Shown here in pieces: positions 1-64,000 of a stretch of 64,000 bases of DNA. A model generated the notes under the pieces. That model was not told the origin of the DNA and did no database searches. It saw only the letters and a program-made list of their open reading frames with translations. The stretch is taken from positions 116,544-180,543 of the IMG/VR virus record IMGVR_UViG_3300028608_000007; one strand, written 5' to 3'. The stretch's first letter is position 1; each line of letters begins with the position of its first letter. The DNA comes from a virus. Made by a program: the position numbers and the translations under genes.

Positions 1-4
1 TCAA

Positions 5-445
5 ATGTCTGGCTGGTTAGGTCCACAGACTGTCAAGGTGTTGCCGGTTTCGGAATTCAACGGTCCTTGGGCTGCGAGTTCGGGAACGCCAAAAGATGTC
101 TTGAACACCCCGACTACCAGTGCGGCTGACCGGTTGACGCCTTTGGTAACCACTGATGTTAATGCGTCGGAAGCCATCCTGAAGTTCGATGCGTCTCAGG
201 TGACTGGTTTCATCAAGGGGATTTCGCTCAACGTGGCGATGCAAAAGGCGCCAGGCAAATTAGGTAACTTAGAATCGTCGATCACCTCCGCAGGCGTCGA
301 GAGTAGCAAGTCGTCTGCCACGGCCGCAAACGCCATGGCGATGTATACCCGACAGTTACTCTCTAGCAAAGCACCTAACGGCGGTGCTTGGACTATCGAG
401 AGTCTTGCTGCTGCAACCGTCAAACTCAAACCCGTCAATAGTTAA
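5..445 (+). CDS. Hypothetical protein, possibly 5'-truncated by the window edge
   Basis: At least 146 aa, not recognised. The frame is open to the first base of the window and no ribosome-binding site is visible in the four bases before the ATG, so the true start may lie outside. The sequence is rich in Ser, Thr and Ala with no membrane segment or cysteine, as in many extracellular virion proteins. It ends 11 bases before the next gene on the same strand, so the two are probably co-transcribed. A virion role is inferred only from that neighbour and from composition. Confidence 0.6.
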   Translation: MSGWLGPQTVKVLPVSEFNGPWAASSGTPKDVLNTPTTSAADRLTPLVTTDVNASEAILKFDASQVTGFIKGISLNVAMQKAPGKLGNLESSITSAGVESSKSSATAANAMAMYTRQLLSSKAPNGGAWTIESLAAATVKLKPVNS

Positions 446-456
446 AGGGGGCTACC

Positions 457-1563
457 ATGGCCAAAGAAGTAAGACCGATTGGTATCGAACACCTCGATGA
501 CTGGTTCGGTAACCCACGGGTAGGTGCGGGGTTCTTGCATACCGGTTGGGACATGTACACCGTTAAGCAAGGTGCCCACCAATTGATGTCAATCTTTAAG
601 AAAGACGCTCAATTGCGCTATGGCTTGATGGCGGCAGGAACCAACGGATCGGCCGAGGGGATGGTTCAGATTCTTAACCGAACGCTGTGGGCCAACCGTA
701 GTGACATCGCAAAAGCGTGTATTGGTTTCCGGTATAAACCAGGTAACCGTACGCCCTCAGCGGCTATCCCGATTGGCATGAAGCTCGATCGGGTAACTGG
801 GGATGGGGGGGCTAGTGCCGATAACGTCATTTACACTTTCCCAACGACCCAGGGTGAGGCCTATTTCGAAATTGAAATCATCCCCTACGACGGTGTGGCC
901 GGGTATGGTTTTACCGTCTACCGTGATGGAGACCAGATTGCCACGGCTGCAATGGGCTCTTGGTTCACTCGAGCAGCTTGGCCTGCCTGCCAGTTTGCCA
1001 TTGGTAGTGCTACGTTGGTGCACGCCGCGCAGGTTAATGGTTGGCTACAGGGCGATTACATGTTCTCGTGGGAGGACATGTATGTGGCTTGGACTACGGA
1101 CCAAACTGAGAAAATCCGTTTGGGACCAATTCGTGTGAAGCGGCTACCGTACGAACAAGTAGACTTATCAAACTGGACGGCTCAGGGTGGTAAAACTGCT
1201 CTGGATATTCTGAACCTTACGAACAACAGTGCTAATAAGCGCACCGATTATCTGTCCAGCGACCCTGCCAACAGCGTACTTAAGTGCAAGTTGGATCTCT
1301 CGGGTCTTAAGTCCAGTGATCAGGTGTTGGCTCTCAGCGCTATTACGTCCGCGTGGCGCGATGGTGGCACCGTGGGCAATCTGAACGTTCGTTGGGATCA
1401 CACTGATGGTCAAAGTGCTGCTTCCGCTTACACTCCTACCAGCGACGTGTATACACAGCAATTCGATAAGCAGGTACCAGTTCTAACCCAAACCCCAGGT
1501 GGAGCTGCTCTCACCAAAGCCTCCATGGCCGCACTGGAGCTGGTGGTCACTCCTAGCGCGTAG
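457..1563 (+). CDS. Putative virion structural protein (368 aa)
   Basis: Starts after a strong GGGGG site (start codon seven bases on). Not recognised. The middle part (about residues 100-230) is Gly, Tyr and Thr rich with alternating hydrophobic residues, suggesting a beta-sandwich fold. There is no signal peptide, no membrane helix and almost no cysteine. It sits between two plus-strand genes with gaps of 11 and 7 bases, which suggests one operon with the paralogue family downstream. Surface or adhesin-like virion protein is an inference from composition and context. Confidence 0.6.
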   Translation: MAKEVRPIGIEHLDDWFGNPRVGAGFLHTGWDMYTVKQGAHQLMSIFKKDAQLRYGLMAAGTNGSAEGMVQILNRTLWANRSDIAKACIGFRYKPGNRTPSAAIPIGMKLDRVTGDGGASADNVIYTFPTTQGEAYFEIEIIPYDGVAGYGFTVYRDGDQIATAAMGSWFTRAAWPACQFAIGSATLVHAAQVNGWLQGDYMFSWEDMYVAWTTDQTEKIRLGPIRVKRLPYEQVDLSNWTAQGGKTALDILNLTNNSANKRTDYLSSDPANSVLKCKLDLSGLKSSDQVLALSAITSAWRDGGTVGNLNVRWDHTDGQSAASAYTPTSDVYTQQFDKQVPVLTQTPGGAALTKASMAALELVVTPSA

Positions 1564-1570
1564 GTGAACT

Positions 1571-2323
1571 ATGTCATTCAATCTTCGTAACGCCCCGGCG
1601 TACGCGGCGATTCCGGTTGAGCAGAAGATCAACCTACGTAACGCTCCTGTTTACGCTATCGTTGCAGAAACACCAGCGGCACAAATCCGTTCCACCAGCA
1701 TGTTTGTGCTGGCAGAGACGCCGCCGTATGTCGACCTGCGTAAAGTCTCAGTGTTTGTTCTGGAAGCGGCAGTTTCTCCTTCCTTGTTCTCAAGTCTCAA
1801 CGGGTTAGAGACACTACGCTTGGCCATCAAAAAGGAACTCGGTGTTGTTGTCACTGATGCTTTGGCAACCTTCGGGAACCCTGTGGCCATCACCAGTGGA
1901 TATAACACCGCTGTGACATTGGCGGCAAATCCGAACTCTGACTTCCAGGGTACCGTAACAATCCAGTACAACCGGTTCAAACTCGAAGAAGCATTTAAAG
2001 GAAAGAATACTTCTCAGGTTATCGGTGGTGCTACGTCGATCCATGGTCGCTTAGCGGCGATCAACGCGTTCTTCGGATTGAAGTTGGAACCTCGGGATGT
2101 GGTCGATCGGACGTTGTTACCAGACACTCCGGGCTTTACACTGCGGGTGGCAAATACCAGCTACCTGTATCAGCCAGGTACCACGATTCTCATCGGTCAA
2201 GAGGTTACCAATGACCTTGGTACGCTGATTGAAGTGGATCAGATGGACGGCTTCTCGGTGACCACTAGCCTGGAAGACTGGATTCAAGTTACTGCAATGA
2301 ATGGATTCGAGCCAGCGACTTGA
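1571..2323 (+). CDS. Two-part protein: N-terminal short repeats plus paralogue-family domain
   Basis: 250 aa. Residues 1-65 hold four short degenerate repeats of the type LRNAPxYA (NLRNAPAYAAIP, NLRNAPVYAIVAE, IRSTSMFVLAE, LRKVSVFVLEA). Residues about 75-250 match the domain found in the next three genes, with the shared features N-x-F/L near a TVxxxYNR-type segment and a C-terminal MNGFEP motif identical to the 3550-4056 gene. Start follows AGGTGAACT. Unknown function; likely a virion or secreted structural family. The repeats may be an oligomerising or attachment element added to the family domain. Confidence 0.65.
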   Translation: MSFNLRNAPAYAAIPVEQKINLRNAPVYAIVAETPAAQIRSTSMFVLAETPPYVDLRKVSVFVLEAAVSPSLFSSLNGLETLRLAIKKELGVVVTDALATFGNPVAITSGYNTAVTLAANPNSDFQGTVTIQYNRFKLEEAFKGKNTSQVIGGATSIHGRLAAINAFFGLKLEPRDVVDRTLLPDTPGFTLRVANTSYLYQPGTTILIGQEVTNDLGTLIEVDQMDGFSVTTSLEDWIQVTAMNGFEPAT

Positions 2324-2332
2324 CGGCATAGA

Positions 2333-2350
2333 GGGAGGCCACCGCCTCCC
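2333..2350. terminator. Bidirectional terminator between convergent genes
   Basis: GGGAGGC, loop CACC, GCCTCCC, flanked by GGCATA on the left and TTATGC on the right, so each strand reads stem followed by TATGC. It lies between the converging genes ending at 2323 (+) and 2358 (-). Confidence 0.75.
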
Positions 2351-2357
2351 CTTATGC

Positions 2358-2807
2358 TCAGAGCTTACGGATCGTCAGATCCACGGCGCCCAGGTAAACC
2401 CAGCTACCGTCTTTGGCCAGCAGTTGCAGCGTCTTGCTTTCGCCAGCAGCCGTTGGTAACACCGCACCGGTTTCGAACTCCAACTCACCAGCGATCAGTT
2501 TGTAGCGATCAGCGATGAGGGTGATGATGCTCTGGAGTGTGTCACCCGTTTGCAGCGTGTAGGTGGTCGACTTGACGATCTCTTCGATATACAGACGACG
2601 GTAGTTCAGCGTCTGCGTACCGTAGAACTCGTTGTTCAGAGTTGCTTCCACCGTGAGGGACGAATTCTTCACGGTGATGTCGCCGCTGGTGTCAATCTGA
2701 AGCAGGTCCTTAAGGACGAAATCATCGAGAGTAAACGACGTGCCGTTGGTCTCGTTGATCTGGTTGATGACGTTCTGAAGCGGGCTTAAAGTGTGATCAA
2801 CTAGCAC
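2358..2807 (-). CDS. Paralogue-family protein, inverted copy (149 aa)
   Basis: Member of the same family as the three neighbouring plus-strand genes: INETNGTSFTLDDF matches LNDTNGLSLTLDDI, and TQTLNYRRL matches TKTIDYTRL. The frame is open 20 codons further up to an ATG at 2867, but that ATG has no ribosome-binding site. GTG at 2807 is preceded by CAGGAG at good spacing and gives an N-terminus that lines up with the paralogues, so I chose GTG. This copy is inverted relative to its siblings and has lost the NGFEP tail. Function unknown. Confidence 0.65.
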   Translation of the reverse strand: MLVDHTLSPLQNVINQINETNGTSFTLDDFVLKDLLQIDTSGDITVKNSSLTVEATLNNEFYGTQTLNYRRLYIEEIVKSTTYTLQTGDTLQSIITLIADRYKLIAGELEFETGAVLPTAAGESKTLQLLAKDGSWVYLGAVDLTIRKL

Positions 2808-2917
2808 GTTGATAACTCCTGTTGTAGTAGGGACGTCTATAACGATAGGTGCTCGGCGACGTATCATTTGACGGGACTTAAACCCAAACCCATTTTCTAA
2901 ATGCAGGCGTCTTTGCC

Positions 2918-3448
2918 ATGTACCACATTGGAATGAAATCAGTAGAGCAGTTACTCGCTCTACTTAACGACACCAACGGGTTGTCGTTAACACTTGATGA
3001 CATCCAGTTCAGTACGCCAGTTGCGCTGACCCCAGAGTCTCAGGTAGGCGACGACAATCCTGCCAACACCGAGATTCTGATTGTAGCCAAACCTAATCGA
3101 AAACCGATTGGTGAGGTGAAGGTTCGGTATGATCGGATTGATCTGGCTGACTTTGAAACCCTACGTGACCCGACGGAAATCGAAGTCACACTTCCTTTGA
3201 CCCACGCCCGGTTAATGGAAGCATTCAATACCCATTACGGTTCTGCGTTAGAACTGGAAGACATTGATGTCGCCACTGTCCTACCTGAAGACATTGAGGA
3301 AGAGACCTTTGTTGAGCTGAAAGCCTCTGTAGGCTCCTTGGCTTATCGAGGGGAGATCCTGCTGTCTGTGATCCCAGGTACGATCAAACTCAGCAATGTG
3401 ATCATTGTACGAGCGCTCAGTGGCCTTGAGTATATGGGTCGACCTTAA
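2918..3448 (+). CDS. Paralogue-family protein (176 aa)
   Basis: Shares the family pattern: SVEQLLALLNDTNGLSLTLDD near the N-terminus, then a VKVRYDRIDLADF segment equivalent to the TIDYTRLN segment of its neighbour, then a second half repeating the layout from about residue 100 (LMEAFNTHYG...LELEDIDV). So one gene may hold two copies of a roughly 80-residue half-unit. The start is uncertain: ATG at 2918 has only a weak AGG upstream, and ATG at 2933 is possible. No enzyme motif seen. Confidence 0.6.
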   Translation: MYHIGMKSVEQLLALLNDTNGLSLTLDDIQFSTPVALTPESQVGDDNPANTEILIVAKPNRKPIGEVKVRYDRIDLADFETLRDPTEIEVTLPLTHARLMEAFNTHYGSALELEDIDVATVLPEDIEEETFVELKASVGSLAYRGEILLSVIPGTIKLSNVIIVRALSGLEYMGRP

Positions 3449-3452
3449 TAGA

Positions 3453-3470
3453 GGGGCCTTCGGGCCCTTT
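3453..3470 (+). terminator. Terminator after the paralogue gene
   Basis: GGGCC, loop TTCG, GGCCC followed by TTTTATGCC. Lies 5 bases after the stop codon at 3448. Confidence 0.7.
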
Positions 3471-3549
3471 TATGCCAGACTTTCTGTGTATTTTTTAATA
3501 TCTTATGAGTAGGACATACGTCTTACTCTGTTTACCTGTGGAGATCCCC

Positions 3550-4056
3550 ATGAAAATCAATGTCGCTCAAACTGGTGCCGAGAACATTCTGGCTCTGGTC
3601 CTGGACGCCAACCCTGGTCTGTCGCTGACCGCTGCTCAGTTCACTCTGGGCAACCCAAGCGTATTCGTGGGTGCTGGTGGCCGTAACACTCAGGTTACCC
3701 TGACTGCCGTCGAAGGTGAAGGCAAGACTGGTACCAAAACCATCGACTACACCCGTCTGAACCCAGTGACCGGCCCTAACGCCGCTCAAGCTGTGTCTGG
3801 CGTACAAGTCGCTCTGGACGCCACTGACGTACAGATCAAAGCTCAACTGGTTGCCCTGTTCGGCGCAGTTGCTGCTGATGTCGTCGTCTCCGGCCTGGTC
3901 CTGCCAGTAGATGCTGACACCGACGGTGAAATCGTTTTCGCCGCCGCTGCCAACAGCCTGCTGTACGTGGGTCAGACCACCGTCGTGCTGAAAGCTCCGG
4001 TTGAAGACCTGAGTGGCATCGAAGGTCAGATGAACGGCTTCGAACCTGAAGCCTAA
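3550..4056 (+). CDS. Paralogue-family protein, codon-optimised copy (168 aa)
   Basis: Family member: ENILALVLDANPGLSLTAAQF and KTIDYTRLN align with the other three, and the C-terminus ends MNGFEPEA, close to MNGFEPAT of the 1571-2323 product. The start at 3550 follows GTGGAG with good spacing; an upstream in-frame ATG at 3505 lacks a site. Codon use (CTG, GGT, AAC, GTC) is far more biased than in its siblings, suggesting this copy is made in large amounts, for example as a decoration or other abundant virion protein. That role is inference. Confidence 0.65.
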   Translation: MKINVAQTGAENILALVLDANPGLSLTAAQFTLGNPSVFVGAGGRNTQVTLTAVEGEGKTGTKTIDYTRLNPVTGPNAAQAVSGVQVALDATDVQIKAQLVALFGAVAADVVVSGLVLPVDADTDGEIVFAAAANSLLYVGQTTVVLKAPVEDLSGIEGQMNGFEPEA

Positions 4057-4070
4057 GTAATCGGCATATT

Positions 4071-4090
4071 GGGAGGCCTTCGGGCCTCCC
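4071..4090. terminator. Bidirectional terminator between convergent genes
   Basis: Perfect GGGAGGCC, TTCG, GGCCTCCC stem-loop flanked by GGCATA and TATGC. Serves the plus-strand gene ending at 4056 and the minus-strand operon ending with tmk at 4104. Confidence 0.8.
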
Positions 4091-4103
4091 TCTATGCTGT
4101 CTG

Positions 4104-4751
4104 TCACAGGAAGTACAATTCCAGGTGTTCTTTGATCTTCTCGAGATTTTCAGCCACCGGAAGTTCTGCATCCAACACCAGCGAACGTTCAGTGGTGTGT
4201 GGGTGTCGCACTTGGAAACCTTCACGCACTGCATCGTGGTACTCGATGCCTTTCAACTCGATGCGGTCTTTGGCACGCACGACATCAGACTGACGAGCCA
4301 TTGCCACACGAGGGTCGATGTCAAGGAACACCACGAGATCGGGACGGAACCCTTTAAGAGCGATCTCTTCGACCTTGAGGAAGTCCAACGTGTCCACCAC
4401 AGAATCGTCCACAGCATGACATTGCATGGCGTAAGACGAATCGGTGTAGCGGTCGCTCAGTACGACGTTACCCAACTCAAGTTTTGGCTTGATCATCTCT
4501 TCGGTGTGTTGAATCCGACCAGCCATGAAGCAGAACAGTTCTGCCATTGGGTTGAACGGTTCGTCACGCCTTTTGAGCAGAAGCTCACGAATCTCTTCGG
4601 CCAATGGGGTACCGCCCGGTTCACGGGTTTCTACCACTTCGTTGGAGATACGAGTCCGCAGCCATTTCGCCACCTCGACACGCATAGTGGTTTTGCCGCA
4701 GAAATCAGGACCTTCAAAAGCCACGAAGAACGGTTTAACTTGATTGCTCAT
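4104..4751 (-). CDS. tmk: Thymidylate kinase
   Basis: 215 aa, full family length. It phosphorylates dTMP to dTDP with ATP in the cytoplasm, feeding dTTP for phage DNA synthesis. Motifs are in order: P-loop EGPDFCGKTT (residues 13-22), REPGG at 43-47 binding dTMP, DRYTDSSYA at 100-108, and a LID-type region around 145-160. Phage phiKZ also carries a thymidylate kinase. It is the last gene of the minus-strand structural chain and overlaps the stop of the preceding gene by 17 bases, so it is probably translated from the same late message, an odd place for a nucleotide enzyme. No strong own ribosome site is seen. Confidence 0.9.
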   Translation of the reverse strand: MSNQVKPFFVAFEGPDFCGKTTMRVEVAKWLRTRISNEVVETREPGGTPLAEEIRELLLKRRDEPFNPMAELFCFMAGRIQHTEEMIKPKLELGNVVLSDRYTDSSYAMQCHAVDDSVVDTLDFLKVEEIALKGFRPDLVVFLDIDPRVAMARQSDVVRAKDRIELKGIEYHDAVREGFQVRHPHTTERSLVLDAELPVAENLEKIKEHLELYFL

Positions 4752-6096
4752 TCTTGTCTGGTTCCAGGAACAAAGTCAGGGAGGTGTTGCTGACATAACG
4801 TCGAGCGGTTGATCCCGTACCTTTTAGATGAATGTAGTCTTGAGTCATCGTGACTACGCCAAACAGCTCCTTGGTCTCACCACCTGCTTCGTACAGGTAA
4901 CGGACTGGCATCCCTGGGTAGATCAAACTGCCCCGAGAGTTTTCCCATTTGACCTGCACAGGCTGGCCTTTACGAGAAGAGATCTTTGACAACGCAGACA
5001 TCAAGTTGCTGGAGATCTTGTCCGCCGCTTGTACAACATGGTTTAACCCATTCTTGGCTTCTTCAAACAACACCTCGGTAACGTTCTTTCCTCGTGAGAG
5101 GGTGGTCACGTTCTCGATGGTTTCACCAAAGCTGTCGAAGATGGACTTGGCATCTGTGAAACGAATACCGTTACCCTCACCTACCTGACGAGCGTTAGAC
5201 GCATCCACCGATCGAGTCGAACCAGTGGCCAAGATGATCAACTGGTTGGTTGTCTGACGGAACGTACGCTCAATCTCAGGGAAGCGGTTCTCGGGGACGT
5301 TGATCACCGTCAAACCACTAGGAGTAGCTTCGAAGCGTTGTGTGTTAAAGAGAGGCCATACATACCAAGAGCCTTGGTGTAAGTAAAAACCGATTTCACT
5401 GTTGTAGATGCCCCCACACTTGTCTTGAATGTAGTTAGGCAGTGCTACTAACGGAGTACCGTGTGGAATGACCACATGGGCTCGTTTCTCAGTGTTATCG
5501 GCTGGCACCATGTCAATGGCTTCAATCGACAACCCGCGTTCCAGAGGCATCTTGTTGGACTGGTCAGCGAGCATTGCCTGCAATACTTGCCAAGGCGTTG
5601 CTTGCTTGAACACACCACCCACAGTACAACCACGCAGCCATTCGGTTACGTTGTCAATCAACTGGAACTGGACTTTCATGATGTCGCCCAAGTCACCAAA
5701 CTGAACAGAGTCCAGCAGGGGAGACGAACCTTCCTTGGCATGGTCTCGAACGTCCATCAAGATTGCAGTGTAGATCAAGGTCTCCACCTGAGCATCTGCT
5801 GACACCGTATCAGACACTTCACCGATGTACTGACGCTGAATCACAGCCTTGAGGTTGTTCCTGTAGGGGAACAGCTTCTGGGCGTATGTCCCTGCACCAA
5901 ACACCACTTCCATGACGATTGAGTCAGCAAAGCTTTGGGTGAAGTCACGCACGATATCAACCGACATGAACTTCAGTGGAGCCACCGTGTTACCGTCGGG
6001 CAACTGGAACCACACTTCGTACAAGTAATGGACATCCTTCGCACCTTCCTTGGTGATCTTGGAGATCTCATTCATTAACGTACTTTTCTCGATCAT
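4735..6096 (-). CDS. Putative baseplate or tail hub protein (453 aa)
   Basis: Not firmly recognised. The central part, residues about 185-270, has a pattern (TPLVALPNYIQDKCGGIYN then GFYLHQGSWYVWPLF) that resembles the hub domains of contractile tails (T4 gp27 type). The C-terminal part (about 375-450) is beta-rich and could be an OB-like barrel. The start ATG overlaps the upstream stop as ATGA. Context is a chain of structural genes from 9558 leftward. A structural virion role is likely; the hub assignment is tentative and needs structure prediction. Confidence 0.6.
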   Translation of the reverse strand: MIEKSTLMNEISKITKEGAKDVHYLYEVWFQLPDGNTVAPLKFMSVDIVRDFTQSFADSIVMEVVFGAGTYAQKLFPYRNNLKAVIQRQYIGEVSDTVSADAQVETLIYTAILMDVRDHAKEGSSPLLDSVQFGDLGDIMKVQFQLIDNVTEWLRGCTVGGVFKQATPWQVLQAMLADQSNKMPLERGLSIEAIDMVPADNTEKRAHVVIPHGTPLVALPNYIQDKCGGIYNSEIGFYLHQGSWYVWPLFNTQRFEATPSGLTVINVPENRFPEIERTFRQTTNQLIILATGSTRSVDASNARQVGEGNGIRFTDAKSIFDSFGETIENVTTLSRGKNVTEVLFEEAKNGLNHVVQAADKISSNLMSALSKISSRKGQPVQVKWENSRGSLIYPGMPVRYLYEAGGETKELFGVVTMTQDYIHLKGTGSTARRYVSNTSLTLFLEPDKNEQSS

Positions 6097-6665
6097 ACGT
6101 TAGCGCCTCGACGGATCAGTTGGTCAGCCAGACCTTCTACCATCATCGAGTGTTCCATCGGAATGTTCGACGACACTTCCACAGGGGTCTGCATGTCACG
6201 ACGTACAGCACGGCGAGACAGACGATCCAAGCTGCGGAACAGGCGAGACGTACTCACCTCGGTTTGAACGTGTTGACGCGCCATCGGGTAAACGAGGGCT
6301 GCAAACTCTTCCAAGATCCGAAGGTCGTTAACAGGTACTTGGTCACGGAGCCCTGGGTCTCGGTTGACTTCGTCCTGCCAGTCGTTGATGTGTTCCAAGA
6401 TCCATCCGTAGATCTGTTTGGATTCATCAGGGTTAACGAGTGCAATGGATGCACCTTGTTCGGCGTAACCTGCCATCTGGTGAACCGTTAAGTTCACCTT
6501 CACCAAGTTCTGGTAAGCGGCAGCATCCACATCCGGGTCACCCGAAGAGTACAGTCCAAACTTCTGAACGTACTCCTGCGAGTAAAGGTACATCTGCGGG
6601 ATCAGACATTCCACGAAGTAGTGGAAGATCTTGTACGCAGCGGTGTGATGCTTTTGTTCTAACAT
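6093..6665 (-). CDS. Hypothetical structural-operon protein (190 aa)
   Basis: Mostly helical by composition, with no membrane segment and no recognised motif. Coupled on both sides: TGATG with the upstream gene and ATGA with the downstream gene. Probably a baseplate or tail component or assembly factor because of the operon it sits in. I cannot name a family. Confidence 0.6.
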   Translation of the reverse strand: MLEQKHHTAAYKIFHYFVECLIPQMYLYSQEYVQKFGLYSSGDPDVDAAAYQNLVKVNLTVHQMAGYAEQGASIALVNPDESKQIYGWILEHINDWQDEVNRDPGLRDQVPVNDLRILEEFAALVYPMARQHVQTEVSTSRLFRSLDRLSRRAVRRDMQTPVEVSSNIPMEHSMMVEGLADQLIRRGANV

Positions 6666-8056
6666 CAGTAATCCCTCAAGCCGACCTTGATCAGGATCAT
6701 CAACATCGGAACGTAGTAGAACCGTTCCAAGTTAGACCAGTTCTTGGAGGTGCGCACCAAGTACAACAGTACGGTCTTGTCGATGGCTTCACCTTGCAGC
6801 AAGTCCCACAACAGCTTCTCAAGCTTAGAGAACCCTTCTGGAGTGTTCTCATAGAACGCTTGGGACAGCACGTAGTAGTCATCCTTGTTGACATGGTGGA
6901 TGTCAGGCAGAGCAGCTACCCCTACAGCGTCCTCAGAGGCCGTATGGAAGCCTTTCATCTCCGACTGCACCAGCACACGCCGTAAGTCGTTATAACGCGT
7001 CTGCCCGCCTAATAGGCGCCCTGGAACGAGAGGATCGTTGTAGACCTCCTGACCATCGACGTGACGCAGGGTAGAACGCTCCGTAGGGAACACAACTTCC
7101 TGTACGCCACTGTAGTAGATCCCATCAAACAACGGACTTTCATCGAACTGACGGTAGGACACCAGACCAGCCGTTTGGAAGCACAGGTCGATCATGTCAG
7201 CATCGGCAGCAATCAAACAGGTCCAAAGGTTGTTCTCTTTGTACCGGATCGAGCGATCAGTGTTGAGCGCTTTGATCTTCATGATGGTGTTGTTGTCAGT
7301 GTTGTCCAGCGTTGACAGGAAAGCCGTAACGAAGAACGGGTCGTAACACACACTGGTCTCTTGGTCGGGGATGATCAGCGTAGCGTACTCAGTGTTGAAG
7401 AAGTCAACCAAGTACTGGTTAAGCATCTTCTTGTAACCCTGGTTCAACGCAGCGATCTGTTCAAACTCGCTGGTAGCGATGACAGGGTTCTGACCGTAGT
7501 AGATGAAGTCACGAACGAACGTCGTGTCTCTCACCACTTTGCGTGCAAGGTCGTCCTTGTACTGTTTGGTCAGGTAGTCCCGCATGACGTAGTCAATGGT
7601 GTAGACTGCGTCTTTGAACACCGCTTTCTTTTCAGAGCGGATGACCGTGAACACACCCACTCGACCGTCACCTACGTCGGCCAAGAAGATGTCGCCTTGG
7701 TTAGGCATCGTCCCGCCGTAAACCGTAGCGGAACCTGTGATCACAGTGTTGCGGTCAGCGTCTTGCTGCTGGTAGGACAGCGGGGTGGTAACCTTCAGCT
7801 CCAAGTGACGAATCAACTTGTACTGTTGGTAGACTGCTTTCTGCGTCAGTTGCAGGTCGGAGGTTTCGTTGTCCAGATCGAGCACTTGGTTGTAGTAGTC
7901 GACAGTCCAGCTAGCGCCTTCAACGTGAGTCAGTAACGCAGTCTGTGGAACGTAACGAGAGTCCACCACCTGATTGCGAACTTCGGGAGCCACAGCAATC
8001 GGCTCTACCGGAACCGCCTTCGGTGGCAAACCCTGTTTGGAGTCTAAGATTGGCAT
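6665..8056 (-). CDS. Putative virion structural protein (463 aa)
   Basis: Unrecognised. The N-terminus is Pro and Val rich (about residues 8-30), followed by mixed alpha/beta sequence with many Tyr and Asp; residues 150-215 look helical. It is joined to the gene before by TAATG and to the gene after by TGATG, so translation is coupled. A tail or baseplate component is inferred from position only. Confidence 0.6.
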   Translation of the reverse strand: MPILDSKQGLPPKAVPVEPIAVAPEVRNQVVDSRYVPQTALLTHVEGASWTVDYYNQVLDLDNETSDLQLTQKAVYQQYKLIRHLELKVTTPLSYQQQDADRNTVITGSATVYGGTMPNQGDIFLADVGDGRVGVFTVIRSEKKAVFKDAVYTIDYVMRDYLTKQYKDDLARKVVRDTTFVRDFIYYGQNPVIATSEFEQIAALNQGYKKMLNQYLVDFFNTEYATLIIPDQETSVCYDPFFVTAFLSTLDNTDNNTIMKIKALNTDRSIRYKENNLWTCLIAADADMIDLCFQTAGLVSYRQFDESPLFDGIYYSGVQEVVFPTERSTLRHVDGQEVYNDPLVPGRLLGGQTRYNDLRRVLVQSEMKGFHTASEDAVGVAALPDIHHVNKDDYYVLSQAFYENTPEGFSKLEKLLWDLLQGEAIDKTVLLYLVRTSKNWSNLERFYYVPMLMILIKVGLRDY

Positions 8057-9558
8057 TAGGGTTTTCCTCTCTTAGCGATGATACCGGTAACGCCTACCGT
8101 GTACATCCGACGAACTTGGGATTCCCGCTTCTTGTTGATGATGTCTTGCAACCAGCCACCAGGGAAGTGACCACCAATCAACGGAGGCAGGGGTTTCTTG
8201 TTGGGGTACAGAGTTTTGATGACCTCAGTACAGAACTCACCGTCTTCTTTCAACCGATCGATAGCACCCGGCGACAGTACAGACAGGTCAGTGACTAACC
8301 CGAAGCGCAAGTGGTACATATAACGAGGGTTCATGTCCAAGGCGCAGGTGAGGTTGCCGTCTACGTCCATCAGCACCGTACCGTCTGGCATCGGCTTACC
8401 CCAACGGTACAGACCGAAGTGGAAGATCGAATCGTACAGTCGGTTGATGTAAGGCCATTCCTTCTTGAGGAACCGCAACGTCGCAGGACTGAATTCAAAG
8501 TCACCCAACTCATTGATGTTGAACAACTCACCACGATCCTCACCAATGCCCACCAGAACGTCTAGCATGCTCGCTGTGCGTGAGTGATGCCACTCTGGTA
8601 GCCAATCATCAAACGCAGGAATACGATTGCCTAACAGCGGCTGCGTGCGTTCCTTGTAAAGGTTGGTGAATTGGTCGTAGTAGTACCGATCGTTAGCAGG
8701 ACGACGTGCACGCTTGATCAACTCGTAGACCGAGTATTCACTGCGATACTTGACGTCGATCAGTTGGTTGTGGATGCAGACGGGGTAATGGAATTGAACA
8801 CCCACTACTTTGTCGTACTGGAACGTGTAATCGAAACCAGTCTCCCACGGAGCACCATCACCAGCCTTGGAACCTTTGTCTGGTTGTGCTACAAAGTTAA
8901 AACCACCCACGATGCCTGCTTGACGCTCAGTGATCGCCATGATGGGTTGAGTACCGGCTTGGGTAGTCAGTTGGGTAGCACGGCCTGAGATGTGGTCTTT
9001 CACCCACTTGCCGAGTTCCTCACCGTAAGGCTCCACCCGCTCACGCATCTCAAAGATCTCGTGAAGGATGATAGCTACGACATCAGGGACCGGATAGTGG
9101 TAGTCCATCTCGTGAAGGATTTCCACGCGCCCTTGAGAGCTGCGCACACGGAATTCGTCACGCCACTTTTCTGCCATCGTGCGATCAGGTGCCCGGTAGC
9201 GGAAGCTAATCGTGACCTCACATTGAACGTAGATCGGTTTGACATAAACGTCCAACTTCTGATCGTAGAAAATAAAAGGTACGTTAGGTCGCTTCACTGC
9301 CGAAGTCAGTGTGCGGTCTTCAATGTACTGTTCGTCTGCTTCGATGTTGATACGACCATTGAACGGGAACTTGTTTTGAATCCCGTTAGTCGTCATCGTA
9401 GAGCCTGGTTGGAATTGAGACTCGGCTGCACCGAAGAACTCAAAACCCGTATCCTCAGGAAGCCTCATGATGCCAATGAGCTGTTTCGCTACCTGGACAA
9501 TAGCTGGACGGGTAATGGAGTTATACGTCTCTGGTAGTTCAACGACAATATTGGGCAT
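8056..9558 (-). CDS. Putative virion structural protein, first of the 4.1-9.6 kb operon (500 aa)
   Basis: The frame extends 40 codons further, but ATG at 9558 (MPNIVVELPETYN) follows GGAG at good spacing and is the better start. It is rich in Tyr, Phe and Trp, with a mid-region YHYPVPDVV and a C-terminal basic stretch. No enzyme motif or membrane helix. It heads a five-gene coupled chain (this gene, 6665-8056, 6093-6665, 4735-6096, tmk). A baseplate or tail role is likely but not provable here. Confidence 0.6.
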   Translation of the reverse strand: MPNIVVELPETYNSITRPAIVQVAKQLIGIMRLPEDTGFEFFGAAESQFQPGSTMTTNGIQNKFPFNGRINIEADEQYIEDRTLTSAVKRPNVPFIFYDQKLDVYVKPIYVQCEVTISFRYRAPDRTMAEKWRDEFRVRSSQGRVEILHEMDYHYPVPDVVAIILHEIFEMRERVEPYGEELGKWVKDHISGRATQLTTQAGTQPIMAITERQAGIVGGFNFVAQPDKGSKAGDGAPWETGFDYTFQYDKVVGVQFHYPVCIHNQLIDVKYRSEYSVYELIKRARRPANDRYYYDQFTNLYKERTQPLLGNRIPAFDDWLPEWHHSRTASMLDVLVGIGEDRGELFNINELGDFEFSPATLRFLKKEWPYINRLYDSIFHFGLYRWGKPMPDGTVLMDVDGNLTCALDMNPRYMYHLRFGLVTDLSVLSPGAIDRLKEDGEFCTEVIKTLYPNKKPLPPLIGGHFPGGWLQDIINKKRESQVRRMYTVGVTGIIAKRGKP

Positions 9559-9647
9559 GTCGGGTCTCCAGTGTAAGATCATAGGATACCCAGAGAACAA
9601 CAGCATAAGGACCAGCCATATAGGCTGGCTATATTGGGAATAAAGAG

Positions 9648-9670
9648 CCCCTAGACAACAGCGGTGTTTT
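9648..9670. repeat. Degenerate copy of the neighbouring terminator
   Basis: AGCCCCTAGACAACAGCGG followed by TGTTTT resembles the terminator about 70 bases to the right (ACCCCTAGACAAGCGGGTGT). The shared CCCCTAGACAA core suggests local duplication and decay. The rest of the 9559-9707 gap holds another small hairpin (CCAGCC, ATAT, GGCTGG near 9615) and no gene. Confidence 0.4.
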
Positions 9671-9707
9671 AAGGGCATTTGATACGGCTAGGTAGTAGGA
9701 AAATACC

Positions 9708-9738
9708 AAAAAAAACACCCCTAGACAAGCGGGTGTTT
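9708..9738 (-). terminator. Rho-independent terminator
   Basis: On the minus strand AAACACCC, ten-base loop, GGGTGTTT, then a run of eight T. It ends the operon 10602 to 9752. This is the most classical terminator in the window. Confidence 0.85.
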
Positions 9739-9751
9739 CTTATGCCGTCGC

Positions 9752-10255
9752 TTATTCGGCAACGAAGCCATGAGAGGCAACGTCACCGGTCAGCTCGCCG
9801 CGCAGGCTGCGGATCATCAGGTCGAACACCAGCGGTACTTCCTGACGCATGCCCAGAGGCCCGGACAGCGAGGTAGTGAGGATCAAGACACGATCACAAC
9901 CGTGGGCCACGATGCCGAAGTTCTCGTACAGGTACGGTTGACCGCCGTAGGCCGCTGGGCTTTGTTCCATGTACGACATGCCCATGTTCAGCATGCGGGG
10001 TTGTTGGAACGCCAGGACACGTTGATTGATTGCGTTGGCTTCTGGCCCGCTGACCTGATTGAAGGTGATCGGGTTCAGGATCAGAGAGAAGCCTTTGCCT
10101 TCTTTGATGTCGGCAGCGAACTCAGGGCTGAGCTTTGCAATGCCTTCGATCACGCTTTCCAGCGAAGTGATCAGGTAGCGTTTGTCGAAGAACTGACCGC
10201 ACACCAGGTTAGCGATTGGGAAGGTCTTGACGGGCTGTTTTTCTTGCTGTTCCAT
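9752..10255 (-). CDS. Hypothetical abundant protein (167 aa)
   Basis: Not recognised. Soluble, alpha/beta, with strong codon bias (CTG, GGT, AAC), so it is probably well expressed. ATG at 10255 is better spaced from AAGAG than the ATG two codons upstream. It lies in a two-gene unit behind the small membrane protein at 10294-10602 and a candidate early promoter, followed by a classical terminator. An early, abundant function in host takeover or in the infected-cell environment is possible but only inferred from the promoter. Confidence 0.6.
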   Translation of the reverse strand: MEQQEKQPVKTFPIANLVCGQFFDKRYLITSLESVIEGIAKLSPEFAADIKEGKGFSLILNPITFNQVSGPEANAINQRVLAFQQPRMLNMGMSYMEQSPAAYGGQPYLYENFGIVAHGCDRVLILTTSLSGPLGMRQEVPLVFDLMIRSLRGELTGDVASHGFVAE

Positions 10256-10293
10256 TTGCATACTCTCTTGAGTTAAAGGTTTGACGGAGGGTG

Positions 10294-10602
10294 TTACTTA
10301 GCAGGGTGGTTCGGTGGAACGCCGATCTTGAAGGCACGGACCCACTTGCGAACCTTGAAGAACTGATACCAGCCCACAACGTAGTTGACGATGATCAGAG
10401 GGATCAACGCCATCATACCGAAGTAGCCAGCGAGGAACAGGAACAACGCTGTACCGGCCGTCATCTTGTAGCGGTCAGGACAGGTAGTGATGAGGAACTT
10501 GACAGCACGACTGTCGTTCTTCTTCTCGAACAGGTAGATTCCACGGAGGACGACGAAGAACCCGAAGACGAGAATGAAGTACATGAAGATAGTGAAGGCC
10601 AT
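10294..10602 (-). CDS. Small two-helix membrane protein (102 aa)
   Basis: Hydrophobic helices at about residues 3-21 and 50-75, with a basic loop between (RAVKFLITTCPDRYK) and a basic tail (FFKVRKWVRAFK). There is no signal-peptide cleavage site. It is the first gene behind a TATATTAC-type early promoter element, with a leader of about 50 bases whose ribosome site sits in a hairpin. Could be a holin-like or envelope-targeting early protein; nothing specific is visible. Confidence 0.6.
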   Translation of the reverse strand: MAFTIFMYFILVFGFFVVLRGIYLFEKKNDSRAVKFLITTCPDRYKMTAGTALFLFLAGYFGMMALIPLIIVNYVVGWYQFFKVRKWVRAFKIGVPPNHPAK

Positions 10603-10606
10603 AGTT

Positions 10607-10624
10607 AAAACTCCCTTGAGCTTT
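10607..10624 (-). promoter_or_regulatory. Ribosome-site hairpin (AAGG loop)
   Basis: Minus strand AAAGCTC, loop AAGG, GAGTTTT, five bases before ATG at 10602. The Shine-Dalgarno core is exposed in the loop. Confidence 0.5.
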
Positions 10625-10652
10625 GAGATTAGAAGGTTTGGTACCAGTGTTA

Positions 10653-10676
10653 CACCAGAGTAATATACATCTCAAA
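10653..10676 (-). promoter_or_regulatory. Candidate early promoter (TATATTAC)
   Basis: Minus strand TTTGAGATGTATATTACTC then TGGTG. It contains TATATTAC exactly, the element reported for phiKZ early promoters read by the virion RNA polymerase. It lies about 50 bases before the gene starting at 10602 and belongs to a set of seven in this window. Confidence 0.65.
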
Positions 10677-10704
10677 TCTTTTTCATTCCAGTTACAGACG
10701 GCAT

Positions 10705-10732
10705 AAAAGCCCGCCCCGAAGGACGGGCTTTT
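10705..10732 (-). terminator. Terminator of the inner-body-like gene
   Basis: AAAAGCCCG, loop CCCCGAAGGA, CGGGCTTTT, followed on the minus strand by ATGCCGTC. Lies 32 bases after the stop at 10765. Confidence 0.75.
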
Positions 10733-10764
10733 ACTCAGACGACTGAATCAGTCGACTTCAAGAA

Positions 10765-12072
10765 TTACTTCTTGGCGTCGTCTTTCTTCTTGTCATCTTT
10801 CTTTTCGCTCTTGCCAGCGGCAGCGATCGAACGCTCAACCAGGCTCAGAGCAGAGCGAACGGCGCTGAAGCCAGCGTTGTTCACTTGCAGCAGCGGACGG
10901 GTCAGGTCCTTGGTCGCTTTGCGCAGGCCGCGGTTAACGGTAGCGTTCGACCAGGCTTTGCCCAGCTTGCCTTGTTCGGCAGCGTTCACGAACTTCTCGG
11001 TGGTCTGAACAGCCTTCTCACGAGCGGCGTTCAGCTTGTCCATGTAGGAGCCCTTGGCCAGCAGGGTTTCTACGATGGTCGAGCAGTGACCCAGGATGTC
11101 GCGCAGGGTGTTCGGACCAGGGCAGTCGATCTCGGTGCCTTCGTTGATGGAAGGCTTCTTACGGTCCAGGGTCAGGGAGACCTTGGTCGCGTCGTCGCCA
11201 GCAGGACCTTCTTCCTTGCTGGTGGAGAAGAACCAGCCACCGGCAGCTTCTTTCGAACGACCGGACAGCTTCACGGCGACAGGCGAGAACATGCCTTCAG
11301 CGCTTTCGACTTCTTTGGTGATGGCCGATTCTTCCAGGGCAGCCTGGGTTTTCGGGTCAGCCAGAACAGCGCCGATGTGCTGGTAGTACTTCTCAGCAGC
11401 CGGAGCCAGCTCGCCCCAGGATTCCTGAACCAGTTCGCCCAGAACAGCCATGCCCTGAGAAACGCTGGAGCCGTCGACCTTGCCTTTGTAGGCAATGGCT
11501 TCGCCGCCGGAGACCTTGACTTTCTTGCCCTGGTAGTCGACCGCGTCGGCAGTCTTGCCTTTCAGAGCTTCGATGCGCGACTTCAGCTTCTTGGCGCCGC
11601 CGAAGATCTTGGCGAAGAAGTTCTTGACCGCAGCGATGGCCTTGGCCACGGCGTTCTTGATGGCCTGCCAGATCTTCTTGATGGTTTCCTTGATGCCTTC
11701 CATCGAGATGGTGGTGGCAGCGGCTTGGCCAGACTGGCCGCCGAAGGATTCCAGGGAAGGAGTAACGGCGCTGACTTTCAGGCCCAGGCGCTGGGTGTAG
11801 GAACCAACGGCGTGTTGCATGAACAGAGCAGCCTGAGGGTTCAGACCACCGTCTTGCATGGCGGCTTCCATCGAAACGTAGATGGACTCCAGGCCGTCGG
11901 AGATTTCTTCCAGCTCACCTTGGTCGTCGGAAGACTGCTCGCTCTCGGCGAAGGCTTCGGCGGTTTCGGCGATTTCTTGCTCAACGGTATCGTCCGGGCT
12001 CACGACCAGGTCGGTTTCGTTGACGGTGTCGTCTTCCATGGAGACGAACAGTTGACGCAGAGATTGAGACAT
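10765..12072 (-). CDS. Inner-body-like head protein with S-x-E maturation sites and cationic amphipathic helix
   Basis: 435 aa from ATG 12072, which follows GGAG; a longer frame to 12135 has no site. The N-terminal third is very acidic (residues 14-60) and carries four S-x-E sites: SME at 11-13, 67-69 and 123-125, SLE at 106-108. In phiKZ the prohead protease gp175 cuts inner-body proteins after S/A/G-x-E. Cleavage at 125 would expose a Lys-rich amphipathic helix (about 126-165). The C-terminus is a Lys and Asp-rich tail. Strong codon bias suggests an abundant virion protein, probably packed in the head and possibly ejected with DNA. Homology to a specific phiKZ protein is not shown. Confidence 0.7.
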   Translation of the reverse strand: MSQSLRQLFVSMEDDTVNETDLVVSPDDTVEQEIAETAEAFAESEQSSDDQGELEEISDGLESIYVSMEAAMQDGGLNPQAALFMQHAVGSYTQRLGLKVSAVTPSLESFGGQSGQAAATTISMEGIKETIKKIWQAIKNAVAKAIAAVKNFFAKIFGGAKKLKSRIEALKGKTADAVDYQGKKVKVSGGEAIAYKGKVDGSSVSQGMAVLGELVQESWGELAPAAEKYYQHIGAVLADPKTQAALEESAITKEVESAEGMFSPVAVKLSGRSKEAAGGWFFSTSKEEGPAGDDATKVSLTLDRKKPSINEGTEIDCPGPNTLRDILGHCSTIVETLLAKGSYMDKLNAAREKAVQTTEKFVNAAEQGKLGKAWSNATVNRGLRKATKDLTRPLLQVNNAGFSAVRSALSLVERSIAAAGKSEKKDDKKKDDAKK

Positions 12073-12074
12073 GT

Positions 12075-12085
12075 GGAGTAACTCC
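12075..12085 (-). promoter_or_regulatory. Ribosome-site hairpin
   Basis: Minus strand GGAG, loop TTA, CTCC, directly before ATG at 12072. The Shine-Dalgarno GGAG is the 5' arm. Upstream, at about 12120-12135, minus-strand GTATGTATGTTATG contains repeated TATG, the motif reported for phiKZ late promoters. Confidence 0.4.
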
Positions 12086-12150
12086 GATAAACAATTGTTG
12101 ATGCGTAAATGCACACGTGCATAACATACATACATTTACACAGATTGGCT

Positions 12151-12720
12151 TTACACGAACTTCGCGTACAGGGCCCGGAGGTCAATAGGGTCGTCGCCCT
12201 TAGCCTTAGGATTGCGCCATTCACCAAACATGATGTACAGCGTAATCACCAAGTCGTTCAGACCTTCTGGATGGGAGATCCATTCGGAAACCACCTTGCT
12301 CGGGGCGGTTCCTACCTTTTGGTAGAACTCACGAATCTCCTTGCTGGCGTTACGCTCCCTATAATCATTACTGGGTTTAGGGTTCTCAGTCAGCAAGGCT
12401 AACCAGTTCTGAACAGACACCCGGCGACGACCCGTTTGGATGTACTTAAGGGTATCGAGCAGAAACTCATAATTATATCCGTACAGAAACGGATTGTTCT
12501 TCTGCGTATTGAGGAACAGAGCGAAGTTGTTGAAGCAACCCATCGCTACACGCAGGGCTCGTTTTTGGAACGTCCAACCATTGCGGTCGACAGTCCCTTC
12601 GATCAAGCTGGTGTACAGCGTGTTAACGTCAGCGCTACCGCTAACACGACTGATGTCCATACGATCAGAGGGAGCAATGAAACCGCGAGGGTAGAGGTCA
12701 CCCGATACGCGGCTAGTCAT
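12151..12720 (-). CDS. Hypothetical structural-operon protein (189 aa)
   Basis: Start chosen at ATG 12720 (MTSRVSGDLYPRG), preceded by GGAGGAAGG, rather than 24 bases upstream. It overlaps the stop of the preceding gene by 8 bases. Mixed alpha/beta, basic, Trp-containing; no motif recognised. Last gene of a three-gene unit (13616, 12713, 12151). Likely tail or baseplate component by context. Confidence 0.6.
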   Translation of the reverse strand: MTSRVSGDLYPRGFIAPSDRMDISRVSGSADVNTLYTSLIEGTVDRNGWTFQKRALRVAMGCFNNFALFLNTQKNNPFLYGYNYEFLLDTLKYIQTGRRRVSVQNWLALLTENPKPSNDYRERNASKEIREFYQKVGTAPSKVVSEWISHPEGLNDLVITLYIMFGEWRNPKAKGDDPIDLRALYAKFV

Positions 12721-13603
12721 TGAAACCTTCCTCCATCTCAGCAAGCTTCTTGTTCAGCTTTTGCAGACGACCTTCCGTATAGACGATCTCCTGCTCGATC
12801 TTCGCATCTTTGCTGCCGTCTTTCAGAACGAGCAAGCGGTACTCGAGAGCACGCTTCTCTTCTACAGCAGCCTTGTAGCGGTTGACCTGCCACTCAGCGA
12901 TAGCCATGCGGACATAGTAGATCGGGTTCAGGCGAACCGGGATGATGCCGAAGTGGAACGGATCGGTCTTGGTAGCGCCAACGGTGGCTTCTACGGTCGA
13001 TACGTCGTCCGGTGCTACAACCATATCAGGAATGGCTTGGAACGAGCTTTCCATGCGACGTACGTCGATGGAGAGGATGCTGAGGCAGTACGCGTAGTTG
13101 TCGCGGTTGTCCCAGATCCAACGCTCTTCAGCACGGGACATGGCTTTCGGTACTCGGAACGGACCGTCTTCCGATTGCTCTTCGGACAGAGTCCACAGCA
13201 ACAGACGACGAGCATAACGAGAAGCGAAGGACGCCACTTCCAGATACTGGAGGATGTTCGCACGCAAGAAGCTGATGCTGGTCGAACCCACGTCTTTAGC
13301 AAACGCACGGTCGATCAGTTTGCCCAACACTTCGATCTTGTCGTCCATGTTCGACAGGACTTGGTAGGACGCTACGATGTAGTTGCCACCAGCCTTTTCG
13401 ATCTTGGCGATCTTGAGGAAGTTCTTGTCGTAGTTCTGGGTTTGCTTACCCTTGAACTTGGAGTTGCGGTAGAACTCGGAAGCTTCACGCAGCGGAGGCA
13501 GAGTGAGTTCTTTGAGTTCGTTCTTGACGACCGCCAGCTCTTCGATCAGACGACCCTTCTCGAAGGTCGGCAACATCAGAGCGAGAAACTTTTGTAACTT
13601 CAT
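12713..13603 (-). CDS. Putative structural protein with C-terminal coiled coil (296 aa)
   Basis: Unrecognised. The N-terminal and central parts are helical. Residues about 215-245 contain a moderately hydrophobic stretch (FHFGIIPVRLNPIYYVRMAI), and residues 245-296 form a charged heptad-like helix ending in Glu-rich sequence, suggesting an oligomerising coiled coil. It starts 12 bases after the 13616-14749 gene. Virion role inferred from the operon. Confidence 0.6.
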   Translation of the reverse strand: MKLQKFLALMLPTFEKGRLIEELAVVKNELKELTLPPLREASEFYRNSKFKGKQTQNYDKNFLKIAKIEKAGGNYIVASYQVLSNMDDKIEVLGKLIDRAFAKDVGSTSISFLRANILQYLEVASFASRYARRLLLWTLSEEQSEDGPFRVPKAMSRAEERWIWDNRDNYAYCLSILSIDVRRMESSFQAIPDMVVAPDDVSTVEATVGATKTDPFHFGIIPVRLNPIYYVRMAIAEWQVNRYKAAVEEKRALEYRLLVLKDGSKDAKIEQEIVYTEGRLQKLNKKLAEMEEGFND

Positions 13604-13615
13604 GGTGACCTCGAG

Positions 13616-14749
13616 TTAGATGGCGGGGCTGTTGCCCAGTTGGTAAGCCTTCAGGATCTCGGCTACGTCTGGACCTTTGCCTTTGTTGGAGACAGCCAGT
13701 TCTTTTACCGACATCTCGGTTGGGATAGCAATCGAGCGGTGGTAGAAGGTGACGTGTTCCCACTCAGGATCGACCACGCAGAGGATCATGCAGTAGGTCT
13801 CACGGAAGAGCTTCTCACGAACGCGGAAGTCCTTCAGACGACCACCGACCTGGCGCTCGATGTCTTTCACCGCATTGGAGGAACACACGATGATGTTCGA
13901 TGCAGTGGCCACCGAAGGTTGACCAGAGAAGATGGCAGAGATGCTGTTACCCTTACGGCGCTTACGCAGCTCGTCGTACAGACCGGTTGGGTCTTTGGCC
14001 AGGGTTTTCTTGTGAGCATCGATCAGGTCTTGGCACAGCAGCAGGTCGCGAACGAACTCCAGTTGACCTGCACGCCAAGCGTGGAAGCGTTCCTTGACGG
14101 AGATGTTCTTGCTGCCGACGCTTAAGATATGAACCAGCTCCTTGGTCCCGATGCCGCTGCAAATGAGGCGGACGTTGATCGGGAAGGTAGCTTTGTTACC
14201 CTCGGACTCGATGTTCACTTCGAGCATCTTGCCGACAGACAGGTTGGTCAGCTCACCCAGCATCGAGACAGTGTCACGACCGTTGGTGAGGGTTGGCGGA
14301 TTGCCTTCCGGGATCACGTCGTCGATGTCTTCAAGACTCACGTTGAGGTTTTGCAGACCGTCACGACCGCCAGGAACCGGCAGAGCAAAACGATACGAAC
14401 GCGCATCTTCCAGGCTGACCATGGTGGCGACACCGTTGGAGACGCCATTGATCAGGTTGTCAGTCGCGTTGCGCTTGGGGTTCAGCTTGTCCAGCAGGCG
14501 GATCACATCCACGCTACCAACGTTTACCGACAGCGCGATCGCTTGCAGGTAGTAGCCACTGAACAGCGAGGTCAGAGACTGCATGATGTCGTTGGCATAG
14601 GGCAGACGAATGAGCGATTCGTCCATCAGGACGATCGGCTCCACGCGAGTAGGTTGGGTGTATTCGATCAACGAACCAGCCTTCGCGGCCCGCATCGTGT
14701 CCGTCAATTTACTGGCCATATTAAGGCCAGTCACAATGTCATTCATCAT
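13616..14749 (-). CDS. Putative virion structural protein (377 aa)
   Basis: Unrecognised. Alpha/beta, no cysteine pairs or membrane helix; residues about 280-300 include a basic RKRRKG segment. Its start lies only 26 bases from the start of the divergent gene at 14776, and the GAGGGA ribosome site sits in that gap, so its promoter must lie inside the neighbouring coding sequence. First gene of a coupled three-gene unit. Confidence 0.6.
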   Translation of the reverse strand: MMNDIVTGLNMASKLTDTMRAAKAGSLIEYTQPTRVEPIVLMDESLIRLPYANDIMQSLTSLFSGYYLQAIALSVNVGSVDVIRLLDKLNPKRNATDNLINGVSNGVATMVSLEDARSYRFALPVPGGRDGLQNLNVSLEDIDDVIPEGNPPTLTNGRDTVSMLGELTNLSVGKMLEVNIESEGNKATFPINVRLICSGIGTKELVHILSVGSKNISVKERFHAWRAGQLEFVRDLLLCQDLIDAHKKTLAKDPTGLYDELRKRRKGNSISAIFSGQPSVATASNIIVCSSNAVKDIERQVGGRLKDFRVREKLFRETYCMILCVVDPEWEHVTFYHRSIAIPTEMSVKELAVSNKGKGPDVAEILKAYQLGNSPAI

Positions 14750-14775
14750 TACTGATAATCCCTCGAAGGTGACTA

Positions 14776-15906
14776 ATGGCTAAAACTATCAAAGATGTGT
14801 TGAGCATCATTCAAAAGGCAGGTGGGCTAGGTGATCTTTCGCAGGCCGCGATCAATAACCTTAAAGGCATCAACCACCGAGGTTTCGGAAACCCGTTACC
14901 AGTCAACAAAGATAACCAGGGCTTGACGTTCTTCACACGCCCTAACCTGAACTTATCATACGATAATATTGCAGCTAAGCGAATTCTGACCCCTTTGCTC
15001 GACGGCGACGGTCCAGCCATGAATACGTACCAGCGTGCGATCCGTATGACGCTCGATCCTTACCTCGGAGATCCGGCAGCTTTTAAGATGGGAGACCCTC
15101 GTCGTGGGGCCCAAATGATGACTTGTGACCTGATTGATCAGAAGCAAGCTTTCATTCCGATCTTGACGAACTGCCTGATTTCGTTAGGGGGTTGGCCTGA
15201 CCTTTCGGTTGAGACTTTCCGTTCGACGCCCGGTAACTACGGTGAGTCGTGGGCTATGGTGGACAGTAGCTCTCGCTTCTATGAAACGTACGAATTGAAC
15301 GCGGCGTTTAAGAGTCTCGAGGGTGACCCAATCTCCACGATCTTCTCGACTTGGCTACACTATATGTCGGGGGTTTACGAGGGGTCGATGGTTCCTTACC
15401 CGAACAACCTCGTGGAGCGACGCATTGACTACCAGACTCGGATCTATCGAATCCTTCTCGATTCCAGTCGTCGGTACGTCCAAAAGATCGCAGCCTGTGG
15501 TGCCGCCTTCCCTGTCAACTCTCCACTGGGCAACGCGTTCAACTTCACGAACGAGGGTGTCTATAACCAAGACAACGATCAAATCCAGATCCGCTTCGTA
15601 GCGATGGGTGCCGACTACAACGACCCTATCACCATTCAAGAGTTCAACGCTGTAGTGCAGATCTTCAACCCGGAGATGAAAGGTGACGATAACGATCGTT
15701 CCCGCTACTACCGCAAACTCGATGGCATTGATGAGATGAAAGCCTACAACTATAACGGCTATCCTCGCATTGATCCTGAATCGATGGAACTCACGTGGTG
15801 GGTACCGATTGACAACAGCTCGGTGAGCGTTGCTGTCGCGACTCCTTCTGCGGGTGTGGACCTCTCCCCGATCACTGACCTCCTCAAGGGCACTGCTAAC
15901 ACATGA
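14776..15906 (+). CDS. Putative tail or baseplate structural protein (376 aa)
   Basis: Unrecognised. Rich in Tyr, Asn and Pro, with a C-terminal tail rich in Ser and Val that looks flexible. Ribosome site GAAGG. It overlaps the next gene as ATGA, so the two are translated together, and the partner is a baseplate-wedge-like protein; a baseplate role is therefore the best guess. The start is 26 bases from the divergent 13616-14749 gene. Confidence 0.65.
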   Translation: MAKTIKDVLSIIQKAGGLGDLSQAAINNLKGINHRGFGNPLPVNKDNQGLTFFTRPNLNLSYDNIAAKRILTPLLDGDGPAMNTYQRAIRMTLDPYLGDPAAFKMGDPRRGAQMMTCDLIDQKQAFIPILTNCLISLGGWPDLSVETFRSTPGNYGESWAMVDSSSRFYETYELNAAFKSLEGDPISTIFSTWLHYMSGVYEGSMVPYPNNLVERRIDYQTRIYRILLDSSRRYVQKIAACGAAFPVNSPLGNAFNFTNEGVYNQDNDQIQIRFVAMGADYNDPITIQEFNAVVQIFNPEMKGDDNDRSRYYRKLDGIDEMKAYNYNGYPRIDPESMELTWWVPIDNSSVSVAVATPSAGVDLSPITDLLKGTANT

Positions 15907-18818
15907 CCACGACTACCGCTGAGTTAATGGCCGCGATTGACGCGGTTCGCTTTAACCCCTCTGCGATCCACCGCTTAGCCCTGAACATTCTCGAAGAGAC
16001 TCGCAACGGGGAGCGGGTGATTGTAGACCCCACCAACCCTTTCATGTTCCTGCTCGAATCCAGTGCGGTTAACGTAGCGGCTGCTATGGCTGCTAACGAA
16101 GCCAACCTGCGTAAACAGTACGGGAGCATGGCACTGACCGAGGAGGAGATCTATCTCCACATGTCCGACCGGGACTACCTCGACCGGTTTGCTAAACCTT
16201 CTCGCACCGAGATCGGTATTCTGCTGTCGCTGGATGAGATCTACCAGCGTGTAGTCCCTACGGGGTCCGGTGGGATGAAGAAGATGGTGATCCCTCGTAA
16301 CAGTGAGTTCACTGTGGCGGGTTACACCTTCACCATGCAGTACCCGATCGAACTGCGTGTGATGGCCAACAAAGGCTTGCAGGTAATCCACGACGTGTCA
16401 CGTCAGTCCCCACTGATGTCGTTGACCTCGAACGTGGCAAAGACTGTACTGATGAACATCGACGGTCAAAAGTACCTGCTGATCTATGCGCCTGTGATTC
16501 AGGTCAAGATCGACGTTCAGTATCCCAAGCTGGTCTCGGCTACAGCGTTCCGCAAGCGTTACAACTTCGATAACCAGTTCTACTTCGCTCGTGTCTACAT
16601 GGCTAACGCAGCCGGTGAGTGGGTAGAGATGGCGACCACCCACACTGATCAGGTCTATGACCCGATGACGCCCACTGCGGTACTCAAGGTGTTGGAAGGC
16701 CAACTCGAAGTCAGCATCCCCATGATCTACCAATCTGCGGGTACGGTTGAGTCCGAACTGCGGCTGGAGATCTACACCACTGTAGGTCCACTGGATCTGA
16801 TCCTGAACAACTACGAGCCAGGTTCCTATACTGCTCGTTGGGTGGACTTGGACAATGATGACAACGGTGTGTTCATTGCACCGCTGGCTCAGTTCAGTTC
16901 TGTGTCGGTGTTCTCTGACCGGGTGGTAACGGGTGGTAGTGAAGCGTTGTCGTTTGAAGCCCTGCGTGAGCGCGTGATCACCAACAGTCTGGGTTCCCAG
17001 CAACTGCCGATCACTAACCAACAACTGACCTCGACTCTGTCGAACCTTGGGTACAACTTGTCGACCAACATCGACTTGATCACCAACCGTCAGTTCTTGG
17101 CAACTCGTGTGTTACCTCCTCCGACGGATGGCTCGGTGATTGCTGGTGTGGCTTCCACCGTGGCTACGTACCAAGCTTCGTTCGATGACCTGAAGACCCA
17201 CGAGTACATTCGTGACAACGGTCTGCGGTTGACCATTACGCCAAAGGTATTGTTCCAAGGCTACAATGGTCAGTACGGTCTGGTCTCCAAGATGCGTACC
17301 GATGAGCTGCTGGCGATGCGTGGCTCTGATGCGTTCCTTCCCGAGCTGGAGCAGAACCGTTACCTGGCGTCTCCGTTCTACTACGTGTGGGACATTGACA
17401 ACGACATCTTTGACTGCCGCATGTATCACCTCGATGCACCGGAAGTTGAATCGAAAGTCTTTGTTCAAGAGAACGACACCACGGGTCTGATTGTTGCTAC
17501 CGATACCTTTGCCCTCGAGAAGATCGACGAAGGTTACCGTGTGGTGATCAAGACCAAGTCCAGTGAAGAGTGGAAGTTACTGCGTGACGATCAAGTCTAC
17601 GTTCAGTTGGCTTTCGTGGCTCAAGGTGAAACGGCTCGTGCGTACATTAACGGTACGCTGCTGGCGCGTGACGTCGATACCAACGAACGGATCTACGAGT
17701 TCAAGATCCTGACCAACTACGACGTGGATGAAGACCATGGTCTGATGATCAACAACTTCACCATCTTCGGTCAACTCCAGGACTGCCCAATCCCACTGGA
17801 AGGCAAGCTGGATATTCTGTACGTCGCGGCTGACTACAATTACCTCGACATGGTCTCCTCGGAGATTGACACGATCCTCGACAGCTCTTTGCTGCCTGAG
17901 AAATACATCGGGTTGATCCACGAGCAACTGAACGTCACCTTGGGTCACACCTTGGATGGCTTCTGGTTGAACAACCGTTCGGTAGTTTCGTCTATCGAGT
18001 ACATGACCTATCCGACCGACGTAATGGCAACCTATCAGGAAAACGTTTACGAACGTGATCCGGTAACGGGTGCTGTTAAGGTGGAGATGGGGGCTGACGG
18101 GAAGCCGAAGTTCACCCTCTTGCATGCCAAGGGGGATATCGTTCGTGACTCAACTGGCGAGGTGACTTACCAGTACCGTGCGGGTGATGTGATCATCGAT
18201 GCTCAAGGTAATCCGGTGCCAGCTAACCCTCGTGGGATGCTGCGTCAGACTGACCTGTTCCTGATGGATGGTCTGTACTACTTCGCTACCGAGGCGGCTT
18301 CTAAAGACTACGCTGCGAGTGTGCCTAACACTATCGTGTCGTGGTTGAAAGACGACATTGCCCCAATCTCGACTCGACTGTTGGAGCAGACGGAACTGTT
18401 CTTCCATCCTCAGATCACCACGGGTTACGCCAAAGCGTTGGTGATGGATAACTTCGAAATCGATCTTGACACTGAACAGACTCTGACGGTTCGCTACTAC
18501 TTGTCTGAGACTGGTTACAAGAACGCTGAGCTGCGTAAGAGCCTCGAGAGCACTGCTATTGAAGTGATTCACGAAGCCTTTGCGTCTGCCCGTGTGAGCA
18601 GCAAGGACATCGCTGATCGCATCGAGCTGGCTGCTGGCGACGACGTTCACACAGTGTCGGTGACTGGTTTGGGTGGTGGAACTCCAGGTTACGACATCGT
18701 GTCGCTGCGAGACGAATCTGCACGCTTTGGGATTCGTAAGAAACTGGTAGCATTGGCTGATGGCACTTACGCGGTGGAAGACTCCGTGGAAGTATTATTC
18801 ATCCAACACGGTAACTAA
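15903..18818 (+). CDS. Putative baseplate wedge protein, T4 gp6-like/J-like (971 aa)
   Basis: The largest gene of the window. The N-terminal 120 residues (NPFMFLLESSAVNVAAAMA, later LSLDEIYQRVVPTG) follow the pattern of gp6/J-type baseplate wedge proteins, in which helical packing precedes repeated beta domains; the rest is long, beta-rich and Asp/Tyr-rich. The last 60 residues hold a Gly-rich turn and a basic strand. Phages with contractile tails have one such long wedge protein. This is pattern similarity, not proven homology. Coupled by ATGA to the preceding gene and followed by a shared bidirectional terminator. Confidence 0.6.
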   Translation: MTTTTAELMAAIDAVRFNPSAIHRLALNILEETRNGERVIVDPTNPFMFLLESSAVNVAAAMAANEANLRKQYGSMALTEEEIYLHMSDRDYLDRFAKPSRTEIGILLSLDEIYQRVVPTGSGGMKKMVIPRNSEFTVAGYTFTMQYPIELRVMANKGLQVIHDVSRQSPLMSLTSNVAKTVLMNIDGQKYLLIYAPVIQVKIDVQYPKLVSATAFRKRYNFDNQFYFARVYMANAAGEWVEMATTHTDQVYDPMTPTAVLKVLEGQLEVSIPMIYQSAGTVESELRLEIYTTVGPLDLILNNYEPGSYTARWVDLDNDDNGVFIAPLAQFSSVSVFSDRVVTGGSEALSFEALRERVITNSLGSQQLPITNQQLTSTLSNLGYNLSTNIDLITNRQFLATRVLPPPTDGSVIAGVASTVATYQASFDDLKTHEYIRDNGLRLTITPKVLFQGYNGQYGLVSKMRTDELLAMRGSDAFLPELEQNRYLASPFYYVWDIDNDIFDCRMYHLDAPEVESKVFVQENDTTGLIVATDTFALEKIDEGYRVVIKTKSSEEWKLLRDDQVYVQLAFVAQGETARAYINGTLLARDVDTNERIYEFKILTNYDVDEDHGLMINNFTIFGQLQDCPIPLEGKLDILYVAADYNYLDMVSSEIDTILDSSLLPEKYIGLIHEQLNVTLGHTLDGFWLNNRSVVSSIEYMTYPTDVMATYQENVYERDPVTGAVKVEMGADGKPKFTLLHAKGDIVRDSTGEVTYQYRAGDVIIDAQGNPVPANPRGMLRQTDLFLMDGLYYFATEAASKDYAASVPNTIVSWLKDDIAPISTRLLEQTELFFHPQITTGYAKALVMDNFEIDLDTEQTLTVRYYLSETGYKNAELRKSLESTAIEVIHEAFASARVSSKDIADRIELAAGDDVHTVSVTGLGGGTPGYDIVSLRDESARFGIRKKLVALADGTYAVEDSVEVLFIQHGN

Positions 18819-18827
18819 CGGCATAGA

Positions 18828-18847
18828 GGGAGGGCGCAGGCCCTCCC
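18828..18847. terminator. Bidirectional terminator between convergent genes
   Basis: GGGAGGGC, loop GCAG, GCCCTCCC, flanked by GGCATA and TTATGC. Lies between the gene ending at 18818 (+) and the gene ending at 18857 (-). Confidence 0.8.
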
Positions 18848-18856
18848 CTTATGCTG

Positions 18857-20092
18857 TCACTTCTTCTTGGACTTGTTGTAGTCGCGCAGCTTCTGCTTAG
18901 CGTCTTCATCGTCCGAGCTGGTGATTGCAGCCACCATTGCGGTGTGACCACCGTTTGCAGCGCGCTTGCTGAGTTCCACGAAGTGGTTACGCATGCGTTC
19001 GCACTTGGCCAACATGGCGTCGTACTTCTGCACCACGTCGATCATCTTGCGCATGGAAGTCAAGCAGCTACGCAGAGCACGGTCAACGTCAGTACCCACT
19101 TTCGGGTTGAACGAAGACTTCTCGAGACGGTTCACTTCGGTGAGCAGACCTTCGAGTTGCCCCGGTTGCTTGATCTTACGCAGCGGACACTTCTCAACCG
19201 AGTAGCCTTCCAGCTCAGCAACTACTTTGTCACCGTTGAAGGTGTTGGAGTAGGCTTGAGCGATGGTGGAGTTCAGGCTGTCGATGACTTCCCGCATGTC
19301 TTCTTGGTAATCGACTGGGTTGCTGGAGCAACGGTGGATCACTTGGAAGATGTTACGGATAGTTGGATCGGTGTCACGGATCTCGATATCGTTCAGAGTC
19401 GAGAGCACGCGGTTGATCGCCATCTCATCACCGGAGTTGTCCTTTTTGGACTCGGTGTTGATCAGAGAAGCCATCAACTTCATCTTGGTGACCAGCATCG
19501 CCATGGTGGAGTCAGCAGCCACCAAGCAACGAGTGATTGGGCCAACTGCCAGAATGTCACGCAGGACACCGTTGTACAGTTGAGCCATCTCATCGTAGAT
19601 TGGTTTGAGCTTCTCTGCCTTGCGCTCCTCGTAGTCACGACGGATGGGGAGAGAAACCATCTTCTCCAAGTCACGAGTGGACTTGATGGACTGGGTCATC
19701 TGTTCAGCCGACTTCTGGGCTTCCTTGGAAGCTTTGTCGTTGGCTTTGAACATACCGACCAACCAGAAGATCAGTTTGGTCACCAAGGCTACGAAAGCTG
19801 CCACAGCACCACCAATCAGAGCCGCCGTTGCACCACTCATCGACTCCATCGAAACGGAGTAGTTGGTGAGCGTGGGGTTCTTACTGAAACTGTTGAGTTT
19901 CAAGTGGGCAGGGAGCAGGTGCTGAACCGGCTGGATCATGGACAGGCTGACGCCTTGTTCACGACGCATGGCGTTGACGACCATGTCGATATCCAGAACC
20001 TTGGACTCCATCGACAGCATGATCTCCTCTTCATCGAGGGTATCGGGCTTTTCGTATTCGGGGAGACCGGTGGTAGTAGAGCTGAGGGTCAT
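18857..20092 (-). CDS. Inner-body-like protein with S-x-E sites and membrane segment
   Basis: 411 aa, start after AAGGAG. S-x-E sites at residues 27-29 and 81-83 (both SME). Directly after the second lies a strongly hydrophobic segment, about 87-115 (Gly/Ala-rich, then LVTKLIFWLVGMF), long enough to span a membrane. The remainder is helical and ends in a Lys-rich tail. The layout (acidic leader, SME, membrane-active segment, helical body, Lys tail) matches the 10765-12072 protein. Likely cleaved by the prohead protease and carried inside the capsid; insertion into the host envelope on ejection is inference. Heads nothing further: 11 bases separate it from the 148-aa gene upstream. Confidence 0.7.
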   Translation of the reverse strand: MTLSSTTTGLPEYEKPDTLDEEEIMLSMESKVLDIDMVVNAMRREQGVSLSMIQPVQHLLPAHLKLNSFSKNPTLTNYSVSMESMSGATAALIGGAVAAFVALVTKLIFWLVGMFKANDKASKEAQKSAEQMTQSIKSTRDLEKMVSLPIRRDYEERKAEKLKPIYDEMAQLYNGVLRDILAVGPITRCLVAADSTMAMLVTKMKLMASLINTESKKDNSGDEMAINRVLSTLNDIEIRDTDPTIRNIFQVIHRCSSNPVDYQEDMREVIDSLNSTIAQAYSNTFNGDKVVAELEGYSVEKCPLRKIKQPGQLEGLLTEVNRLEKSSFNPKVGTDVDRALRSCLTSMRKMIDVVQKYDAMLAKCERMRNHFVELSKRAANGGHTAMVAAITSSDDEDAKQKLRDYNKSKKK

Positions 20093-20102
20093 ACCAGTCT
20101 CC

Positions 20103-20549
20103 TTAGAATACAGCGTTGGTCTGGAAGACCTCGATCAGGTCGCGGTTCTCGTAAACACACTTGTAGCGGTTTGCGATCTCGCAGGAAACTGGGTCGGTAA
20201 CTTCACCGCACAGCAGGATGTTCTTCAGCAGGGAGCTGGCCGCTGGGTGAGTGGCATCGTGACACAGACGGTAACGAGTGATCCACAGTTTGAACACCAG
20301 ACCTTCAACGATGTCCATGTCGATCACGTGCTGTTCGTTGATCACGTTCAGCGCTTGACCGATGTTGATGCGCAGGGTGTTGCGGTACCAGGCTTCTGGA
20401 TGGTCCACAGCACTCGATGGGAGAGGAAGCTGAGCTGCCAGGGCGTCGGCCACCAACAGGCTAACCACTTTGGTGCGGTCAGCGAATTGTACTTCGCCAC
20501 AATCCAAAGCGCGTTGGATAGCAGCGGCGATAGGTTTAATCTGGAGCAT
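20103..20549 (-). CDS. Hypothetical protein of the inner-body operon (148 aa)
   Basis: Helical, soluble, with several His, Cys and Arg residues; no motif recognised. It sits with 9- to 10-base gaps between the metallopeptidase-like protein and the membrane-segment inner-body-like protein. Chaperone or co-packaged partner are possible; nothing specific can be seen. Confidence 0.6.
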   Translation of the reverse strand: MLQIKPIAAAIQRALDCGEVQFADRTKVVSLLVADALAAQLPLPSSAVDHPEAWYRNTLRINIGQALNVINEQHVIDMDIVEGLVFKLWITRYRLCHDATHPAASSLLKNILLCGEVTDPVSCEIANRYKCVYENRDLIEVFQTNAVF

Positions 20550-20558
20550 GTGGGAGCC

Positions 20559-21827
20559 CTATGCGAATTTCAGGTTGGTGAGTTTCTCGGCAGTCACGAA
20601 GAGCTGGTTGTTCACCAGTTTCTCCAGTTCTACCTGGAAGCGGAGTTGTTCGTATTGACGACGGCCGCTCGGCAAGATGGAAGTGTAGAAGAACTCCATC
20701 AGGGTGCGCTTGTCATCGATGTTCTTGAGCAACGCGTCGACCGCTTCGATGTCGAGGACGATTGCTTTGCGCTGATCGGCTGGCAGGTCTTTTTGCTTGA
20801 GGGAAGCAACCAGCTCGCGCTTCATACGACCGAGGCGGGCACCTGGATCGTCGTACAGCTTCATGGCAGGGTTGATCAGGAGCACCAGCAGGATCAGACC
20901 GCAGGTAGGGATCAACAGGGCGAAGAACAGGATCACGCGGACCACAGTAGCGAAGATGTGCATGCCAGTCGACATGTACGAGGCGTCGCCGCCGTAGTGA
21001 CGGTGGATCTTGTCCAGACCAGTAGCCAGATAACGACCTGCGCCAGCCCGGATAGCGTACTGGTCAGCCAGCGCTTCGGTAGCAGTCAAGTCGTAGATGT
21101 TCGAGCCCAGGGAAGACTTGGCTTCGAGGATAGCTTTACGCAACACGACGGTCTGGAAGACTTCCTTGTTGTCGCACTTTACCAGTGCTTCAGGGTCATC
21201 CAGCGAGATTTCCAACGCCTTGCAAGCCTCGTCCAGAATCTGAGTCCGTTTTACCAGATCGTCAGATTTGAAGAACGCTTGGGTGGCAGCGTGTAGAATT
21301 ACGTTCGTCGTTAATGTATGACCGAGGAACTCGTAGTAGGTAAAGAGGTGACCCACTTCGTGCAGCGTTACGGCTGCTCGTTCTTCGTCACACAACAGGG
21401 TGCTTTCACACAGACCCTTATAAACAGTGAGCTGGTGTTCGATCTCGGTGAAGATACCGTACACCCGGCCTTGTTGAAGGTCCACAGAACCCTTGATGAT
21501 GTCGCTGCGACGGGCTTTGATGAACTTCTTCACGTCGGTGTTATCGATGTGAGGTTTCCACCAATCGTAGATCAGCGGGTTGTTCTTGTCGACCATCGGC
21601 GGAATGACATACGCGTTGATGTCATTGTTTTTCTCGACCTTGAATTTGACCTTGAGGCCAGTGTGACGCTTGATGATTTCTTCGAATCCGATCCGCTTGA
21701 GGGCGTCTCCTTCGTAGGCCTTCTCCGTGCGCATGCGTTGGAAGGCCAACGTAAGCTCTTTGAAGAAGACATCATTCTGGACCTGAATGGCCTCGAGGCC
21801 GATGGAAAGTCGTTTACTGGTTAACAT
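20559..21827 (-). CDS. M48-like membrane zinc metallopeptidase, probable head protein
   Basis: 422 aa. HEVGH at residues 156-160 (zinc ligands H156 and H160, catalytic E157), followed about 95 residues later by TEALADQYA, the E-x-x-A-D pattern that supplies the third ligand in M48-type gluzincins. After that comes a hydrophobic hairpin (roughly 285-315, VILFFALLIPTCGLILLVLLI) that should insert in a membrane. The N-terminus has a GLE site at 10-12, a possible prohead-protease site. It leads the operon containing a second S-x-E protein with a membrane segment. Probable substrate is a host or phage envelope protein after ejection; this is inference. Start follows GGAG. Confidence 0.7.
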   Translation of the reverse strand: MLTSKRLSIGLEAIQVQNDVFFKELTLAFQRMRTEKAYEGDALKRIGFEEIIKRHTGLKVKFKVEKNNDINAYVIPPMVDKNNPLIYDWWKPHIDNTDVKKFIKARRSDIIKGSVDLQQGRVYGIFTEIEHQLTVYKGLCESTLLCDEERAAVTLHEVGHLFTYYEFLGHTLTTNVILHAATQAFFKSDDLVKRTQILDEACKALEISLDDPEALVKCDNKEVFQTVVLRKAILEAKSSLGSNIYDLTATEALADQYAIRAGAGRYLATGLDKIHRHYGGDASYMSTGMHIFATVVRVILFFALLIPTCGLILLVLLINPAMKLYDDPGARLGRMKRELVASLKQKDLPADQRKAIVLDIEAVDALLKNIDDKRTLMEFFYTSILPSGRRQYEQLRFQVELEKLVNNQLFVTAEKLTNLKFA

Positions 21828-21912
21828 ATCAGCTCCATGGCTCGGGGGTGGGCTGTTAGAAAAGATGACTCATAATGATAGTTTGAGCATGGGCTACTAA
21901 AGGAAACGGGCA

Positions 21913-23604
21913 GTGAACCAACCGAATTTTAACCCAGATGAAGTTAAAGGTTACGAAGTCAAACACGTAACTTACACCAAGTCAAACAACCCGGATTCTC
22001 GGGACGATGCGCTGATCATCAAGAAGGTCGCGCACATGAAAAACGGGGATCTGATTCCGTTTGTTGATCTGGAAGTGAACTACAAACGCACGTTCTATTT
22101 GGAGCGTCAGCAGAACTATCAGGAGAAGAAAACTCAACAGAAGCGCAGCAGACTGCAACCGTTCACGTGTACCCAGCGGAACCTGATTCCTGCTATTGGT
22201 CGAGCATTAGGGCGGGGTAGTTTAAAAGGTGGTTTACGGACCATCGCACGCAACCCTTACCTGTACGGTACTGACATCACCAGTGCCACGCTGTACAAGC
22301 AGGACTTCCGCAAAGCGTATCCAGATTGCAACTCCCCTAACCGGGTAGCCGTATTCGACATCGAGACTGATGTGGTCACAGGCGACGGTAGCGAACCGAT
22401 CTGTATGTCGCTCACCTTTAAAGACAAGGTGTATCTGGCGGTTACCAAGAAGTGGATTGGTAGCATTCCAGACTTCGAGAAGAAGGCACACGCAGCAGCG
22501 GACAAGTACCTGAGCGAACACTTCAAAGCTCGGAACATCACCATGGAAGTTCAGGTGGTGGATACTCCGGGTCAAGCGGTGGTGGAAACCTTCAAGCGGG
22601 CTCACGAATGGCAACCAGACTTCGTGTCTGTATGGAACATCAACTTCGACCTTCCAAAGTGCTTGGCGGTGTTGAAGGCTGAGGGGATTGATCCTGCTCA
22701 GGTGTTCTCTGATCCATCCGTACCTGAGGAATACAAGTTCTTCCGTTATAAGGAAGGCAATGCGACCAAGGTAACTGCAACGGGTCGTGTGGATTCCATT
22801 CACCCAGCAGAACGTTGGCACGTAGCCGAATGTCCTGCCAGCTTCTTCTTGATCGACTCGATGTGCGTGTACAAGCGCATTCGTATGGCCAAGCAGAACG
22901 AACCAAGCTACGGCTTGGATGCTGTAATGAAGAAGAACCTCAAGAACCTGGGTAAGCTCAAGTTCGCCGAGGCTGATGCTTATAGCGGTCTGCAATGGCA
23001 CATCTTCATGCAGGAGCACTACAAAGTCGAATACAGCATTTATAACGTCTTCGACTGCATTGGCGTAGAACTGTTAGACGAGAAGATCAAAGACCTACAA
23101 CTGGTTATCTCGACACAATCCAAAGCGTCGGAGTACACCATCTACAACTCGCAACCTAAGCGACTCGTGGATGACTTCTACTTCTTCTGCTTGGAGCGCG
23201 ATTTCGTTCTGGGTTCTTGCTCGGATGAAATGGCGCACGAGTACGACCAGTACGTCACCGACATGAAGGGTTGGATCGTTACGCTACCGTCTCACCAGAC
23301 TGTGGATAACGGGATCAATGTGCTGGAAGAGATGCCAGACGTACGGACCTACATCCGTACGCACGTGGCTGACTTGGACATTGTATCGACTTACCCGAAC
23401 GTACAGGTGATCCTGAACATCTCGCGTGAGACAACTCGTCGTGAGCTGTACAAGATCGCAGGTATCGACGTCCGTACACAACGGATGGCGGGGATCAACC
23501 TGACTGGTGGTCATGTCAACGCTGTAGAGATTGCGTGCTCGATCTACCAAGCACCAAACTTCGACATGTTGCTGGCTGACTTCGAAGCTGAACAGGCGGC
23601 ATAA
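21913..23604 (+). CDS. DNA polymerase family B, N-terminal fragment (exonuclease plus palm motif A)
   Basis: 563 aa from GTG after AAGGAAA. The 3'-5' exonuclease motifs are complete: Exo I FDIETD (D149, E151), Exo II NINFD (D256), Exo III YNVFD (Y377, D381). The palm motif A is present as DIVSTYP (catalytic D489), and the protein stops about 75 residues later with no KxxxNSxxG or DTDS. Those motifs are found in the separate gene at 61104-63332, on the other strand 37 kb away. The two products probably assemble into one polymerase with the active site built from both chains. The stop codon lies inside the terminator-associated GGCATAA sequence. Confidence 0.85.
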   Translation: MNQPNFNPDEVKGYEVKHVTYTKSNNPDSRDDALIIKKVAHMKNGDLIPFVDLEVNYKRTFYLERQQNYQEKKTQQKRSRLQPFTCTQRNLIPAIGRALGRGSLKGGLRTIARNPYLYGTDITSATLYKQDFRKAYPDCNSPNRVAVFDIETDVVTGDGSEPICMSLTFKDKVYLAVTKKWIGSIPDFEKKAHAAADKYLSEHFKARNITMEVQVVDTPGQAVVETFKRAHEWQPDFVSVWNINFDLPKCLAVLKAEGIDPAQVFSDPSVPEEYKFFRYKEGNATKVTATGRVDSIHPAERWHVAECPASFFLIDSMCVYKRIRMAKQNEPSYGLDAVMKKNLKNLGKLKFAEADAYSGLQWHIFMQEHYKVEYSIYNVFDCIGVELLDEKIKDLQLVISTQSKASEYTIYNSQPKRLVDDFYFFCLERDFVLGSCSDEMAHEYDQYVTDMKGWIVTLPSHQTVDNGINVLEEMPDVRTYIRTHVADLDIVSTYPNVQVILNISRETTRRELYKIAGIDVRTQRMAGINLTGGHVNAVEIACSIYQAPNFDMLLADFEAEQAA

Positions 23605-23615
23605 AAGGCAAAAAA

Positions 23616-23641
23616 AAAGAAGGGGTGCAAGCCCCTTCTTT
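23616..23641. terminator. Bidirectional terminator between convergent genes
   Basis: AAAGAAGGGG, loop TGCAAG, CCCCTTCTTT followed by ATGCCGTC on the plus strand and by a run of A-tract-derived T on the minus strand. Separates the polymerase fragment (+) from the 23648-24199 gene (-). Confidence 0.8.
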
Positions 23642-23647
23642 ATGCCG

Positions 23648-24199
23648 TCAATTATCGCGACTGTGATCGAAGCGATCGATCTTGATCTTGACAGGTTCAC
23701 TGAAGTCGTCGGTGTCGTATTCCAACATGACAGACGCAGTTACATTGTCAACCCGGATCGACCACTCCACCCATTCGAAATCAAAGAACACCAACTGGAA
23801 AGTATGGTCCTTATATTTCTCGAAGAAGTTATCCAGCACCGGCATCGGTTCAGGACAGATAAAGCGACGCAGTTCAGCAGCAGGGTAATTCCTGCGCATG
23901 ATCAACGACTTCACCGAAGCCAAGCGCCCTGTGCGGACAGTAGCTAACATCGCCAGTTCGTCAGTCAAGACGTAGTAGTCTTCTCTGCCTTCGCTAGCAC
24001 CCACAGCGTCAACGGTAGCGCGCCAGCCCGGTAGATGTTGCAACAGGCTAACGTGAGAACGAGCAAACACGCGGTCGGCCTCATCCTTACTAACAAGGTC
24101 CTCGCCATCCTCGAAGAAGTCCACTTCGAACTCTTCAAGGGTGGACATGGACATATGCTGCGTACCGGTGTCAGGTTCTAAGCTGACACGCCAGTTCAC
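23648..24199 (-). CDS. Hypothetical acidic protein (183 aa)
   Basis: Start is GTG overlapping the preceding stop as GTGA. Acidic N-terminal half (EFEVDFFEDGEDL), then alpha/beta sequence ending in alternating charged and hydrophobic strands. No motif recognised. Last gene of the minus-strand unit that runs from 26878 or further upstream. Confidence 0.55.
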   Translation of the reverse strand: MNWRVSLEPDTGTQHMSMSTLEEFEVDFFEDGEDLVSKDEADRVFARSHVSLLQHLPGWRATVDAVGASEGREDYYVLTDELAMLATVRTGRLASVKSLIMRRNYPAAELRRFICPEPMPVLDNFFEKYKDHTFQLVFFDFEWVEWSIRVDNVTASVMLEYDTDDFSEPVKIKIDRFDHSRDN

Positions 24200-25161
24200 T
24201 TGATTTCACCGTAGATTGGTTGTTGGAAGTCAGAGTCGTACGCGAACTCACCCGGCAGGTGGTTGTTACCATCGGCCAGTTGGATTTGCAGAACGCGCGG
24301 TTTGTCGCCACGAGTGATGCAAATCACGTTATCGTAGTCTGGGTTCTCCCACTCGACCAGTTGAGCACGGACCGGAGTTTCGTCTGGACGAGCCAGACCC
24401 ACATCAACCACACCCACTTCCAACGGGGTAGTCGACTGAGCCAACAGCAGGATCACGTGGGACAACACGTTGAAAGGCTGAGCCGCCGAGATGAACAGCT
24501 CATAGCCCACCTTGTCCACGAGACCAGTGGTGTAGATGAACTGAGCGACATCCCCGTTGGCTTCTACGTGGTGTGCAGCAAAGCCATGCGCAGCGATCAG
24601 GCGATCAGTACGATCTTGCACCAACGCACGTTCAACCGATTGCATGGTCTTGACCAGTTGATCACGGGTCAGGTCCTTACGAGCAGCCAGACCTGCGAAG
24701 AACAGATCACGAGTAATCGCAGCTTCGACGAACTCACGGGTGTGGAAAGCCGTGGCGATCATTTCTGCTTCGAACTGCTCGATGTACAGCTCAGGTGTGT
24801 TGGCCACCTTGATCAGGAACTCACGCAGGTCAGCGCCAGTGGGGATCAGGTCGTGTACGAAGAACAGGTTACCCACGATCGGGGCATCATTGTATTCTTC
24901 TGGCTCGACGTAGCGACCGTAGTCGTTGTTGACGAGGTACTCGATGAACCCGGTGCAGACTTTCTCTGCTTCTGGGTGCCCGACCTTTTCGAGGTTGGTG
25001 TAGCTGTGCACGCCTTCTGGCAGTTGGATCGACGAGACGTAGATCTCGTACACCTGGTACGGGTTGAACTGCTTGCTGGCCTCAAAACCGAATCCGAAGA
25101 ACGAAGCCATTTGCATTGGGGCCACTTGGAAGATTGCGCGTGCGCCTTTATGTGCTTGCAT
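24196..25161 (-). CDS. Hypothetical protein (321 aa)
   Basis: Not recognised. Soluble alpha/beta with a helical centre (about residues 125-200). No cysteine motif or nucleotide-binding loop. Start at 25161 is preceded by a ribosome-site hairpin. Sits in the accessory minus-strand zone; function cannot be inferred. Confidence 0.6.
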   Translation of the reverse strand: MQAHKGARAIFQVAPMQMASFFGFGFEASKQFNPYQVYEIYVSSIQLPEGVHSYTNLEKVGHPEAEKVCTGFIEYLVNNDYGRYVEPEEYNDAPIVGNLFFVHDLIPTGADLREFLIKVANTPELYIEQFEAEMIATAFHTREFVEAAITRDLFFAGLAARKDLTRDQLVKTMQSVERALVQDRTDRLIAAHGFAAHHVEANGDVAQFIYTTGLVDKVGYELFISAAQPFNVLSHVILLLAQSTTPLEVGVVDVGLARPDETPVRAQLVEWENPDYDNVICITRGDKPRVLQIQLADGNNHLPGEFAYDSDFQQPIYGEIK

Positions 25162-25163
25162 TA

Positions 25164-25664
25164 TTAATGCTCCTTAGCATCAGTAGTTTCGTCGAATTCG
25201 ATATCGATGTGACGAAGAATTTGTAGGAGTTCGTCAAAGACTTCCACGAGGGGACGCTCCTTGACGTATTGCAGGTGCGGGAAGAAGCGAACCACCTTAC
25301 CGTCGGGACGAACAGCCCCAATGTAGTAGATCGCTTCCCAGGAGACGATAGGCATGTTCCCGTGCATCTTCTTCGCCAGCCCCATGGTCCACTTCAAACA
25401 TAGGCCTTGGGAACTAACGCCGAAGATGCTCAGGTTGTGATACCACTCCAGGATAGTGCTGTAGTAGGTGATCTTGTAGCCTTCGAAGGTCCAGGTGTCC
25501 CAGTCGATGGCATCCATGTGCAGCTCCATGAAGAACTGGCTACCTTTAGCCAGCTCCGCATGATAGAACTTGTCGTACAGACGCTTCATGGTCTGACCAG
25601 CTTTGAGACCATTGAACGCCAACAACACGCTACGGATAGCGGTAACGCCGGAGTCCTGGCTCAT
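25164..25664 (-). CDS. Hypothetical protein (166 aa)
   Basis: Rich in Tyr, Trp and His, with an acidic C-terminus (IEFDETTDAKEH). No motif recognised. Coupled to the methyltransferase-like gene by an ATGA overlap, so the two are probably made in fixed ratio and might act together. Confidence 0.6.
   Translation of the reverse strand: MSQDSGVTAIRSVLLAFNGLKAGQTMKRLYDKFYHAELAKGSQFFMELHMDAIDWDTWTFEGYKITYYSTILEWYHNLSIFGVSSQGLCLKWTMGLAKKMHGNMPIVSWEAIYYIGAVRPDGKVVRFFPHLQYVKERPLVEVFDELLQILRHIDIEFDETTDAKEH
25167..25180 (-). promoter_or_regulatory. Ribosome-site hairpin (AAGG loop)
   Basis: Minus strand ATGCT, loop AAGG, AGCAT, then six bases to ATG at 25161. Shine-Dalgarno in the loop. Confidence 0.5.
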
Positions 25665-26317
25665 TTGTCTTTCACCTTCTTGAAGACAGACCAGTTATCA
25701 CGCATACCACTAAAGCGGATATGGTGACGTTCGAGTTCCATGGTCATTTCCCCATCACGCTCGAAAGCAGCATCGAGGTAATAGTAGAACGCATCGTTAC
25801 CGGTGCACCCCATGTACCCTTCACCTTCGTGGATGAGGATCTGACCGACGCGCATCTTCTTGGCAACCTTATGGGCAAAATCGGAACCCATCGGTGGCCA
25901 AGTCATCACGATTACGTCGTATGGATCGAAGTCCACTTCCAGCGCGTCACCACACTCGGAACCGTAGTTGGCGATGTCGTGAGTCCAGTACCAAGAGGAC
26001 CACATGTCCACCGCACGGTAGTCTTTAACGCCACGCTTACGCAGATGCGATGCCATGTAACCAGTACCAGCGCCGACCTCAAGAGTTTTCTTGTCCTTGA
26101 GGAAGTTGGCCAAGTAGTCTGCGTTCTCGGATGTGAGGATGAACCACGCATTGTTACGGACGTAGGCATCACGTTGTTTGGCGTCATGAACGAGTTCGTT
26201 GAAGAAGTCTTCGAACGTTTTGTCTTGGAATTGCTTCCAATCCTGCAAAGACATCAGCGGGAACGGATCAGCGAAGGACTCAGGTACACCAGGTTTCTTG
26301 ACGGACATAACTTGCAT
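25661..26317 (-). CDS. Class I SAM-dependent methyltransferase-like protein
   Basis: 218 aa. Motif I is clear: LEVGAGTGYMA (residues 79-89) in a Rossmann beta-alpha turn, followed by an acidic residue at the end of strand 2 (AVD, 102-104) that would bind the ribose. Motif IV reads VIVMTWPPM (about 136-143), similar to the DPPY/NPPY motif of N6-adenine and related amino-methyltransferases but with TWPP. The final strand carries a His-rich segment. It could modify nucleic acid, a protein or a small molecule; no target-recognition domain is visible. Start at 26317 fits the hairpin ribosome site. Confidence 0.65.
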   Translation of the reverse strand: MQVMSVKKPGVPESFADPFPLMSLQDWKQFQDKTFEDFFNELVHDAKQRDAYVRNNAWFILTSENADYLANFLKDKKTLEVGAGTGYMASHLRKRGVKDYRAVDMWSSWYWTHDIANYGSECGDALEVDFDPYDVIVMTWPPMGSDFAHKVAKKMRVGQILIHEGEGYMGCTGNDAFYYYLDAAFERDGEMTMELERHHIRFSGMRDNWSVFKKVKDK

Positions 26318-26320
26318 ACA

Positions 26321-26334
26321 GTTCTCCTTAGAAC
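26321..26334 (-). promoter_or_regulatory. Ribosome-site hairpin (AAGG loop)
   Basis: Minus strand GTTCT, loop AAGG, AGAAC, three bases before ATG at 26317. Nearly identical to the hairpin at 29295-29308. The preceding gene's stop codon (26334) lies at its edge. Confidence 0.55.
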
Positions 26335-26591
26335 TAAAAATTATCGAACTTGCCCAATTGTTCTTCTAGGCGGGTTCTGTACTTCTCGATATCAAACCAA
26401 TAGAAGTACGGACAGTCAGCCGTTTGGAGCTGACCATGGAAATGTACAACACAAGGGTAGTTTGCTTCTACACCACCGGGCTGGCGAGGGTTGCACTCCT
26501 GACCATAGTGACGTCCGGTGGCTTCACGAAAACCCTGACGGTTACGCACGATGTAAACGCCATAGGTTACTTGGCGGTAAACGTCTCCCAT
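26334..26591 (-). CDS. Small protein, tandem paralogue A (85 aa)
   Basis: Start at ATG 26591 (MGDVYRQVTYGVY) after GGGGAG; longer readings lack a site. The C-terminal half (NYPCVVHF, then FDIEKYRTRLEEQLGKF) matches the next gene upstream (KYPCVVWT, then CLENYKDKLLAQF), so they are tandem paralogues. Small, soluble, Cys- and aromatic-rich. Function unknown. Confidence 0.6.
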   Translation of the reverse strand: MGDVYRQVTYGVYIVRNRQGFREATGRHYGQECNPRQPGGVEANYPCVVHFHGQLQTADCPYFYWFDIEKYRTRLEEQLGKFDNF

Positions 26592-26593
26592 AC

Positions 26594-26878
26594 TCACTCC
26601 CCTTGTACTTCGCGAAACTGTGCCAGCAGCTTGTCTTTGTAGTTCTCCAAGCACATCCAGCGAACGCCCATATCGCCCCAACGATCGAAGTACGTCCACA
26701 CCACACACGGGTATTTCTTCGGGTAGTTGGTTGGGTAGTCCAGAGGTTCGCCTTCCTCTTTGTGTTCACGCTTTACCAGATCGCGATAAGCGGCTTGTGT
26801 ACGACAGAGGTGACCACCGCACATCAAGCGTTTGTAGTTCGGTCGTTCTTGCTTTTCTTCTTTCAAGTTACTTGCCAT
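26594..26878 (-). CDS. Small protein, tandem paralogue B (94 aa)
   Basis: Very charged N-terminal 50 residues including CGGHLC, then the YPCVV domain shared with paralogue A. Three-base gap to that gene. The CxxxxC plus later Cys could bind metal. Function unknown; small paired genes of this kind in phage accessory zones are often host-takeover or anti-defence proteins, but nothing here proves it. Confidence 0.6.
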   Translation of the reverse strand: MASNLKEEKQERPNYKRLMCGGHLCRTQAAYRDLVKREHKEEGEPLDYPTNYPKKYPCVVWTYFDRWGDMGVRWMCLENYKDKLLAQFREVQGE

Positions 26879-26902
26879 TTCCCCAGCCCCTCTAATGGGC
26901 TA

Positions 26903-26928
26903 CAAAAAAGAAGGGGTCCGTAGACCCC
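26903..26928 (-). terminator. Terminator after the 26935 gene
   Basis: Minus strand GGGGTC, loop TACG, GACCCC, then TTCTTTTTTG. It lies between two minus-strand genes, so downstream genes need readthrough or a promoter not recognised here. Confidence 0.7.
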
Positions 26929-26934
26929 GTTAAA

Positions 26935-27321
26935 TTATTTCGAGCGTTCCTCGAACATTGTGAGGACCTTGCCCCTGGTTCTGCGCACCCAACGACCACA
27001 GGGCACTTGCGTACCCGTCTTGTGACCTTGTAGTACACGAGCGCGTTCAGTGTTGAACACCAGAGGCAGAGGATAATACACCCAGCCGTTGTCAATCACC
27101 CGCCGTACCAAGGAGTAGTTATACTCCCGACTCTCCACCTTCTCGTAGATCCCACGTCTACAGTGTTCGAGTTCTTCTTCATTTGCTTCGTCGTAAAGGA
27201 TGGTGGTAACCCCAGTCTCTTCATCGAGGAACTGTTTCTTTCGGAAGATCAGTCCATCGACAGCGTGGCTGTAGATTTTGTCATCCTTCTTTACGATTAC
27301 GCGGTCGGCGGTATCAGTCAT
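26935..27321 (-). CDS. Hypothetical basic protein (128 aa)
   Basis: Basic, with a Tyr-rich centre and an Arg-rich tail (WVRRTRGKV); possible nucleic-acid contact. No family recognised. The start overlaps the stop of the exported-protein gene upstream as ATGA. Confidence 0.55.
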   Translation of the reverse strand: MTDTADRVIVKKDDKIYSHAVDGLIFRKKQFLDEETGVTTILYDEANEEELEHCRRGIYEKVESREYNYSLVRRVIDNGWVYYPLPLVFNTERARVLQGHKTGTQVPCGRWVRRTRGKVLTMFEERSK

Positions 27322-27614
27322 TGGTCTGGAATCCCGTATTGCTCGAGGTACTCAGTGACCTCTTTGTTCATAGCCTTGACTTTCTCGGGCGGGTACTTCT
27401 CGATCGGGAACGCGACCGTGATACCTTCTGGACCGTCGTAGTCAAAGTACTGCATACGGGTTTTGTAGTTGTAGCAGTCGCCTGACGAACAATGGATAAC
27501 CTCCATGTCCTTGACCCAGGCGGGTTGTGCCGAAGCTTTTACTGGTTGAGCACCAACGTTCGCCTGCACCGAAGTACAAGCTACCAGAGCGATTACTGCG
27601 AAAAGAGATTTCAT
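27318..27614 (-). CDS. Small exported protein, possible lipoprotein (98 aa)
   Basis: Start at ATG 27614 (MKSLFAVIALVAC); the ATG three codons upstream is inside the ribosome-site hairpin and too close to it. Residues 1-20 form a signal peptide. LVAC is an acceptable lipobox with Cys as the modified residue; cleavage after AQA or VQA by signal peptidase I is the alternative. The mature part has a CSSGDC pair and is otherwise hydrophilic. Likely periplasmic. It lies in a cluster of five small envelope proteins; lysis or superinfection-exclusion roles are conceivable. Confidence 0.6.
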   Translation of the reverse strand: MKSLFAVIALVACTSVQANVGAQPVKASAQPAWVKDMEVIHCSSGDCYNYKTRMQYFDYDGPEGITVAFPIEKYPPEKVKAMNKEVTEYLEQYGIPDQ

Positions 27615-27618
27615 TCTT

Positions 27619-27634
27619 GTCATTCCTTAATGAC
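27619..27634 (-). promoter_or_regulatory. Ribosome-site hairpin (AAGG loop)
   Basis: Minus strand GTCATT, loop AAGG, AATGAC, a perfect six-pair stem directly before ATG at 27614. Confidence 0.55.
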
Positions 27635-27651
27635 TATTTCTTTTTGGGGTC

Positions 27652-27921
27652 TTACGCGTTTAGCAGACCTGCGTCAGAGAGGTCTTTACGGATCATGCGA
27701 TACACGATCCAGGTTACAACCACCACGAAGAACAACACCCACACCTTGAAGATGGCGAGCGCCAGCGCGATGAAGAAGAACCCAGTTGGCGAGAGGTTCT
27801 GGACACCCCACAGTGCAACCTTGGTCCAGAAGGTTTCTTTCTTGGTCAGGATGTATTCACGGCTGGCTTTCCAGACCACGAACAAACCGAACACCACCAA
27901 CACCAGAATCAATACGCCCAT
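27652..27921 (-). CDS. Small membrane protein, two helices (89 aa)
   Basis: Hydrophobic helices at about residues 2-17 and 45-72, with a basic aromatic loop between. No signal-peptidase site. Part of the envelope-protein cluster 27.3-28.6 kb. Holin-like topology is possible but not diagnostic. Confidence 0.55.
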   Translation of the reverse strand: MGVLILVLVVFGLFVVWKASREYILTKKETFWTKVALWGVQNLSPTGFFFIALALAIFKVWVLFFVVVVTWIVYRMIRKDLSDAGLLNA

Positions 27922-27924
27922 GTT

Positions 27925-28134
27925 TCACTCCTTGTCTTTGATAGGTTTGTAACAGCACACCCCGTCGAACTCATAACGCTGAGTAGGATAGGACTTTTGA
28001 CGCGGCGGCTCGGGAGGATCATTCCTGTGAATAAACGCATGAACACCCACACCGATACCACCTACCACAATACCAATGATGCACAGTCCGATCAAACCAG
28101 CGATCATCATCATTGCTTCGTCTTGTGCACGCAT
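27925..28134 (-). CDS. Small single-helix membrane protein (69 aa)
   Basis: Start at ATG 28134, which follows GGAGG; the GTG two codons upstream overlaps that site. One Gly/Ile-rich helix at about residues 9-32, then a Pro-rich hydrophilic tail with CC near the end. Function unknown; member of the envelope cluster. Confidence 0.55.
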   Translation of the reverse strand: MRAQDEAMMMIAGLIGLCIIGIVVGGIGVGVHAFIHRNDPPEPPRQKSYPTQRYEFDGVCCYKPIKDKE

Positions 28135-28156
28135 GTACACCTCCTAGAAGATGTAC
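28135..28156 (-). promoter_or_regulatory. Ribosome-site hairpin (large loop)
   Basis: Minus strand GTACA stem, loop with CTAGGAGG, TGTAC stem, touching ATG at 28134. Shine-Dalgarno in the loop. Confidence 0.4.
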
Positions 28157-28437
28157 TTCACGACTTTGACGTTAGCCTGTGTTGCCACAGGGTACAGATC
28201 CTTACGGTGCCACGTTTGCGTAACACTTTCAGAATAGTTGTTAAGGTGTTGCACTTCTTCCTGAGAGGCCGCAGGACGCTTCTCAACGTGCGGCAAGAAG
28301 ATTGCAGTCAACACCAAGGCTACTACGAAAACAAGCACCAGCCAGCGCAGGAAAGAGTTCTGGCGGGCAAGTTCACGCTGGTCCACGTTTTCCAGATCGT
28401 GAATCAGCTTTGCGTTCTTTTCAGCTTCCTTATCCAT
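28144..28437 (-). CDS. Small membrane protein with N-terminal coiled region (97 aa)
   Basis: Charged N-terminus (1-28, helical), one membrane helix (about 31-48), then a hydrophilic C-terminal domain. If the N-terminus is cytoplasmic, the C-terminal part faces the periplasm. Start overlaps the preceding stop as TAATG. An inner-membrane partner for the neighbouring exported proteins is possible. Confidence 0.55.
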   Translation of the reverse strand: MDKEAEKNAKLIHDLENVDQRELARQNSFLRWLVLVFVVALVLTAIFLPHVEKRPAASQEEVQHLNNYSESVTQTWHRKDLYPVATQANVKVVKYIF

Positions 28438-28637
28438 TACTTACCCACCCACACTTTAGCTTCGGTTTGTTCGAACGACCCGTCTTCCAAGATGACGGTT
28501 TGTTTCACAGTGCACCAGCCAGCTTCACACTGAGCAGGCTCAGCTTTGAAGTCCTTGAGTTGGTACATAGCGAATGCCGAAGAGCAGATACCGGCGAGGG
28601 CGATAGCGGCGATCAGGGCTTTAACGAATTTGTTCAT
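28437..28637 (-). CDS. Small exported protein (66 aa)
   Basis: Signal peptide at residues 1-23 (MNKFVKALIAAIALAGIC, then SSAFA) with a signal peptidase I site after AFA. The mature part of about 43 residues has a CEAGWC pair and resembles the CSSGDC protein at 27318-27614 in size and layout. Probably periplasmic. First gene of the envelope cluster. Confidence 0.6.
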   Translation of the reverse strand: MNKFVKALIAAIALAGICSSAFAMYQLKDFKAEPAQCEAGWCTVKQTVILEDGSFEQTEAKVWVGK

Positions 28638-28646
28638 GGTTCTATT

Positions 28647-28658
28647 TCCTTCTGAGGA
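28647..28658 (-). promoter_or_regulatory. Ribosome-site hairpin (TCCT-CAGA-AGGA)
   Basis: Minus strand TCCT, loop CAGA, AGGA, nine bases before ATG at 28637. Same element as at 30463, 31176 and 32309. Confidence 0.55.
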
Positions 28659-28670
28659 TTTGAGTTTAGA

Positions 28671-29291
28671 TTAGTGGCGCGACTTTGGATTGATGTCGAT
28701 GCCGGGCAAACGGGATACTGCGGTGAGTAAACGATGTACGTGGGAAACCTGAATGCTGACCCTAGAAGGACCCCTGCCGATTTTCCCACCACGAGTGAGT
28801 TGATCTACTGCTTTGTTAACAGCGATAACCAAACCTTGAATGAACTCGCGCTCTTCTTTCATTGGTTGGAAACGCATTGGGCACAATCTGACGAATTCTT
28901 CAACAGTCCAGCCCATGATGAAGATTTCGCCATTCCTGATGACTACTTCTTCAGCAGGATCAGTCTGCAAGTACTTGAAGTACAGGACTGTTGCGTTGTC
29001 AGTCTTTTGCTTAGGTGGTGGGTAAACTATGTCTCGAAGTTCTTCGATAGTGTTTGGTCGAATCGCTTCAATCAGTTTCATTACCGACGCGGATGGCAAA
29101 GGCTCACGACGCAATTGGTTCCCATGATCAAGTGCGAGTTTGATTTTGAACCCAGTTGGGGAATGTGCAATTGTGAAAGGCGGGTGATGATCTACAGCAA
29201 CGATCGTGTAGTGACTCGCGTTTGAGTACTCCAGATTGTTGTCGTAGTTGTAAATCAGTGCATGGATAAGAAGTCTGACGGCTTCTCGCAT
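28671..29291 (-). CDS. Hypothetical protein, first gene behind an early promoter (206 aa)
   Basis: Not recognised. Soluble, alpha/beta, with VDHHPPF near residue 34 and a basic C-terminal third (RGGKIGRGPSRV) that might contact nucleic acid. It is the first gene leftward of the candidate early promoter at 29342, so it and the exported-protein cluster are probably expressed at the start of infection. Confidence 0.6.
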   Translation of the reverse strand: MREAVRLLIHALIYNYDNNLEYSNASHYTIVAVDHHPPFTIAHSPTGFKIKLALDHGNQLRREPLPSASVMKLIEAIRPNTIEELRDIVYPPPKQKTDNATVLYFKYLQTDPAEEVVIRNGEIFIMGWTVEEFVRLCPMRFQPMKEEREFIQGLVIAVNKAVDQLTRGGKIGRGPSRVSIQVSHVHRLLTAVSRLPGIDINPKSRH

Positions 29292-29294
29292 GAT

Positions 29295-29308
29295 GTTCTC
29301 CTAAGAAC
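29295..29308 (-). promoter_or_regulatory. Ribosome-site hairpin (TAGG loop)
   Basis: Minus strand GTTCT, loop TAGG, AGAAC, three bases before ATG at 29291. Confidence 0.55.
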
Positions 29309-29341
29309 GAAAGGTTAGGGACCGATATAACTCAGTCTATT

Positions 29342-29365
29342 CACCAGTGTAATATGTATCTGAGA
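29342..29365 (-). promoter_or_regulatory. Candidate early promoter
   Basis: Minus strand TCTCAGATACATATTACAC then TGGTG. Matches the seven-member set (core ATATTAC). Transcription would run left through 28671-29291 and the envelope cluster. Confidence 0.65.
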
Positions 29366-29398
29366 TTTTTTTGTTTCCGATTTACACGTATGTAGTGA

Positions 29399-29508
29399 AT
29401 ACAGGCAATGTCAACATTGCTCGCAAGGGGGTGATCCAGCCTTAGTGTGGTCTCCGAATCCTTGTATCGCTGGGAAGCGTAATAAAACGGATTCACGGCT
29501 GCCTGTAT
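29399..29508 (+). ncRNA. Candidate structured RNA upstream of a terminator
   Basis: A 110-base non-coding stretch closed by a nine-pair stem, ATACAGGCA (29399-29407) with TGCCTGTAT (29500-29508). Inside are GCAATG-TCAA-CATTGC (29405-29420, competing with the closing stem), GAATCC (29456-29461) pairing with GGATTC (29489-29494), and within that the hairpin CGCT-GGGA-AGCG (29468-29479). A terminator hairpin follows four bases later. It is not a tRNA. Either a small phage RNA or a leader controlling the P-loop gene at 29562. Strand chosen from the terminator and downstream gene. Confidence 0.5.
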
Positions 29509-29511
29509 CCT

Positions 29512-29538
29512 GCTCGCCCTTCGGGGCGGGCATTTATT
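29512..29538 (+). terminator. Terminator or attenuator upstream of the 29562 gene
   Basis: GCTCGCCC, loop TTCG, GGGCGGGC, then ATTTATT. It ends the candidate RNA and lies between it and the ribosome site of the 29562 gene, so it could work as an attenuator. Confidence 0.6.
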
Positions 29539-29561
29539 CCCAAAATCACAGGAAGAACAAC

Positions 29562-30056
29562 ATGTCCACCAAGATGACGATCGATTACGATACGATCATG
29601 CAGGGGCTTGAGAAAGCTGTTGAAGAACGTCGTGTACAAGCAGAGTGGGCTCGCGCAGAAGGCGTGACTCTGCTGAAAGATTTCCGCACCGTGGGACTGA
29701 TCGTACCTCGTCAGTCGGGTCGGACCTACTGTGCACTGCGCCGTCTGGTCTCCAACGAACGTGCAATCATGATTGTCCACAACGAATCCATTCGTGACGT
29801 CATGGCCAGCAACTACACGCACCACTGCGGTAAGGAGATGCCTCGCTCTACCGTAGCGCGCATCTACACCACTAAGGAAGTGCAGAAGGCTATCAAAGCC
29901 GTACAGAATGGCCAGCAGGATATCCTGCTCGCTAACGCTAACGAGACCATCGTTGACGACGCCCTGTACTTCTTCGAGAACGTTCGCCGTAACCAGTTCT
30001 ACAAGTGGCTCCACGATCGCGTTGGTGACGAGCAGTTAATCGTCCTGTTGAGCTAA
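29562..30056 (+). CDS. Small P-loop-like protein (164 aa)
   Basis: Start at ATG 29562 after GGAAG; a longer frame from 29445 would run through the structured RNA and terminator and is rejected. Residues 48-55 (VPRQSGRT) form a degenerate Walker A loop like that of terminases and some helicases (xRQxGKT), with R in place of K. VDDALYFF (131-138) could be a Walker B strand. The protein is too short for a full motor domain. It could be a diverged or inactive ATPase fragment. Function unknown. Strong codon bias suggests good expression. Confidence 0.6.
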   Translation: MSTKMTIDYDTIMQGLEKAVEERRVQAEWARAEGVTLLKDFRTVGLIVPRQSGRTYCALRRLVSNERAIMIVHNESIRDVMASNYTHHCGKEMPRSTVARIYTTKEVQKAIKAVQNGQQDILLANANETIVDDALYFFENVRRNQFYKWLHDRVGDEQLIVLLS

Positions 30057-30059
30057 AAA

Positions 30060-30087
30060 AAAAGCAGGGGATGCGGCCCCTGCTTTT
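30060..30087. terminator. Bidirectional terminator between convergent genes
   Basis: AAAAGCAGGGG, loop ATGCGG, CCCCTGCTTTT, then ATGCCC. Separates the P-loop gene (+) from the 30095 gene (-). Confidence 0.8.
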
Positions 30088-30094
30088 ATGCCCA

Positions 30095-30454
30095 TTATAA
30101 ACGGGCACCGGCCTTTTTCAACGCTGCTGTTACCAGAGCGTTTTGCTTTTTGGTGTCTTCGGTCATGAGTTTAAGGAGAGTCGGGCTGGCTTTCACCAAG
30201 TCACTCATCTCAATCTCGAACCGACCATTCTTGCGGATATGCAAGATACCAAGCTGGTACCCGAATTCAATACTGGCGAATTCGATGAAGTCGCCTTCGT
30301 TACAGTAACTGATCGCCAACTGTAACATCCGAGGCAAGGCGGTATCGAAGTACGCGTAACGGCGAACGTCAATGACCTCTTTGGATTTACCGCGAATCAT
30401 GGTTGCAATGACGCGGCGGATGTGGACAGTTTTCTTTTGTTCCGAGGTAGCCAT
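30095..30454 (-). CDS. Hypothetical basic protein (119 aa)
   Basis: Basic at both ends (residues 6-30 and 100-119), with an acidic and hydrophobic middle. No motif recognised. Last gene of the early-promoter unit running from 32299. Size and charge would fit a small nucleic-acid-binding or host-factor-binding protein. Confidence 0.55.
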   Translation of the reverse strand: MATSEQKKTVHIRRVIATMIRGKSKEVIDVRRYAYFDTALPRMLQLAISYCNEGDFIEFASIEFGYQLGILHIRKNGRFEIEMSDLVKASPTLLKLMTEDTKKQNALVTAALKKAGARL

Positions 30455-30462
30455 GAGGAGTT

Positions 30463-30474
30463 TCCTTCTTAGGA
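30463..30474 (-). promoter_or_regulatory. Ribosome-site hairpin (TCCT-AAGA-AGGA)
   Basis: Minus strand TCCT, loop AAGA, AGGA, eight bases before ATG at 30454. Confidence 0.55.
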
Positions 30475-30493
30475 TTTAAGTTAATGTGTCGCT

Positions 30494-31168
30494 TTACGAC
30501 AAACGCATGTTACGCTGTGCAATCTTCAAGATGTCTTCGTACGACTGAGCCGGACGGACGCGTTCCTTCATCGCCACCTTGAGATCACCAGTTTCTTTAT
30601 CCGCTTTCCAACCAGCCACGCTGTAGGTGTCAGTGCTGGAATGACGATCCCGATGGATAGCCATACGGAAAGCAAACAGCCAACCAATCTTGAAGGACTC
30701 GAGATAGGTTTGGAAGTACGGTGCACCAGAACCAATCGCTACAGGAAGTTCCTTCTGAGGGATCTCCCGCAACGACATCAACTTCTTGCGAGGACTAACA
30801 CTGAATCGGTAGACCTCGTGGTGTTCGGTAACGATCAAAGCTTGACCGTCAGGGATGTTGGTCCGTTCCATATTCACAGCGTTGAAAGCCTCAACGATGT
30901 ACTTAAGATCAGAACGTGCTGTCCAGATAGCTTTAATGAAGGACGTCATATTGGAAGACCCACAGGTCCCCATAAAGACAGCTTTGCGACCTTCAACCAA
31001 CCGGTGGTCCAGTTTGCTATCTTTATCCAGAAGAGTGATCTTCGTGGATTCCTCTTTACTACTGTGTCCCGTGGAACCACAGTCATTACAAGCGTAGCTG
31101 TTTGGGTTGATGTTCGTCGATCGCTTGTCGGCGTACATCGCGTGTCCATTGGTTGCAACTGTTGTCAC
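30494..31168 (-). CDS. Proteasome/HslV-like N-terminal nucleophile hydrolase
   Basis: 224 aa from GTG 31168. After Met removal the chain begins TTVATNGHAMYADKRST, close to the start of HslV-type peptidases (Thr nucleophile, then A-D/G-D turn with catalytic Asp). Later family marks are AVFMGTCGSSN (about 63-73), DGQALIVTEHHEVYRF (107-122) and the AIGSGAPY signature (144-151), followed by the expected helix and D-R-H-S-S-T turn. An insertion with CNDCGS (27-32) and His35 is unusual. No HslU-like ATPase is visible in the window. It might digest a host protein or act as a scaffold; activity is not proven. Early promoter context. Confidence 0.65.
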   Translation of the reverse strand: MTTVATNGHAMYADKRSTNINPNSYACNDCGSTGHSSKEESTKITLLDKDSKLDHRLVEGRKAVFMGTCGSSNMTSFIKAIWTARSDLKYIVEAFNAVNMERTNIPDGQALIVTEHHEVYRFSVSPRKKLMSLREIPQKELPVAIGSGAPYFQTYLESFKIGWLFAFRMAIHRDRHSSTDTYSVAGWKADKETGDLKVAMKERVRPAQSYEDILKIAQRNMRLS

Positions 31169-31175
31169 GATTACT

Positions 31176-31187
31176 TCCTTCTGAGGA
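31176..31187 (-). promoter_or_regulatory. Ribosome-site hairpin (TCCT-CAGA-AGGA)
   Basis: Minus strand TCCT, loop CAGA, AGGA, seven bases before the GTG start at 31168. Confidence 0.55.
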
Positions 31188-31197
31188 TCTAATTAGT

Positions 31198-31218
31198 GGG
31201 GTCCCCCGAAAGGACCCC
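31198..31218. terminator. Stem-loop between two early genes
   Basis: GGGGTCC, seven-base loop, GGACCCC. On the minus strand, the direction of both neighbours, it lacks a T run; the TTTATGACG sequence is on the opposite side. A partial terminator or RNA-stability stem is likely. Confidence 0.45.
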
Positions 31219-31228
31219 TTTATGACGC

Positions 31229-32299
31229 TTACTTCACTTCCGGGAAAGTTTCGCGGTAGCGCTTCATGTACATCGCGATCAAACCGGCCTTGATCTCAGT
31301 GCGCTTCTTGGCACCGATGCCGTCGAGGATGACCATGTATTCGTCGATAGTGCGTTCCAGAAGGGCTTCGTACTTGGCGTACATATCGACCTTCGGTTCA
31401 GGCACGTGTTTGGTGATGATCGCACCCAGCAGAACCATGGTGGCGTGACCCAGCTCGCTGGTATCAGCGTTCAGGATCGTTTGTAGCGCTTCGTTGATGT
31501 GCTGCGGTGCTGGCTTGAACTCGTCAGGCTGGTCAGCCGGTTTCGACTTCGGCAGATGGTAAGGCATCGGCCACATGGCGGTGACAGCCCAACCGTGCAT
31601 GTTGAACTCGCGGTAGAAGCGCAGTAGTTCGGTGTGGGTGTTAGCGCTACCCACCGCCCCCATGCCGATGATCATTGGCTTACCGTTGCCGTTCTTTCGA
31701 GTAACCCAGTAGATATCGCCGGACTCGGTCCACACCAACTGGTTGCCCCAGCGAAGATGCTTCTTACCAGTGGACTGACCACGGTAACGAGGACCACGAG
31801 GATCTTCTGTCCACTCCAGACCCATCAACATCTTGGGCTTGTGCAGCAGGCCCGCAGGGTCGGTGAAGAACTCGACGGCGTCGAAGACCTCACGAGCGTT
31901 ACTATAGAAGTGATCAACCACTTCGATAGCGGGCATGAACTCCAGCAGTTTGATGTTGGCGTGATCATAACGACCACCAGCCAGATCGCAGAACAGTCGG
32001 TCCAACGTAGATTGACCACCACGATCCTGATAGAGATTCAGGGCCATCGCATCGTCTTCGTTCATCTCGACTACTTGTAGTACGAAATCACGATCGTTCG
32101 GGTGGGCGATGAGATTGTTGTTGAGGGTGAGTGGAGCGTAGATTTCCTTGGAGAACAGGAAGATCTTCGGAACGTCGCGAATGGTGAAGATCGCAGCAGC
32201 AACGATGTTCAACACTTCGATGTTACGACCGTGTGGATCGATGATAACCTGGTTGCGGTCCGCGTGCAGTTTTTCGATAACTGGTTGGAGCAGAGACAT
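31229..32299 (-). CDS. Hypothetical protein, first gene of an early unit (356 aa)
   Basis: Not recognised. Soluble alpha/beta; centre has YRGQSTGKKHLRWGNQLVW (about 174-192) and MIIGMGAVGSAN (about 210-221), the latter reminiscent of a Gly-rich nucleotide loop but not a clean Rossmann motif. Start follows AAGGA in a hairpin. It is the first gene after the candidate early promoter at 32366, co-transcribed with the HslV-like gene, and may be its partner or substrate adaptor. Confidence 0.6.
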   Translation of the reverse strand: MSLLQPVIEKLHADRNQVIIDPHGRNIEVLNIVAAAIFTIRDVPKIFLFSKEIYAPLTLNNNLIAHPNDRDFVLQVVEMNEDDAMALNLYQDRGGQSTLDRLFCDLAGGRYDHANIKLLEFMPAIEVVDHFYSNAREVFDAVEFFTDPAGLLHKPKMLMGLEWTEDPRGPRYRGQSTGKKHLRWGNQLVWTESGDIYWVTRKNGNGKPMIIGMGAVGSANTHTELLRFYREFNMHGWAVTAMWPMPYHLPKSKPADQPDEFKPAPQHINEALQTILNADTSELGHATMVLLGAIITKHVPEPKVDMYAKYEALLERTIDEYMVILDGIGAKKRTEIKAGLIAMYMKRYRETFPEVK

Positions 32300-32308
32300 G
32301 CGACATCT

Positions 32309-32320
32309 TCCTTCTAAGGA
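32309..32320 (-). promoter_or_regulatory. Ribosome-site hairpin (TCCT-TAGA-AGGA)
   Basis: Minus strand TCCT, loop TAGA, AGGA, nine bases before ATG at 32299. Confidence 0.55.
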
Positions 32321-32365
32321 TTCATAGATAGCTTAGGTGTGTGAGAATAAACAACTGTTGTTCCT

Positions 32366-32389
32366 CACTCGGGTAATATGTATCTCAAA
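32366..32389 (-). promoter_or_regulatory. Candidate early promoter
   Basis: Minus strand TTTGAGATACATATTACCC then GAGTG, the closest match to the window consensus. It lies between the terminator at 32416 and the gene starting at 32299. Confidence 0.7.
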
Positions 32390-32415
32390 AAGGTTTCAAT
32401 CGACAGACGGCATAA

Positions 32416-32431
32416 AGGGCCCGAAGGCCCT
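32416..32431 (-). terminator. Terminator after the macrodomain gene
   Basis: AGGGCC, loop TTCG on the minus strand, GGCCCT, then TTATGCCGTC. It overlaps the stop codon of the macrodomain gene. Confidence 0.7.
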
Positions 32432-32874
32432 CAGAACAAGAGAATGTCCACAGGAAGTTCGGTTTCAGCCAGACACTCCTGCACCAAAGGTTTGAAGACC
32501 TTGATGTAGTCGATCTGACCGTACCCACAACCCAGAGCAGGGATCGCCAGTTCGGTAATCCCCAACTCTTTATACCGCGCAACCAGATCCTTGAATCCAG
32601 CTTCGAGGTATTCTCTCTTGCTCGGCTTGGACCAATGCTGCTTCGTGGGAAACAACAAGACGCGGAAAGGACCGACGTCGTAAGTCACAAGCTTGCCTAC
32701 CGCTAAGTCACCTGAACGCAAAGCTGCTTGATAGAACTCAAGCAGCCCAGGAATCCTGATCTTGAACTGGAGCGCCAAACCATTGCCCAAAGTACCTGCG
32801 GTGTTCACAGGACAAGCAATGGTCTGGACCCCACACGAGAACAAGTCACCCTCGCCTTCGAAACGGATCATCAA
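32431..32874 (-). CDS. DarG/TARG1-type macrodomain ADP-ribosylhydrolase
   Basis: 147 aa, a single macrodomain. VNTAGTLGNGLALQFK (residues 23-38) is the substrate loop seen in DarG antitoxins. LLFPTKQHWSKPS (73-85) holds K78, equivalent to the catalytic Lys of TARG1 (K84) and DarG. AIPALGCGYGQIDY (110-123) is the second binding loop. DarG removes ADP-ribose that DarT places on thymidine in DNA; DarTG is a known anti-phage defence. A phage-made stand-alone DarG-like domain would therefore be a good counter-defence, though ADP-ribose processing from other sources is possible. It overlaps the preceding gene as ATGA and ends at a terminator. Confidence 0.8.
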   Translation of the reverse strand: MMIRFEGEGDLFSCGVQTIACPVNTAGTLGNGLALQFKIRIPGLLEFYQAALRSGDLAVGKLVTYDVGPFRVLLFPTKQHWSKPSKREYLEAGFKDLVARYKELGITELAIPALGCGYGQIDYIKVFKPLVQECLAETELPVDILLF

Positions 32875-33290
32875 GTCTTCCTCGTATTCTGATTCTGTTG
32901 TAACTGCCGGATCTGCTGTTCCGTAGGCAAGGTAGCCCGGTTAGCATCCTCAGCAGTGATTCGCAGGATCAGTCGATGGATTTCTCGAGGGAGACTCAAG
33001 AACTGATCGACCGTGTAACCCCAGCGCTTATAGATCTCGTTAACGTTGTACTGGTAGATCGCTCTGTAAAGACCACCGTACTCGTGGTAGTCTTCTTTAT
33101 CAAAGTGAGCTGCCAATGCCAACGGACGAGACTTATCATTGATGTGGTCGTAAATCCCATAATCAATGTCGTATGCGTCACGCAATACAAGTTGGGCGGA
33201 AATGCTATCGAGTTTACCCGTGGTTTCCAACAGGTGCTCGACTTGCCCTTTCATACCTACGCGTTGCAGTCCGAAGCCTGGCATGGCCAC
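32871..33290 (-). CDS. Hypothetical protein coupled to the macrodomain gene (139 aa)
   Basis: Helical, with NEIYKRWGYTVDQFLSL (about 84-100) and a Gln-rich tail. No family recognised; it is not DarT-like (no ADP-ribosyltransferase motif). The start is uncertain: GTG at 33290 or an ATG two codons later, both with weak ribosome sites. It lies 35 bases after the Zn-ribbon protein gene and overlaps the macrodomain gene as ATGA. Confidence 0.55.
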   Translation of the reverse strand: MAMPGFGLQRVGMKGQVEHLLETTGKLDSISAQLVLRDAYDIDYGIYDHINDKSRPLALAAHFDKEDYHEYGGLYRAIYQYNVNEIYKRWGYTVDQFLSLPREIHRLILRITAEDANRATLPTEQQIRQLQQNQNTRKT

Positions 33291-33325
33291 GTGTCGATCG
33301 TTGTGCTCTCGAATCTCTGGATCGA

Positions 33326-34876
33326 TTACAAGAGGGAGACTTTTGAAAGGACTTTGCTGATGCGTTGGGAGAGCAGGAAAAAAAACACTCGAGCCACGTC
33401 CAGAGGAATGACGTGCGGGTGCGCTTTGTGCTCAGCAGTCATCTGCGGGAAGTTACAGGCCGGGCAGTTGTGCCGTGGCAGACCAACCAGCGAGATGGTC
33501 GAGTCGTCGATGAACTTCCCGATTTCCTCGATGAACTTGTTGCGCAGTTCCTCGTTGGTCGAGAAGGTCGCCATCAGACCCTCAACGGTTTCACGGTCAG
33601 TGCCCAGTTGGACATCGCCGTTACCCATGTGCACTTCCTGCACCCAGTGGCCGTATTGACGCATGGTCGACAGGCGACCCTGGTTGCTGATGTAGCTGTC
33701 ACGCTCGTCGCCTTTCAGAGGCACTTGGAAAGCGCTCTCCATCATGTCGACGATACCACCGACCCAGGTGAAACCCGAGTCTTCGTACTGTTGCAGGTTC
33801 GGAACGCCGAGGGTGGCCGAAACCACTTCCGACAGTTCCACGCGGCGCTGACCACCACGGACGTGTTCGGACTCGTAACGCTTGATGTCGTCGTCGGTCA
33901 TGCGAGCTTTGCGCTGTTGCATGCGACGCTTCTGCCAAGCAGTCAGCGAGGACTTGTCGGTGTAGATCAGTTTGCCCAGGTCGAGCATTTCCTTGATCAC
34001 GTGCTTGCACGACGCGTCGGTGTTCACGCACGCCTGAGCGTACGGGTAGCCGTTCGGGTACATTGCCAGCGCCAGACCCCACAGGATGGTCGGGATGTCG
34101 GTGACCTTGATGATCGACTTGAGGTAGTCGATGTTCAGCTCTTTGGCGTTGGTTTCGAACACGTAGGTGAACGCGAAGTTCAGCAGGTAGTTAACCTGAT
34201 ACACCGAGGTGTTCGAGAACAGCAGACCGTTGGTGAAACGACCGAGGGTGATCTTGTCGTTGGCGATGCGACGCTCGAGTTCGAGGATCGCAGCTTCTGG
34301 CGGGTTCTTGAAGCTCAGCCAGATGCCGGTGTGCCACAGGGGTACAGAAACGATCGAACCCAAGCCGGTCATTGCAGCAGCGTAGATCTGCGCACGCTCA
34401 CCAGTCAGTGCACCACCGCTGGTATCGAAGCGCGGACGAGCAGCGCCCAGCTTCTGACCTTCGACTTCGATGAACTGAGCCCAGTCGGAGCCTTCACGGT
34501 TCATCGAAGCAGCCAGCGGGTTACCACGCATCAGGACGTTCTGACCCTTGCTCAGGGTTTGGGTCCACAGACGGGTAGTCGGGTCACCAGCAGCGTTGAT
34601 GTTCGGATAGTTGTCGATCAGAGCACCCAGATCGAAAGCGTCACCACCGAGCAGTTGCAGAGTGGCGTTCTCTGCTTCGTAGTCGATGTACTGGAGTTCC
34701 TTTTCAGTCGGTGCACGGCTGTGAGGAATTTCCTGGGTGACGTTCAGGTTGTGGGTCTTGGCCTGGTAGTCATGGCTCTGCGAGGTTGGGTCCAGGGAAG
34801 GCTTAACAGTGGACTCTACTGCTTGACCTTCTTCGGCCGGTAGATCTTGACCTTGACCGTCATCATTGATGGGCAT
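33326..34876 (-). CDS. Putative abundant structural or assembly protein with C-terminal zinc ribbon (516 aa)
   Basis: Not recognised. Acidic, disordered-looking N-terminus (1-60), a long mixed middle with helical segments (about 185-260), and near the C-terminus a CPACNFPQ motif with downstream histidines (HKAHPH) that could bind zinc. Very strong codon bias indicates high expression, typical of late virion genes. Start follows AAGGAG. It forms an operon with the 170-aa gene 11 bases upstream. A zinc-ribbon protein followed by a small helical protein could be a tail-assembly pair; this is speculative. Confidence 0.65.
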   Translation of the reverse strand: MPINDDGQGQDLPAEEGQAVESTVKPSLDPTSQSHDYQAKTHNLNVTQEIPHSRAPTEKELQYIDYEAENATLQLLGGDAFDLGALIDNYPNINAAGDPTTRLWTQTLSKGQNVLMRGNPLAASMNREGSDWAQFIEVEGQKLGAARPRFDTSGGALTGERAQIYAAAMTGLGSIVSVPLWHTGIWLSFKNPPEAAILELERRIANDKITLGRFTNGLLFSNTSVYQVNYLLNFAFTYVFETNAKELNIDYLKSIIKVTDIPTILWGLALAMYPNGYPYAQACVNTDASCKHVIKEMLDLGKLIYTDKSSLTAWQKRRMQQRKARMTDDDIKRYESEHVRGGQRRVELSEVVSATLGVPNLQQYEDSGFTWVGGIVDMMESAFQVPLKGDERDSYISNQGRLSTMRQYGHWVQEVHMGNGDVQLGTDRETVEGLMATFSTNEELRNKFIEEIGKFIDDSTISLVGLPRHNCPACNFPQMTAEHKAHPHVIPLDVARVFFFLLSQRISKVLSKVSLL

Positions 34877-34887
34877 GTAACAACTCC

Positions 34888-35400
34888 TTACAGCGAGGAC
34901 AGTTCAGGGGTTTGTACCGCAGCGGCCGGAGCAGCTTGGGCGGCGGCCACGACATCAGCAGGCTGGAAGAAGCCGGTGACGTTGAACGCAGCCGGGATCA
35001 CAACCAATTGATATGACGTGATCCATTCGCTGTACTCTTCTGCGATAGACAACACCGCCGCCAGCAGGTCATCTTGACCCAGAGTCGGGTTACCTTGCTG
35101 CGAACGCGCCAGCTCGGTATGTTTAGCGTGGATGACTTCCAGCTTGTTTTTGTAGGTGTGCATGTCGCGGTTCAGAACTTCAACCGCAGCCATCAGACCC
35201 TTCGGATCTTGCACGGCACGTTTGACCAGTTCTTTGTCACGAATCAGAATCAGTGCGTTGGACGGGCTGGTGCGCAGTGCGTTGCACTCGGCGAGCAGTT
35301 CATCCAGACCCATCCAGACGGAGAGGCCATCATTGTGGGCTTTGAGTTGAGCCACATTGTTCGGTCCGCGATAACGCGAACTCTGTTGGGGATTCGACAT
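34888..35400 (-). CDS. Hypothetical late protein (170 aa)
   Basis: Start at ATG 35400 (MSNPQQSSRYRGP) after AGGAA; a longer frame to 35463 lacks a site. Helical with a basic start and an Ala/Pro-rich C-terminus. Strong codon bias. First gene of the two-gene unit with the Zn-ribbon protein. Function unknown. Confidence 0.6.
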   Translation of the reverse strand: MSNPQQSSRYRGPNNVAQLKAHNDGLSVWMGLDELLAECNALRTSPSNALILIRDKELVKRAVQDPKGLMAAVEVLNRDMHTYKNKLEVIHAKHTELARSQQGNPTLGQDDLLAAVLSIAEEYSEWITSYQLVVIPAAFNVTGFFQPADVVAAAQAAPAAAVQTPELSSL

Positions 35401-35512
35401 TGCTTTCGATTTCCTGTGGTAAAAAGTTACGTGCCAGTGGACTGAATAAAAGAAAAGAGGCACTTTTCCTATAATTGGAAGTTGGTGTATTATTTAACAG
35501 ATAGGACAGTCT

Positions 35513-36367
35513 ATGACTATTGATGAACTAGAGGTCTACCTCGATCAGCACATCTCACCCGAGGCGACCGAGTCACTGGTTGACTGTGCTCGAGTGATGT
35601 GTGAATCCGGTTTGGTCACTCACTTAGATGACATCGAAGACATCATCGCAGTAGAAGATGGTGTAGGTCGTGATGCCACTGTGGCCAAGATCCGCAACTA
35701 TCTGGAAGACGCACTCGAGGCTTGCGTTAACCAGTTCGGTGTGACCCTGCAACAAGGGATCGACATCAACCTGCGTCACTTGACTGCTATGCAGCGCGGC
35801 ATCAACCAGATCACCAACTTCGAAGACATCGAGACCATCGAAGCTCACTGTCTGTCGGAAGAAGATCCTGAGCAGCGCTTGGCAGACATGTTGGAGTTGC
35901 TCACTGAATACACGTGGGCCGACTACTTGCTGTTTGTGAAAGAGGTGAGTCCAGCGCTGTTCAAACGTATCCTCGAGCAGATCACCAAACCTGACAGCCT
36001 GGAACAAATCGACAATTCGGACAACGCTATTCTGTTGCGCACCAAGTCGTTGTTGCTCAAGGTACAGAACCCATGGTTGATTGACGAGATCGAAGACGGG
36101 GCTACCTTAGGGTTACCGTTGGAGCCGTTGATCCTTCGCTTCCAAGCGCGTTACGAAGCGGCACTCGCTCAAACTATGGAGTGGAACCGTAAGCCTCAAC
36201 TGTTGGCTGAACAGTACCTGCTTTACGTGCTGGCGTCTAACGTACCAGACGACAAGTTACTGGAAGCGGCTCAGACCCAAGCAGAGAACGTGATCCACCA
36301 CATGCCTACCCTTACGGCTGTGTTGCGTCACTGTCAACAACTCTTAAGCCAGGTGCCCACTAAATGA
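35513..36367 (+). CDS. Hypothetical protein coupled to an RNA polymerase beta' fragment (284 aa)
   Basis: Acidic, almost entirely helical. No motif recognised. Overlaps the beta' C-terminal gene as ATGA. In phiKZ the virion RNA polymerase genes gp178 and gp180 flank a small gene, gp179; this could be a counterpart, but I base that only on the layout. Ribosome site AGGACAG. First plus-strand gene of the unit. Confidence 0.6.
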   Translation: MTIDELEVYLDQHISPEATESLVDCARVMCESGLVTHLDDIEDIIAVEDGVGRDATVAKIRNYLEDALEACVNQFGVTLQQGIDINLRHLTAMQRGINQITNFEDIETIEAHCLSEEDPEQRLADMLELLTEYTWADYLLFVKEVSPALFKRILEQITKPDSLEQIDNSDNAILLRTKSLLLKVQNPWLIDEIEDGATLGLPLEPLILRFQARYEAALAQTMEWNRKPQLLAEQYLLYVLASNVPDDKLLEAAQTQAENVIHHMPTLTAVLRHCQQLLSQVPTK

Positions 36368-37677
36368 AAGTCGCCGATTACTACTTGGCCGCCTTGAATG
36401 CTGGCGCCTATAAAAAGAAGATCTGGGTGCTGAGTTTGTTCAGCCTGCTGATCGATCCGAAAGAGTACCGGTTTCCTTACGAGATCGTAAAGACTGACAA
36501 GAACGTGTTCTTCCGTAACCCAGAGAACTTAGATGATCTGGTGTTACTCGACGACGCACCTATTGAACGTCCAGTACTCACGTTCAAGGACAAGATCCAG
36601 ATCACCCCTGATCGTGTTCCGAACTTGGCTGCGCCGATCACTACCACAGCGGGCAACCTGCTGTTTAACTTCTACGTGTTGATCTACTCGATGGGTAAGA
36701 AGATTCCTTACCTCGAGGGTCGATTGACGCCGAAGGGTGTGGAGTCGTTGATCCAGCCGCGTCTGACGTCGAACCCTGTGAACAACGGGGAGAACTACGA
36801 CCCCAATGACCTGAACCCGATCTACGTTTCAGAGTACAAGAAGTTCAACCGTGCGATGTTTGCACTGATGGGCTTCACACAGCTCTGTGTGCCCTCTGCT
36901 ACGCCGCGGACGATGTCGACTGACCCTCGCATCCCTGAGATCCGAAACAAGCTGGTAGAGAAGTACAAGGACCGTCTGAACGATCCTGCTGTGATCTCGA
37001 TGATCGATGCTGAGTTGATCAAGATCGACAAACAGTGGATGGCTGAGGACCCGGACGGCGGTGACGGTTTCTACGTCAACCCGAACAAGTCTTACGACGT
37101 TGTGCGTAAGAAGGTCTTCCTGATGCACGGTGCAGAAGCTGGGTTCCAGGAAGGCACTGACGTTGACTTCATTAAGAACTCCCTGAACGAAGGCTGGGAG
37201 ATCGAGAAGCTTCCATCAATGGTCAACTCCCTGCGTGAAGGTTCGTACAACCGTGGTCGAGACACGGCACTCGGTGGGGAGGCTGTAAAGTTCCTGGGTC
37301 GCGTATTCCAGAACACGGTTATCGCTGAGAAGGACTGTGGGTCTACTCTGGGCTGGGACAAGGAAGTAACAGAAGACAACTACAAGGAGTTTGCTGGCTT
37401 CTACGAGAACACTCCACAAGGGGCGAAGCTCTTAGAAGAAGCTTACCTTAAAAGTAAGATCGGTAAAACTATCAACATGAGAACACCCATGTTGTGTAGG
37501 ACTCCGAAAACCGGCTTCTGCGAATGCTGTATGGGCGCAAAGAACGCCCTCAACCCAACCTCTCTCGGATTGTTGGCAGCAGACGTAGGTTCCCAGATGA
37601 TGGGTATCTTCATGGGCGCGATGCACGGTAAGTCTTTGAAGACCGCTAAATACGACTTCAAGAAGTCTATCTTCTGA
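36364..37677 (+). CDS. RNA polymerase beta' C-terminal fragment, probable virion RNA polymerase subunit
   Basis: 437 aa. LPSMVNSLREGSYNRGRD (283-300) and RVFQNTVIAEKDCGST (313-328) match the beta' segments around SGARG and VTEEDCGT. CRTPKTGFCECCMG (378-391) is a Cys cluster like the beta' second zinc site, and VGSQMMGIFMGAMHGKS (408-424) is the trigger-helix region (family MRTFHxGG). It is distinct from the other beta' C half at 40930-42897, so two phage RNA polymerases are encoded. Because it stands apart from the other fragments, I assign it to the virion enzyme (phiKZ gp180-like). The RNA polymerase class is sure, the virion assignment moderate. Confidence 0.8.
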   Translation: MKVADYYLAALNAGAYKKKIWVLSLFSLLIDPKEYRFPYEIVKTDKNVFFRNPENLDDLVLLDDAPIERPVLTFKDKIQITPDRVPNLAAPITTTAGNLLFNFYVLIYSMGKKIPYLEGRLTPKGVESLIQPRLTSNPVNNGENYDPNDLNPIYVSEYKKFNRAMFALMGFTQLCVPSATPRTMSTDPRIPEIRNKLVEKYKDRLNDPAVISMIDAELIKIDKQWMAEDPDGGDGFYVNPNKSYDVVRKKVFLMHGAEAGFQEGTDVDFIKNSLNEGWEIEKLPSMVNSLREGSYNRGRDTALGGEAVKFLGRVFQNTVIAEKDCGSTLGWDKEVTEDNYKEFAGFYENTPQGAKLLEEAYLKSKIGKTINMRTPMLCRTPKTGFCECCMGAKNALNPTSLGLLAADVGSQMMGIFMGAMHGKSLKTAKYDFKKSIF

Positions 37678-37709
37678 AGCAGTTCATTCTCAATACGGAG
37701 ACAGTCCCA

Positions 37710-38612
37710 ATGGGCAAGCAAAACAACACCACCCAACCACAAACTCAACAACAGGGTGAACAGGATGTTCAGGACCAGAACGAGCTGGATAGCACTGGCG
37801 CTGGCGACAACACTGATCAAGGCGACTCCACTGAGCCTGAGACCGGCGGCGAAGGCCAGGGCGAGAGCGGCACCGATTCCGAAGGCTCCGAGAGTGCTGG
37901 GAACTCCGATGAGGGCTCGGACACAGAAGCGCTGGCGGCCCTCGCGGCGCTGACCGCTGGTCAACAAGATCAGGGTGGTGACGAAGGTCAGGACGAAGGT
38001 GAAGGGGATGACGGCGACGGCACTCCGATCAACGATGTCCCAGCCGTTGCTGACGCACCTGCACAAGGCGACCTGCCTGCTGTAGCCGATGCTCCGAACA
38101 ACACCCCAGTAGTCACCCCACACGCTCGTATCCCGTCGGTGACCCTGGCTCCTGTCGCTGTTACCAAGGCTGAAATCAAAGTGCAACAGAACAACCTGAC
38201 CCTGACCATTCTGGCCAACCAGCTCGCTGACTACGCCAAGGCGATGCACCCGTCGCAACCGATGACTGCTATCGAGGGTAAAACCCAGCAGACCATCCTG
38301 TGGCGCACCATCGACGCGATCCTGAAACTGGAAGGCCCTGAGTTCATCAAGGGCTACACCATGTTGCTGGCCTTCGTCCACGAGAACCGCAGTGGTGCTC
38401 TGAACGATCGCTACATCTACCGTTACTTCGCGGATCTCACCATCCCGAACAACGATCGCAAGAACTTCAACCGCATGCTGAACCTGCTGTCGGCAACTGC
38501 TGATCCGGCCACCCGTCGTCTGGGCCTGGAGCAAGCTGACCTGACCGCTTCCCTGGCTGGCTTCCGTGACGGCGCCATCCAACAGCGCGTGACCGAGTTC
38601 TACTCGCTGTAA
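37710..38612 (+). CDS. Acidic low-complexity protein with folded C-terminal domain (300 aa)
   Basis: Residues 1-110 are Gln, Glu, Asp and Gly rich with hardly any hydrophobic residue, then a Pro/Val/Ala linker, then a helical domain (about 150-300). Strong codon bias suggests high expression. It follows the beta' fragment by 32 bases with GGAG-like site and ends at a bidirectional terminator. No family recognised; an abundant virion or internal head protein is likely. The acidic leader could mimic DNA or act as a scaffold. Confidence 0.6.
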   Translation: MGKQNNTTQPQTQQQGEQDVQDQNELDSTGAGDNTDQGDSTEPETGGEGQGESGTDSEGSESAGNSDEGSDTEALAALAALTAGQQDQGGDEGQDEGEGDDGDGTPINDVPAVADAPAQGDLPAVADAPNNTPVVTPHARIPSVTLAPVAVTKAEIKVQQNNLTLTILANQLADYAKAMHPSQPMTAIEGKTQQTILWRTIDAILKLEGPEFIKGYTMLLAFVHENRSGALNDRYIYRYFADLTIPNNDRKNFNRMLNLLSATADPATRRLGLEQADLTASLAGFRDGAIQQRVTEFYSL

Positions 38613-38633
38613 GGCGGCATAGTAGCAAAAAAA

Positions 38634-38661
38634 AAAGAGCCCTGGGAAACCGGGGCTCTTT
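38634..38661. terminator. Bidirectional terminator between convergent genes
   Basis: AAAGAGCCC-T-GG, loop GAAA, CC-G-GGGCTCTTT, then ATGCCGC. Twelve pairs including one G-T. Ends the 37710 gene (+) and the 38671 gene (-). Confidence 0.8.
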
Positions 38662-38670
38662 ATGCCGCAC

Positions 38671-39279
38671 TCAATGGAGAGTGTGGTTGTAGTTGATGTG
38701 CTGCGTCACCACATTGACCCGTTGGCAGAATGCTTGGGTCTGATCTACAGTCGCAGCCATGAATTGGAGCACCCGTCCGATCATGTGTATCGCCACCTCT
38801 TTACGGAAGTTGGCTTGCATGTTCGCAAGGATTACCACCAGATAGTCATCCACCACAGCGTACATTTTAGTGGGGTTGACTTCCTTCATGACGTAACGCT
38901 GATAGAAGGTAATGTAGAACTGTTCGTAGGCTTCTGCGATGAAGTACGTCGCGAAGATCATCCCCAGGTTCTTCACCATCTCCATGACCCACGCACCGCC
39001 CATCAAGTGCCATGCAAAGTTGAAACCTTTGAGGACAGTGTGGCGCAGATTGTGGTCCGCGATTTCTTCACCACGGATAATGAAGCTGTAAGGGGTTCCA
39101 TGGATTGCCCGGCGTTCGGACAACATGAAAGGCACGTAAGGCTGGTCGAGGACGTCAATCATCAACTGGCGCAAGTGCGCTGGCATCCTCGGATCGCGGA
39201 AGAGTGCATCCGGGGGTAGCTTGAATAGGTATTCGGCGCGGTCTTTAGTCATCTCGCCGAACATAGCAACTTGTTCCAT
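38671..39279 (-). CDS. Hypothetical protein next to the helicase (202 aa)
   Basis: Start at ATG 39279 (MEQVAMFGEMTKD) after AAAGG; a longer frame has no site. Helical, with several aromatic and Met residues, including a moderately hydrophobic stretch (about 90-125, NLGMIFATYFIAEAYEQF). It could touch membrane, but not clearly. Last gene of the long minus-strand replication and transcription block. Function unknown. Confidence 0.55.
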   Translation of the reverse strand: MEQVAMFGEMTKDRAEYLFKLPPDALFRDPRMPAHLRQLMIDVLDQPYVPFMLSERRAIHGTPYSFIIRGEEIADHNLRHTVLKGFNFAWHLMGGAWVMEMVKNLGMIFATYFIAEAYEQFYITFYQRYVMKEVNPTKMYAVVDDYLVVILANMQANFRKEVAIHMIGRVLQFMAATVDQTQAFCQRVNVVTQHINYNHTLH

Positions 39280-39287
39280 ACTCCTCA

Positions 39288-39299
39288 CCTTTCTAAAGG
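39288..39299 (-). promoter_or_regulatory. Ribosome-site hairpin
   Basis: Minus strand CCTTT, AG, AAAGG, a few bases before ATG at 39279. Confidence 0.4.
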
Positions 39300-39305
39300 C
39301 TGGCA

Positions 39306-39330
39306 TAAAACGTAGGGGTCCGTAGACCCC
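39306..39330 (-). terminator. Terminator after the helicase gene
   Basis: Minus strand GGGGTC, loop TACG, GACCCC, then TACGTTTTATGCC. Confidence 0.6.
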
Positions 39331-39335
39331 CACCA

Positions 39336-40913
39336 CTAGATCACGTAATCGGTTGTGTACAACTTGTGACTCAACACACGACCGCGGAATGTTTCCACTT
39401 TACGGTCATGATACTCGATGTGTTTTTCAATGTCACTACACACCAAGTAGAAGAAGGTCGGTATAGCATCAGGCCAGATCTTCAAGATCGTATCCCGTAG
39501 ACGCCCCATCGCTTGTAGGTTTGCCTGACTGGAACCCAATCCATCCGTCATGTACACATGGAGCAGCTTTGGAATATCCTGGGCTGTACCAAGTGACTTC
39601 AGGGTGGAGACAATGATATCCGACTCAAGCATCTCATCGAAATCATCTTCTGCTGTATACCGCATCACCTTCAAGTCGGCGTGACGTGGACGCAGGTAAT
39701 CTGCCATCAACGTACACATCTCCACCGTGGCGAAGTACATGAGGCATTTCTGCCCTTCCTTCATTACCCGGCGGTAGTTCTGCTGGACGATGTCAGCGTT
39801 CATCTCCAGATACGCCCTTAACGACTCCTTGTTCTTCGGGTCCATGAGGGCCTGTTCGAACATGATGTGGGAATAGGACTTACGGGCCCTATTGATCCAC
39901 TTGAGTCGCGTAGGCTGTTTCAACCGATACGCCAGCGCTTCCACTGTGGTGTAGATCACCCGCTCGCCGTTGTCAATCCGCTCCCGTTTAGGGAACATGA
40001 TCTCCTTACGACGGTTCAGGAAATCGTCATCACCTTCCAATGTACCGGAGAGTGAAAGCGCTTTCTGACAGTGCATGTACAGGTCTTGGCGATAGTTCAA
40101 ATGGAAGTCCTGGTGGACCTCGTCAATCAACCGGAAGCCAAAACCCATGGTTTGGTAGAAGTTCGGGGGCGTGCACCCATACCCCAAGTCGAGCAAGCCG
40201 TCTTTGAACTTCTCATAGTCCTTCAGGTAATTGTAGAAGGTGGTGTTGGAGCAGATTACAATCTTTGCATCCAACGCACCAGCCACAGCAAGGTTCGTCG
40301 CAAGCGCTAGCTGCTTGGAACCCTGTAACACCATCAGGTCGCCTTTCTTTAACTTGAACGCAGCCTCGATGTCACCGATCCACTTCTTGATATACATGGC
40401 TTTGATGCAGAGAAATACCCGCTTGCCATAACTCGCGATAGCTGTCAGTGCCATAAAGGTTTTACCACGGCCTGGATCAACCGTGATGATTTTCGTGACC
40501 CCGTCTTGCCCGACGTACTCGATCTTGGGAATCTGGTCGTCTCGGGGAGTACGTTTGTCAATTACGTCGAACTCCGCAGGGAATCCGTAGTTCTCAACTA
40601 AGTACTCGTACTGGATGTTTTGCTCGTTAAAGCCATACAGTTTCAGGTGTCGCTTCAGGTCGTCTAACTCATTCCGATGGAAGTGAAAGAATGACCTGTC
40701 GTGTGCTACCCCTACAAAGACGCGCAGCATGGCACGTTTGAATTGCCCATTGGGCATCCTCTCCATGCCGTACTGCGCTAAGCCCCTACAGAACTCCAGC
40801 AGGGCGAATTTCACCCGATGGTCAAAATCAACCACACGGACGTGATGACTTGCCACAATGATGCGCAAGTCTGGCTTTGCAATGGTAGGTGGAATCGGGG
40901 TTAAACACGACAC
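39336..40913 (-). CDS. Superfamily 2 DNA/RNA helicase
   Basis: 525 aa from GTG 40913 after GGAGG. Motif I DPGRGKT, motif II IDEVH (DEAH class), motif III-like LSGTLEG, and motif VI QAMGRLRD are visible in order, so both RecA-like domains are complete. It uses ATP to unwind or move along nucleic acid. phiKZ has a helicase gene just after its RNA polymerase block, and this one follows the beta' C fragment in the same way. UvsW-like roles in recombination-dependent replication are possible; the precise substrate is unknown. Confidence 0.85.
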   Translation of the reverse strand: MSCLTPIPPTIAKPDLRIIVASHHVRVVDFDHRVKFALLEFCRGLAQYGMERMPNGQFKRAMLRVFVGVAHDRSFFHFHRNELDDLKRHLKLYGFNEQNIQYEYLVENYGFPAEFDVIDKRTPRDDQIPKIEYVGQDGVTKIITVDPGRGKTFMALTAIASYGKRVFLCIKAMYIKKWIGDIEAAFKLKKGDLMVLQGSKQLALATNLAVAGALDAKIVICSNTTFYNYLKDYEKFKDGLLDLGYGCTPPNFYQTMGFGFRLIDEVHQDFHLNYRQDLYMHCQKALSLSGTLEGDDDFLNRRKEIMFPKRERIDNGERVIYTTVEALAYRLKQPTRLKWINRARKSYSHIMFEQALMDPKNKESLRAYLEMNADIVQQNYRRVMKEGQKCLMYFATVEMCTLMADYLRPRHADLKVMRYTAEDDFDEMLESDIIVSTLKSLGTAQDIPKLLHVYMTDGLGSSQANLQAMGRLRDTILKIWPDAIPTFFYLVCSDIEKHIEYHDRKVETFRGRVLSHKLYTTDYVI

Positions 40914-40929
40914 TTCCTACCTCCAACAC

Positions 40930-42897
40930 TTACTGTCTAGTCAAGTCCCCCATCATCAAGGGGTCCAGTGGGTGGTCAGGACGGTTCTTCAGAATGAAGG
41001 TACGGATGTCTTGGAGCGTAGCCCCTTGACGTTCGTACGCCATGGACGCAGCCAAGCTACGGTTATCCATGTTGTCCTCGTAATAACCAATCTCACCGTT
41101 CTCACGGTCTAGCGGTAAGCGGTGGTCCCGTTTCTCCACGCTCTCCACCATAGTGGACAGAATGATCACCTCAAGGTGCTGGATGTTTACGTTCAGCTTC
41201 GAACTGATCAGCCCGTAGAACGCAAACAATGCTTCCTCGGTGTTCGAGTAGGCATTCGAGGTCTGGTAACGCGAACGTTTGCCACGCGGTTTCCCTTTCC
41301 GGGTTGGGGCCGCTTTGATGAACTTCTCGATCTCGCCCATGTATTCCACCATGTTGGTGTGTTTCATGGGGAGCTTGAACATTACATCATTGTAGTCCCA
41401 GTTGGTCAGGTCAATCACGTAGTCGCCGCGTGTGGTCAGATCCCAACCATTACGCTTGATGTAGATCAACGCTTCTTCTGTCAGGTACGACAGTCGCGAA
41501 CCCATCGAGACCGACAGGTTAACTTTGTCCGCCGTTTCCTCGGGCCCAGGGATTTCCAGGGTGATATCCACGATTTCCGACAGTCGTTCCAGCGGTAGCG
41601 CCCGTACCGTCCGCACCCTGTTCAGGTCAGGCAGTCGTGGTGCGTAATCCGCAGGGATCACCATCTTGATCGGAAGACCAGCGAACTCAGCATTGAGCTT
41701 GACTTCGTTGCCCATTGTACCCAATCGCAAGTACGCCTGATCGTGTTCGTTGATATAGAAATCATCGACCACGGAACTACCATCCAAGTGTTTGGTAGAC
41801 AGAACGCTTTGCGACACCAGCTCACATAAGGTTGTGGCAGAGACGTGACCCAATACAGTGCCAGGCGGAATCGAGAAAGCCAACTCGCCCATGCAGGTGG
41901 AACAGACACCATAACGATCGGGGTGGCGACACTTGAGGACCGTGCGGACCTCGATCTCCGTACCAATCAGGTTACGCTGGTGTTTCAGGATCGGGAACAG
42001 ACCCTCAGGGGTTACCCGATACTTACCTTCCAACGCCTGGAAGTTCCCCGCAGTTACCTTCCAACGCATGGTTCCAGTAGAACCACAGTCGCCGTAGTGC
42101 ACCCGCTGTAGCGTACCACAACCCAACTGGAGCTGGCGGTTGAAGTACTCGGAGTCTGCCACTGGGTCTTTTGCAGCTTCCAACGCTTTGGATGCCGATC
42201 GAGATTCGATCAACGCGTCGTACAGGCTGATCAGACCCTGGGTGTAGTTCCGCATTACCGGATCGTGGAAGATCCGAGAGTCTACGTCAGTCAGGAAGCC
42301 CCGCAGAGAAACCACCTGCAATGTCTGACCGATACTCACCAGCTTAGACTTCACAGCCTTAGCGATTGGGTTGTAGGCCAGTTCATTGGGATCTTTCAAC
42401 ACCGCCGTCACAGCACGATAAGTTTCATCGATGGATTGCTGAGTCGGTTTCGCATTGGCGTTAGCCGCTGCAATCTTCGGATGACGGATTACGTCGATGA
42501 AGTCAGTAATACAGATACTGGCCACATGGCGCTCTTGCATCGTCACGGTGTTGTTATAGATCATCTGCTGCGTATCGTAGATTGCACGCGACCACTCTTC
42601 GTTGTCGTAGACAATCCCGTTAGCAGTACAGTGGTCCACCGCCAAGGAACGCCCAACAGCCATCAGGTCGTTGAATGTATCCTTGGTCAGGCGGTCCCCA
42701 CCCATGTGAGACTTCTTCAGGTGGGGGATTTGCGGGTAGCGCCGGTTGAACAAAGCGCAATACCACACGTAGATCGTGGCTTCACGCTCAACCAGCAGTT
42801 CACCATCATCGTACTCAATGATGAACTTGTCGTCCGGGAAGGTCCAGACATCTTCCTCACTCTGCTGGTAGATCTCGCGAGCAGAATAACGATTCAT
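40930..42897 (-). CDS. RNA polymerase beta' C-terminal subunit, probable non-virion enzyme (phiKZ gp74-like)
   Basis: 655 aa. AVKSKLVSIGQTLQVVSLRGFLTDV (about 181-205) corresponds to the beta' SGARG-x-GLRG region; GDCGST (269-274), the Cys set C323, C332, C335 and the trigger-helix region SQSVLSTKHLDGSS (362-375) follow in order. It lies directly after the beta C-terminal gene with a 9-base gap, as gp71-73 and gp74 do in phiKZ, so I assign it to the non-virion RNA polymerase that transcribes late genes inside the phage nucleus. Ribosome site AAGGAGG. Extra C-terminal sequence beyond the trigger region fits a full-length C half. Confidence 0.8.
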   Translation of the reverse strand: MNRYSAREIYQQSEEDVWTFPDDKFIIEYDDGELLVEREATIYVWYCALFNRRYPQIPHLKKSHMGGDRLTKDTFNDLMAVGRSLAVDHCTANGIVYDNEEWSRAIYDTQQMIYNNTVTMQERHVASICITDFIDVIRHPKIAAANANAKPTQQSIDETYRAVTAVLKDPNELAYNPIAKAVKSKLVSIGQTLQVVSLRGFLTDVDSRIFHDPVMRNYTQGLISLYDALIESRSASKALEAAKDPVADSEYFNRQLQLGCGTLQRVHYGDCGSTGTMRWKVTAGNFQALEGKYRVTPEGLFPILKHQRNLIGTEIEVRTVLKCRHPDRYGVCSTCMGELAFSIPPGTVLGHVSATTLCELVSQSVLSTKHLDGSSVVDDFYINEHDQAYLRLGTMGNEVKLNAEFAGLPIKMVIPADYAPRLPDLNRVRTVRALPLERLSEIVDITLEIPGPEETADKVNLSVSMGSRLSYLTEEALIYIKRNGWDLTTRGDYVIDLTNWDYNDVMFKLPMKHTNMVEYMGEIEKFIKAAPTRKGKPRGKRSRYQTSNAYSNTEEALFAFYGLISSKLNVNIQHLEVIILSTMVESVEKRDHRLPLDRENGEIGYYEDNMDNRSLAASMAYERQGATLQDIRTFILKNRPDHPLDPLMMGDLTRQ

Positions 42898-42906
42898 ACG
42901 ACCTCC

Positions 42907-45084
42907 TTAGGACTCTTCTTTCTTATAGACGAAGCGCATGCCCGCACATTCAAGGATGTGGTTCACGAACACGTTGTTTCGACCGTTACCCACCGGGAAC
43001 TCTTTCCGGTCGATAACTTCCTTGATGTCAGTAGGTTTCGGGGCTCGCATGATGTTTGCCAGGATTTCCTTACCGACTGTCGGGTTGTTGGACTGATCGA
43101 TGATATCTGCCCAGACTTCGCCGCCACAGGTTGCCGCGCCCAGACGCACTTCTGCCTCACCAGTCATCCGCACAGGCTGAGCTGCACCCGGATAGCTGTT
43201 CTTGTCAGACTTGGTGATCTTGGCTGGGATGCCGTGGTGTTGCAGTTTCGCTGCCGATACGCCAGACCAATCGCCACCGGTTTTCTCCAGGACGATGATG
43301 TAAGCGCTACCGATAAGTACGGGTTCGACCGTGGTAACCTCTTTACCGAGATAACCAATGAACTTGACCGGACCGTACACAGGAGGGAATTCCTCCTTCA
43401 ACTGCTCGACCATAGTCGGGTAGTCAACCGGGTTGTTGTTCGGCATCCACAGGTAGATCCCGTCACGCAGTACGGAGAGCACGTGTGGTTCACCAGCGTT
43501 CGGATAGTCCGGCTCCATCATCATCTGCACCATCCACGGCGAACAGATTTGATAGAAGCGCAGCAACGCACTGTACGCTAGCTGTACTTTCTCTGGGTCC
43601 AACCGCACACCAGCTTGTGGTGCTTGGAAGCGCAGCAACGATTTAACCTCCTTAGGAACGTCGCTACCATCACGGTTAAAGCCAAACATTTCACGCAGGT
43701 TCTTGGTCAGACGGTCTGCCGAGGCGTTGATATACGGCTCGTACATACAACCCAAGTTCATACGCTTGATCACGGAATACGGTTCCATGATGATGTCAGC
43801 CCGATTACCCTCAGCATCGACAGGCATACGGTGGGCTGGCCACACTTGGCAGATTACGCCTTTGTTACCGTGACCACCAGAAAGCTTGGCACCATCCGTT
43901 GGGTGGGTGTCGAACTCAATGGTGATTTCCACACGCCAGTCATCCAGGGGTTGACGGCGATAGGTCTTGCTGGCCTGCTGACCCTGTGCGTTAGGTTTGT
44001 TTACGTAGCCCAGTGCTTGGAAGATCAGCTCGTGGAACTCTGGAGTCAACGACAGGTTAGCGCCGTGAGACTTCTTGAGCTTGTAGTAGATGTCCAGCAC
44101 TTTCTGGTAGAACTTAAGGTTCGCCTGATAATACTTGTTCATCTGGCGTTCCATGCCCATCGGTGTTGGAGGATTCCGATTGGTATCCTCGTGATACACC
44201 TGCACGTCAATAACTCGCGCACCCGGTTGAACGTAGGTGAGTTTGTCGTAGACGTAGTCGACTTCTTGCAGAGCACCCACAGACATTTCTACAGGAGCCA
44301 GCAGTGGGTCGTATGGGCGAGTAGCAAACAGCAGACCGTCAGGACGAACGTAGTCGCCAATGTCCGGGAACGGTTTGTACTGTCCTGGATTGTCCTTGTC
44401 GCGATACAGGTTCAGGAACATGTGTTTAGAACCTGCCGACTCGGTGTACTTCTTGAAGCCTTTTGCAACGAGGTGTGGACAAACATCGTCCGCCACAATC
44501 ACGCCGTCCTCAATAACCCCAGGCATCGACATGTACGCCACCTTGAGTTCACGACCCAAGTTATAGTTACCGTCTTTGTCGTGGTTCGAGGAACGTGCCA
44601 CCACGGAACCAGCAGGGATGCTAGCACCGGCATAAAGCTTGGAGGTCACGTCTTTGTTGAACTGGTACTTGAAACCAAAGTACTGGTGTTTGCAGTTAAA
44701 CCGGGGAACCACCAGGACCCCAATCTCTAATGTCTCCGCATCTTCGTAGATGTATACAGTTTCAGGGTTTTCAGCAATGGTGTCCACACCAATGGAAAAC
44801 GGATAGCGTTCGATCTCTGCAATGATGTTCACATTGCGGTCAAACCTTTTCTCAAAGGTAAAGCGACCGAATTCGCGTTCAGTGCCGGTTTGTTGCCGAC
44901 GAGGTGTAGCTCCCTTAATTACCAGCGCTTGACCGTACTGCGAGTTTACCATCTGCACACGAGACGAACTGTTGGCGCGAAGGTGCGTAATAATGCTGCC
45001 TTGGCCGGTGATCTCTGGAAACAGTTGGTAGTCTGTCGCCATCGGGTCCGCGTTCGAATAGTGCGGAATGGGTGTATCGTCCAT
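42907..45084 (-). CDS. RNA polymerase beta C-terminal subunit, probable non-virion enzyme (phiKZ gp71-73-like)
   Basis: 725 aa. MPGVIEDGVIVADDV (188-202) matches the beta EDAxxISE segment, SGGHGNKGV (402-410) is the beta GHGNKGV motif lining the active centre, and MEPYSVIKRMNLGCMYE (433-449) matches beta NPLGVPSRMNVGQxxE. In phiKZ the equivalent is split by introns or a homing gene as gp71-73; here it is one uninterrupted frame. The beta N-terminal half is not in the window. A candidate early promoter lies 60-80 bases upstream. Ribosome site CAGGAG. Confidence 0.85.
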   Translation of the reverse strand: MDDTPIPHYSNADPMATDYQLFPEITGQGSIITHLRANSSSRVQMVNSQYGQALVIKGATPRRQQTGTEREFGRFTFEKRFDRNVNIIAEIERYPFSIGVDTIAENPETVYIYEDAETLEIGVLVVPRFNCKHQYFGFKYQFNKDVTSKLYAGASIPAGSVVARSSNHDKDGNYNLGRELKVAYMSMPGVIEDGVIVADDVCPHLVAKGFKKYTESAGSKHMFLNLYRDKDNPGQYKPFPDIGDYVRPDGLLFATRPYDPLLAPVEMSVGALQEVDYVYDKLTYVQPGARVIDVQVYHEDTNRNPPTPMGMERQMNKYYQANLKFYQKVLDIYYKLKKSHGANLSLTPEFHELIFQALGYVNKPNAQGQQASKTYRRQPLDDWRVEITIEFDTHPTDGAKLSGGHGNKGVICQVWPAHRMPVDAEGNRADIIMEPYSVIKRMNLGCMYEPYINASADRLTKNLREMFGFNRDGSDVPKEVKSLLRFQAPQAGVRLDPEKVQLAYSALLRFYQICSPWMVQMMMEPDYPNAGEPHVLSVLRDGIYLWMPNNNPVDYPTMVEQLKEEFPPVYGPVKFIGYLGKEVTTVEPVLIGSAYIIVLEKTGGDWSGVSAAKLQHHGIPAKITKSDKNSYPGAAQPVRMTGEAEVRLGAATCGGEVWADIIDQSNNPTVGKEILANIMRAPKPTDIKEVIDRKEFPVGNGRNNVFVNHILECAGMRFVYKKEES

Positions 45085-45143
45085 AAAACGCTCCTGACAG
45101 AGGGAGTTTTGTTACCATTGAAACAGGCGCACGAAGCCAGTGT

Positions 45144-45167
45144 CCCAATAATAGTATAGGTTTCAAA
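45144..45167 (-). promoter_or_regulatory. Candidate early promoter, weakest of the set
   Basis: Minus strand TTTGAAACCTATACTATTA, matching TTTGA, the spacing and the AT-rich core, but TACTAT instead of TATTAC. It precedes the beta C-terminal gene and would suit a gene whose product is needed before late transcription. Confidence 0.4.
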
Positions 45168-45195
45168 TGATTTTTGTTGGATGTGAGGTTTTACT

Positions 45196-45540
45196 ATGGC
45201 CATGCCAATTGCCCAGAAGATGATTGACCCTGGTGCACAGGTCTATTACGACCAAGCATTCAGGCGCGTGCTCGAAACACATCTGGGGTTACTGCGCAAC
45301 ATGCAGGAAACCAAACTCGTGGAGATCGAAAACGACTTGGCGTACAAGTACGAATACGATTTCTACGGGATGCTCCAGGCTAAAAACGTCCCAGAATACC
45401 TACACTGGGTTGTCATGCGAGTCAATGACATGACCGATCCACGGGAATTCCTGAGTACCATGAATCAGTTCCTCTATCCACCGGCAGAAGTTATTGAGAA
45501 CATCCGTCGGATTTATGCAACCACTGTCAATAAGCTATAA
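45196..45540 (+). CDS. Small helical protein, lone plus-strand gene (114 aa)
   Basis: Not recognised. Helical, Tyr- and Met-rich, no membrane segment. It stands alone on the plus strand between divergent and convergent neighbours, with its own bidirectional terminator. Ribosome site GTGAGG. Being embedded in the RNA polymerase block, a link with transcription is possible but unproven. Confidence 0.6.
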   Translation: MAMPIAQKMIDPGAQVYYDQAFRRVLETHLGLLRNMQETKLVEIENDLAYKYEYDFYGMLQAKNVPEYLHWVVMRVNDMTDPREFLSTMNQFLYPPAEVIENIRRIYATTVNKL

Positions 45541-45576
45541 AAAGAAAAGGGAGGCTTTGACCCCTCCCTTTTCTTT
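45541..45576. terminator. Bidirectional terminator between convergent genes
   Basis: AAAGAAAAGGGAGG, loop of eight, CCTCCCTTTTCTTT, then ATGCCGTC. Fourteen pairs, one of the strongest in the window. Confidence 0.85.
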
Positions 45577-45587
45577 ATGCCGTCAGG

Positions 45588-46919
45588 TCAGATCCCGTTA
45601 GGGAACATGACCTGTTGTTGCTGACCGAACAGGCTCGGACCTTGTTGGCCCCGGAAGCCGTTGTTCTGGTTGGTGTTGAAGAAGCTGGTTCCTTGCGGCT
45701 GGGCGTAGCCACCACGGGTCACCTGCACAGGTGCGTGGAAAGCTTGCGGCTGCTGGAACAGCGCTGGCTGAGCGAAGCGGTTCGCCTGCTGGAACGCGGC
45801 GTTTTGTTGTTGCAGGGCTGGCGACTTGGCGAGAAGATCTTTCCAAGTACCGCCTGCTGGCGCTGGTTCTTGCTGAGTGGTGGACTGCTGGGCGTACGGT
45901 GGATCGAACGGAAGGTCGTTGCTCTGCGGCGGGAATGCAGTAGGTGCAGCGGATTCACGATCTACCACAGCTTGGGCCAAGCGGTTCACGTTGGCTTTCG
46001 GTGCATGGGAAACAACACCCAACGCAGCCTTGACACCTTCGTGACCATCACCCACATCGCCTTCGTTACCAGCCAGCGACGGGATCATGTCGCGGTACTG
46101 TGCCAGATCGTCGATGTGATCGGCGAAGGCCAAGTCGATGTGCAGCTCGTCTGGATTGTCCAGGTGTTTGCGGAACAGATGCGTGATCTTGTTCAGCTTC
46201 TTGGCAATCTTGACGAACGAACTCAACAACGCGTGCAGGTTCGGGGCGGCCATGCTGTTGCTGCCGAACGAGTAGGCTTCTGCGACATCCGCATCCGGGA
46301 GGATGTAGTTGAACAGCGCGAGGATTGCCTTCTTGTTCTTGAGCGAACCCATGTTGACGTCGTAGGCTTTGGTGCCTTCGGATTTCAACTGCTCGACCAG
46401 TGGGAAGTCCACGACTGCCACACGCTGGTAGCCTTTGCCCTTGTAGGTGCCGCCGCGCTTGATGAAAAGGGACATCAGTCGACGTTCACCGTCGATCGAG
46501 ATCACATCCATCAGGTTGTTCAGCTTCTTCAGAGTGTCAGCGTTCACCGCACCGATCAACGACAAGAACTCCGACTGAGTCGGCGACAGCTTCTTGTGGT
46601 AGTCGGTATCGACAGCCATACCCATCAGGTCGGTCAGCAGGCAGGAAGCCACGGTGGTGATACGAGCCATCACCGCGACTTTCAGCTTACGGATCATCGG
46701 GGACTCGCCACGAATGATCGCTTCGGACATTGGGTGGAACGCGATGGTGTTTTCCCAGTCCGGGTTTTGAAGCACTGGTGCAGCCGGGAAGACAATGCGC
46801 TTCCCGTTACACATGGCCGGGACTTTCTCGCCGCCGATTACGTAGCTGACGAGATTGTCTTCGCCGACCACGAAGTTGTTCGCTGCCAGAATGGCGCGAT
46901 ACAGTTCGAGGATGGTCAT
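45588..46919 (-). CDS. Protein with Gln-rich disordered tail (phiKZ gp70 position)
   Basis: 443 aa from ATG 46919, overlapping the upstream stop as ATGA. Residues 1-290 are a folded alpha/beta part without recognised motif. Residues about 320-443 are Gln, Asn, Pro and Phe rich (short phrases such as FQQ, FAQP, FNTNQNN), a low-complexity tail of the kind found in condensate-forming proteins. Strong codon bias. Its place between the gp69-position gene and the beta subunit matches phiKZ gp70 if the block is colinear. Function unknown; a nucleus-linked role is inference. Confidence 0.6.
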   Translation of the reverse strand: MTILELYRAILAANNFVVGEDNLVSYVIGGEKVPAMCNGKRIVFPAAPVLQNPDWENTIAFHPMSEAIIRGESPMIRKLKVAVMARITTVASCLLTDLMGMAVDTDYHKKLSPTQSEFLSLIGAVNADTLKKLNNLMDVISIDGERRLMSLFIKRGGTYKGKGYQRVAVVDFPLVEQLKSEGTKAYDVNMGSLKNKKAILALFNYILPDADVAEAYSFGSNSMAAPNLHALLSSFVKIAKKLNKITHLFRKHLDNPDELHIDLAFADHIDDLAQYRDMIPSLAGNEGDVGDGHEGVKAALGVVSHAPKANVNRLAQAVVDRESAAPTAFPPQSNDLPFDPPYAQQSTTQQEPAPAGGTWKDLLAKSPALQQQNAAFQQANRFAQPALFQQPQAFHAPVQVTRGGYAQPQGTSFFNTNQNNGFRGQQGPSLFGQQQQVMFPNGI

Positions 46920-48409
46920 AGTTTTCCTTCCCATGGGTTATGCTGACTCTGCGGAGAGCCTACGTTGAAGTTTGGCTGCTGGACTGGCACTTGAACTTGG
47001 TAGTTCTGTGGTTCCTGCGGCGCGTGGTGTTGAATGTCCAGGTTACGGGCGATCGTCTCGAAGTCGCTCACCAGACCGAACACGTGTTCCTTGTTGTACG
47101 ACAGCACTGGGGCAAACAATGCCGAAGCACAAGTCGGGGCGCAGAAGTCCTGGGCAGCGCCGCCTTGCATGCTGACTTTCACCCAGGTTTCGCCGTGCAT
47201 GTCCACCATACCGGTCAAGCTGAACTTGATCTGGCTGTTGTGGGACAGACCACGCAGCACCGAACCGATCAAGCGCTGCTTGAACATCTCGATGTAGCGA
47301 GTCATGTCGAATGCTGCGAAGGCGTGGTAGTCTTTGACGTCCACTACGTACTCACCGCCGAACGTGTCGTTGGTTGCTACGAACACAACGCCAGTCAGGA
47401 ACAGGTCCGACATCAGTGCCGGTACCTGAGTGGCTACAGCGATCGCTGCCAGGGTTTCACCGTTGGCCGCGTTCCAGTTGGCAGTCGAACCACGGTTGTG
47501 CAGGCTATGCGCAAACTGCGACTGACCACCAGCTACTGCGGTGACATTGTCCAGACCCGGCGAGATACTGCACAGCGCACCGTAAGTGATGCTGCCGTCC
47601 TCGTTGAAGTTCAGCGTCTTGCAGATCGCATGGAACAGTGGGTCTTCGGTGATTACGCCTTCTGCCACGTTACCGATGGCGTACTGCATGGCGTCAGGCA
47701 TGGTGGAGTTACCACCCAACCCGTTCACCACCGAGTCACGGAAGTTCGACATCACCGAAGCAGCGTAGTGGTTCGGAATTTCGTTAACCAGCTTGGACTT
47801 CTTCGGCATCAGGTCGGCAAAGACCAGACGACCGTCGGCGTAGTGAGCACCCCCAGTCTGCGACGAAACTTCCAGCACCGAGAAGATGTCTTCTGGACGG
47901 ATAGTCATCGCCACGTTTTCTTGGCTGGCGTTGAAGCTTGGGTTGTACGCACCGAACAACAGGTGGCTGGAATCGATCACGTTGGTACGTTCACCCAGAT
48001 GCTGGATGGTGACCGACTTGTCGAAGTACAGCTTGAGGTTCGGGTCGATCACGGTGTTCTGGCTATCCACGCGGTGGAAACCAGGGTAGTCGGTGTAGCC
48101 CGACACGTAGGTGATCAGGTTAGCGCCCATGGCGCGGGAATGTACTTCCATCATGAAACGCAGGCGCTGCTCGCCGAAACCATTGGCGATCTGAACCTGA
48201 GTAAAGATGTCAGCACTCGGCTTGAGCATCATCCCACCGATGCCGGACAACGTACCTGCGTTGATCTGACGTCCAGCGCGGGTAGTTTCCTGCAACATCG
48301 ACATCACTTGGGTGTCAACGTTATCGCCCATGTAGTACGGACGCAGATACTGGTCGTTGTACGTACCGGTCGGTGTGAACAACAACTTAGCGATTTGGAA
48401 ATTGGACAT
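46916..48409 (-). CDS. Candidate PicA/Imp1-position protein (phiKZ gp69 position)
   Basis: 497 aa, codon-biased. Mostly folded alpha/beta with Ser, Gly and Asn-rich turns, then a Gln/Pro-rich tail from about residue 455. By position (after the gp68-position protein, before the gp70-position and beta genes) it matches phiKZ gp69, the protein named PicA or Imp1 that licenses protein import into the phage nucleus. I do not know that protein's sequence well enough to claim homology, so this is a positional call only. Coupled to the next gene by ATGA; upstream spacing 35 bases to the 48445 gene. Confidence 0.5.
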   Translation of the reverse strand: MSNFQIAKLLFTPTGTYNDQYLRPYYMGDNVDTQVMSMLQETTRAGRQINAGTLSGIGGMMLKPSADIFTQVQIANGFGEQRLRFMMEVHSRAMGANLITYVSGYTDYPGFHRVDSQNTVIDPNLKLYFDKSVTIQHLGERTNVIDSSHLLFGAYNPSFNASQENVAMTIRPEDIFSVLEVSSQTGGAHYADGRLVFADLMPKKSKLVNEIPNHYAASVMSNFRDSVVNGLGGNSTMPDAMQYAIGNVAEGVITEDPLFHAICKTLNFNEDGSITYGALCSISPGLDNVTAVAGGQSQFAHSLHNRGSTANWNAANGETLAAIAVATQVPALMSDLFLTGVVFVATNDTFGGEYVVDVKDYHAFAAFDMTRYIEMFKQRLIGSVLRGLSHNSQIKFSLTGMVDMHGETWVKVSMQGGAAQDFCAPTCASALFAPVLSYNKEHVFGLVSDFETIARNLDIQHHAPQEPQNYQVQVPVQQPNFNVGSPQSQHNPWEGKL

Positions 48410-48444
48410 CTTCGTATTTGACCTTCTGAGTCAGTGAGTTTAGA

Positions 48445-49974
48445 TTAGGCCGGGATACGCTCAAGGATCAAGCGCGCCAACTGGTTTTTGATTTCAGCAG
48501 GCAGGACCATATCGCCGTTAACAATGTAGCGGGAAAGTTCCGGGAGCAGTTCCTGAGGCAGGTTCAGACTCCAGTAGTTCTTCGACATCTCGCTAACCAA
48601 CATGTTGATCGCTTTGATGGCCACATTGTTTTGCCGATCATTTTGACCAGCATTCGCTTTACCGCCTTGGCGCTGTGCGTATGGGTAACGCTCCAGCAAA
48701 GCCGCGACGTATTCGCGAGACACACGCGCACGGTAATCGTTGTTGCCCAACGAGTACTCATCAGCCAGCACGACAGGCTGTGCGCTCATCAAGGCCGCGA
48801 GTTCCTTGAAGTCCCAATGCCACAGCAGCGCTTGGGTAACACCCATGGTGCGCAACAGGGCAGGTTTGTTCAGGCTTGGGATAGCCCGTGCAGACAAGGA
48901 CTTGGACATCACCCACTGACACATGGTCATGTGGTGTTGCTCGATGCGCATCCCAGTCATCCTCGTGAGAATCCCCACGAAACCTTCTACCAGTTCTGGC
49001 GGGATGGTTGGATCAACCTTCCTTGCCATACCAAGATAGTTCTCCGTATAAACAGACAACATTACAATGTCGCCGTTGGAGACCTCCTGCTTGATCTTGT
49101 AGTTCTCTGCCGAGGAAATGTTATCTTCCTCAGTTTCCCGCGACTTGTTAGTCTTAGGGATGATCGCACCGTCTTTCCAGAAGTTACGATCCAGCGAACG
49201 CAAGCTGGTGTCAATTGCATGGTAAACGTTAGAGATCACGCTACAATTGTTATCTTCAACGGTTACTTCACCGATGCAGACTTTACGGACGATGACTTTC
49301 GCCAGCAACCAAGTCGGCAGGGCTTCCGAACCCAACGCTTTGAAGACCGCCCCGTTCGAAACTTTCTCGGCCTGAGCGTACGGTTCAATGTACACCCGCA
49401 GCCTTTCCATCGCTGGAGTTTCGTACAGCCACGATTTCCCGATCAAGCCCAGAGTGTAGAACTCTTTCAAGTTGTTACCAACCTGAGGCAAGATCACTTC
49501 GGCGTATTCACCGAAGATTGGCACCATACCCAACAAGGCTACAGTCATGTAGGCCAGTGGGTAGTAATCATCCCGCAGGTAGGTTTTCTCCCACGGTTTG
49601 TCGTCTAACTCCGTTTTGGTTGTGGTGGGCATGTAGATCTTGCCGTACATGCGAATCCAGTTCGTGAGTTCATCCAAGGTGATGAGCTTGTACAAGTCAC
49701 GAACCAACCCAGTGACACGCATCTTCATGCGGTCCATGTCGGCAACGGTTTTGATCACTTCGTGGATTTGGCAATACGTTTGCCAGATCTCGAACTGTTT
49801 CTCGGGGGACAAACTGGCAAAGAACGCGTTAATCTGCAAGAACAGACTGGGCAGGTCTTTGAAGTTGTTCCGACGATACAGGATCGAAACGCTCCAGTCC
49901 AACGACTCATCTCCGTGCACGATACGGACCGTAGTGAGTTCATTGGGCTTCTCACTAGCATTTAGAATTTGCAT
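48445..49974 (-). CDS. Candidate fifth subunit of the non-virion RNA polymerase (phiKZ gp68 position)
   Basis: 509 aa, mainly helical, no recognised motif and no similarity to beta or beta' that I can see. In phiKZ the non-virion enzyme contains gp68, a protein unlike bacterial RNA polymerase subunits, encoded just upstream of gp69-gp74. Here the same slot is filled by a protein of broadly fitting size. Start follows AGGAAG, with a 25-base leader behind a candidate early promoter. The call is by position and needs structure comparison. Confidence 0.5.
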   Translation of the reverse strand: MQILNASEKPNELTTVRIVHGDESLDWSVSILYRRNNFKDLPSLFLQINAFFASLSPEKQFEIWQTYCQIHEVIKTVADMDRMKMRVTGLVRDLYKLITLDELTNWIRMYGKIYMPTTTKTELDDKPWEKTYLRDDYYPLAYMTVALLGMVPIFGEYAEVILPQVGNNLKEFYTLGLIGKSWLYETPAMERLRVYIEPYAQAEKVSNGAVFKALGSEALPTWLLAKVIVRKVCIGEVTVEDNNCSVISNVYHAIDTSLRSLDRNFWKDGAIIPKTNKSRETEEDNISSAENYKIKQEVSNGDIVMLSVYTENYLGMARKVDPTIPPELVEGFVGILTRMTGMRIEQHHMTMCQWVMSKSLSARAIPSLNKPALLRTMGVTQALLWHWDFKELAALMSAQPVVLADEYSLGNNDYRARVSREYVAALLERYPYAQRQGGKANAGQNDRQNNVAIKAINMLVSEMSKNYWSLNLPQELLPELSRYIVNGDMVLPAEIKNQLARLILERIPA

Positions 49975-49998
49975 ACAAGCTTCCTAGTCGAAGTACTG

Positions 49999-50022
49999 CA
50001 CTTGGATGATATATACTTCAAA
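49999..50022 (-). promoter_or_regulatory. Candidate early promoter
   Basis: Minus strand TTTGAAGTATATATCATCC then AAGTG. Core ATATATCA departs from ATATTAC at two positions. Twenty-five bases before ATG at 49974. Confidence 0.5.
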
Positions 50023-50083
50023 AATGTTAGCGTCGACTTTTATCAACGCGACACATAGCCCTTCGATTCAGGACAATAACCTA

Positions 50084-50122
50084 AGAGAAAGGAGTGGATC
50101 GTATTGATCCACTCCTTTCTCT
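50084..50122 (-). terminator. Long perfect stem-loop after the SSB-like gene
   Basis: AGAGAAAGGAGTGGATC, five-base loop, then its exact 17-base complement. There is no T run on the minus strand, so it may protect the abundant message 3' end as much as terminate transcription. Confidence 0.65.
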
Positions 50123-50131
50123 CTATGGGGT

Positions 50132-50902
50132 TTACATCGGGAAGTCGTCGTCGCCGAACGAGTCAGCGCCACCGCCGGTACCAGCACCATCACCGCCCCA
50201 ATCGTTCTGACGCTGGCCACCGCCACCGCCGCCTTGATTGTTGTTGCGCTGATAGTTGTTGCTACCGCCACCACCGTTGTTGTTACGCTGGTACTGACCA
50301 CCACCGCCGCCCTGGCCGTCTTTCGGCTTCGGTTCGGTGTAGTTGGTCGCTGCCACGGCAGCCATCATGTTTTGCAGCATGTTGGCGTAGCCCAGCAGGT
50401 AGTAGTTCGACGCGTCACGCTTGTTCATCGGCTCGCCGTTCACGTCGATCATGACGTGGTAGTTGGTCGGCAGCATGTTGAACTTCAGGTACGGACGGTC
50501 TTTGGCCACACAGGCCAGGAACAGCACGCCATCTTTGTCACGACCAACCAGAGTGGTCGAAACCAGCTTAGGCTCAGCCGAGCGCTCGCCGCCGAAGAAG
50601 ACGTGGTTCAGGTTTTGCAGCTTGAGGACTTGGTTGTCGTCGAGGGTGACGGCTTTACGCATCATCTCGATCAGGAGATAGAATGCGTTCATGTCCATGG
50701 CAGCACGAATGTTGCCGTTGTTCTTGTCGTTCGGAACGTTGGTGTAGACGTCGATGCGCGGGTTGTTCGCTACCAACGAGACTGCCCAGGAACCAGGCTT
50801 AGTCGCACCTTGCACAGGTGGGCACGACAGGCGCAGTTTGAATTCGTCCAGGGCGTTCTTCGGACGGGGTGGTGCTTGGAAACGACCTTGTTGACCAGCC
50901 AT
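50132..50902 (-). CDS. Single-stranded DNA-binding protein-like (256 aa)
   Basis: Start at ATG 50902 (MAGQQGRFQ) after TTGGAG. An N-terminal alpha/beta domain (about 15-170) is followed by a Gly/Asn/Gln-rich linker (about 180-245) and an acidic tip ending SFGDDDFPM, the layout of bacterial and phage SSBs whose last residues (DDDIPF) recruit partners. Very strong codon bias fits an abundant replication protein. It would coat single-stranded DNA at forks. The core does not show a clear OB motif to me, so the family is inferred from architecture and its place in the replication block. Confidence 0.7.
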   Translation of the reverse strand: MAGQQGRFQAPPRPKNALDEFKLRLSCPPVQGATKPGSWAVSLVANNPRIDVYTNVPNDKNNGNIRAAMDMNAFYLLIEMMRKAVTLDDNQVLKLQNLNHVFFGGERSAEPKLVSTTLVGRDKDGVLFLACVAKDRPYLKFNMLPTNYHVMIDVNGEPMNKRDASNYYLLGYANMLQNMMAAVAATNYTEPKPKDGQGGGGGQYQRNNNGGGGSNNYQRNNNQGGGGGGQRQNDWGGDGAGTGGGADSFGDDDFPM

Positions 50903-50964
50903 TGTAAATCTCCAACTTGCGTACAAATGATGAGTGATCGCTGTAAACCGTTACAGTGACCTAT

Positions 50965-51816
50965 TTAAAACATCGACAACAGGATCGCTTTGAAGGTTGG
51001 ATGCAGTGGTTCAGCATTGATGTCCATCCGCATCTTGTCCAACGAGGTAGTGGGATTCCACCGCCTTGCTTCCGCTAACTCGATGATCTGTTTCTTTTCC
51101 TTCATCGGGAAGGTGTTGAAGTGAACGCCGTCACCAAAGAACTGGAGGGTTACGTGGTTAAACGGCATCCGCGACAATTCTTTACCGCCTGTGAGCTTTG
51201 AGTTCCAGGAGGTGTATGCCTTGACTTTACCCGTGTGGGACTCCAGCAATCGAAGGCGGGAGAACTCATACCGTGACAACAAGTCCAGCGGCATGTGGGT
51301 AATGATCAACGCATCGTCAGAGTTCTGCGGGAGCTTCATGTCACTCTGCACGACCGCCATGTCCAAGTGCATCTCAGGGATGCGCCTTAGCACGTTGCTT
51401 TCAAGTTCCGCAAAGAATTCCTGCTTAGGGGTTTTGGGTTCCCTGATAAAGCAGTTCTTGTATTGCGACTTGAGGCTGTGATACGACTGGACGTAAGGGA
51501 CCAGCTTACAACGACGCTGCGTGTTCATCTGAACGGCCGAGGCGATGATTCTCAGCTCGGCTGTCAGGGCGTCTAGCAGCGGATCAGGGAAGACTTTGTC
51601 CTGATCTTGAGATGGGATGGCTCCCATGATGTTACGGATCAGTGTGCGCAGGTTAACCCAAAGCGCAGTCGCTGATTGTAGCGGCGGCTTCTGCTTGTGC
51701 TCTGGGTGGTCTTCTGAGATCCCCATCGCACTTTCCAAAGCCAAGGCTGTTGCAATGGAAACGGGCACTTGCGTACCCATCTCACGATTACCCAGAACTT
51801 GGTAGTAGCGATCCAT
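50965..51816 (-). CDS. Hypothetical replication-block protein (283 aa)
   Basis: Not recognised. Helical and basic in the middle (SLKSQYKNCF), with a mixed C-terminal half. It overlaps the SbcD-like gene by 29 bases and precedes the SSB-like gene, so a role in DNA processing is likely by context only. Confidence 0.6.
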   Translation of the reverse strand: MDRYYQVLGNREMGTQVPVSIATALALESAMGISEDHPEHKQKPPLQSATALWVNLRTLIRNIMGAIPSQDQDKVFPDPLLDALTAELRIIASAVQMNTQRRCKLVPYVQSYHSLKSQYKNCFIREPKTPKQEFFAELESNVLRRIPEMHLDMAVVQSDMKLPQNSDDALIITHMPLDLLSRYEFSRLRLLESHTGKVKAYTSWNSKLTGGKELSRMPFNHVTLQFFGDGVHFNTFPMKEKKQIIELAEARRWNPTTSLDKMRMDINAEPLHPTFKAILLSMF

Positions 51817-52933
51817 TCATGTATTCCTCAGCCAGCGCAAGGTGCTCTGGAGAAAACCCTCTCGCTCGCAATCTTTCCAGTACCATTGGAACGACCGACG
51901 TTGGCGTGATAGCCACGGGCGTAAACGGCGTAACAATCCGGTTGACTGCTTCACGAGTGATCTTTTCACCATCGACCCACTTGCCACTTAACGAGTGCAG
52001 GTTGAAATGTTTCTCGACCTCTTTAAAGCCGAGTTGGATAGGATCACCCTTATTACCGAGGACCCGAATGAATGTACCGATAGGCATGGTGTCCGCTAAC
52101 GCTTGGATGCGGTTCATGCAATCTTCCAGCTCACGCCCTTTGAGGTCAATGGTCTTGTACAGCATCGCGTTCTCGTTTACCACGAATTTGATCTCGTGGT
52201 TCCCGTGTTCACGATCCACTACCACACGGTAGTGACCCTTGTCTTCCTCTTCCCCATGACTCAGGCGATCCAAAGAACCAGCAGCTAGGATGTTACCGTA
52301 CTGCGAGCGCTTGTGGATGTGTCCACCAAAGACGAAGTACCTGGTGATTCCCATGTACCGTTCAGGGATGTGGGTTGGAACTGGAACATGACTTGGGAGT
52401 TGGTAGTTGAACGCACCGTGCAAAATGGTGAAGTCTACTTTCTCCAAGCCTTTCTCGGTCATGGCCTGAACAACGTCTTTCCAAACATCGTCAGTCTCCA
52501 CACGCCATTCGTCAGGTACGTAAAGAATGTTGATTCCGAATCGTTCGATGTACTCGATCGACAAGTTCTCAATCCACTTTACGTCTGCCCCGATCGCTGC
52601 AATCTCATTCTCAGAGATCACGTTGGCACTTTGCTTCCAGTCGTGGCTGGGTGTCCCCTCCAGAATACGCACGACAATGTCGCGACGCTTACACATAGAA
52701 AGGAACCAGAAGAACCAGCGGCGAATCTGGTCAATCAGCACTGTTTCCGAGTGCATCACCAGACGGTCGTAGAGATCGCCTGCGATGATGATCATATCCA
52801 GCTCACCAGTCTCCGCATCATCCGGGAACGCCTTGTAGAGCGCTTTGAGGACGTGGCTGGTGGGGGTATTGTGATGGGCTAGGTGAACATCCCCCGTTTC
52901 ACCTATGCGCAGCTTACGCGAGGTCGAAGTCAT
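51788..52933 (-). CDS. SbcD/Mre11-like metallophosphoesterase nuclease
   Basis: 381 aa. Phosphoesterase motifs in order: GDVHL (I, D15 and H17), IIAGDLYD (II), GTPSHD (III, GNHD class), and GGHIHK (GHxH). These bind two Mn ions that cut DNA ends and hairpins, normally with an SbcC/Rad50 ATPase, which is not visible in this window. phiKZ-like phages are known to carry SbcCD-type nucleases. Overlaps the genes on both sides (20 and 29 bases), so it is tightly co-expressed with them. Confidence 0.85.
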   Translation of the reverse strand: MTSTSRKLRIGETGDVHLAHHNTPTSHVLKALYKAFPDDAETGELDMIIIAGDLYDRLVMHSETVLIDQIRRWFFWFLSMCKRRDIVVRILEGTPSHDWKQSANVISENEIAAIGADVKWIENLSIEYIERFGINILYVPDEWRVETDDVWKDVVQAMTEKGLEKVDFTILHGAFNYQLPSHVPVPTHIPERYMGITRYFVFGGHIHKRSQYGNILAAGSLDRLSHGEEEDKGHYRVVVDREHGNHEIKFVVNENAMLYKTIDLKGRELEDCMNRIQALADTMPIGTFIRVLGNKGDPIQLGFKEVEKHFNLHSLSGKWVDGEKITREAVNRIVTPFTPVAITPTSVVPMVLERLRARGFSPEHLALAEEYMNGSLLPSSG

Positions 52934-53477
52934 CGGACAGGAATCCTTCAGACTGAACAGGAGCAGCTTTCTGAGCTGGCGCTTTGCCTGGCTCTACTTC
53001 GGCCGCTTCGGTGTCTAGGGATTTCAATCCGTAGTAGTCAAAGACCTTACGCCATTCCAACACTTCACGATCGTACAGGCGACGACCTTCTACACGCTGC
53101 ACCAGAGCGTTCTGGATGTAGCGTTGACCCAGCATTGGGATCATGTCGTCTTTCTGCATGGCTTTCGAGATGTGCTCGAACATGCTGTCACGCGGGTTGC
53201 GTGGAATCCCGAAGTTAACGGGACGACCAATGGCTGGACACTTGAACAGGAAATTCTGTCCTTCGTATACAGCGATGGGGCGCAGAACCGAGTCAGAGAC
53301 CCTCAACCAAGGCTCGAAAGACTTGGGTGGCTCTTTACTCAGAATCAACGGCAGAATGGTGTCACGGAACTGGCGCTCCTGAACACGAGGAAGATCTTCT
53401 TCGAATGCTTTTTCTAACACTGCGAAGGCTTCTTTAACTCTGTCGTCGTTTGGTACCGGTTTGCTAAGTGGGTTCAT
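52914..53477 (-). CDS. Hypothetical protein with acidic C-terminal tip (187 aa)
   Basis: Alpha/beta body, then an Ala/Pro/Lys linker and an acidic end, FLSDDFDLA, resembling the acidic tip of the SSB-like neighbour. The start has the strong site TAGGAGG, just after a long stem-loop. It overlaps the SbcD-like gene by 20 bases. Possibly a partner or second DNA-binding protein of the replication block; no family recognised. Confidence 0.6.
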   Translation of the reverse strand: MNPLSKPVPNDDRVKEAFAVLEKAFEEDLPRVQERQFRDTILPLILSKEPPKSFEPWLRVSDSVLRPIAVYEGQNFLFKCPAIGRPVNFGIPRNPRDSMFEHISKAMQKDDMIPMLGQRYIQNALVQRVEGRRLYDREVLEWRKVFDYYGLKSLDTEAAEVEPGKAPAQKAAPVQSEGFLSDDFDLA

Positions 53478-53490
53478 GATAGTCCTCCTA

Positions 53491-53525
53491 CGAAAGACCC
53501 AGGGCTCTATACCCTAGGTCTTTCG
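53491..53525 (-). terminator. Long stem-loop between 53559 and 53477 genes
   Basis: CGAAAGACC and AGGG arms pair with CCCT and GGTCTTTCG around a seven-base loop, with one bulge each side. On the minus strand it is preceded by TTATG and followed at once by the AGGAGG ribosome site, so it may be terminator or leader. Confidence 0.55.
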
Positions 53526-53558
53526 CATAAAGAGTTACGTGGTGAGTAGCGGTACGTT

Positions 53559-54302
53559 TTATCGCGACTGACCCGCGCCCGGCAAACCGGCACGCGAATC
53601 GGGGACAGTGCGGGCACGGACTTGTTCAGTCAGACCAGCAACCATCTGTTGCATTTGTTGCGCCGGAGTCAGGTGCTGGAACACGCCTTGATCAACAGCA
53701 GGCAGTTCCGGGCTCGGCTGATTGGCCGGTTGCAGAGACTTCGGCAGGTTCGGTGCTTGACGCACCAAAGCTGGACGTTGTTCGAAGCCTTGGCGGCCTG
53801 GCAACGTCTCTTGGACCTCCACTTCCAGAGCAGGCTGTTGGTCCATGATGAAGGAGGTTTCGTCAATCGGCTCAGCCGACGCACGATACACTTCGACATA
53901 GAATGCGACATTCACGGTGCCGCCAGTTTGTTGCTGGAACTCGTGAGTCAGGAGTGCAGCCAGACCTTCGTCTACTTCCAGCTCATCGAACTGGATGCCG
54001 TCTACTTCACGGCGGGTGTGGATGTGTACCTTGCCAGGATTGACCGGGTGGTCATACGCATCCTGGTAAATGCGGTACATAGTATTCTCGGTCAGGCGCT
54101 CGAAAACCTTGAACACCAGTTGAGGCACCGCAGGCTCTTCGTGATGATGGTCATGACCGCTCACCGCTTGGCGCATACCCAGCAGTTTGACGACTTCCAG
54201 ACCCAGGTCACGGATACCGATCAGCAGGCTGTTCTCCAGCCCGTCCAGGCGCTTTTCGATAGCGGTCAGGCGTTGTTCATGACTCGGTTGGTTCTTCGAC
54301 AT
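53559..54302 (-). CDS. Protein with N-terminal coiled coil and Pro/Gln-rich tail (247 aa)
   Basis: Residues 5-45 form a heptad-like helix, followed by a His/Glu patch (HDHHHEE), an alpha/beta centre (65-165) and a Pro/Gln-rich, probably disordered tail. Codon-biased. The coiled coil suggests oligomers. No family recognised. Eleven bases separate it from the 133-aa gene upstream. Confidence 0.6.
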   Translation of the reverse strand: MSKNQPSHEQRLTAIEKRLDGLENSLLIGIRDLGLEVVKLLGMRQAVSGHDHHHEEPAVPQLVFKVFERLTENTMYRIYQDAYDHPVNPGKVHIHTRREVDGIQFDELEVDEGLAALLTHEFQQQTGGTVNVAFYVEVYRASAEPIDETSFIMDQQPALEVEVQETLPGRQGFEQRPALVRQAPNLPKSLQPANQPSPELPAVDQGVFQHLTPAQQMQQMVAGLTEQVRARTVPDSRAGLPGAGQSR

Positions 54303-54313
54303 CGGGTTTTCCT

Positions 54314-54715
54314 CTAACCATTGTTGGCATCAAAGATTGCAACGACTTTCGAGTTGATGACTTGGATCTCCTTACCGACACTATAAATAGTGGCGTCTTG
54401 GGTTACCGTGGCATCTACCCGCAGGTTGATATTGTCAGGGTTGGTGTCATCCACTGCCGTGATCGTCACATCTACTTGGATCGTATCGAAGTAGGGGTTG
54501 ATGAAGTTCATCACTACGCGTTTGGTTTCTGAGCGCAGTAACTGGCGGTTGTCCGCACACTCCTTGATCAGGTTCGGCAGGGAGGCAATCTGTCCCTGAT
54601 ACAGGTGACTCTGGGAGAAGTCACTTAAAAAGAAATAGCTGATCAGTTTATCCAGCTTCTCTGAAATGTTCCCGACCCAGCCGGAAGCACTCAGACTTGG
54701 CACTTGAACGGCCAT
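54314..54715 (-). CDS. Hypothetical beta-rich protein (133 aa)
   Basis: Helical first 60 residues, then alternating strands (VTITAVDD, RVDATVT, IYSVGKEIQVI). It resembles small baseplate or tail proteins of the gp25-like kind only in size and layout, which is not enough for a call. Start after GAGGG. Pairs with the 53559 gene. Confidence 0.55.
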   Translation of the reverse strand: MAVQVPSLSASGWVGNISEKLDKLISYFFLSDFSQSHLYQGQIASLPNLIKECADNRQLLRSETKRVVMNFINPYFDTIQVDVTITAVDDTNPDNINLRVDATVTQDATIYSVGKEIQVINSKVVAIFDANNG

Positions 54716-54762
54716 TGGTCTACCCTCTGAAAAGACATATAAAGGAAGAAGAGGGTAGAAAA

Positions 54763-54792
54763 GACAAAAAAAGAAAGGGAGCCGAAGCCCCC
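54763..54792 (-). terminator. Terminator after the 54814 gene
   Basis: Minus strand GGGGGC, loop TTCG, GCTCCC, then TTTCTTTTTTT. A classical T-run terminator. Confidence 0.8.
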
Positions 54793-54813
54793 TAACTTTT
54801 CCCAGTCCTCGGA

Positions 54814-55428
54814 TTAAAGAGAGGCGTTGTAACGACTGGTTGGGTCGTCACGGCCTTCTTTAATCTTACGGATCAGGTTACCAATCGAATTCTGGAGAAT
54901 GACTTGTTCGTCATGTTCCAGTTCGCGGTCACCTTCATGGAGTTCTTCGAAGAACGTCCACGCTACCCAGTCTTCTTCCGTTTCCTGCACCACACCATTC
55001 ATGAGGCGGCGGTAGTCATAATGATCATGACCAATCGCATTCCCATGGAGATTCTGGTAGGTGTCAGAATAACCGTCGAGTTTCTGAGCAAGGTAGCGAG
55101 CCCGAATGAACGGGTCTGCCATCAGGTAACGCTGCATGACCGGTGGAGCATGTTGCATCTGTGCAATCGATTCAAGCAGCCGGATTACATCAGCATCCCA
55201 CATGGTCTGGATACCACGCACCGCAGCACGCGCTGCACGCATTGCATCTTGACCGAAATACTGATCCCACTTTTGCGTAGCCATCTGCACGAATGCTCGA
55301 CCAGAGTCCGTAAGGTTCTGGGTAAACATCTGTGCCGATTCGGCCAGGTATTGCATTGTTGATTCAGCTCGTGGCGCGTACGCCAACTCGTTAAACGCCA
55401 ACGAGCCGCCTTCGATATAGCCTGCCAT
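54814..55428 (-). CDS. Hypothetical helical protein (204 aa)
   Basis: Almost fully helical, Ala/Gln/Met rich, ending in a charged stretch. No motif. Start has weak GGGAG site. Lies between the beta' N-terminal gene region and the 53-54 kb genes. Function unknown. Confidence 0.55.
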   Translation of the reverse strand: MAGYIEGGSLAFNELAYAPRAESTMQYLAESAQMFTQNLTDSGRAFVQMATQKWDQYFGQDAMRAARAAVRGIQTMWDADVIRLLESIAQMQHAPPVMQRYLMADPFIRARYLAQKLDGYSDTYQNLHGNAIGHDHYDYRRLMNGVVQETEEDWVAWTFFEELHEGDRELEHDEQVILQNSIGNLIRKIKEGRDDPTSRYNASL

Positions 55429-55469
55429 GGTAGCTCCCTCGTTACATACTTTATTGGCTACCTGTAAGA

Positions 55470-55751
55470 TTAGACGTGCTCGAATCCTCGATCCTTAAGC
55501 CAATCGGGGTGAGCATTCGTTGCGACCAACACCATGGAGTCAGTTCCTTTGTCCACCAGGTAGAGGTCGTATTGCTTCTTGTCGTCATTTGCATGACCAC
55601 GCAGTTCGAAAACTACGTTGTGTTCCTCGAGTCCTTGCTTCATCGACACGAAGTCTTCCACAGGTTGTGGGAACATGGCAAGATAGAGAGCAGGGGTGGA
55701 GTGATGTCCATCCTTGATCATCTGAAGTACTTTCTCGGCACTGGTGTTCAT
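55470..55751 (-). CDS. Hypothetical small protein (93 aa)
   Basis: Alpha/beta, with a His-rich loop (KDGHHSTP) and a C-terminal alternating pattern (YDLYLVDKGTDSMVLVAT). No family recognised. It starts 47 bases after the beta' N-terminal gene, behind a terminator and a ribosome-site hairpin. Confidence 0.55.
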   Translation of the reverse strand: MNTSAEKVLQMIKDGHHSTPALYLAMFPQPVEDFVSMKQGLEEHNVVFELRGHANDDKKQYDLYLVDKGTDSMVLVATNAHPDWLKDRGFEHV

Positions 55752-55756
55752 AGTTT

Positions 55757-55772
55757 CCTTTTCCTTAAAAGG
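55757..55772 (-). promoter_or_regulatory. Ribosome-site hairpin (AAGG loop)
   Basis: Minus strand CCTTTT, loop AAGG, AAAAGG, five bases before ATG at 55751. Confidence 0.5.
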
Positions 55773-55775
55773 GAA

Positions 55776-55793
55776 GGGGGACTCAAGTCCCCC
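55776..55793 (-). terminator. Terminator after the beta' N-terminal gene
   Basis: Minus strand GGGGGACT, TG, AGTCCCCC, then TTCCCTTTT. Confidence 0.65.
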
Positions 55794-55798
55794 AGAGG

Positions 55799-57241
55799 TT
55801 AGCGGCCATGGTGAATGAAGTTGGCGAGAGTTGCGATGATAGGTGCAGGAAGCGATACGTGTCCAGAGATTGCCCTGGGGTTACGCAGATCCAGTACACC
55901 GTTATGCGGGGCCAACGGGTCCAACTTGAGAAGCGTCTTTTCGTCCAGGATCACAATGCCGTTCAAGGCGTCACCGTCAAAGTCAGCGTTCATACCGGAA
56001 AGGATGTTCACCGACGGACTGATGGTGTTGATCTTGGGGTCTTTCTTGACACTGCGGATGTACAGGCGCTGAGCCGAGAGACGGGTCAACGTCGGGTTTC
56101 GCTGGAAGATTACCGCAATACCGCCACGGGGTCCTTCAGCAATCAGTTCCTCGAACAGCTCATCCAGCAGTGGGTGATACCGCAGGGTGTGCTCATAAAG
56201 GAACTTGTTGATTTCGTTCGGGCTGAACAATTGGTCAGTACCCGGAACACAACGGCGCAGTAGCTTGCTGGTCAGGTGAACCTTCAAGGTCATCACCGCC
56301 ATTGGCCACGGCATGTGCAGGTCTTCGTAGTGGTGCGGGTCAGACAAGGACGAGATCACACCACGGAACGAGTAGTTCACTCGCGAACCGAAGATGTGTT
56401 TGCGGTACCATCCTGGCTTACCGCCCAGTTGCCCTGCAATGAATGGTGCATAGTAAGCCACCAACATATTCAGAGCTTTGATTGTCATCACCTCGATCTG
56501 CCGAGCTTTCAGCGGAGTCGGGGAGTTTTCAATCGAACTGAATGTCCGCATCGCGTTGATCGCCGGAGTCATCCCTGTATCGGCATAAGTACCGGTAGCC
56601 GTGTTCTCCGTGATAAAGGAGATCCGACTTGGACAGGGGATATACTTCGAGAAGATCGCATGGCGATACATCTGAATGAATAGCAGCGTGTCATCCATCT
56701 GCTGCTGGTTCTTGTTGTTCGGGAGGATTTCCCGCAAGAACAAGTTCATCAGGTCATCGAAATGCCTGTAGAACGTATTAATGCCTCGACCGATGTTGAG
56801 CCCTTTCAGGTACTGCAACACGTTTTGAGCATCGTTGTTGGGAGGAATGTAGGACGGATTTGTAATCCAGTCCAGCAAGTTCGTTCCCTTGTACGCGAAG
56901 ATCGGCTTCAATACATGCAGAGCCCAGGGGTTGATCAATGCATCAATGCCTCTCGGCGCAGCGATCCACAACAAGGACTCCAGAGGTCGTTCGGTAACCG
57001 ACATACAGGGAAACCCGCAGTGGTCACACACAACACCAACGTTGTGTTCGTACTTGACTCTCTTACACTCACATGACGGCACGACGTCTAAGGTGTCACC
57101 CTCATAACGCGTCATGATCATTTGGTTCAGTCGTTCCCGATCCAGCTCGGTAGTAACATCGAAGTCGTTGAGGATCACGGGAGTTGTTGTCAACTTGTTG
57201 AACAACTCGTCATGACTCACGATTTCCGCTTCTACGCCCAT
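55799..57241 (-). CDS. RNA polymerase beta' N-terminal subunit with catalytic NADFDGD (phiKZ gp55-like)
   Basis: 480 aa. NADFDGD at residues 418-424 supplies the three aspartates (D420, D422, D424) that hold the catalytic Mg. SRVNYSFRGVISS corresponds to beta' KRVDYSGRSVI. The N-terminal zinc ribbon is present: C57, C59, C72, C75. The chain ends about 56 residues after the active site, where the C-terminal fragment begins in another gene. It lies next to the candidate shell-protein gene, as gp54 and gp55 do in phiKZ, so I assign it to the non-virion RNA polymerase. Ribosome site CAGGAG. Confidence 0.85.
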   Translation of the reverse strand: MGVEAEIVSHDELFNKLTTTPVILNDFDVTTELDRERLNQMIMTRYEGDTLDVVPSCECKRVKYEHNVGVVCDHCGFPCMSVTERPLESLLWIAAPRGIDALINPWALHVLKPIFAYKGTNLLDWITNPSYIPPNNDAQNVLQYLKGLNIGRGINTFYRHFDDLMNLFLREILPNNKNQQQMDDTLLFIQMYRHAIFSKYIPCPSRISFITENTATGTYADTGMTPAINAMRTFSSIENSPTPLKARQIEVMTIKALNMLVAYYAPFIAGQLGGKPGWYRKHIFGSRVNYSFRGVISSLSDPHHYEDLHMPWPMAVMTLKVHLTSKLLRRCVPGTDQLFSPNEINKFLYEHTLRYHPLLDELFEELIAEGPRGGIAVIFQRNPTLTRLSAQRLYIRSVKKDPKINTISPSVNILSGMNADFDGDALNGIVILDEKTLLKLDPLAPHNGVLDLRNPRAISGHVSLPAPIIATLANFIHHGR

Positions 57242-57267
57242 GGGCTACTCCTGAAGTGACGGACATA

Positions 57268-57296
57268 AAAAGAAAAGGGGACCGAAGTCCCCTTTT
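57268..57296 (-). terminator. Strong terminator after the candidate shell-protein gene
   Basis: Minus strand AAAAGGGGAC, loop TTCG, GTCCCCTTTT, then CTTTTTATG. Partial termination here would let the shell gene be made at far higher level than the RNA polymerase gene behind it. Confidence 0.85.
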
Positions 57297-57321
57297 ACTC
57301 ATTGCAACAACCTACCGCCGA

Positions 57322-59340
57322 TTAGCGGTTCCAGGTCCCGGTGAAGGGAGAGCTGAACAGGCGCGAGCCTTGTTGCTGACCGCCACCGTAGTTGAAGAAG
57401 CCACCAACGTTGTTGGCAACCAGGTGGTTGAGGTCGTAGCCGCCGCGCTGGGACAGGACGTTGTTGTCGTCCAGGCCTTTGGCAGGACGCACGTTCAGAC
57501 CGCAACGTACGATTGCTTCGGACAGCGCTTCCAGGAACCCGTTGTCGAACGACACGCGACGAGCGAAGCCCTTGACGTGGATTTCCGAGGCCAGGAGCTG
57601 GCGCAGGATTTCCTTGCGCTGAGCCAGGCGGATTTCCAGAGGGACCTGCACGTTGCGGTGGGTTTCTTCCCAGGCTTCGACCAGTTTCGGGTTGGTCTTG
57701 CCAGCGAGGTTCAGGATGGCCAGGTAGTCGATTTCACGCAGGTCACGACGATTGCCTTCGCGATCGTAGTAGAAGCCCAGGTGAATGCGGTCTTGGTCGT
57801 CGTAGCACACCGGCTTGCTGGCGTCGAACAGTTGCTGGAAGTGACCCATGGTCAGGTTGTTGGCTGCTTGCAGGATGGTCAGACGCGCATTCTCGTCGCC
57901 GTTGGCGGCCGCGATGTAGGTCTGGTGAATCCAGGACAGCTCGCCAACCTCGGCGATGTCGAGGGTGAAGATCAGCTTCTGGGCGATCAGGGTGTTGATG
58001 AGCTGACGCATTTCGTTGTCACCGAAGTCGGCGGAACGAGTCGGCAGTGCATCAGGCTTGGCGTTCGGATCACCAGTCAGGTTGACTTCGTAACCGACCG
58101 CACCGATGTCTTTCAGATCGACGTCGGTAGCCTTGCCCTTGTTGGCGCGCCAGGTGCCGGTGTACAGGCCGTTGCGGTTCAGACCGAAAGCGGTGGACAG
58201 GGTCAGCAGTTGCAGTTCCATGTTCACGGCGTCGGTCAGGGTGTCGACCGAAGTCATCACCAGACGCGGCTGGTACATCTGAGTCGGCATCATTTGCTGC
58301 TGGCCGAACATACCGAAGGCGTTCTGCTGCGGCTGGAAGCCAGCTTGAGCCGGTTGGTACATCAGGTCAACGTACGCACCCACGCGGGTGAGCTGACGGG
58401 TTTGTTGCAGGCTGAACTGCGAGTCAGCTTGGGACTGCGCGGACATGGTGACGATGATGTCTTCACGTACCGGCATGCCGACCAGGTCTTCACCGTGGGC
58501 ACGAGTGAACTCGACACGAGCGCTCAGTTGGTCACCAGCGCCGACTTCACCCAGGGTGAACGGTTCTTCGGTGCCGCCGAGTTGGCTGTCCATGATGGTG
58601 TAGCAGGCCTGGGTGCTGTTGTGCAGCAGGCGGTTGAAGCGGTTCTCGGTGCTGACTTCAGCTTCGGCCGGAATCACGATGCCACCGGCGTCGTGGATCT
58701 GAGCGTTCACGCCGAAGCTGTTGATGACGAACTGCTCCAGAACTTGCCAGTACGACTTGTTCAGGTAGATGTCACCAGGCACGATGTCGACTTCGACGGT
58801 GGTGCCGCCCAGGTTGACACTGTTCGGGTCCAGCGGCGCACCGCTCGATTCGATCAGCATGCTGTAGACCGCGATGTGGTCTTGGCCCTGGAAGTTTTCG
58901 TGGTAGCAGACCAGGATGCTGGAGAAGGTCACTTTGGACTGGTTGTTGTCCAGTACCAGGATGGTGAACTCTTTCTTCTGCTGTTCGGTCAGCACTTTGG
59001 CTGCACGTTCTTTCAGGCCGGTCTGGATGGTCTGAACGTCTTCACCGGACATGTTCCGAGGAACAGGACGACGGTGGTTGGCGTTGACGTCGAGGACCGA
59101 ACGGCCACGGCTGCCGACGCGGGAGTTTTGCTGGTTCATCTGAGCACCTGCGTTGAAAGGTTGTTGCGGTTGAGCGTTGCCACCGTTCGGCTGCTGTTGC
59201 TGACCGGCCGGTTGTTGTGGTTGCTGGGCTTGTTCAGCGCCCTGCGGATTCATGCCTGCTTTCAGCATGGCGTCTGCCATTGCGCTGTTCGCTGGTTGGT
59301 TCCCCTGACTCTGGCCAGGTTGATTGCGTTTGACGGACAT
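57322..59340 (-). CDS. chmA: Candidate phage-nucleus shell protein, chimallin (ChmA)
   Basis: 672 aa from ATG 59340 after AAGGAA. Residues 1-90 are Gln/Asn/Pro/Gly rich and probably disordered; the rest is a large folded alpha/beta region, ending in a Gly/Gln/Arg-rich tail, which fits a self-assembling protein with flexible ends. It has the strongest codon bias of the window, its own early-type promoter with an 80-base leader, a strong terminator, and lies directly before the beta' N-terminal gene, the same arrangement as gp54 (ChmA) and gp55 in phiKZ. ChmA builds the protein shell around phage DNA in the host cytoplasm. Sequence identity to known chimallins was not tested, so this rests on position and expression signs. 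Confidence 0.6.
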   Translation of the reverse strand: MSVKRNQPGQSQGNQPANSAMADAMLKAGMNPQGAEQAQQPQQPAGQQQQPNGGNAQPQQPFNAGAQMNQQNSRVGSRGRSVLDVNANHRRPVPRNMSGEDVQTIQTGLKERAAKVLTEQQKKEFTILVLDNNQSKVTFSSILVCYHENFQGQDHIAVYSMLIESSGAPLDPNSVNLGGTTVEVDIVPGDIYLNKSYWQVLEQFVINSFGVNAQIHDAGGIVIPAEAEVSTENRFNRLLHNSTQACYTIMDSQLGGTEEPFTLGEVGAGDQLSARVEFTRAHGEDLVGMPVREDIIVTMSAQSQADSQFSLQQTRQLTRVGAYVDLMYQPAQAGFQPQQNAFGMFGQQQMMPTQMYQPRLVMTSVDTLTDAVNMELQLLTLSTAFGLNRNGLYTGTWRANKGKATDVDLKDIGAVGYEVNLTGDPNAKPDALPTRSADFGDNEMRQLINTLIAQKLIFTLDIAEVGELSWIHQTYIAAANGDENARLTILQAANNLTMGHFQQLFDASKPVCYDDQDRIHLGFYYDREGNRRDLREIDYLAILNLAGKTNPKLVEAWEETHRNVQVPLEIRLAQRKEILRQLLASEIHVKGFARRVSFDNGFLEALSEAIVRCGLNVRPAKGLDDNNVLSQRGGYDLNHLVANNVGGFFNYGGGQQQGSRLFSSPFTGTWNR

Positions 59341-59418
59341 CTCGTGTTCCTTTTCATTGGGGTGGGCACTACGACACACCATTTGCCTATGATCTATTTA
59401 TTTACATCGGCATGATGT

Positions 59419-59442
59419 CACAAGGGTAATATGTGGCTCAAA
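59419..59442 (-). promoter_or_regulatory. Candidate early promoter of the shell-protein gene
   Basis: Minus strand TTTGAGCCACATATTACCC then TTGTG. Perfect core ATATTAC. About 80 bases before ATG at 59340. Confidence 0.65.
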
Positions 59443-59497
59443 TTGCTTCGAATCAAATACTACCCCTGCGGGTTACAAAGATCATGCGCCCATAACG

Positions 59498-59517
59498 CTA
59501 AGTGCCGTAGCACCTAG
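59498..59517 (-). terminator. Stem-loop after the 59561 gene
   Basis: CTAAGTGC, loop CGTA, GCACCTAG with one mismatch; minus-strand continuation is CGTTATGGG. Weak terminator candidate. The rest of 59341-59560 holds the promoter and no gene. Confidence 0.4.
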
Positions 59518-59560
59518 TTGAGAGCATTCTCCTATAACATAGTGCAGTGTATGTAAGAAA

Positions 59561-59857
59561 TTACTTTATCCTCACATTGCTGATGAGGGAGTACACGTTA
59601 AGCCCTGCCGCCTTAGCGGCTTTCCGAGCTTCCATCTCGGCAGGTAGTTCGAAGGTTTGTTTGGACTCGAAAACAAACTCCGTGATATCGTGGCCACGGT
59701 TATTGCTGATCCCCAGTACAACTTTACGCTCGAACTTCTTCTTGGCTTTAACAGCGGCCTTCACCGGTTCCGGTGCAGCAGGAACTTGACCGGAAGACCG
59801 GGCAATCTCCAAACGCAGTGCTGCTTCGAAATCCGAGAGTTCTTTGCTAACAACCAT
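59561..59857 (-). CDS. Small basic protein before the shell-protein gene (98 aa)
   Basis: Lys/Ala-rich centre (about 30-50, KAAVKAKKKFERK) between a helical start and a short alpha/beta end. It could bind nucleic acid. No family recognised. It has its own early-type promoter and ribosome-site hairpin, so it is likely made at once on infection. Confidence 0.6.
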   Translation of the reverse strand: MVVSKELSDFEAALRLEIARSSGQVPAAPEPVKAAVKAKKKFERKVVLGISNNRGHDITEFVFESKQTFELPAEMEARKAAKAAGLNVYSLISNVRIK

Positions 59858-59860
59858 GGC

Positions 59861-59876
59861 TCAACTCCTAAGTTGA
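59861..59876 (-). promoter_or_regulatory. Ribosome-site hairpin (TAGG loop)
   Basis: Minus strand TCAACT, loop TAGG, AGTTGA, three bases before ATG at 59857. Perfect six-pair stem. Confidence 0.55.
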
Positions 59877-59910
59877 AAAAAGTTTATAAGACAGATTACC
59901 TAGTGTCTGT

Positions 59911-59934
59911 CACGTGGATATTATGTATTTGAAA
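59911..59934 (-). promoter_or_regulatory. Candidate early promoter
   Basis: Minus strand TTTCAAATACATAATATCC then ACGTG. Core ATAATAT is a variant. About 55 bases before ATG at 59857. Confidence 0.5.
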
Positions 59935-59966
59935 TTCCTTTTAATCAACTCTAAAGGGCCGCCCCA

Positions 59967-61067
59967 ATGTACAGCCTTTTCAATGAACCGATCTGGGGTA
60001 CGCAAGGTGCTAGCATTACCTTCCCCAAGTATCAGCGCGCTATTCAGGGGCTGCGCCAGAATCTCGAGAAGGTGATCGAGTACAACCGTACCTATCCACG
60101 TGCTGTTGATAGTGGTCACTTCCTCGTGAAATTGCTGCAATCCCTTAACGTACCATTATCCATGGACGTCAACATTTACAGGGACCGGGTTGAGGAAGTC
60201 GCTGAGGGTGCCAGCATGGCCTTCAACATGACCTCTTCATTATACAGGGGTCGGGTGTTCAGTCCAGGGGTTTTCTACGGTCCCGGTTCCTACGAGGTTG
60301 TGATTGCCCACTCTGAGGAATTCGACCTGCGCGGGATTGAGGATAACTGGGAAGACCTGTGCCCAGTGACTTTCCTTACTCACCCCAAGACAGACCTCGG
60401 TATGGATACTCCTATGGGTTTCCAGACCAACGGCGAAGAAGGCCTGTCGGTTATCTTGGTAAACATTCCGATGCTGGCGGTTCAGTACCGCATGTGGCGC
60501 ATCCGTGAATGGCACCAGAACAATGAAGCACAGCGGACGATCATGCAGTTCATGTCGTCGTATCCCCTGAACAACGCTTTGCACTCCCAGTTGGATTTGG
60601 CTATCCTCAATCGGTTCATGGCGATTTATCGTGGTGATCCTCGGGGGATGTCCATGATCCGTAAACCATACACCCTCACTCGTTGGGAAGCGGAACTGGA
60701 CTTTGGGCTGGACCAATACGCAGAAGACTTGCAGAAACGCAAGTATACCTTCGATCACTTCCTTGCTGTGTTCAAAGGTGTGTCGTCATGGACCCTGAGA
60801 GACGCTATACGCATTCCTCGCATGGTACCGACCCGTCAGGTTACCTGGGCGCTTGCAATGTCCAGAGCGCGTCTGGTGGACTTCCTGTTGGATTGGACCA
60901 AAGAGAACAATGTCGACCGCAACAAGGGTTACTGTAACGATATCCAATTGGAAACGTCGCGGTTACTCAACGACAGCGCTCTACGCAGCTCCCTTCCACG
61001 CTGGGCATATCCGGCATGGGAAGACCTCTTTAAAGAGATCGTCTCCAAAGCTAAAAGCGTCCGCTAG
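59967..61067 (+). CDS. Hypothetical protein, lone plus-strand gene (366 aa)
   Basis: Not recognised. Rich in aromatic residues, Arg and Met; helical C-terminal half (about 230-366) with a basic end. No membrane helix or catalytic motif. It is divergent from the 59561 gene and convergent with the polymerase C-terminal fragment. Ribosome site AAAGGG. Structural or replication roles are both possible. Confidence 0.6.
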   Translation: MYSLFNEPIWGTQGASITFPKYQRAIQGLRQNLEKVIEYNRTYPRAVDSGHFLVKLLQSLNVPLSMDVNIYRDRVEEVAEGASMAFNMTSSLYRGRVFSPGVFYGPGSYEVVIAHSEEFDLRGIEDNWEDLCPVTFLTHPKTDLGMDTPMGFQTNGEEGLSVILVNIPMLAVQYRMWRIREWHQNNEAQRTIMQFMSSYPLNNALHSQLDLAILNRFMAIYRGDPRGMSMIRKPYTLTRWEAELDFGLDQYAEDLQKRKYTFDHFLAVFKGVSSWTLRDAIRIPRMVPTRQVTWALAMSRARLVDFLLDWTKENNVDRNKGYCNDIQLETSRLLNDSALRSSLPRWAYPAWEDLFKEIVSKAKSVR

Positions 61068-61069
61068 AG

Positions 61070-61099
61070 AAACGGGGAAGCCGCAAGGCCTCCCCGTTT
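61070..61099. terminator. Bidirectional terminator between convergent genes
   Basis: AAACGGGGA, mismatch, GCC, loop GCAA, GGC, mismatch, TCCCCGTTT, then CCCTTTATGCCGC. The TAA stop of the polymerase fragment is inside TTTATGCC. Confidence 0.8.
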
Positions 61100-61103
61100 C
61101 CCT

Positions 61104-63332
61104 TTATGCCGCGGCAGACGCTGGAACAAAGTCCGAAACCAACTTGGTATTGTTGTCGTTAGACAAGAACACGCCGAGCGATTCCAAGATCAGATAGAAC
61201 GGTCGGACTGTAGAGTAGACCAGTTTACGAATGTTCATTGCTGACAATACTTCTTTTGGCAGACCCGTCAACTCCACAACATCCTTAGGCAGCAGCAACG
61301 TGGTAGCGTTGGTTTTGCCTGCGTAGGTTGCCATCAGAGTTTCTTTGATCTGTGGATCTTCGATACCTTCCAACCATTGTTGCAGTGCCGTTTTGTTTGG
61401 CAGGTCGAGGGATACCTTGATCGCAGAGTACGGAGGCTTAGGGGCTTCTCCGTATTTTGGACGGAACACACGCTCCCACATGAGGTAGTGTTGGTACGGA
61501 GATTGACCTGGGTTGACGTATGCCGCCGGGTCTTTCACCGAAGTCCGCGCCAAGTAGGTAGACTCAGCACGCATCACAGAACCAATGATGCCGTGTTCGA
61601 TATCCGCCACACGTTGCATGATTTCTGTAATACGGATCTTCTTGCCTTCGATTACGGTGTCCATGATCTCACACATGGTCGACGTAACCTGCTTCATGAT
61701 CGCTGGTGGACAGTTGGAGTCTTTGAGGTAAACCCCTTTGATCTCTTCATCCAGTTCAGCAAACACGTTACCTTCTTTGGCAGCCTTGTAGGCGTAGTAG
61801 TGCTTAGCCATCGAAGTCAGCGAGAACACCGAGAATGCAAACTCGTTCTTCATCGCCAATACGTTCAGCTTCTCAGGTACCACACCGAGTGTAGTCGAGA
61901 GCATAGCCAGAACGTGAATGATCGACTGCGTTGCCAGGTAAACCATGGTGTAATCCACGGCAAACGCGGTTTCGCTAAAGTCAATCTTGCCGGTGTACCA
62001 CTCCACCCAGTTCTGTACGGTAAAGATCGTAGAGTCTGTGTCGGAGGTAATTGCTACGTGGCGGACCGAGTCACGAATCCATGCAACCGAAGCTGGCATG
62101 TTGTCCGATACCCAGAACGCTTTGATCAGGTATTGGTATTCGTTCAATACCGCATGGATGTTCTTGATGGTTGCCCCGATCAAGCAGTAGTTCGCAGGGT
62201 TAACTTCCAGCAAACGACCCAGACCCAAGCCTTGCAGCTCCTTAGCACACAGGAGGCTCACAAACGCTTTCAAGTCCGCATCCATACCCTTGACATAGGT
62301 CTTGGCTTCATCCAGCTCCAGAGGCACCTCAGCCTTCATAGAGAGACGAGCCATGAACACACGCATCGGACCATCGTTGAACTTTGCCAAGTGCCAGCAA
62401 TCGCCGACATAAGCAAAGGCTGCCCGTTGCAGATCGTTCATACCCTCAACCAACTTACGGATCTCTTCGACCTGACGTTTGTTGGTCCAGTAGTGATGAG
62501 TGGAGTACAGGATCAACTCCATAACTTCATCTACAGTCGGCGCACGGAAACCGTACAGCGACATGGCTTTCTCGATCAACTCGTAGTCAACATGACCAAT
62601 GATGCTGACGATGTTCGCCTTCACTACGTCAGGGCACCAGTAGTGACGGTTGCCTGCCAAGAACTTCTCGTTGTTGGCGTTACCCAGGCTGGTGGCTACA
62701 CGACAGGTCGAAGTCAGACTCGAGTGAGCAGACTTGTTGTGCAGGATCGTGGAGGTCGACGCTTGTGCCCCGGACAGACTGTTGTTCGCAATCTTGTACG
62801 TGGTTTGTTCGTTCTCCTTAAGTTCTGCCAGTTCTTCCATCTGTACAGCATGGCGGCGGAACTTCTTGACTGCTTCAACATCCCCGGCTTTCTCAGCCTC
62901 ATCTGCTTTCAGATTGGATTCTTGTTGCTCCATCTGCGCATTGTGACCTTCCTTCTTTACAGCACCCCGGCCCACAATGTTACCGGTGATGTATTCCGAC
63001 AGTAGAGAAGGGATCACGTCCGGGTGTTCGTACACAGTCATGGACGGTGCAAACAACCAGTTGTTGTCCTTGATGTCCTTGAGGTAAGTCGAGTAAGTGA
63101 TCTCCATACGCTCACGGTCACCGACTTTGTTGCGGTGCAGGCAGAACAGAGCTGGGTCTTTGATCTCGAATTTACCACCAGGACCTGTCACACGGTGAAT
63201 GTACCCTTGACAGTCTTCCAACGGCTTCCCCGTACGAACATGCAAAAAGATCGCCATGTCTCGACGGTAGTTAGCCAGAATATCTAGGTCGCGCTTATAA
63301 GCGGACGCTGGCTTGATGAAATGGTTTTCCAT
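61104..63332 (-). CDS. DNA polymerase family B, C-terminal fragment (motifs B and C)
   Basis: 742 aa from ATG 63332 (MENHFIKP) after GGGAG. Motif B, KIANNSLSG (K180, N184, G188), binds the incoming nucleotide; motif C, ITSDTDSTIF (D431, D433), holds catalytic Mg. There is no exonuclease domain and no motif A. Those lie in the 21913-23604 product. The 120-160 region is a long charged helix insertion. The chain continues 300 residues past motif C, as a thumb domain would. Together the two chains contain every family B motif once, so they should form one enzyme. Confidence 0.85.
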   Translation of the reverse strand: MENHFIKPASAYKRDLDILANYRRDMAIFLHVRTGKPLEDCQGYIHRVTGPGGKFEIKDPALFCLHRNKVGDRERMEITYSTYLKDIKDNNWLFAPSMTVYEHPDVIPSLLSEYITGNIVGRGAVKKEGHNAQMEQQESNLKADEAEKAGDVEAVKKFRRHAVQMEELAELKENEQTTYKIANNSLSGAQASTSTILHNKSAHSSLTSTCRVATSLGNANNEKFLAGNRHYWCPDVVKANIVSIIGHVDYELIEKAMSLYGFRAPTVDEVMELILYSTHHYWTNKRQVEEIRKLVEGMNDLQRAAFAYVGDCWHLAKFNDGPMRVFMARLSMKAEVPLELDEAKTYVKGMDADLKAFVSLLCAKELQGLGLGRLLEVNPANYCLIGATIKNIHAVLNEYQYLIKAFWVSDNMPASVAWIRDSVRHVAITSDTDSTIFTVQNWVEWYTGKIDFSETAFAVDYTMVYLATQSIIHVLAMLSTTLGVVPEKLNVLAMKNEFAFSVFSLTSMAKHYYAYKAAKEGNVFAELDEEIKGVYLKDSNCPPAIMKQVTSTMCEIMDTVIEGKKIRITEIMQRVADIEHGIIGSVMRAESTYLARTSVKDPAAYVNPGQSPYQHYLMWERVFRPKYGEAPKPPYSAIKVSLDLPNKTALQQWLEGIEDPQIKETLMATYAGKTNATTLLLPKDVVELTGLPKEVLSAMNIRKLVYSTVRPFYLILESLGVFLSNDNNTKLVSDFVPASAAA

Positions 63333-63402
63333 TAGTGCTCCCGAAAGCGGTAGTCCCACATTCTATTACCCACGGACAGATTTAAATACTGACGTCATAA
63401 AA

Positions 63403-63418
63403 GGAGGCCGAAGCCTCC
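63403..63418 (-). terminator. Terminator after the CYTH-like gene
   Basis: Minus strand GGAGGC, loop TTCG, GCCTCC, then TTTTATGACGTC. Confidence 0.75.
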
Positions 63419-63424
63419 CTTCAT

Positions 63425-64000
63425 TTATTCCTCTTCCGAGGACTCTTCCTGTTCGACCTGAGCAGGTTCAGCTTTCTGGTCTGCCACCATGTTCGCCATG
63501 TCGACGTTGATGGTCCATTCCTTGAAGAGGTTGCCGATGTGGGCGTTTTCTTCTTCGGTGCGCTGGGCAGGCTGGTTCACGATAACCTCTTTGAGAGGGT
63601 ACGGGAATTTCGGCAGCTCAGTTTCCTTGGACTTGACTTCAAGGTCGATCTTGATCCATGGGTGACGCTCGCCACTTTGGGTGGTGTAAACGTCAACTTC
63701 CCATTTCAGGTCAGTGCCTTCGATAGGGAAGAAGTAGCGGGTTTTGTTCAGGCCCTTGTCAGCGAACAGCTTGAACAGTTCGAAGTAATCCTTGGTACAG
63801 ACTTGTTCTACCTCACGTTTGCCCAGTTCCCCGGAGAACTTGGCTTTGACGCACATGTGGTAAACGTTGTCGTTGATAGCACGGACGCGGTTCTGGGCGA
63901 AGTTGCCTTCACCACGGTCGCGATAGGATTCCCATTGCTCCTGCTTTTCCTGGCCGTCGGCCTCTTCCAGGAAACTCCAATCTTCAACACGGGCAAAGAA
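63425..64000 (-). CDS. CYTH-like domain protein, 5' end beyond the window
   Basis: At least 191 aa; the frame stays open to the window edge, upstream of an internal ATG at 63856. The sequence NDNVYHMCVKAKFSGELG, then TRYFFPIEGTDLKWEVDVY, then WIKIDLEVKSKE with P-x-F-P-x-P-LKEVI follows the CYTH pattern (charged alternate strands, WEVDxF, E-x-E, then Pro and EVT), the fold of triphosphate-tunnel enzymes such as inorganic triphosphatase. The C-terminus is acidic (EQEESSEEE). It may bind or cleave triphosphates or nucleotide-like ligands. Codon-biased. Family call is from pattern only, and the N-terminal ExExK motif cannot be seen here. Confidence 0.55.
   Translation of the reverse strand, partial: FFARVEDWSFLEEADGQEKQEQWESYRDRGEGNFAQNRVRAINDNVYHMCVKAKFSGELGKREVEQVCTKDYFELFKLFADKGLNKTRYFFPIEGTDLKWEVDVYTTQSGERHPWIKIDLEVKSKETELPKFPYPLKEVIVNQPAQRTEEENAHIGNLFKEWTINVDMANMVADQKAEPAQVEQEESSEEE

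Follow-up and report, generated by a model that had tools for sequence, protein, structure and literature searches.

Two genes at the locus and their catalytic motifs

The window (the whole 64,000-nucleotide stretch that was analysed, part of the 180.5 kb IMG/VR record IMGVR_UViG_3300028608_000007) contains two genes, here called the N chain and the C chain, that together hold all the sequence motifs of a family B DNA polymerase (PolB), namely Exo I-III and A, B and C, with motif B as a Ser variant. The genes were described in an earlier note as lying 37 kb apart on opposite strands, and the ORF coordinates agree. The features are as follows.

21913..23604, + strand: PolB N chain, 563 aa, GTG start (phrog_3011, 5.5e-205; fold; motifs)
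22357..22365, + strand: Exo I, D149-I-E151 (DIE); conservation, re-translation of the window
22636..22650, + strand: Exo II, N242-INF-D246 (NINFD); conservation, re-translation of the window
23041..23055, + strand: Exo III, Y377-NVF-D381 (YNVFD); conservation, re-translation of the window
23377..23397, + strand: motif A, D489-IVST-Y494-P495; conservation, re-translation, alignment of D489 with T4 D408 and RB69 D411
57322..59382, - strand: chimallin (phage nucleus shell protein), given as context and not as part of the polymerase (PF25677, 2.3e-61; phrog_4795, 2.7e-116)
61104..63332, - strand: PolB C chain, 742 aa with the ATG at 63332 as start (PF20286, 2.7e-243; phrog_2927, 5.7e-245)
61797..61805, - strand: K510-H-Y512; conservation, C-chain 477-556 on T4 701-781 (E 3.6)
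62034..62042, - strand: motif C, D431-T-D433; conservation, re-translation of the window
62769..62795, - strand: motif B, K180-IANNSL-S187-G188; conservation, re-translation of the window
62955..62969, - strand: R122-xxx-K126 of the fingers, opposite RkkaKk of yeast Pol delta in the alignment

The N chain, whose GTG start is preceded by aaggaaa, comprises an N-terminal domain, a 3'-5' exonuclease domain and the first palm segment with motif A. The C chain comprises the fingers, the rest of the palm and the thumb, and matches the Pfam family divDNApol (PF20286) with 809.7 bits against a cut-off of 25.7; its ATG is preceded by gggag, and an upstream GTG offers an alternative start (ORF 61104..63359, - strand, 751 aa). 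We take R122 and K126 to be putative triphosphate contacts, by analogy, and K510-H-Y512 is presumably the counterpart of the KKRY motif that precedes the thumb.

Conservation was assessed in alignments of de-duplicated uninterrupted ORFs (50 for the N chain, from which the interrupted genes at 13 of 84 N loci were excluded, and 54 for the C chain). Nine N-chain residues (D149, E151, N242, Y377, D381, D487, D489, Y494 and P495) are invariant in 50/50 sequences, and D246 is kept in 49/50; K180, N184, S187, G188, D431, T432 and D433 are invariant in all 54 C-chain sequences, so that motif B has Ser (S187) in place of the usual Tyr throughout. The two ORFs are full-length, conserved genes, and the conservation of their catalytic residues, as judged from the aligned sequences, is far above chance.

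Division of the polymerase motifs between the two chains

The motif A pattern Dxx[SAG]xYP is found in 50/50 N rows and in 0/54 C rows, and the DTDS and motif B patterns are each found in 0/50 N rows. The separation of motif A from motif B onto different chains is thus genuine. Re-translation and pattern counts thus agree with the earlier description of the 21913-23604 product as having Exo I-III and the motif A residue D489 without motifs B and C, and of the 61104-63332 product as having KxxxNSxSG and DTDS without motif A.

The chains match complementary parts of single-chain PolBs. On phrog_262, a full-length PolB profile of 856 positions, the N chain covers positions 260-426 (E 2.8e-7) and the C chain positions 443-562 (E 6.2e-9), and no other product of the record matches this profile. 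D489 aligns with T4 D408 (hhalign, E 2.6e-8) and with RB69 D411, and the downstream NIS-ET is also common to RB69. By other routes, an hhalign comparison of the C profile with T4 gp43 alone (probability 9) appeared to be out of register and was not used, hmmsearch of the PDB with the C chain returned Pol delta only (E 0.19), and single-sequence searches of the PDB found no relatives for the N chain and one irrelevant match for the C chain (E 1.3). We also considered whether the two chains could have arisen by duplication; hhalign of N against C found no distant homology (probability 1). Pfam DNA_pol_B (PF00136) has no match in this record, and the assignment to PolB is based on phrog_262, fold and motifs rather than on PF00136.

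Predicted structures point the same way, with a PolB fold that is strong for the N half and modest for the C half. Against RB69 gp43, Foldseek gives E 5.9e-14 for the N-chain model and E 3.4e-4 for the C-chain model, the latter with a TM of ~0.2-0.3 and a large rmsd. VIA-align places N-chain 12-439 on RB69 1-386 (Z ~28) and C-chain 87-732 on RB69 451-892 (Z 12.4, rmsd 5.1 over 405 residues), a score to be read beside the Z of 10-11 that unrelated ESCRT-III helices reach on the helices of the C-chain fingers. The N-chain model has a mean pLDDT of 84.2 and falls below 50 only at 448-465, 483-512 (motif A) and 531-535, while the C-chain model (pLDDT 89.3) has no segment below 50. Low confidence around motif A is as expected if the C chain completes the palm, and could also reflect a shallow alignment or disorder. 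One PolB divided within the palm, with motif A on one side and motifs B and C on the other, as the earlier note had it, is supported by the complementary profile and structural coverage, the D489 alignment, the low confidence of the motif A segment in the N-chain model, the co-occurrence of the two genes, and the failure to find a fused ORF or a second polymerase in the searches described below.

These results bear on the reading of Iyer et al., in which the C chain suffices as a polymerase by itself and the N chain is a separate proofreading exonuclease that associates with the replisome. The C chain does carry both motif B and motif C; however, the motif A pattern is confined to the N chains, where D487, D489, Y494 and P495 are invariant, and the likeness of the C chain to RB69 starts only at ~RB69 451, past motif A. 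We regard this reading as improbable.

Co-occurrence of the halves and search for other polymerases

Both halves were found in 63/63 examined related records of at least 150 kb. The N half is present in 35 of the 39 records picked for the C half, and the C half in 40 of the 50 picked for the N half; all records missing one half are fragments of less than 150 kb. The layout is much the same in relatives: among contigs carrying both halves, the two are on opposite strands in 17/18 cases. Related phages were searched for fused as well as split versions, and only split ones were found: at the loci examined (84 for N, 84 for C), no ORF matches both chains. One long N ORF (L025, 950 aa) was examined as a possible fused form, but its additional part is an acidic extension and not a C chain. 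The C chain was also matched in four bacterial MAG contigs, two of which were inspected and contain C-chain-sized ORFs (736 and 715 aa).

A separate complete family B polymerase, which would speak against a functional pair, was not found by the PF00136 search of the 180.5 kb record, which is itself incomplete: about a quarter of the genome may be missing, because relatives at 96-97% identity sit in 240 kb contigs. PolA (PF00476) and PolIII alpha (PF07733) likewise have no match in the 180.5 kb. Among relatives, 16 of 28 records match PF00136, in each case (16/16) within the C chain and in only 3 over the cut-off. The split itself and the incompleteness of the record are what could suggest that a polymerase gene has decayed into these two ORFs and that another enzyme replicates the genome. 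This is already contradicted by the invariant catalytic residues on both chains, by the presence of both halves in every examined record of at least 150 kb, and by the lack of any other polymerase in the searches of this record and of the 28 records with PF00136; we consider it very improbable.

A probable two-chain polymerase of the phiKZ type

The earlier note left open whether phiKZ relatives are known to have such a split. They are: the term 'split subunit DNA polymerase' has been published for phiKZ, OBP and SPN3US. The two-gene split is therefore not new, and the present giant phage adds one member to the phiKZ-type system, which includes phiKZ 050 and 082, SPN3US gp18 and gp44, and the pair of OBP. 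The number of chains, their division and the wide separation of the genes are alike here and in phiKZ, where 050 and 082 are both annotated as DNA polymerase and 082 shares 42% identity with the N chain over 96% (tblastn). Full-length homologues were found in 278 phage records for the N chain and 280 for the C chain, and both chains are less than 60% identical to each deposited phage listed. The chimallin gene marks the genome as that of a nucleus-forming phage of the phiKZ type, and the phiKZ 050-054 neighbourhood is partly common (052-like and chimallin genes); no homologue of phiKZ 049 (SH3; PHIKZ049) was recognised adjoining the C chain. In phiKZ the halves are on the same strand, whereas in the present phage they are on opposite strands.

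Compared with T4/RB69 gp43, the domain order, Exo I-III, motifs A and C and the fold of both halves are alike, but gp43 is one chain and the present PolB two, with Ser for Tyr in motif B. From K180 to D431 in the C chain there are 251 residues, a spacing much longer than that of the gp43 counterpart. PolB genes of T4-related phages are reported to be invaded repeatedly by introns, inteins and homing endonucleases (gene 43 introns; the split intein of MIJ3); there the element lies between adjacent pieces, whereas 37 kb separates the two genes of the present phage, which are on opposite strands. Split PolBs of two polypeptides are also described in Methanobacteriales and Nanoarchaeum equitans (PMC4104785), which belong to a different polymerase lineage. 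To call the arrangement unusual for a replicative polymerase, as had been done, is fair, but these archaeal cases show that it is not without parallel.

The Nanoarchaeum halves carry intein parts, and the non-adjacent genes with split inteins described there (PMC4104785) give some ground for supposing that the present halves are joined after translation by split inteins into one contiguous polymerase, as has been proposed for the Nanoarchaeum PolB. However, neither chain has an intein match in Pfam or NCBIfam at E up to 10. Across the family, the alignments of both chains reach nearly to the break, and the tails left there are too short for intein halves (medians of 12 residues past the end of the N-chain match and of 11 residues, counted in the stop-to-stop frame, ahead of that of the C chain). 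We hold such splicing to be highly unlikely.

Very probably, then, the products of the two genes are the chains of a single divergent family B replicative DNA polymerase, related to that of T4, with its active site formed in trans. The N chain would supply the N-terminal domain, the exonuclease for proofreading and the first strand of the palm, which bears D489 and Y494, and the C chain the fingers, motif B, the motif C residues D431 and D433, and the thumb. The chains would join post-translationally, without an intein, as an obligate heterodimer in which each chain supplies what the other lacks of the palm sheet, the two-metal site and the dNTP pocket, and neither chain alone would be expected to polymerise. 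A 2021 review suggests that the phiKZ-type exonuclease is a detachable stand-alone proofreader; motif A on the exonuclease chain indicates that the N chain is more than that. In an antisense screen (PMC12571901), phage yield fell when either phiKZ 050 or 082 was knocked down; the effect for 082 is read there as Pf4 prophage induction, and a table of the same paper lists 082 as DNA polymerase.

As the arrangement is known, the finding in itself alters little. We note that a definite point is now testable, namely that the phiKZ-type 'exonuclease' gene holds part of the polymerase active site. If this is true, the C chain alone (divDNApol, often taken as 'the' phiKZ-type polymerase) would be inactive, both chains would need to enter the phage nucleus, and the phenotypes of phiKZ 082 loss would be those of replicase loss. 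More speculatively, and with considerable doubt, a whole lineage of replicative polymerases may be an obligate two-gene heterodimer, with its metal site in trans without an intein and the exonuclease chain as an essential half, in which the meeting of the chains (possibly in the phage nucleus only) could switch replication on.

The two genes and their motifs

An earlier note, made from the sequence alone, had proposed that a family B DNA polymerase (PolB) is split within its palm between two genes 37 kb apart on opposite strands. An ORF check of the window found both genes at those places, and re-translation confirmed that one product (N chain) carries Exo I–III plus motif A (D489), the other (C chain) motifs B and C:

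21913-23604, plus strand: N-chain gene, GTG start, 563 aa
61104-63359, minus strand: C-chain ORF, 742 aa from the ATG at 63332, gggag just upstream

A good ribosome-binding-like stretch lies upstream of the N-chain GTG. In alignments built from IMG/VR (50 N-chain and 54 C-chain sequences; the 13 interrupted of 84 N loci were left out), the catalytic residues are invariant. The motif A pattern is found in 50/50 N rows versus 0/54 C rows, and DTDS in 0/50 N rows. These sequences place motif A on the same chain as the exonuclease.

Motif B (62769-62795, minus strand) reads KxxxN[SA]xSG, with Ser for the usual Tyr of NSxYG in all 54 C chains; in RB69 this Tyr is Y567 and matters for base selection. 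C-chain residues 189-430 (about 62043-62768, minus strand) form a stretch of ~240 residues between motifs B and C that is predicted to be mostly helical. A long helical insert is also noted in PMC7824862, with the suggestion that such an insert may take the place of a sliding clamp.

Profile and structure comparisons

For the N chain, phrog_3011 (DNA polymerase) was matched at E 5.5e-205; for the C chain, Pfam divDNApol (PF20286; 2.7e-243) and phrog_2927 (5.7e-245) were. Phrog_262, a full-length PolB family of 856 positions that also matches E. coli and archaeal control genomes, is matched by the N chain at 260-426 and the C chain at 443-562, and nowhere else in the 180,543-base record that contains the window. 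Consecutive parts of one family on two chains are the mark of a single polymerase divided between motifs A and B, and together with the confinement of the motif A pattern to N rows they bear out the proposed split.

The model of the N chain has a mean pLDDT of 84.2 and is confident outside residues 448-465, 483-512 and 531-535, the region of motif A. It matches RB69 gp43 with E 5.9e-14, and residues 12-439 align on RB69 1-386 (Z about 28, low-confidence parts left out); untrimmed alignments extend further, but across the unreliable segment. D489 was aligned with T4 D408 and with RB69 D411, and the NIS-ET stretch after it was also matched. For the C-chain model (pLDDT 89.3, no stretch below 50) the match to RB69 gp43 is weaker (E 3.4e-4, low TM), and residues 87-732 align on RB69 451-892 at Z 12.4; unrelated ESCRT-III helices reach Z 10–11 on the C-chain fingers. 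Motif B of the C profile was aligned with KISANSVYG of yeast Pol delta at an E of only 0.19. Given these values, assignment of the C half to PolB draws on several moderate lines taken together.

Occurrence and layout in relatives

By tblastn, 278 phage records have an N-chain match and 280 a C-chain match, none reaching 60% identity; the matches include phiKZ 082 (N-chain counterpart) and 050 (C-chain counterpart), both annotated as DNA polymerase. Co-occurrence was checked in records picked for a long contig or no repeated contig: of 39 picked for the C half (from 80 C loci), 35 also have the N half, and of 50 picked for the N half (from 74 N loci), 40 also have the C half. All 14 records with one half are shorter than 150 kb, and 63/63 records of at least 150 kb contain both. 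Across 84 N loci and 84 C loci, not a single ORF showed a match to both chains.

A separate complete PolB, which the earlier note had said would refute the split, was sought as well. The phage's own record yielded no match to PolA, PolIII alpha or another PolB; this record is a fragment, since the contigs that hold its 96–97% relatives are 240 and 244 kb long. Of 28 large records, 16 have a PF00136 (DNA_pol_B) match, each time within the C chain (16/16); G001 and G002, both among the 96–97% relatives, have none.

The genes lie on opposite strands, about 23–44 kb apart by the shorter way (three contigs assumed circular), in 17 of 18 contigs with both located; the eighteenth has a spacing of 121–146 kb and is the sole same-strand case. 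A gene homologous to phiKZ 052 (structural head protein; 59967-61067, plus strand; 27% identity, E 9e-37) lies between the C chain and the chimallin gene, the same order as in phiKZ. C-chain homologues also occur in four bacterial MAG contigs (L174-L177; 7.8–245 kb), probably binned phage genomes.

Interruptions of the N-chain gene occur in 13/84 loci (L038, L056, L064, L067, L069, L070, L077, L078, L080, L082, L083, L085, L090); frequent break points are the motif A codons themselves (after residue 487) and residue 455. In 8 of the 13, an Rfam group I intron was matched within the gap, and two of these 8 have two introns. In PhiPA3 (G024) the N gene is likewise in two pieces, with the break near the motif A position. 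One N-chain ORF (L025:5938-8787; 950 aa) has an acidic C-terminal extension of ~375 residues, a length absent from the other 70 uninterrupted N ORFs. In three records (G045, G046, G058) the C-chain ORF has 822 aa and PF20286 matches in two parts with ~130 extra bases between and no stop, an in-frame insertion.

A polymerase probably assembled from two chains

The observation is correct and well reasoned, and the arrangement is already described: PMC5105663 has a phiKZ 'split subunit DNA polymerase', so the present locus is a further case. PMC7544198 places phiKZ within a divergent PolB cluster and treats it as a divergent homologue of T4's polymerase. The T4 affinity found here agrees with these two, as against PMC7824862, which favours NCLDV polymerases as closest and has the exonuclease encoded elsewhere, possibly associating as a standalone protein.

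Most likely, the palm and metal site are completed in trans: the N chain would contribute the exonuclease and motif A strand, the C chain the fingers, motifs B and C and thumb, and the chains would bind post-translationally, a binding we infer. Profile searches revealed no intein. According to PMC12571901, antisense knock-down of phiKZ 050 and of 082 each cut phage yield, consistent with a need for both subunits; that paper also reports that the Pf4 prophage is induced when 082 is lost, and suggests that 082 takes part in suppressing Pf4. A sharp consequence of trans completion is that D489, on the exonuclease chain, would be essential for polymerisation.
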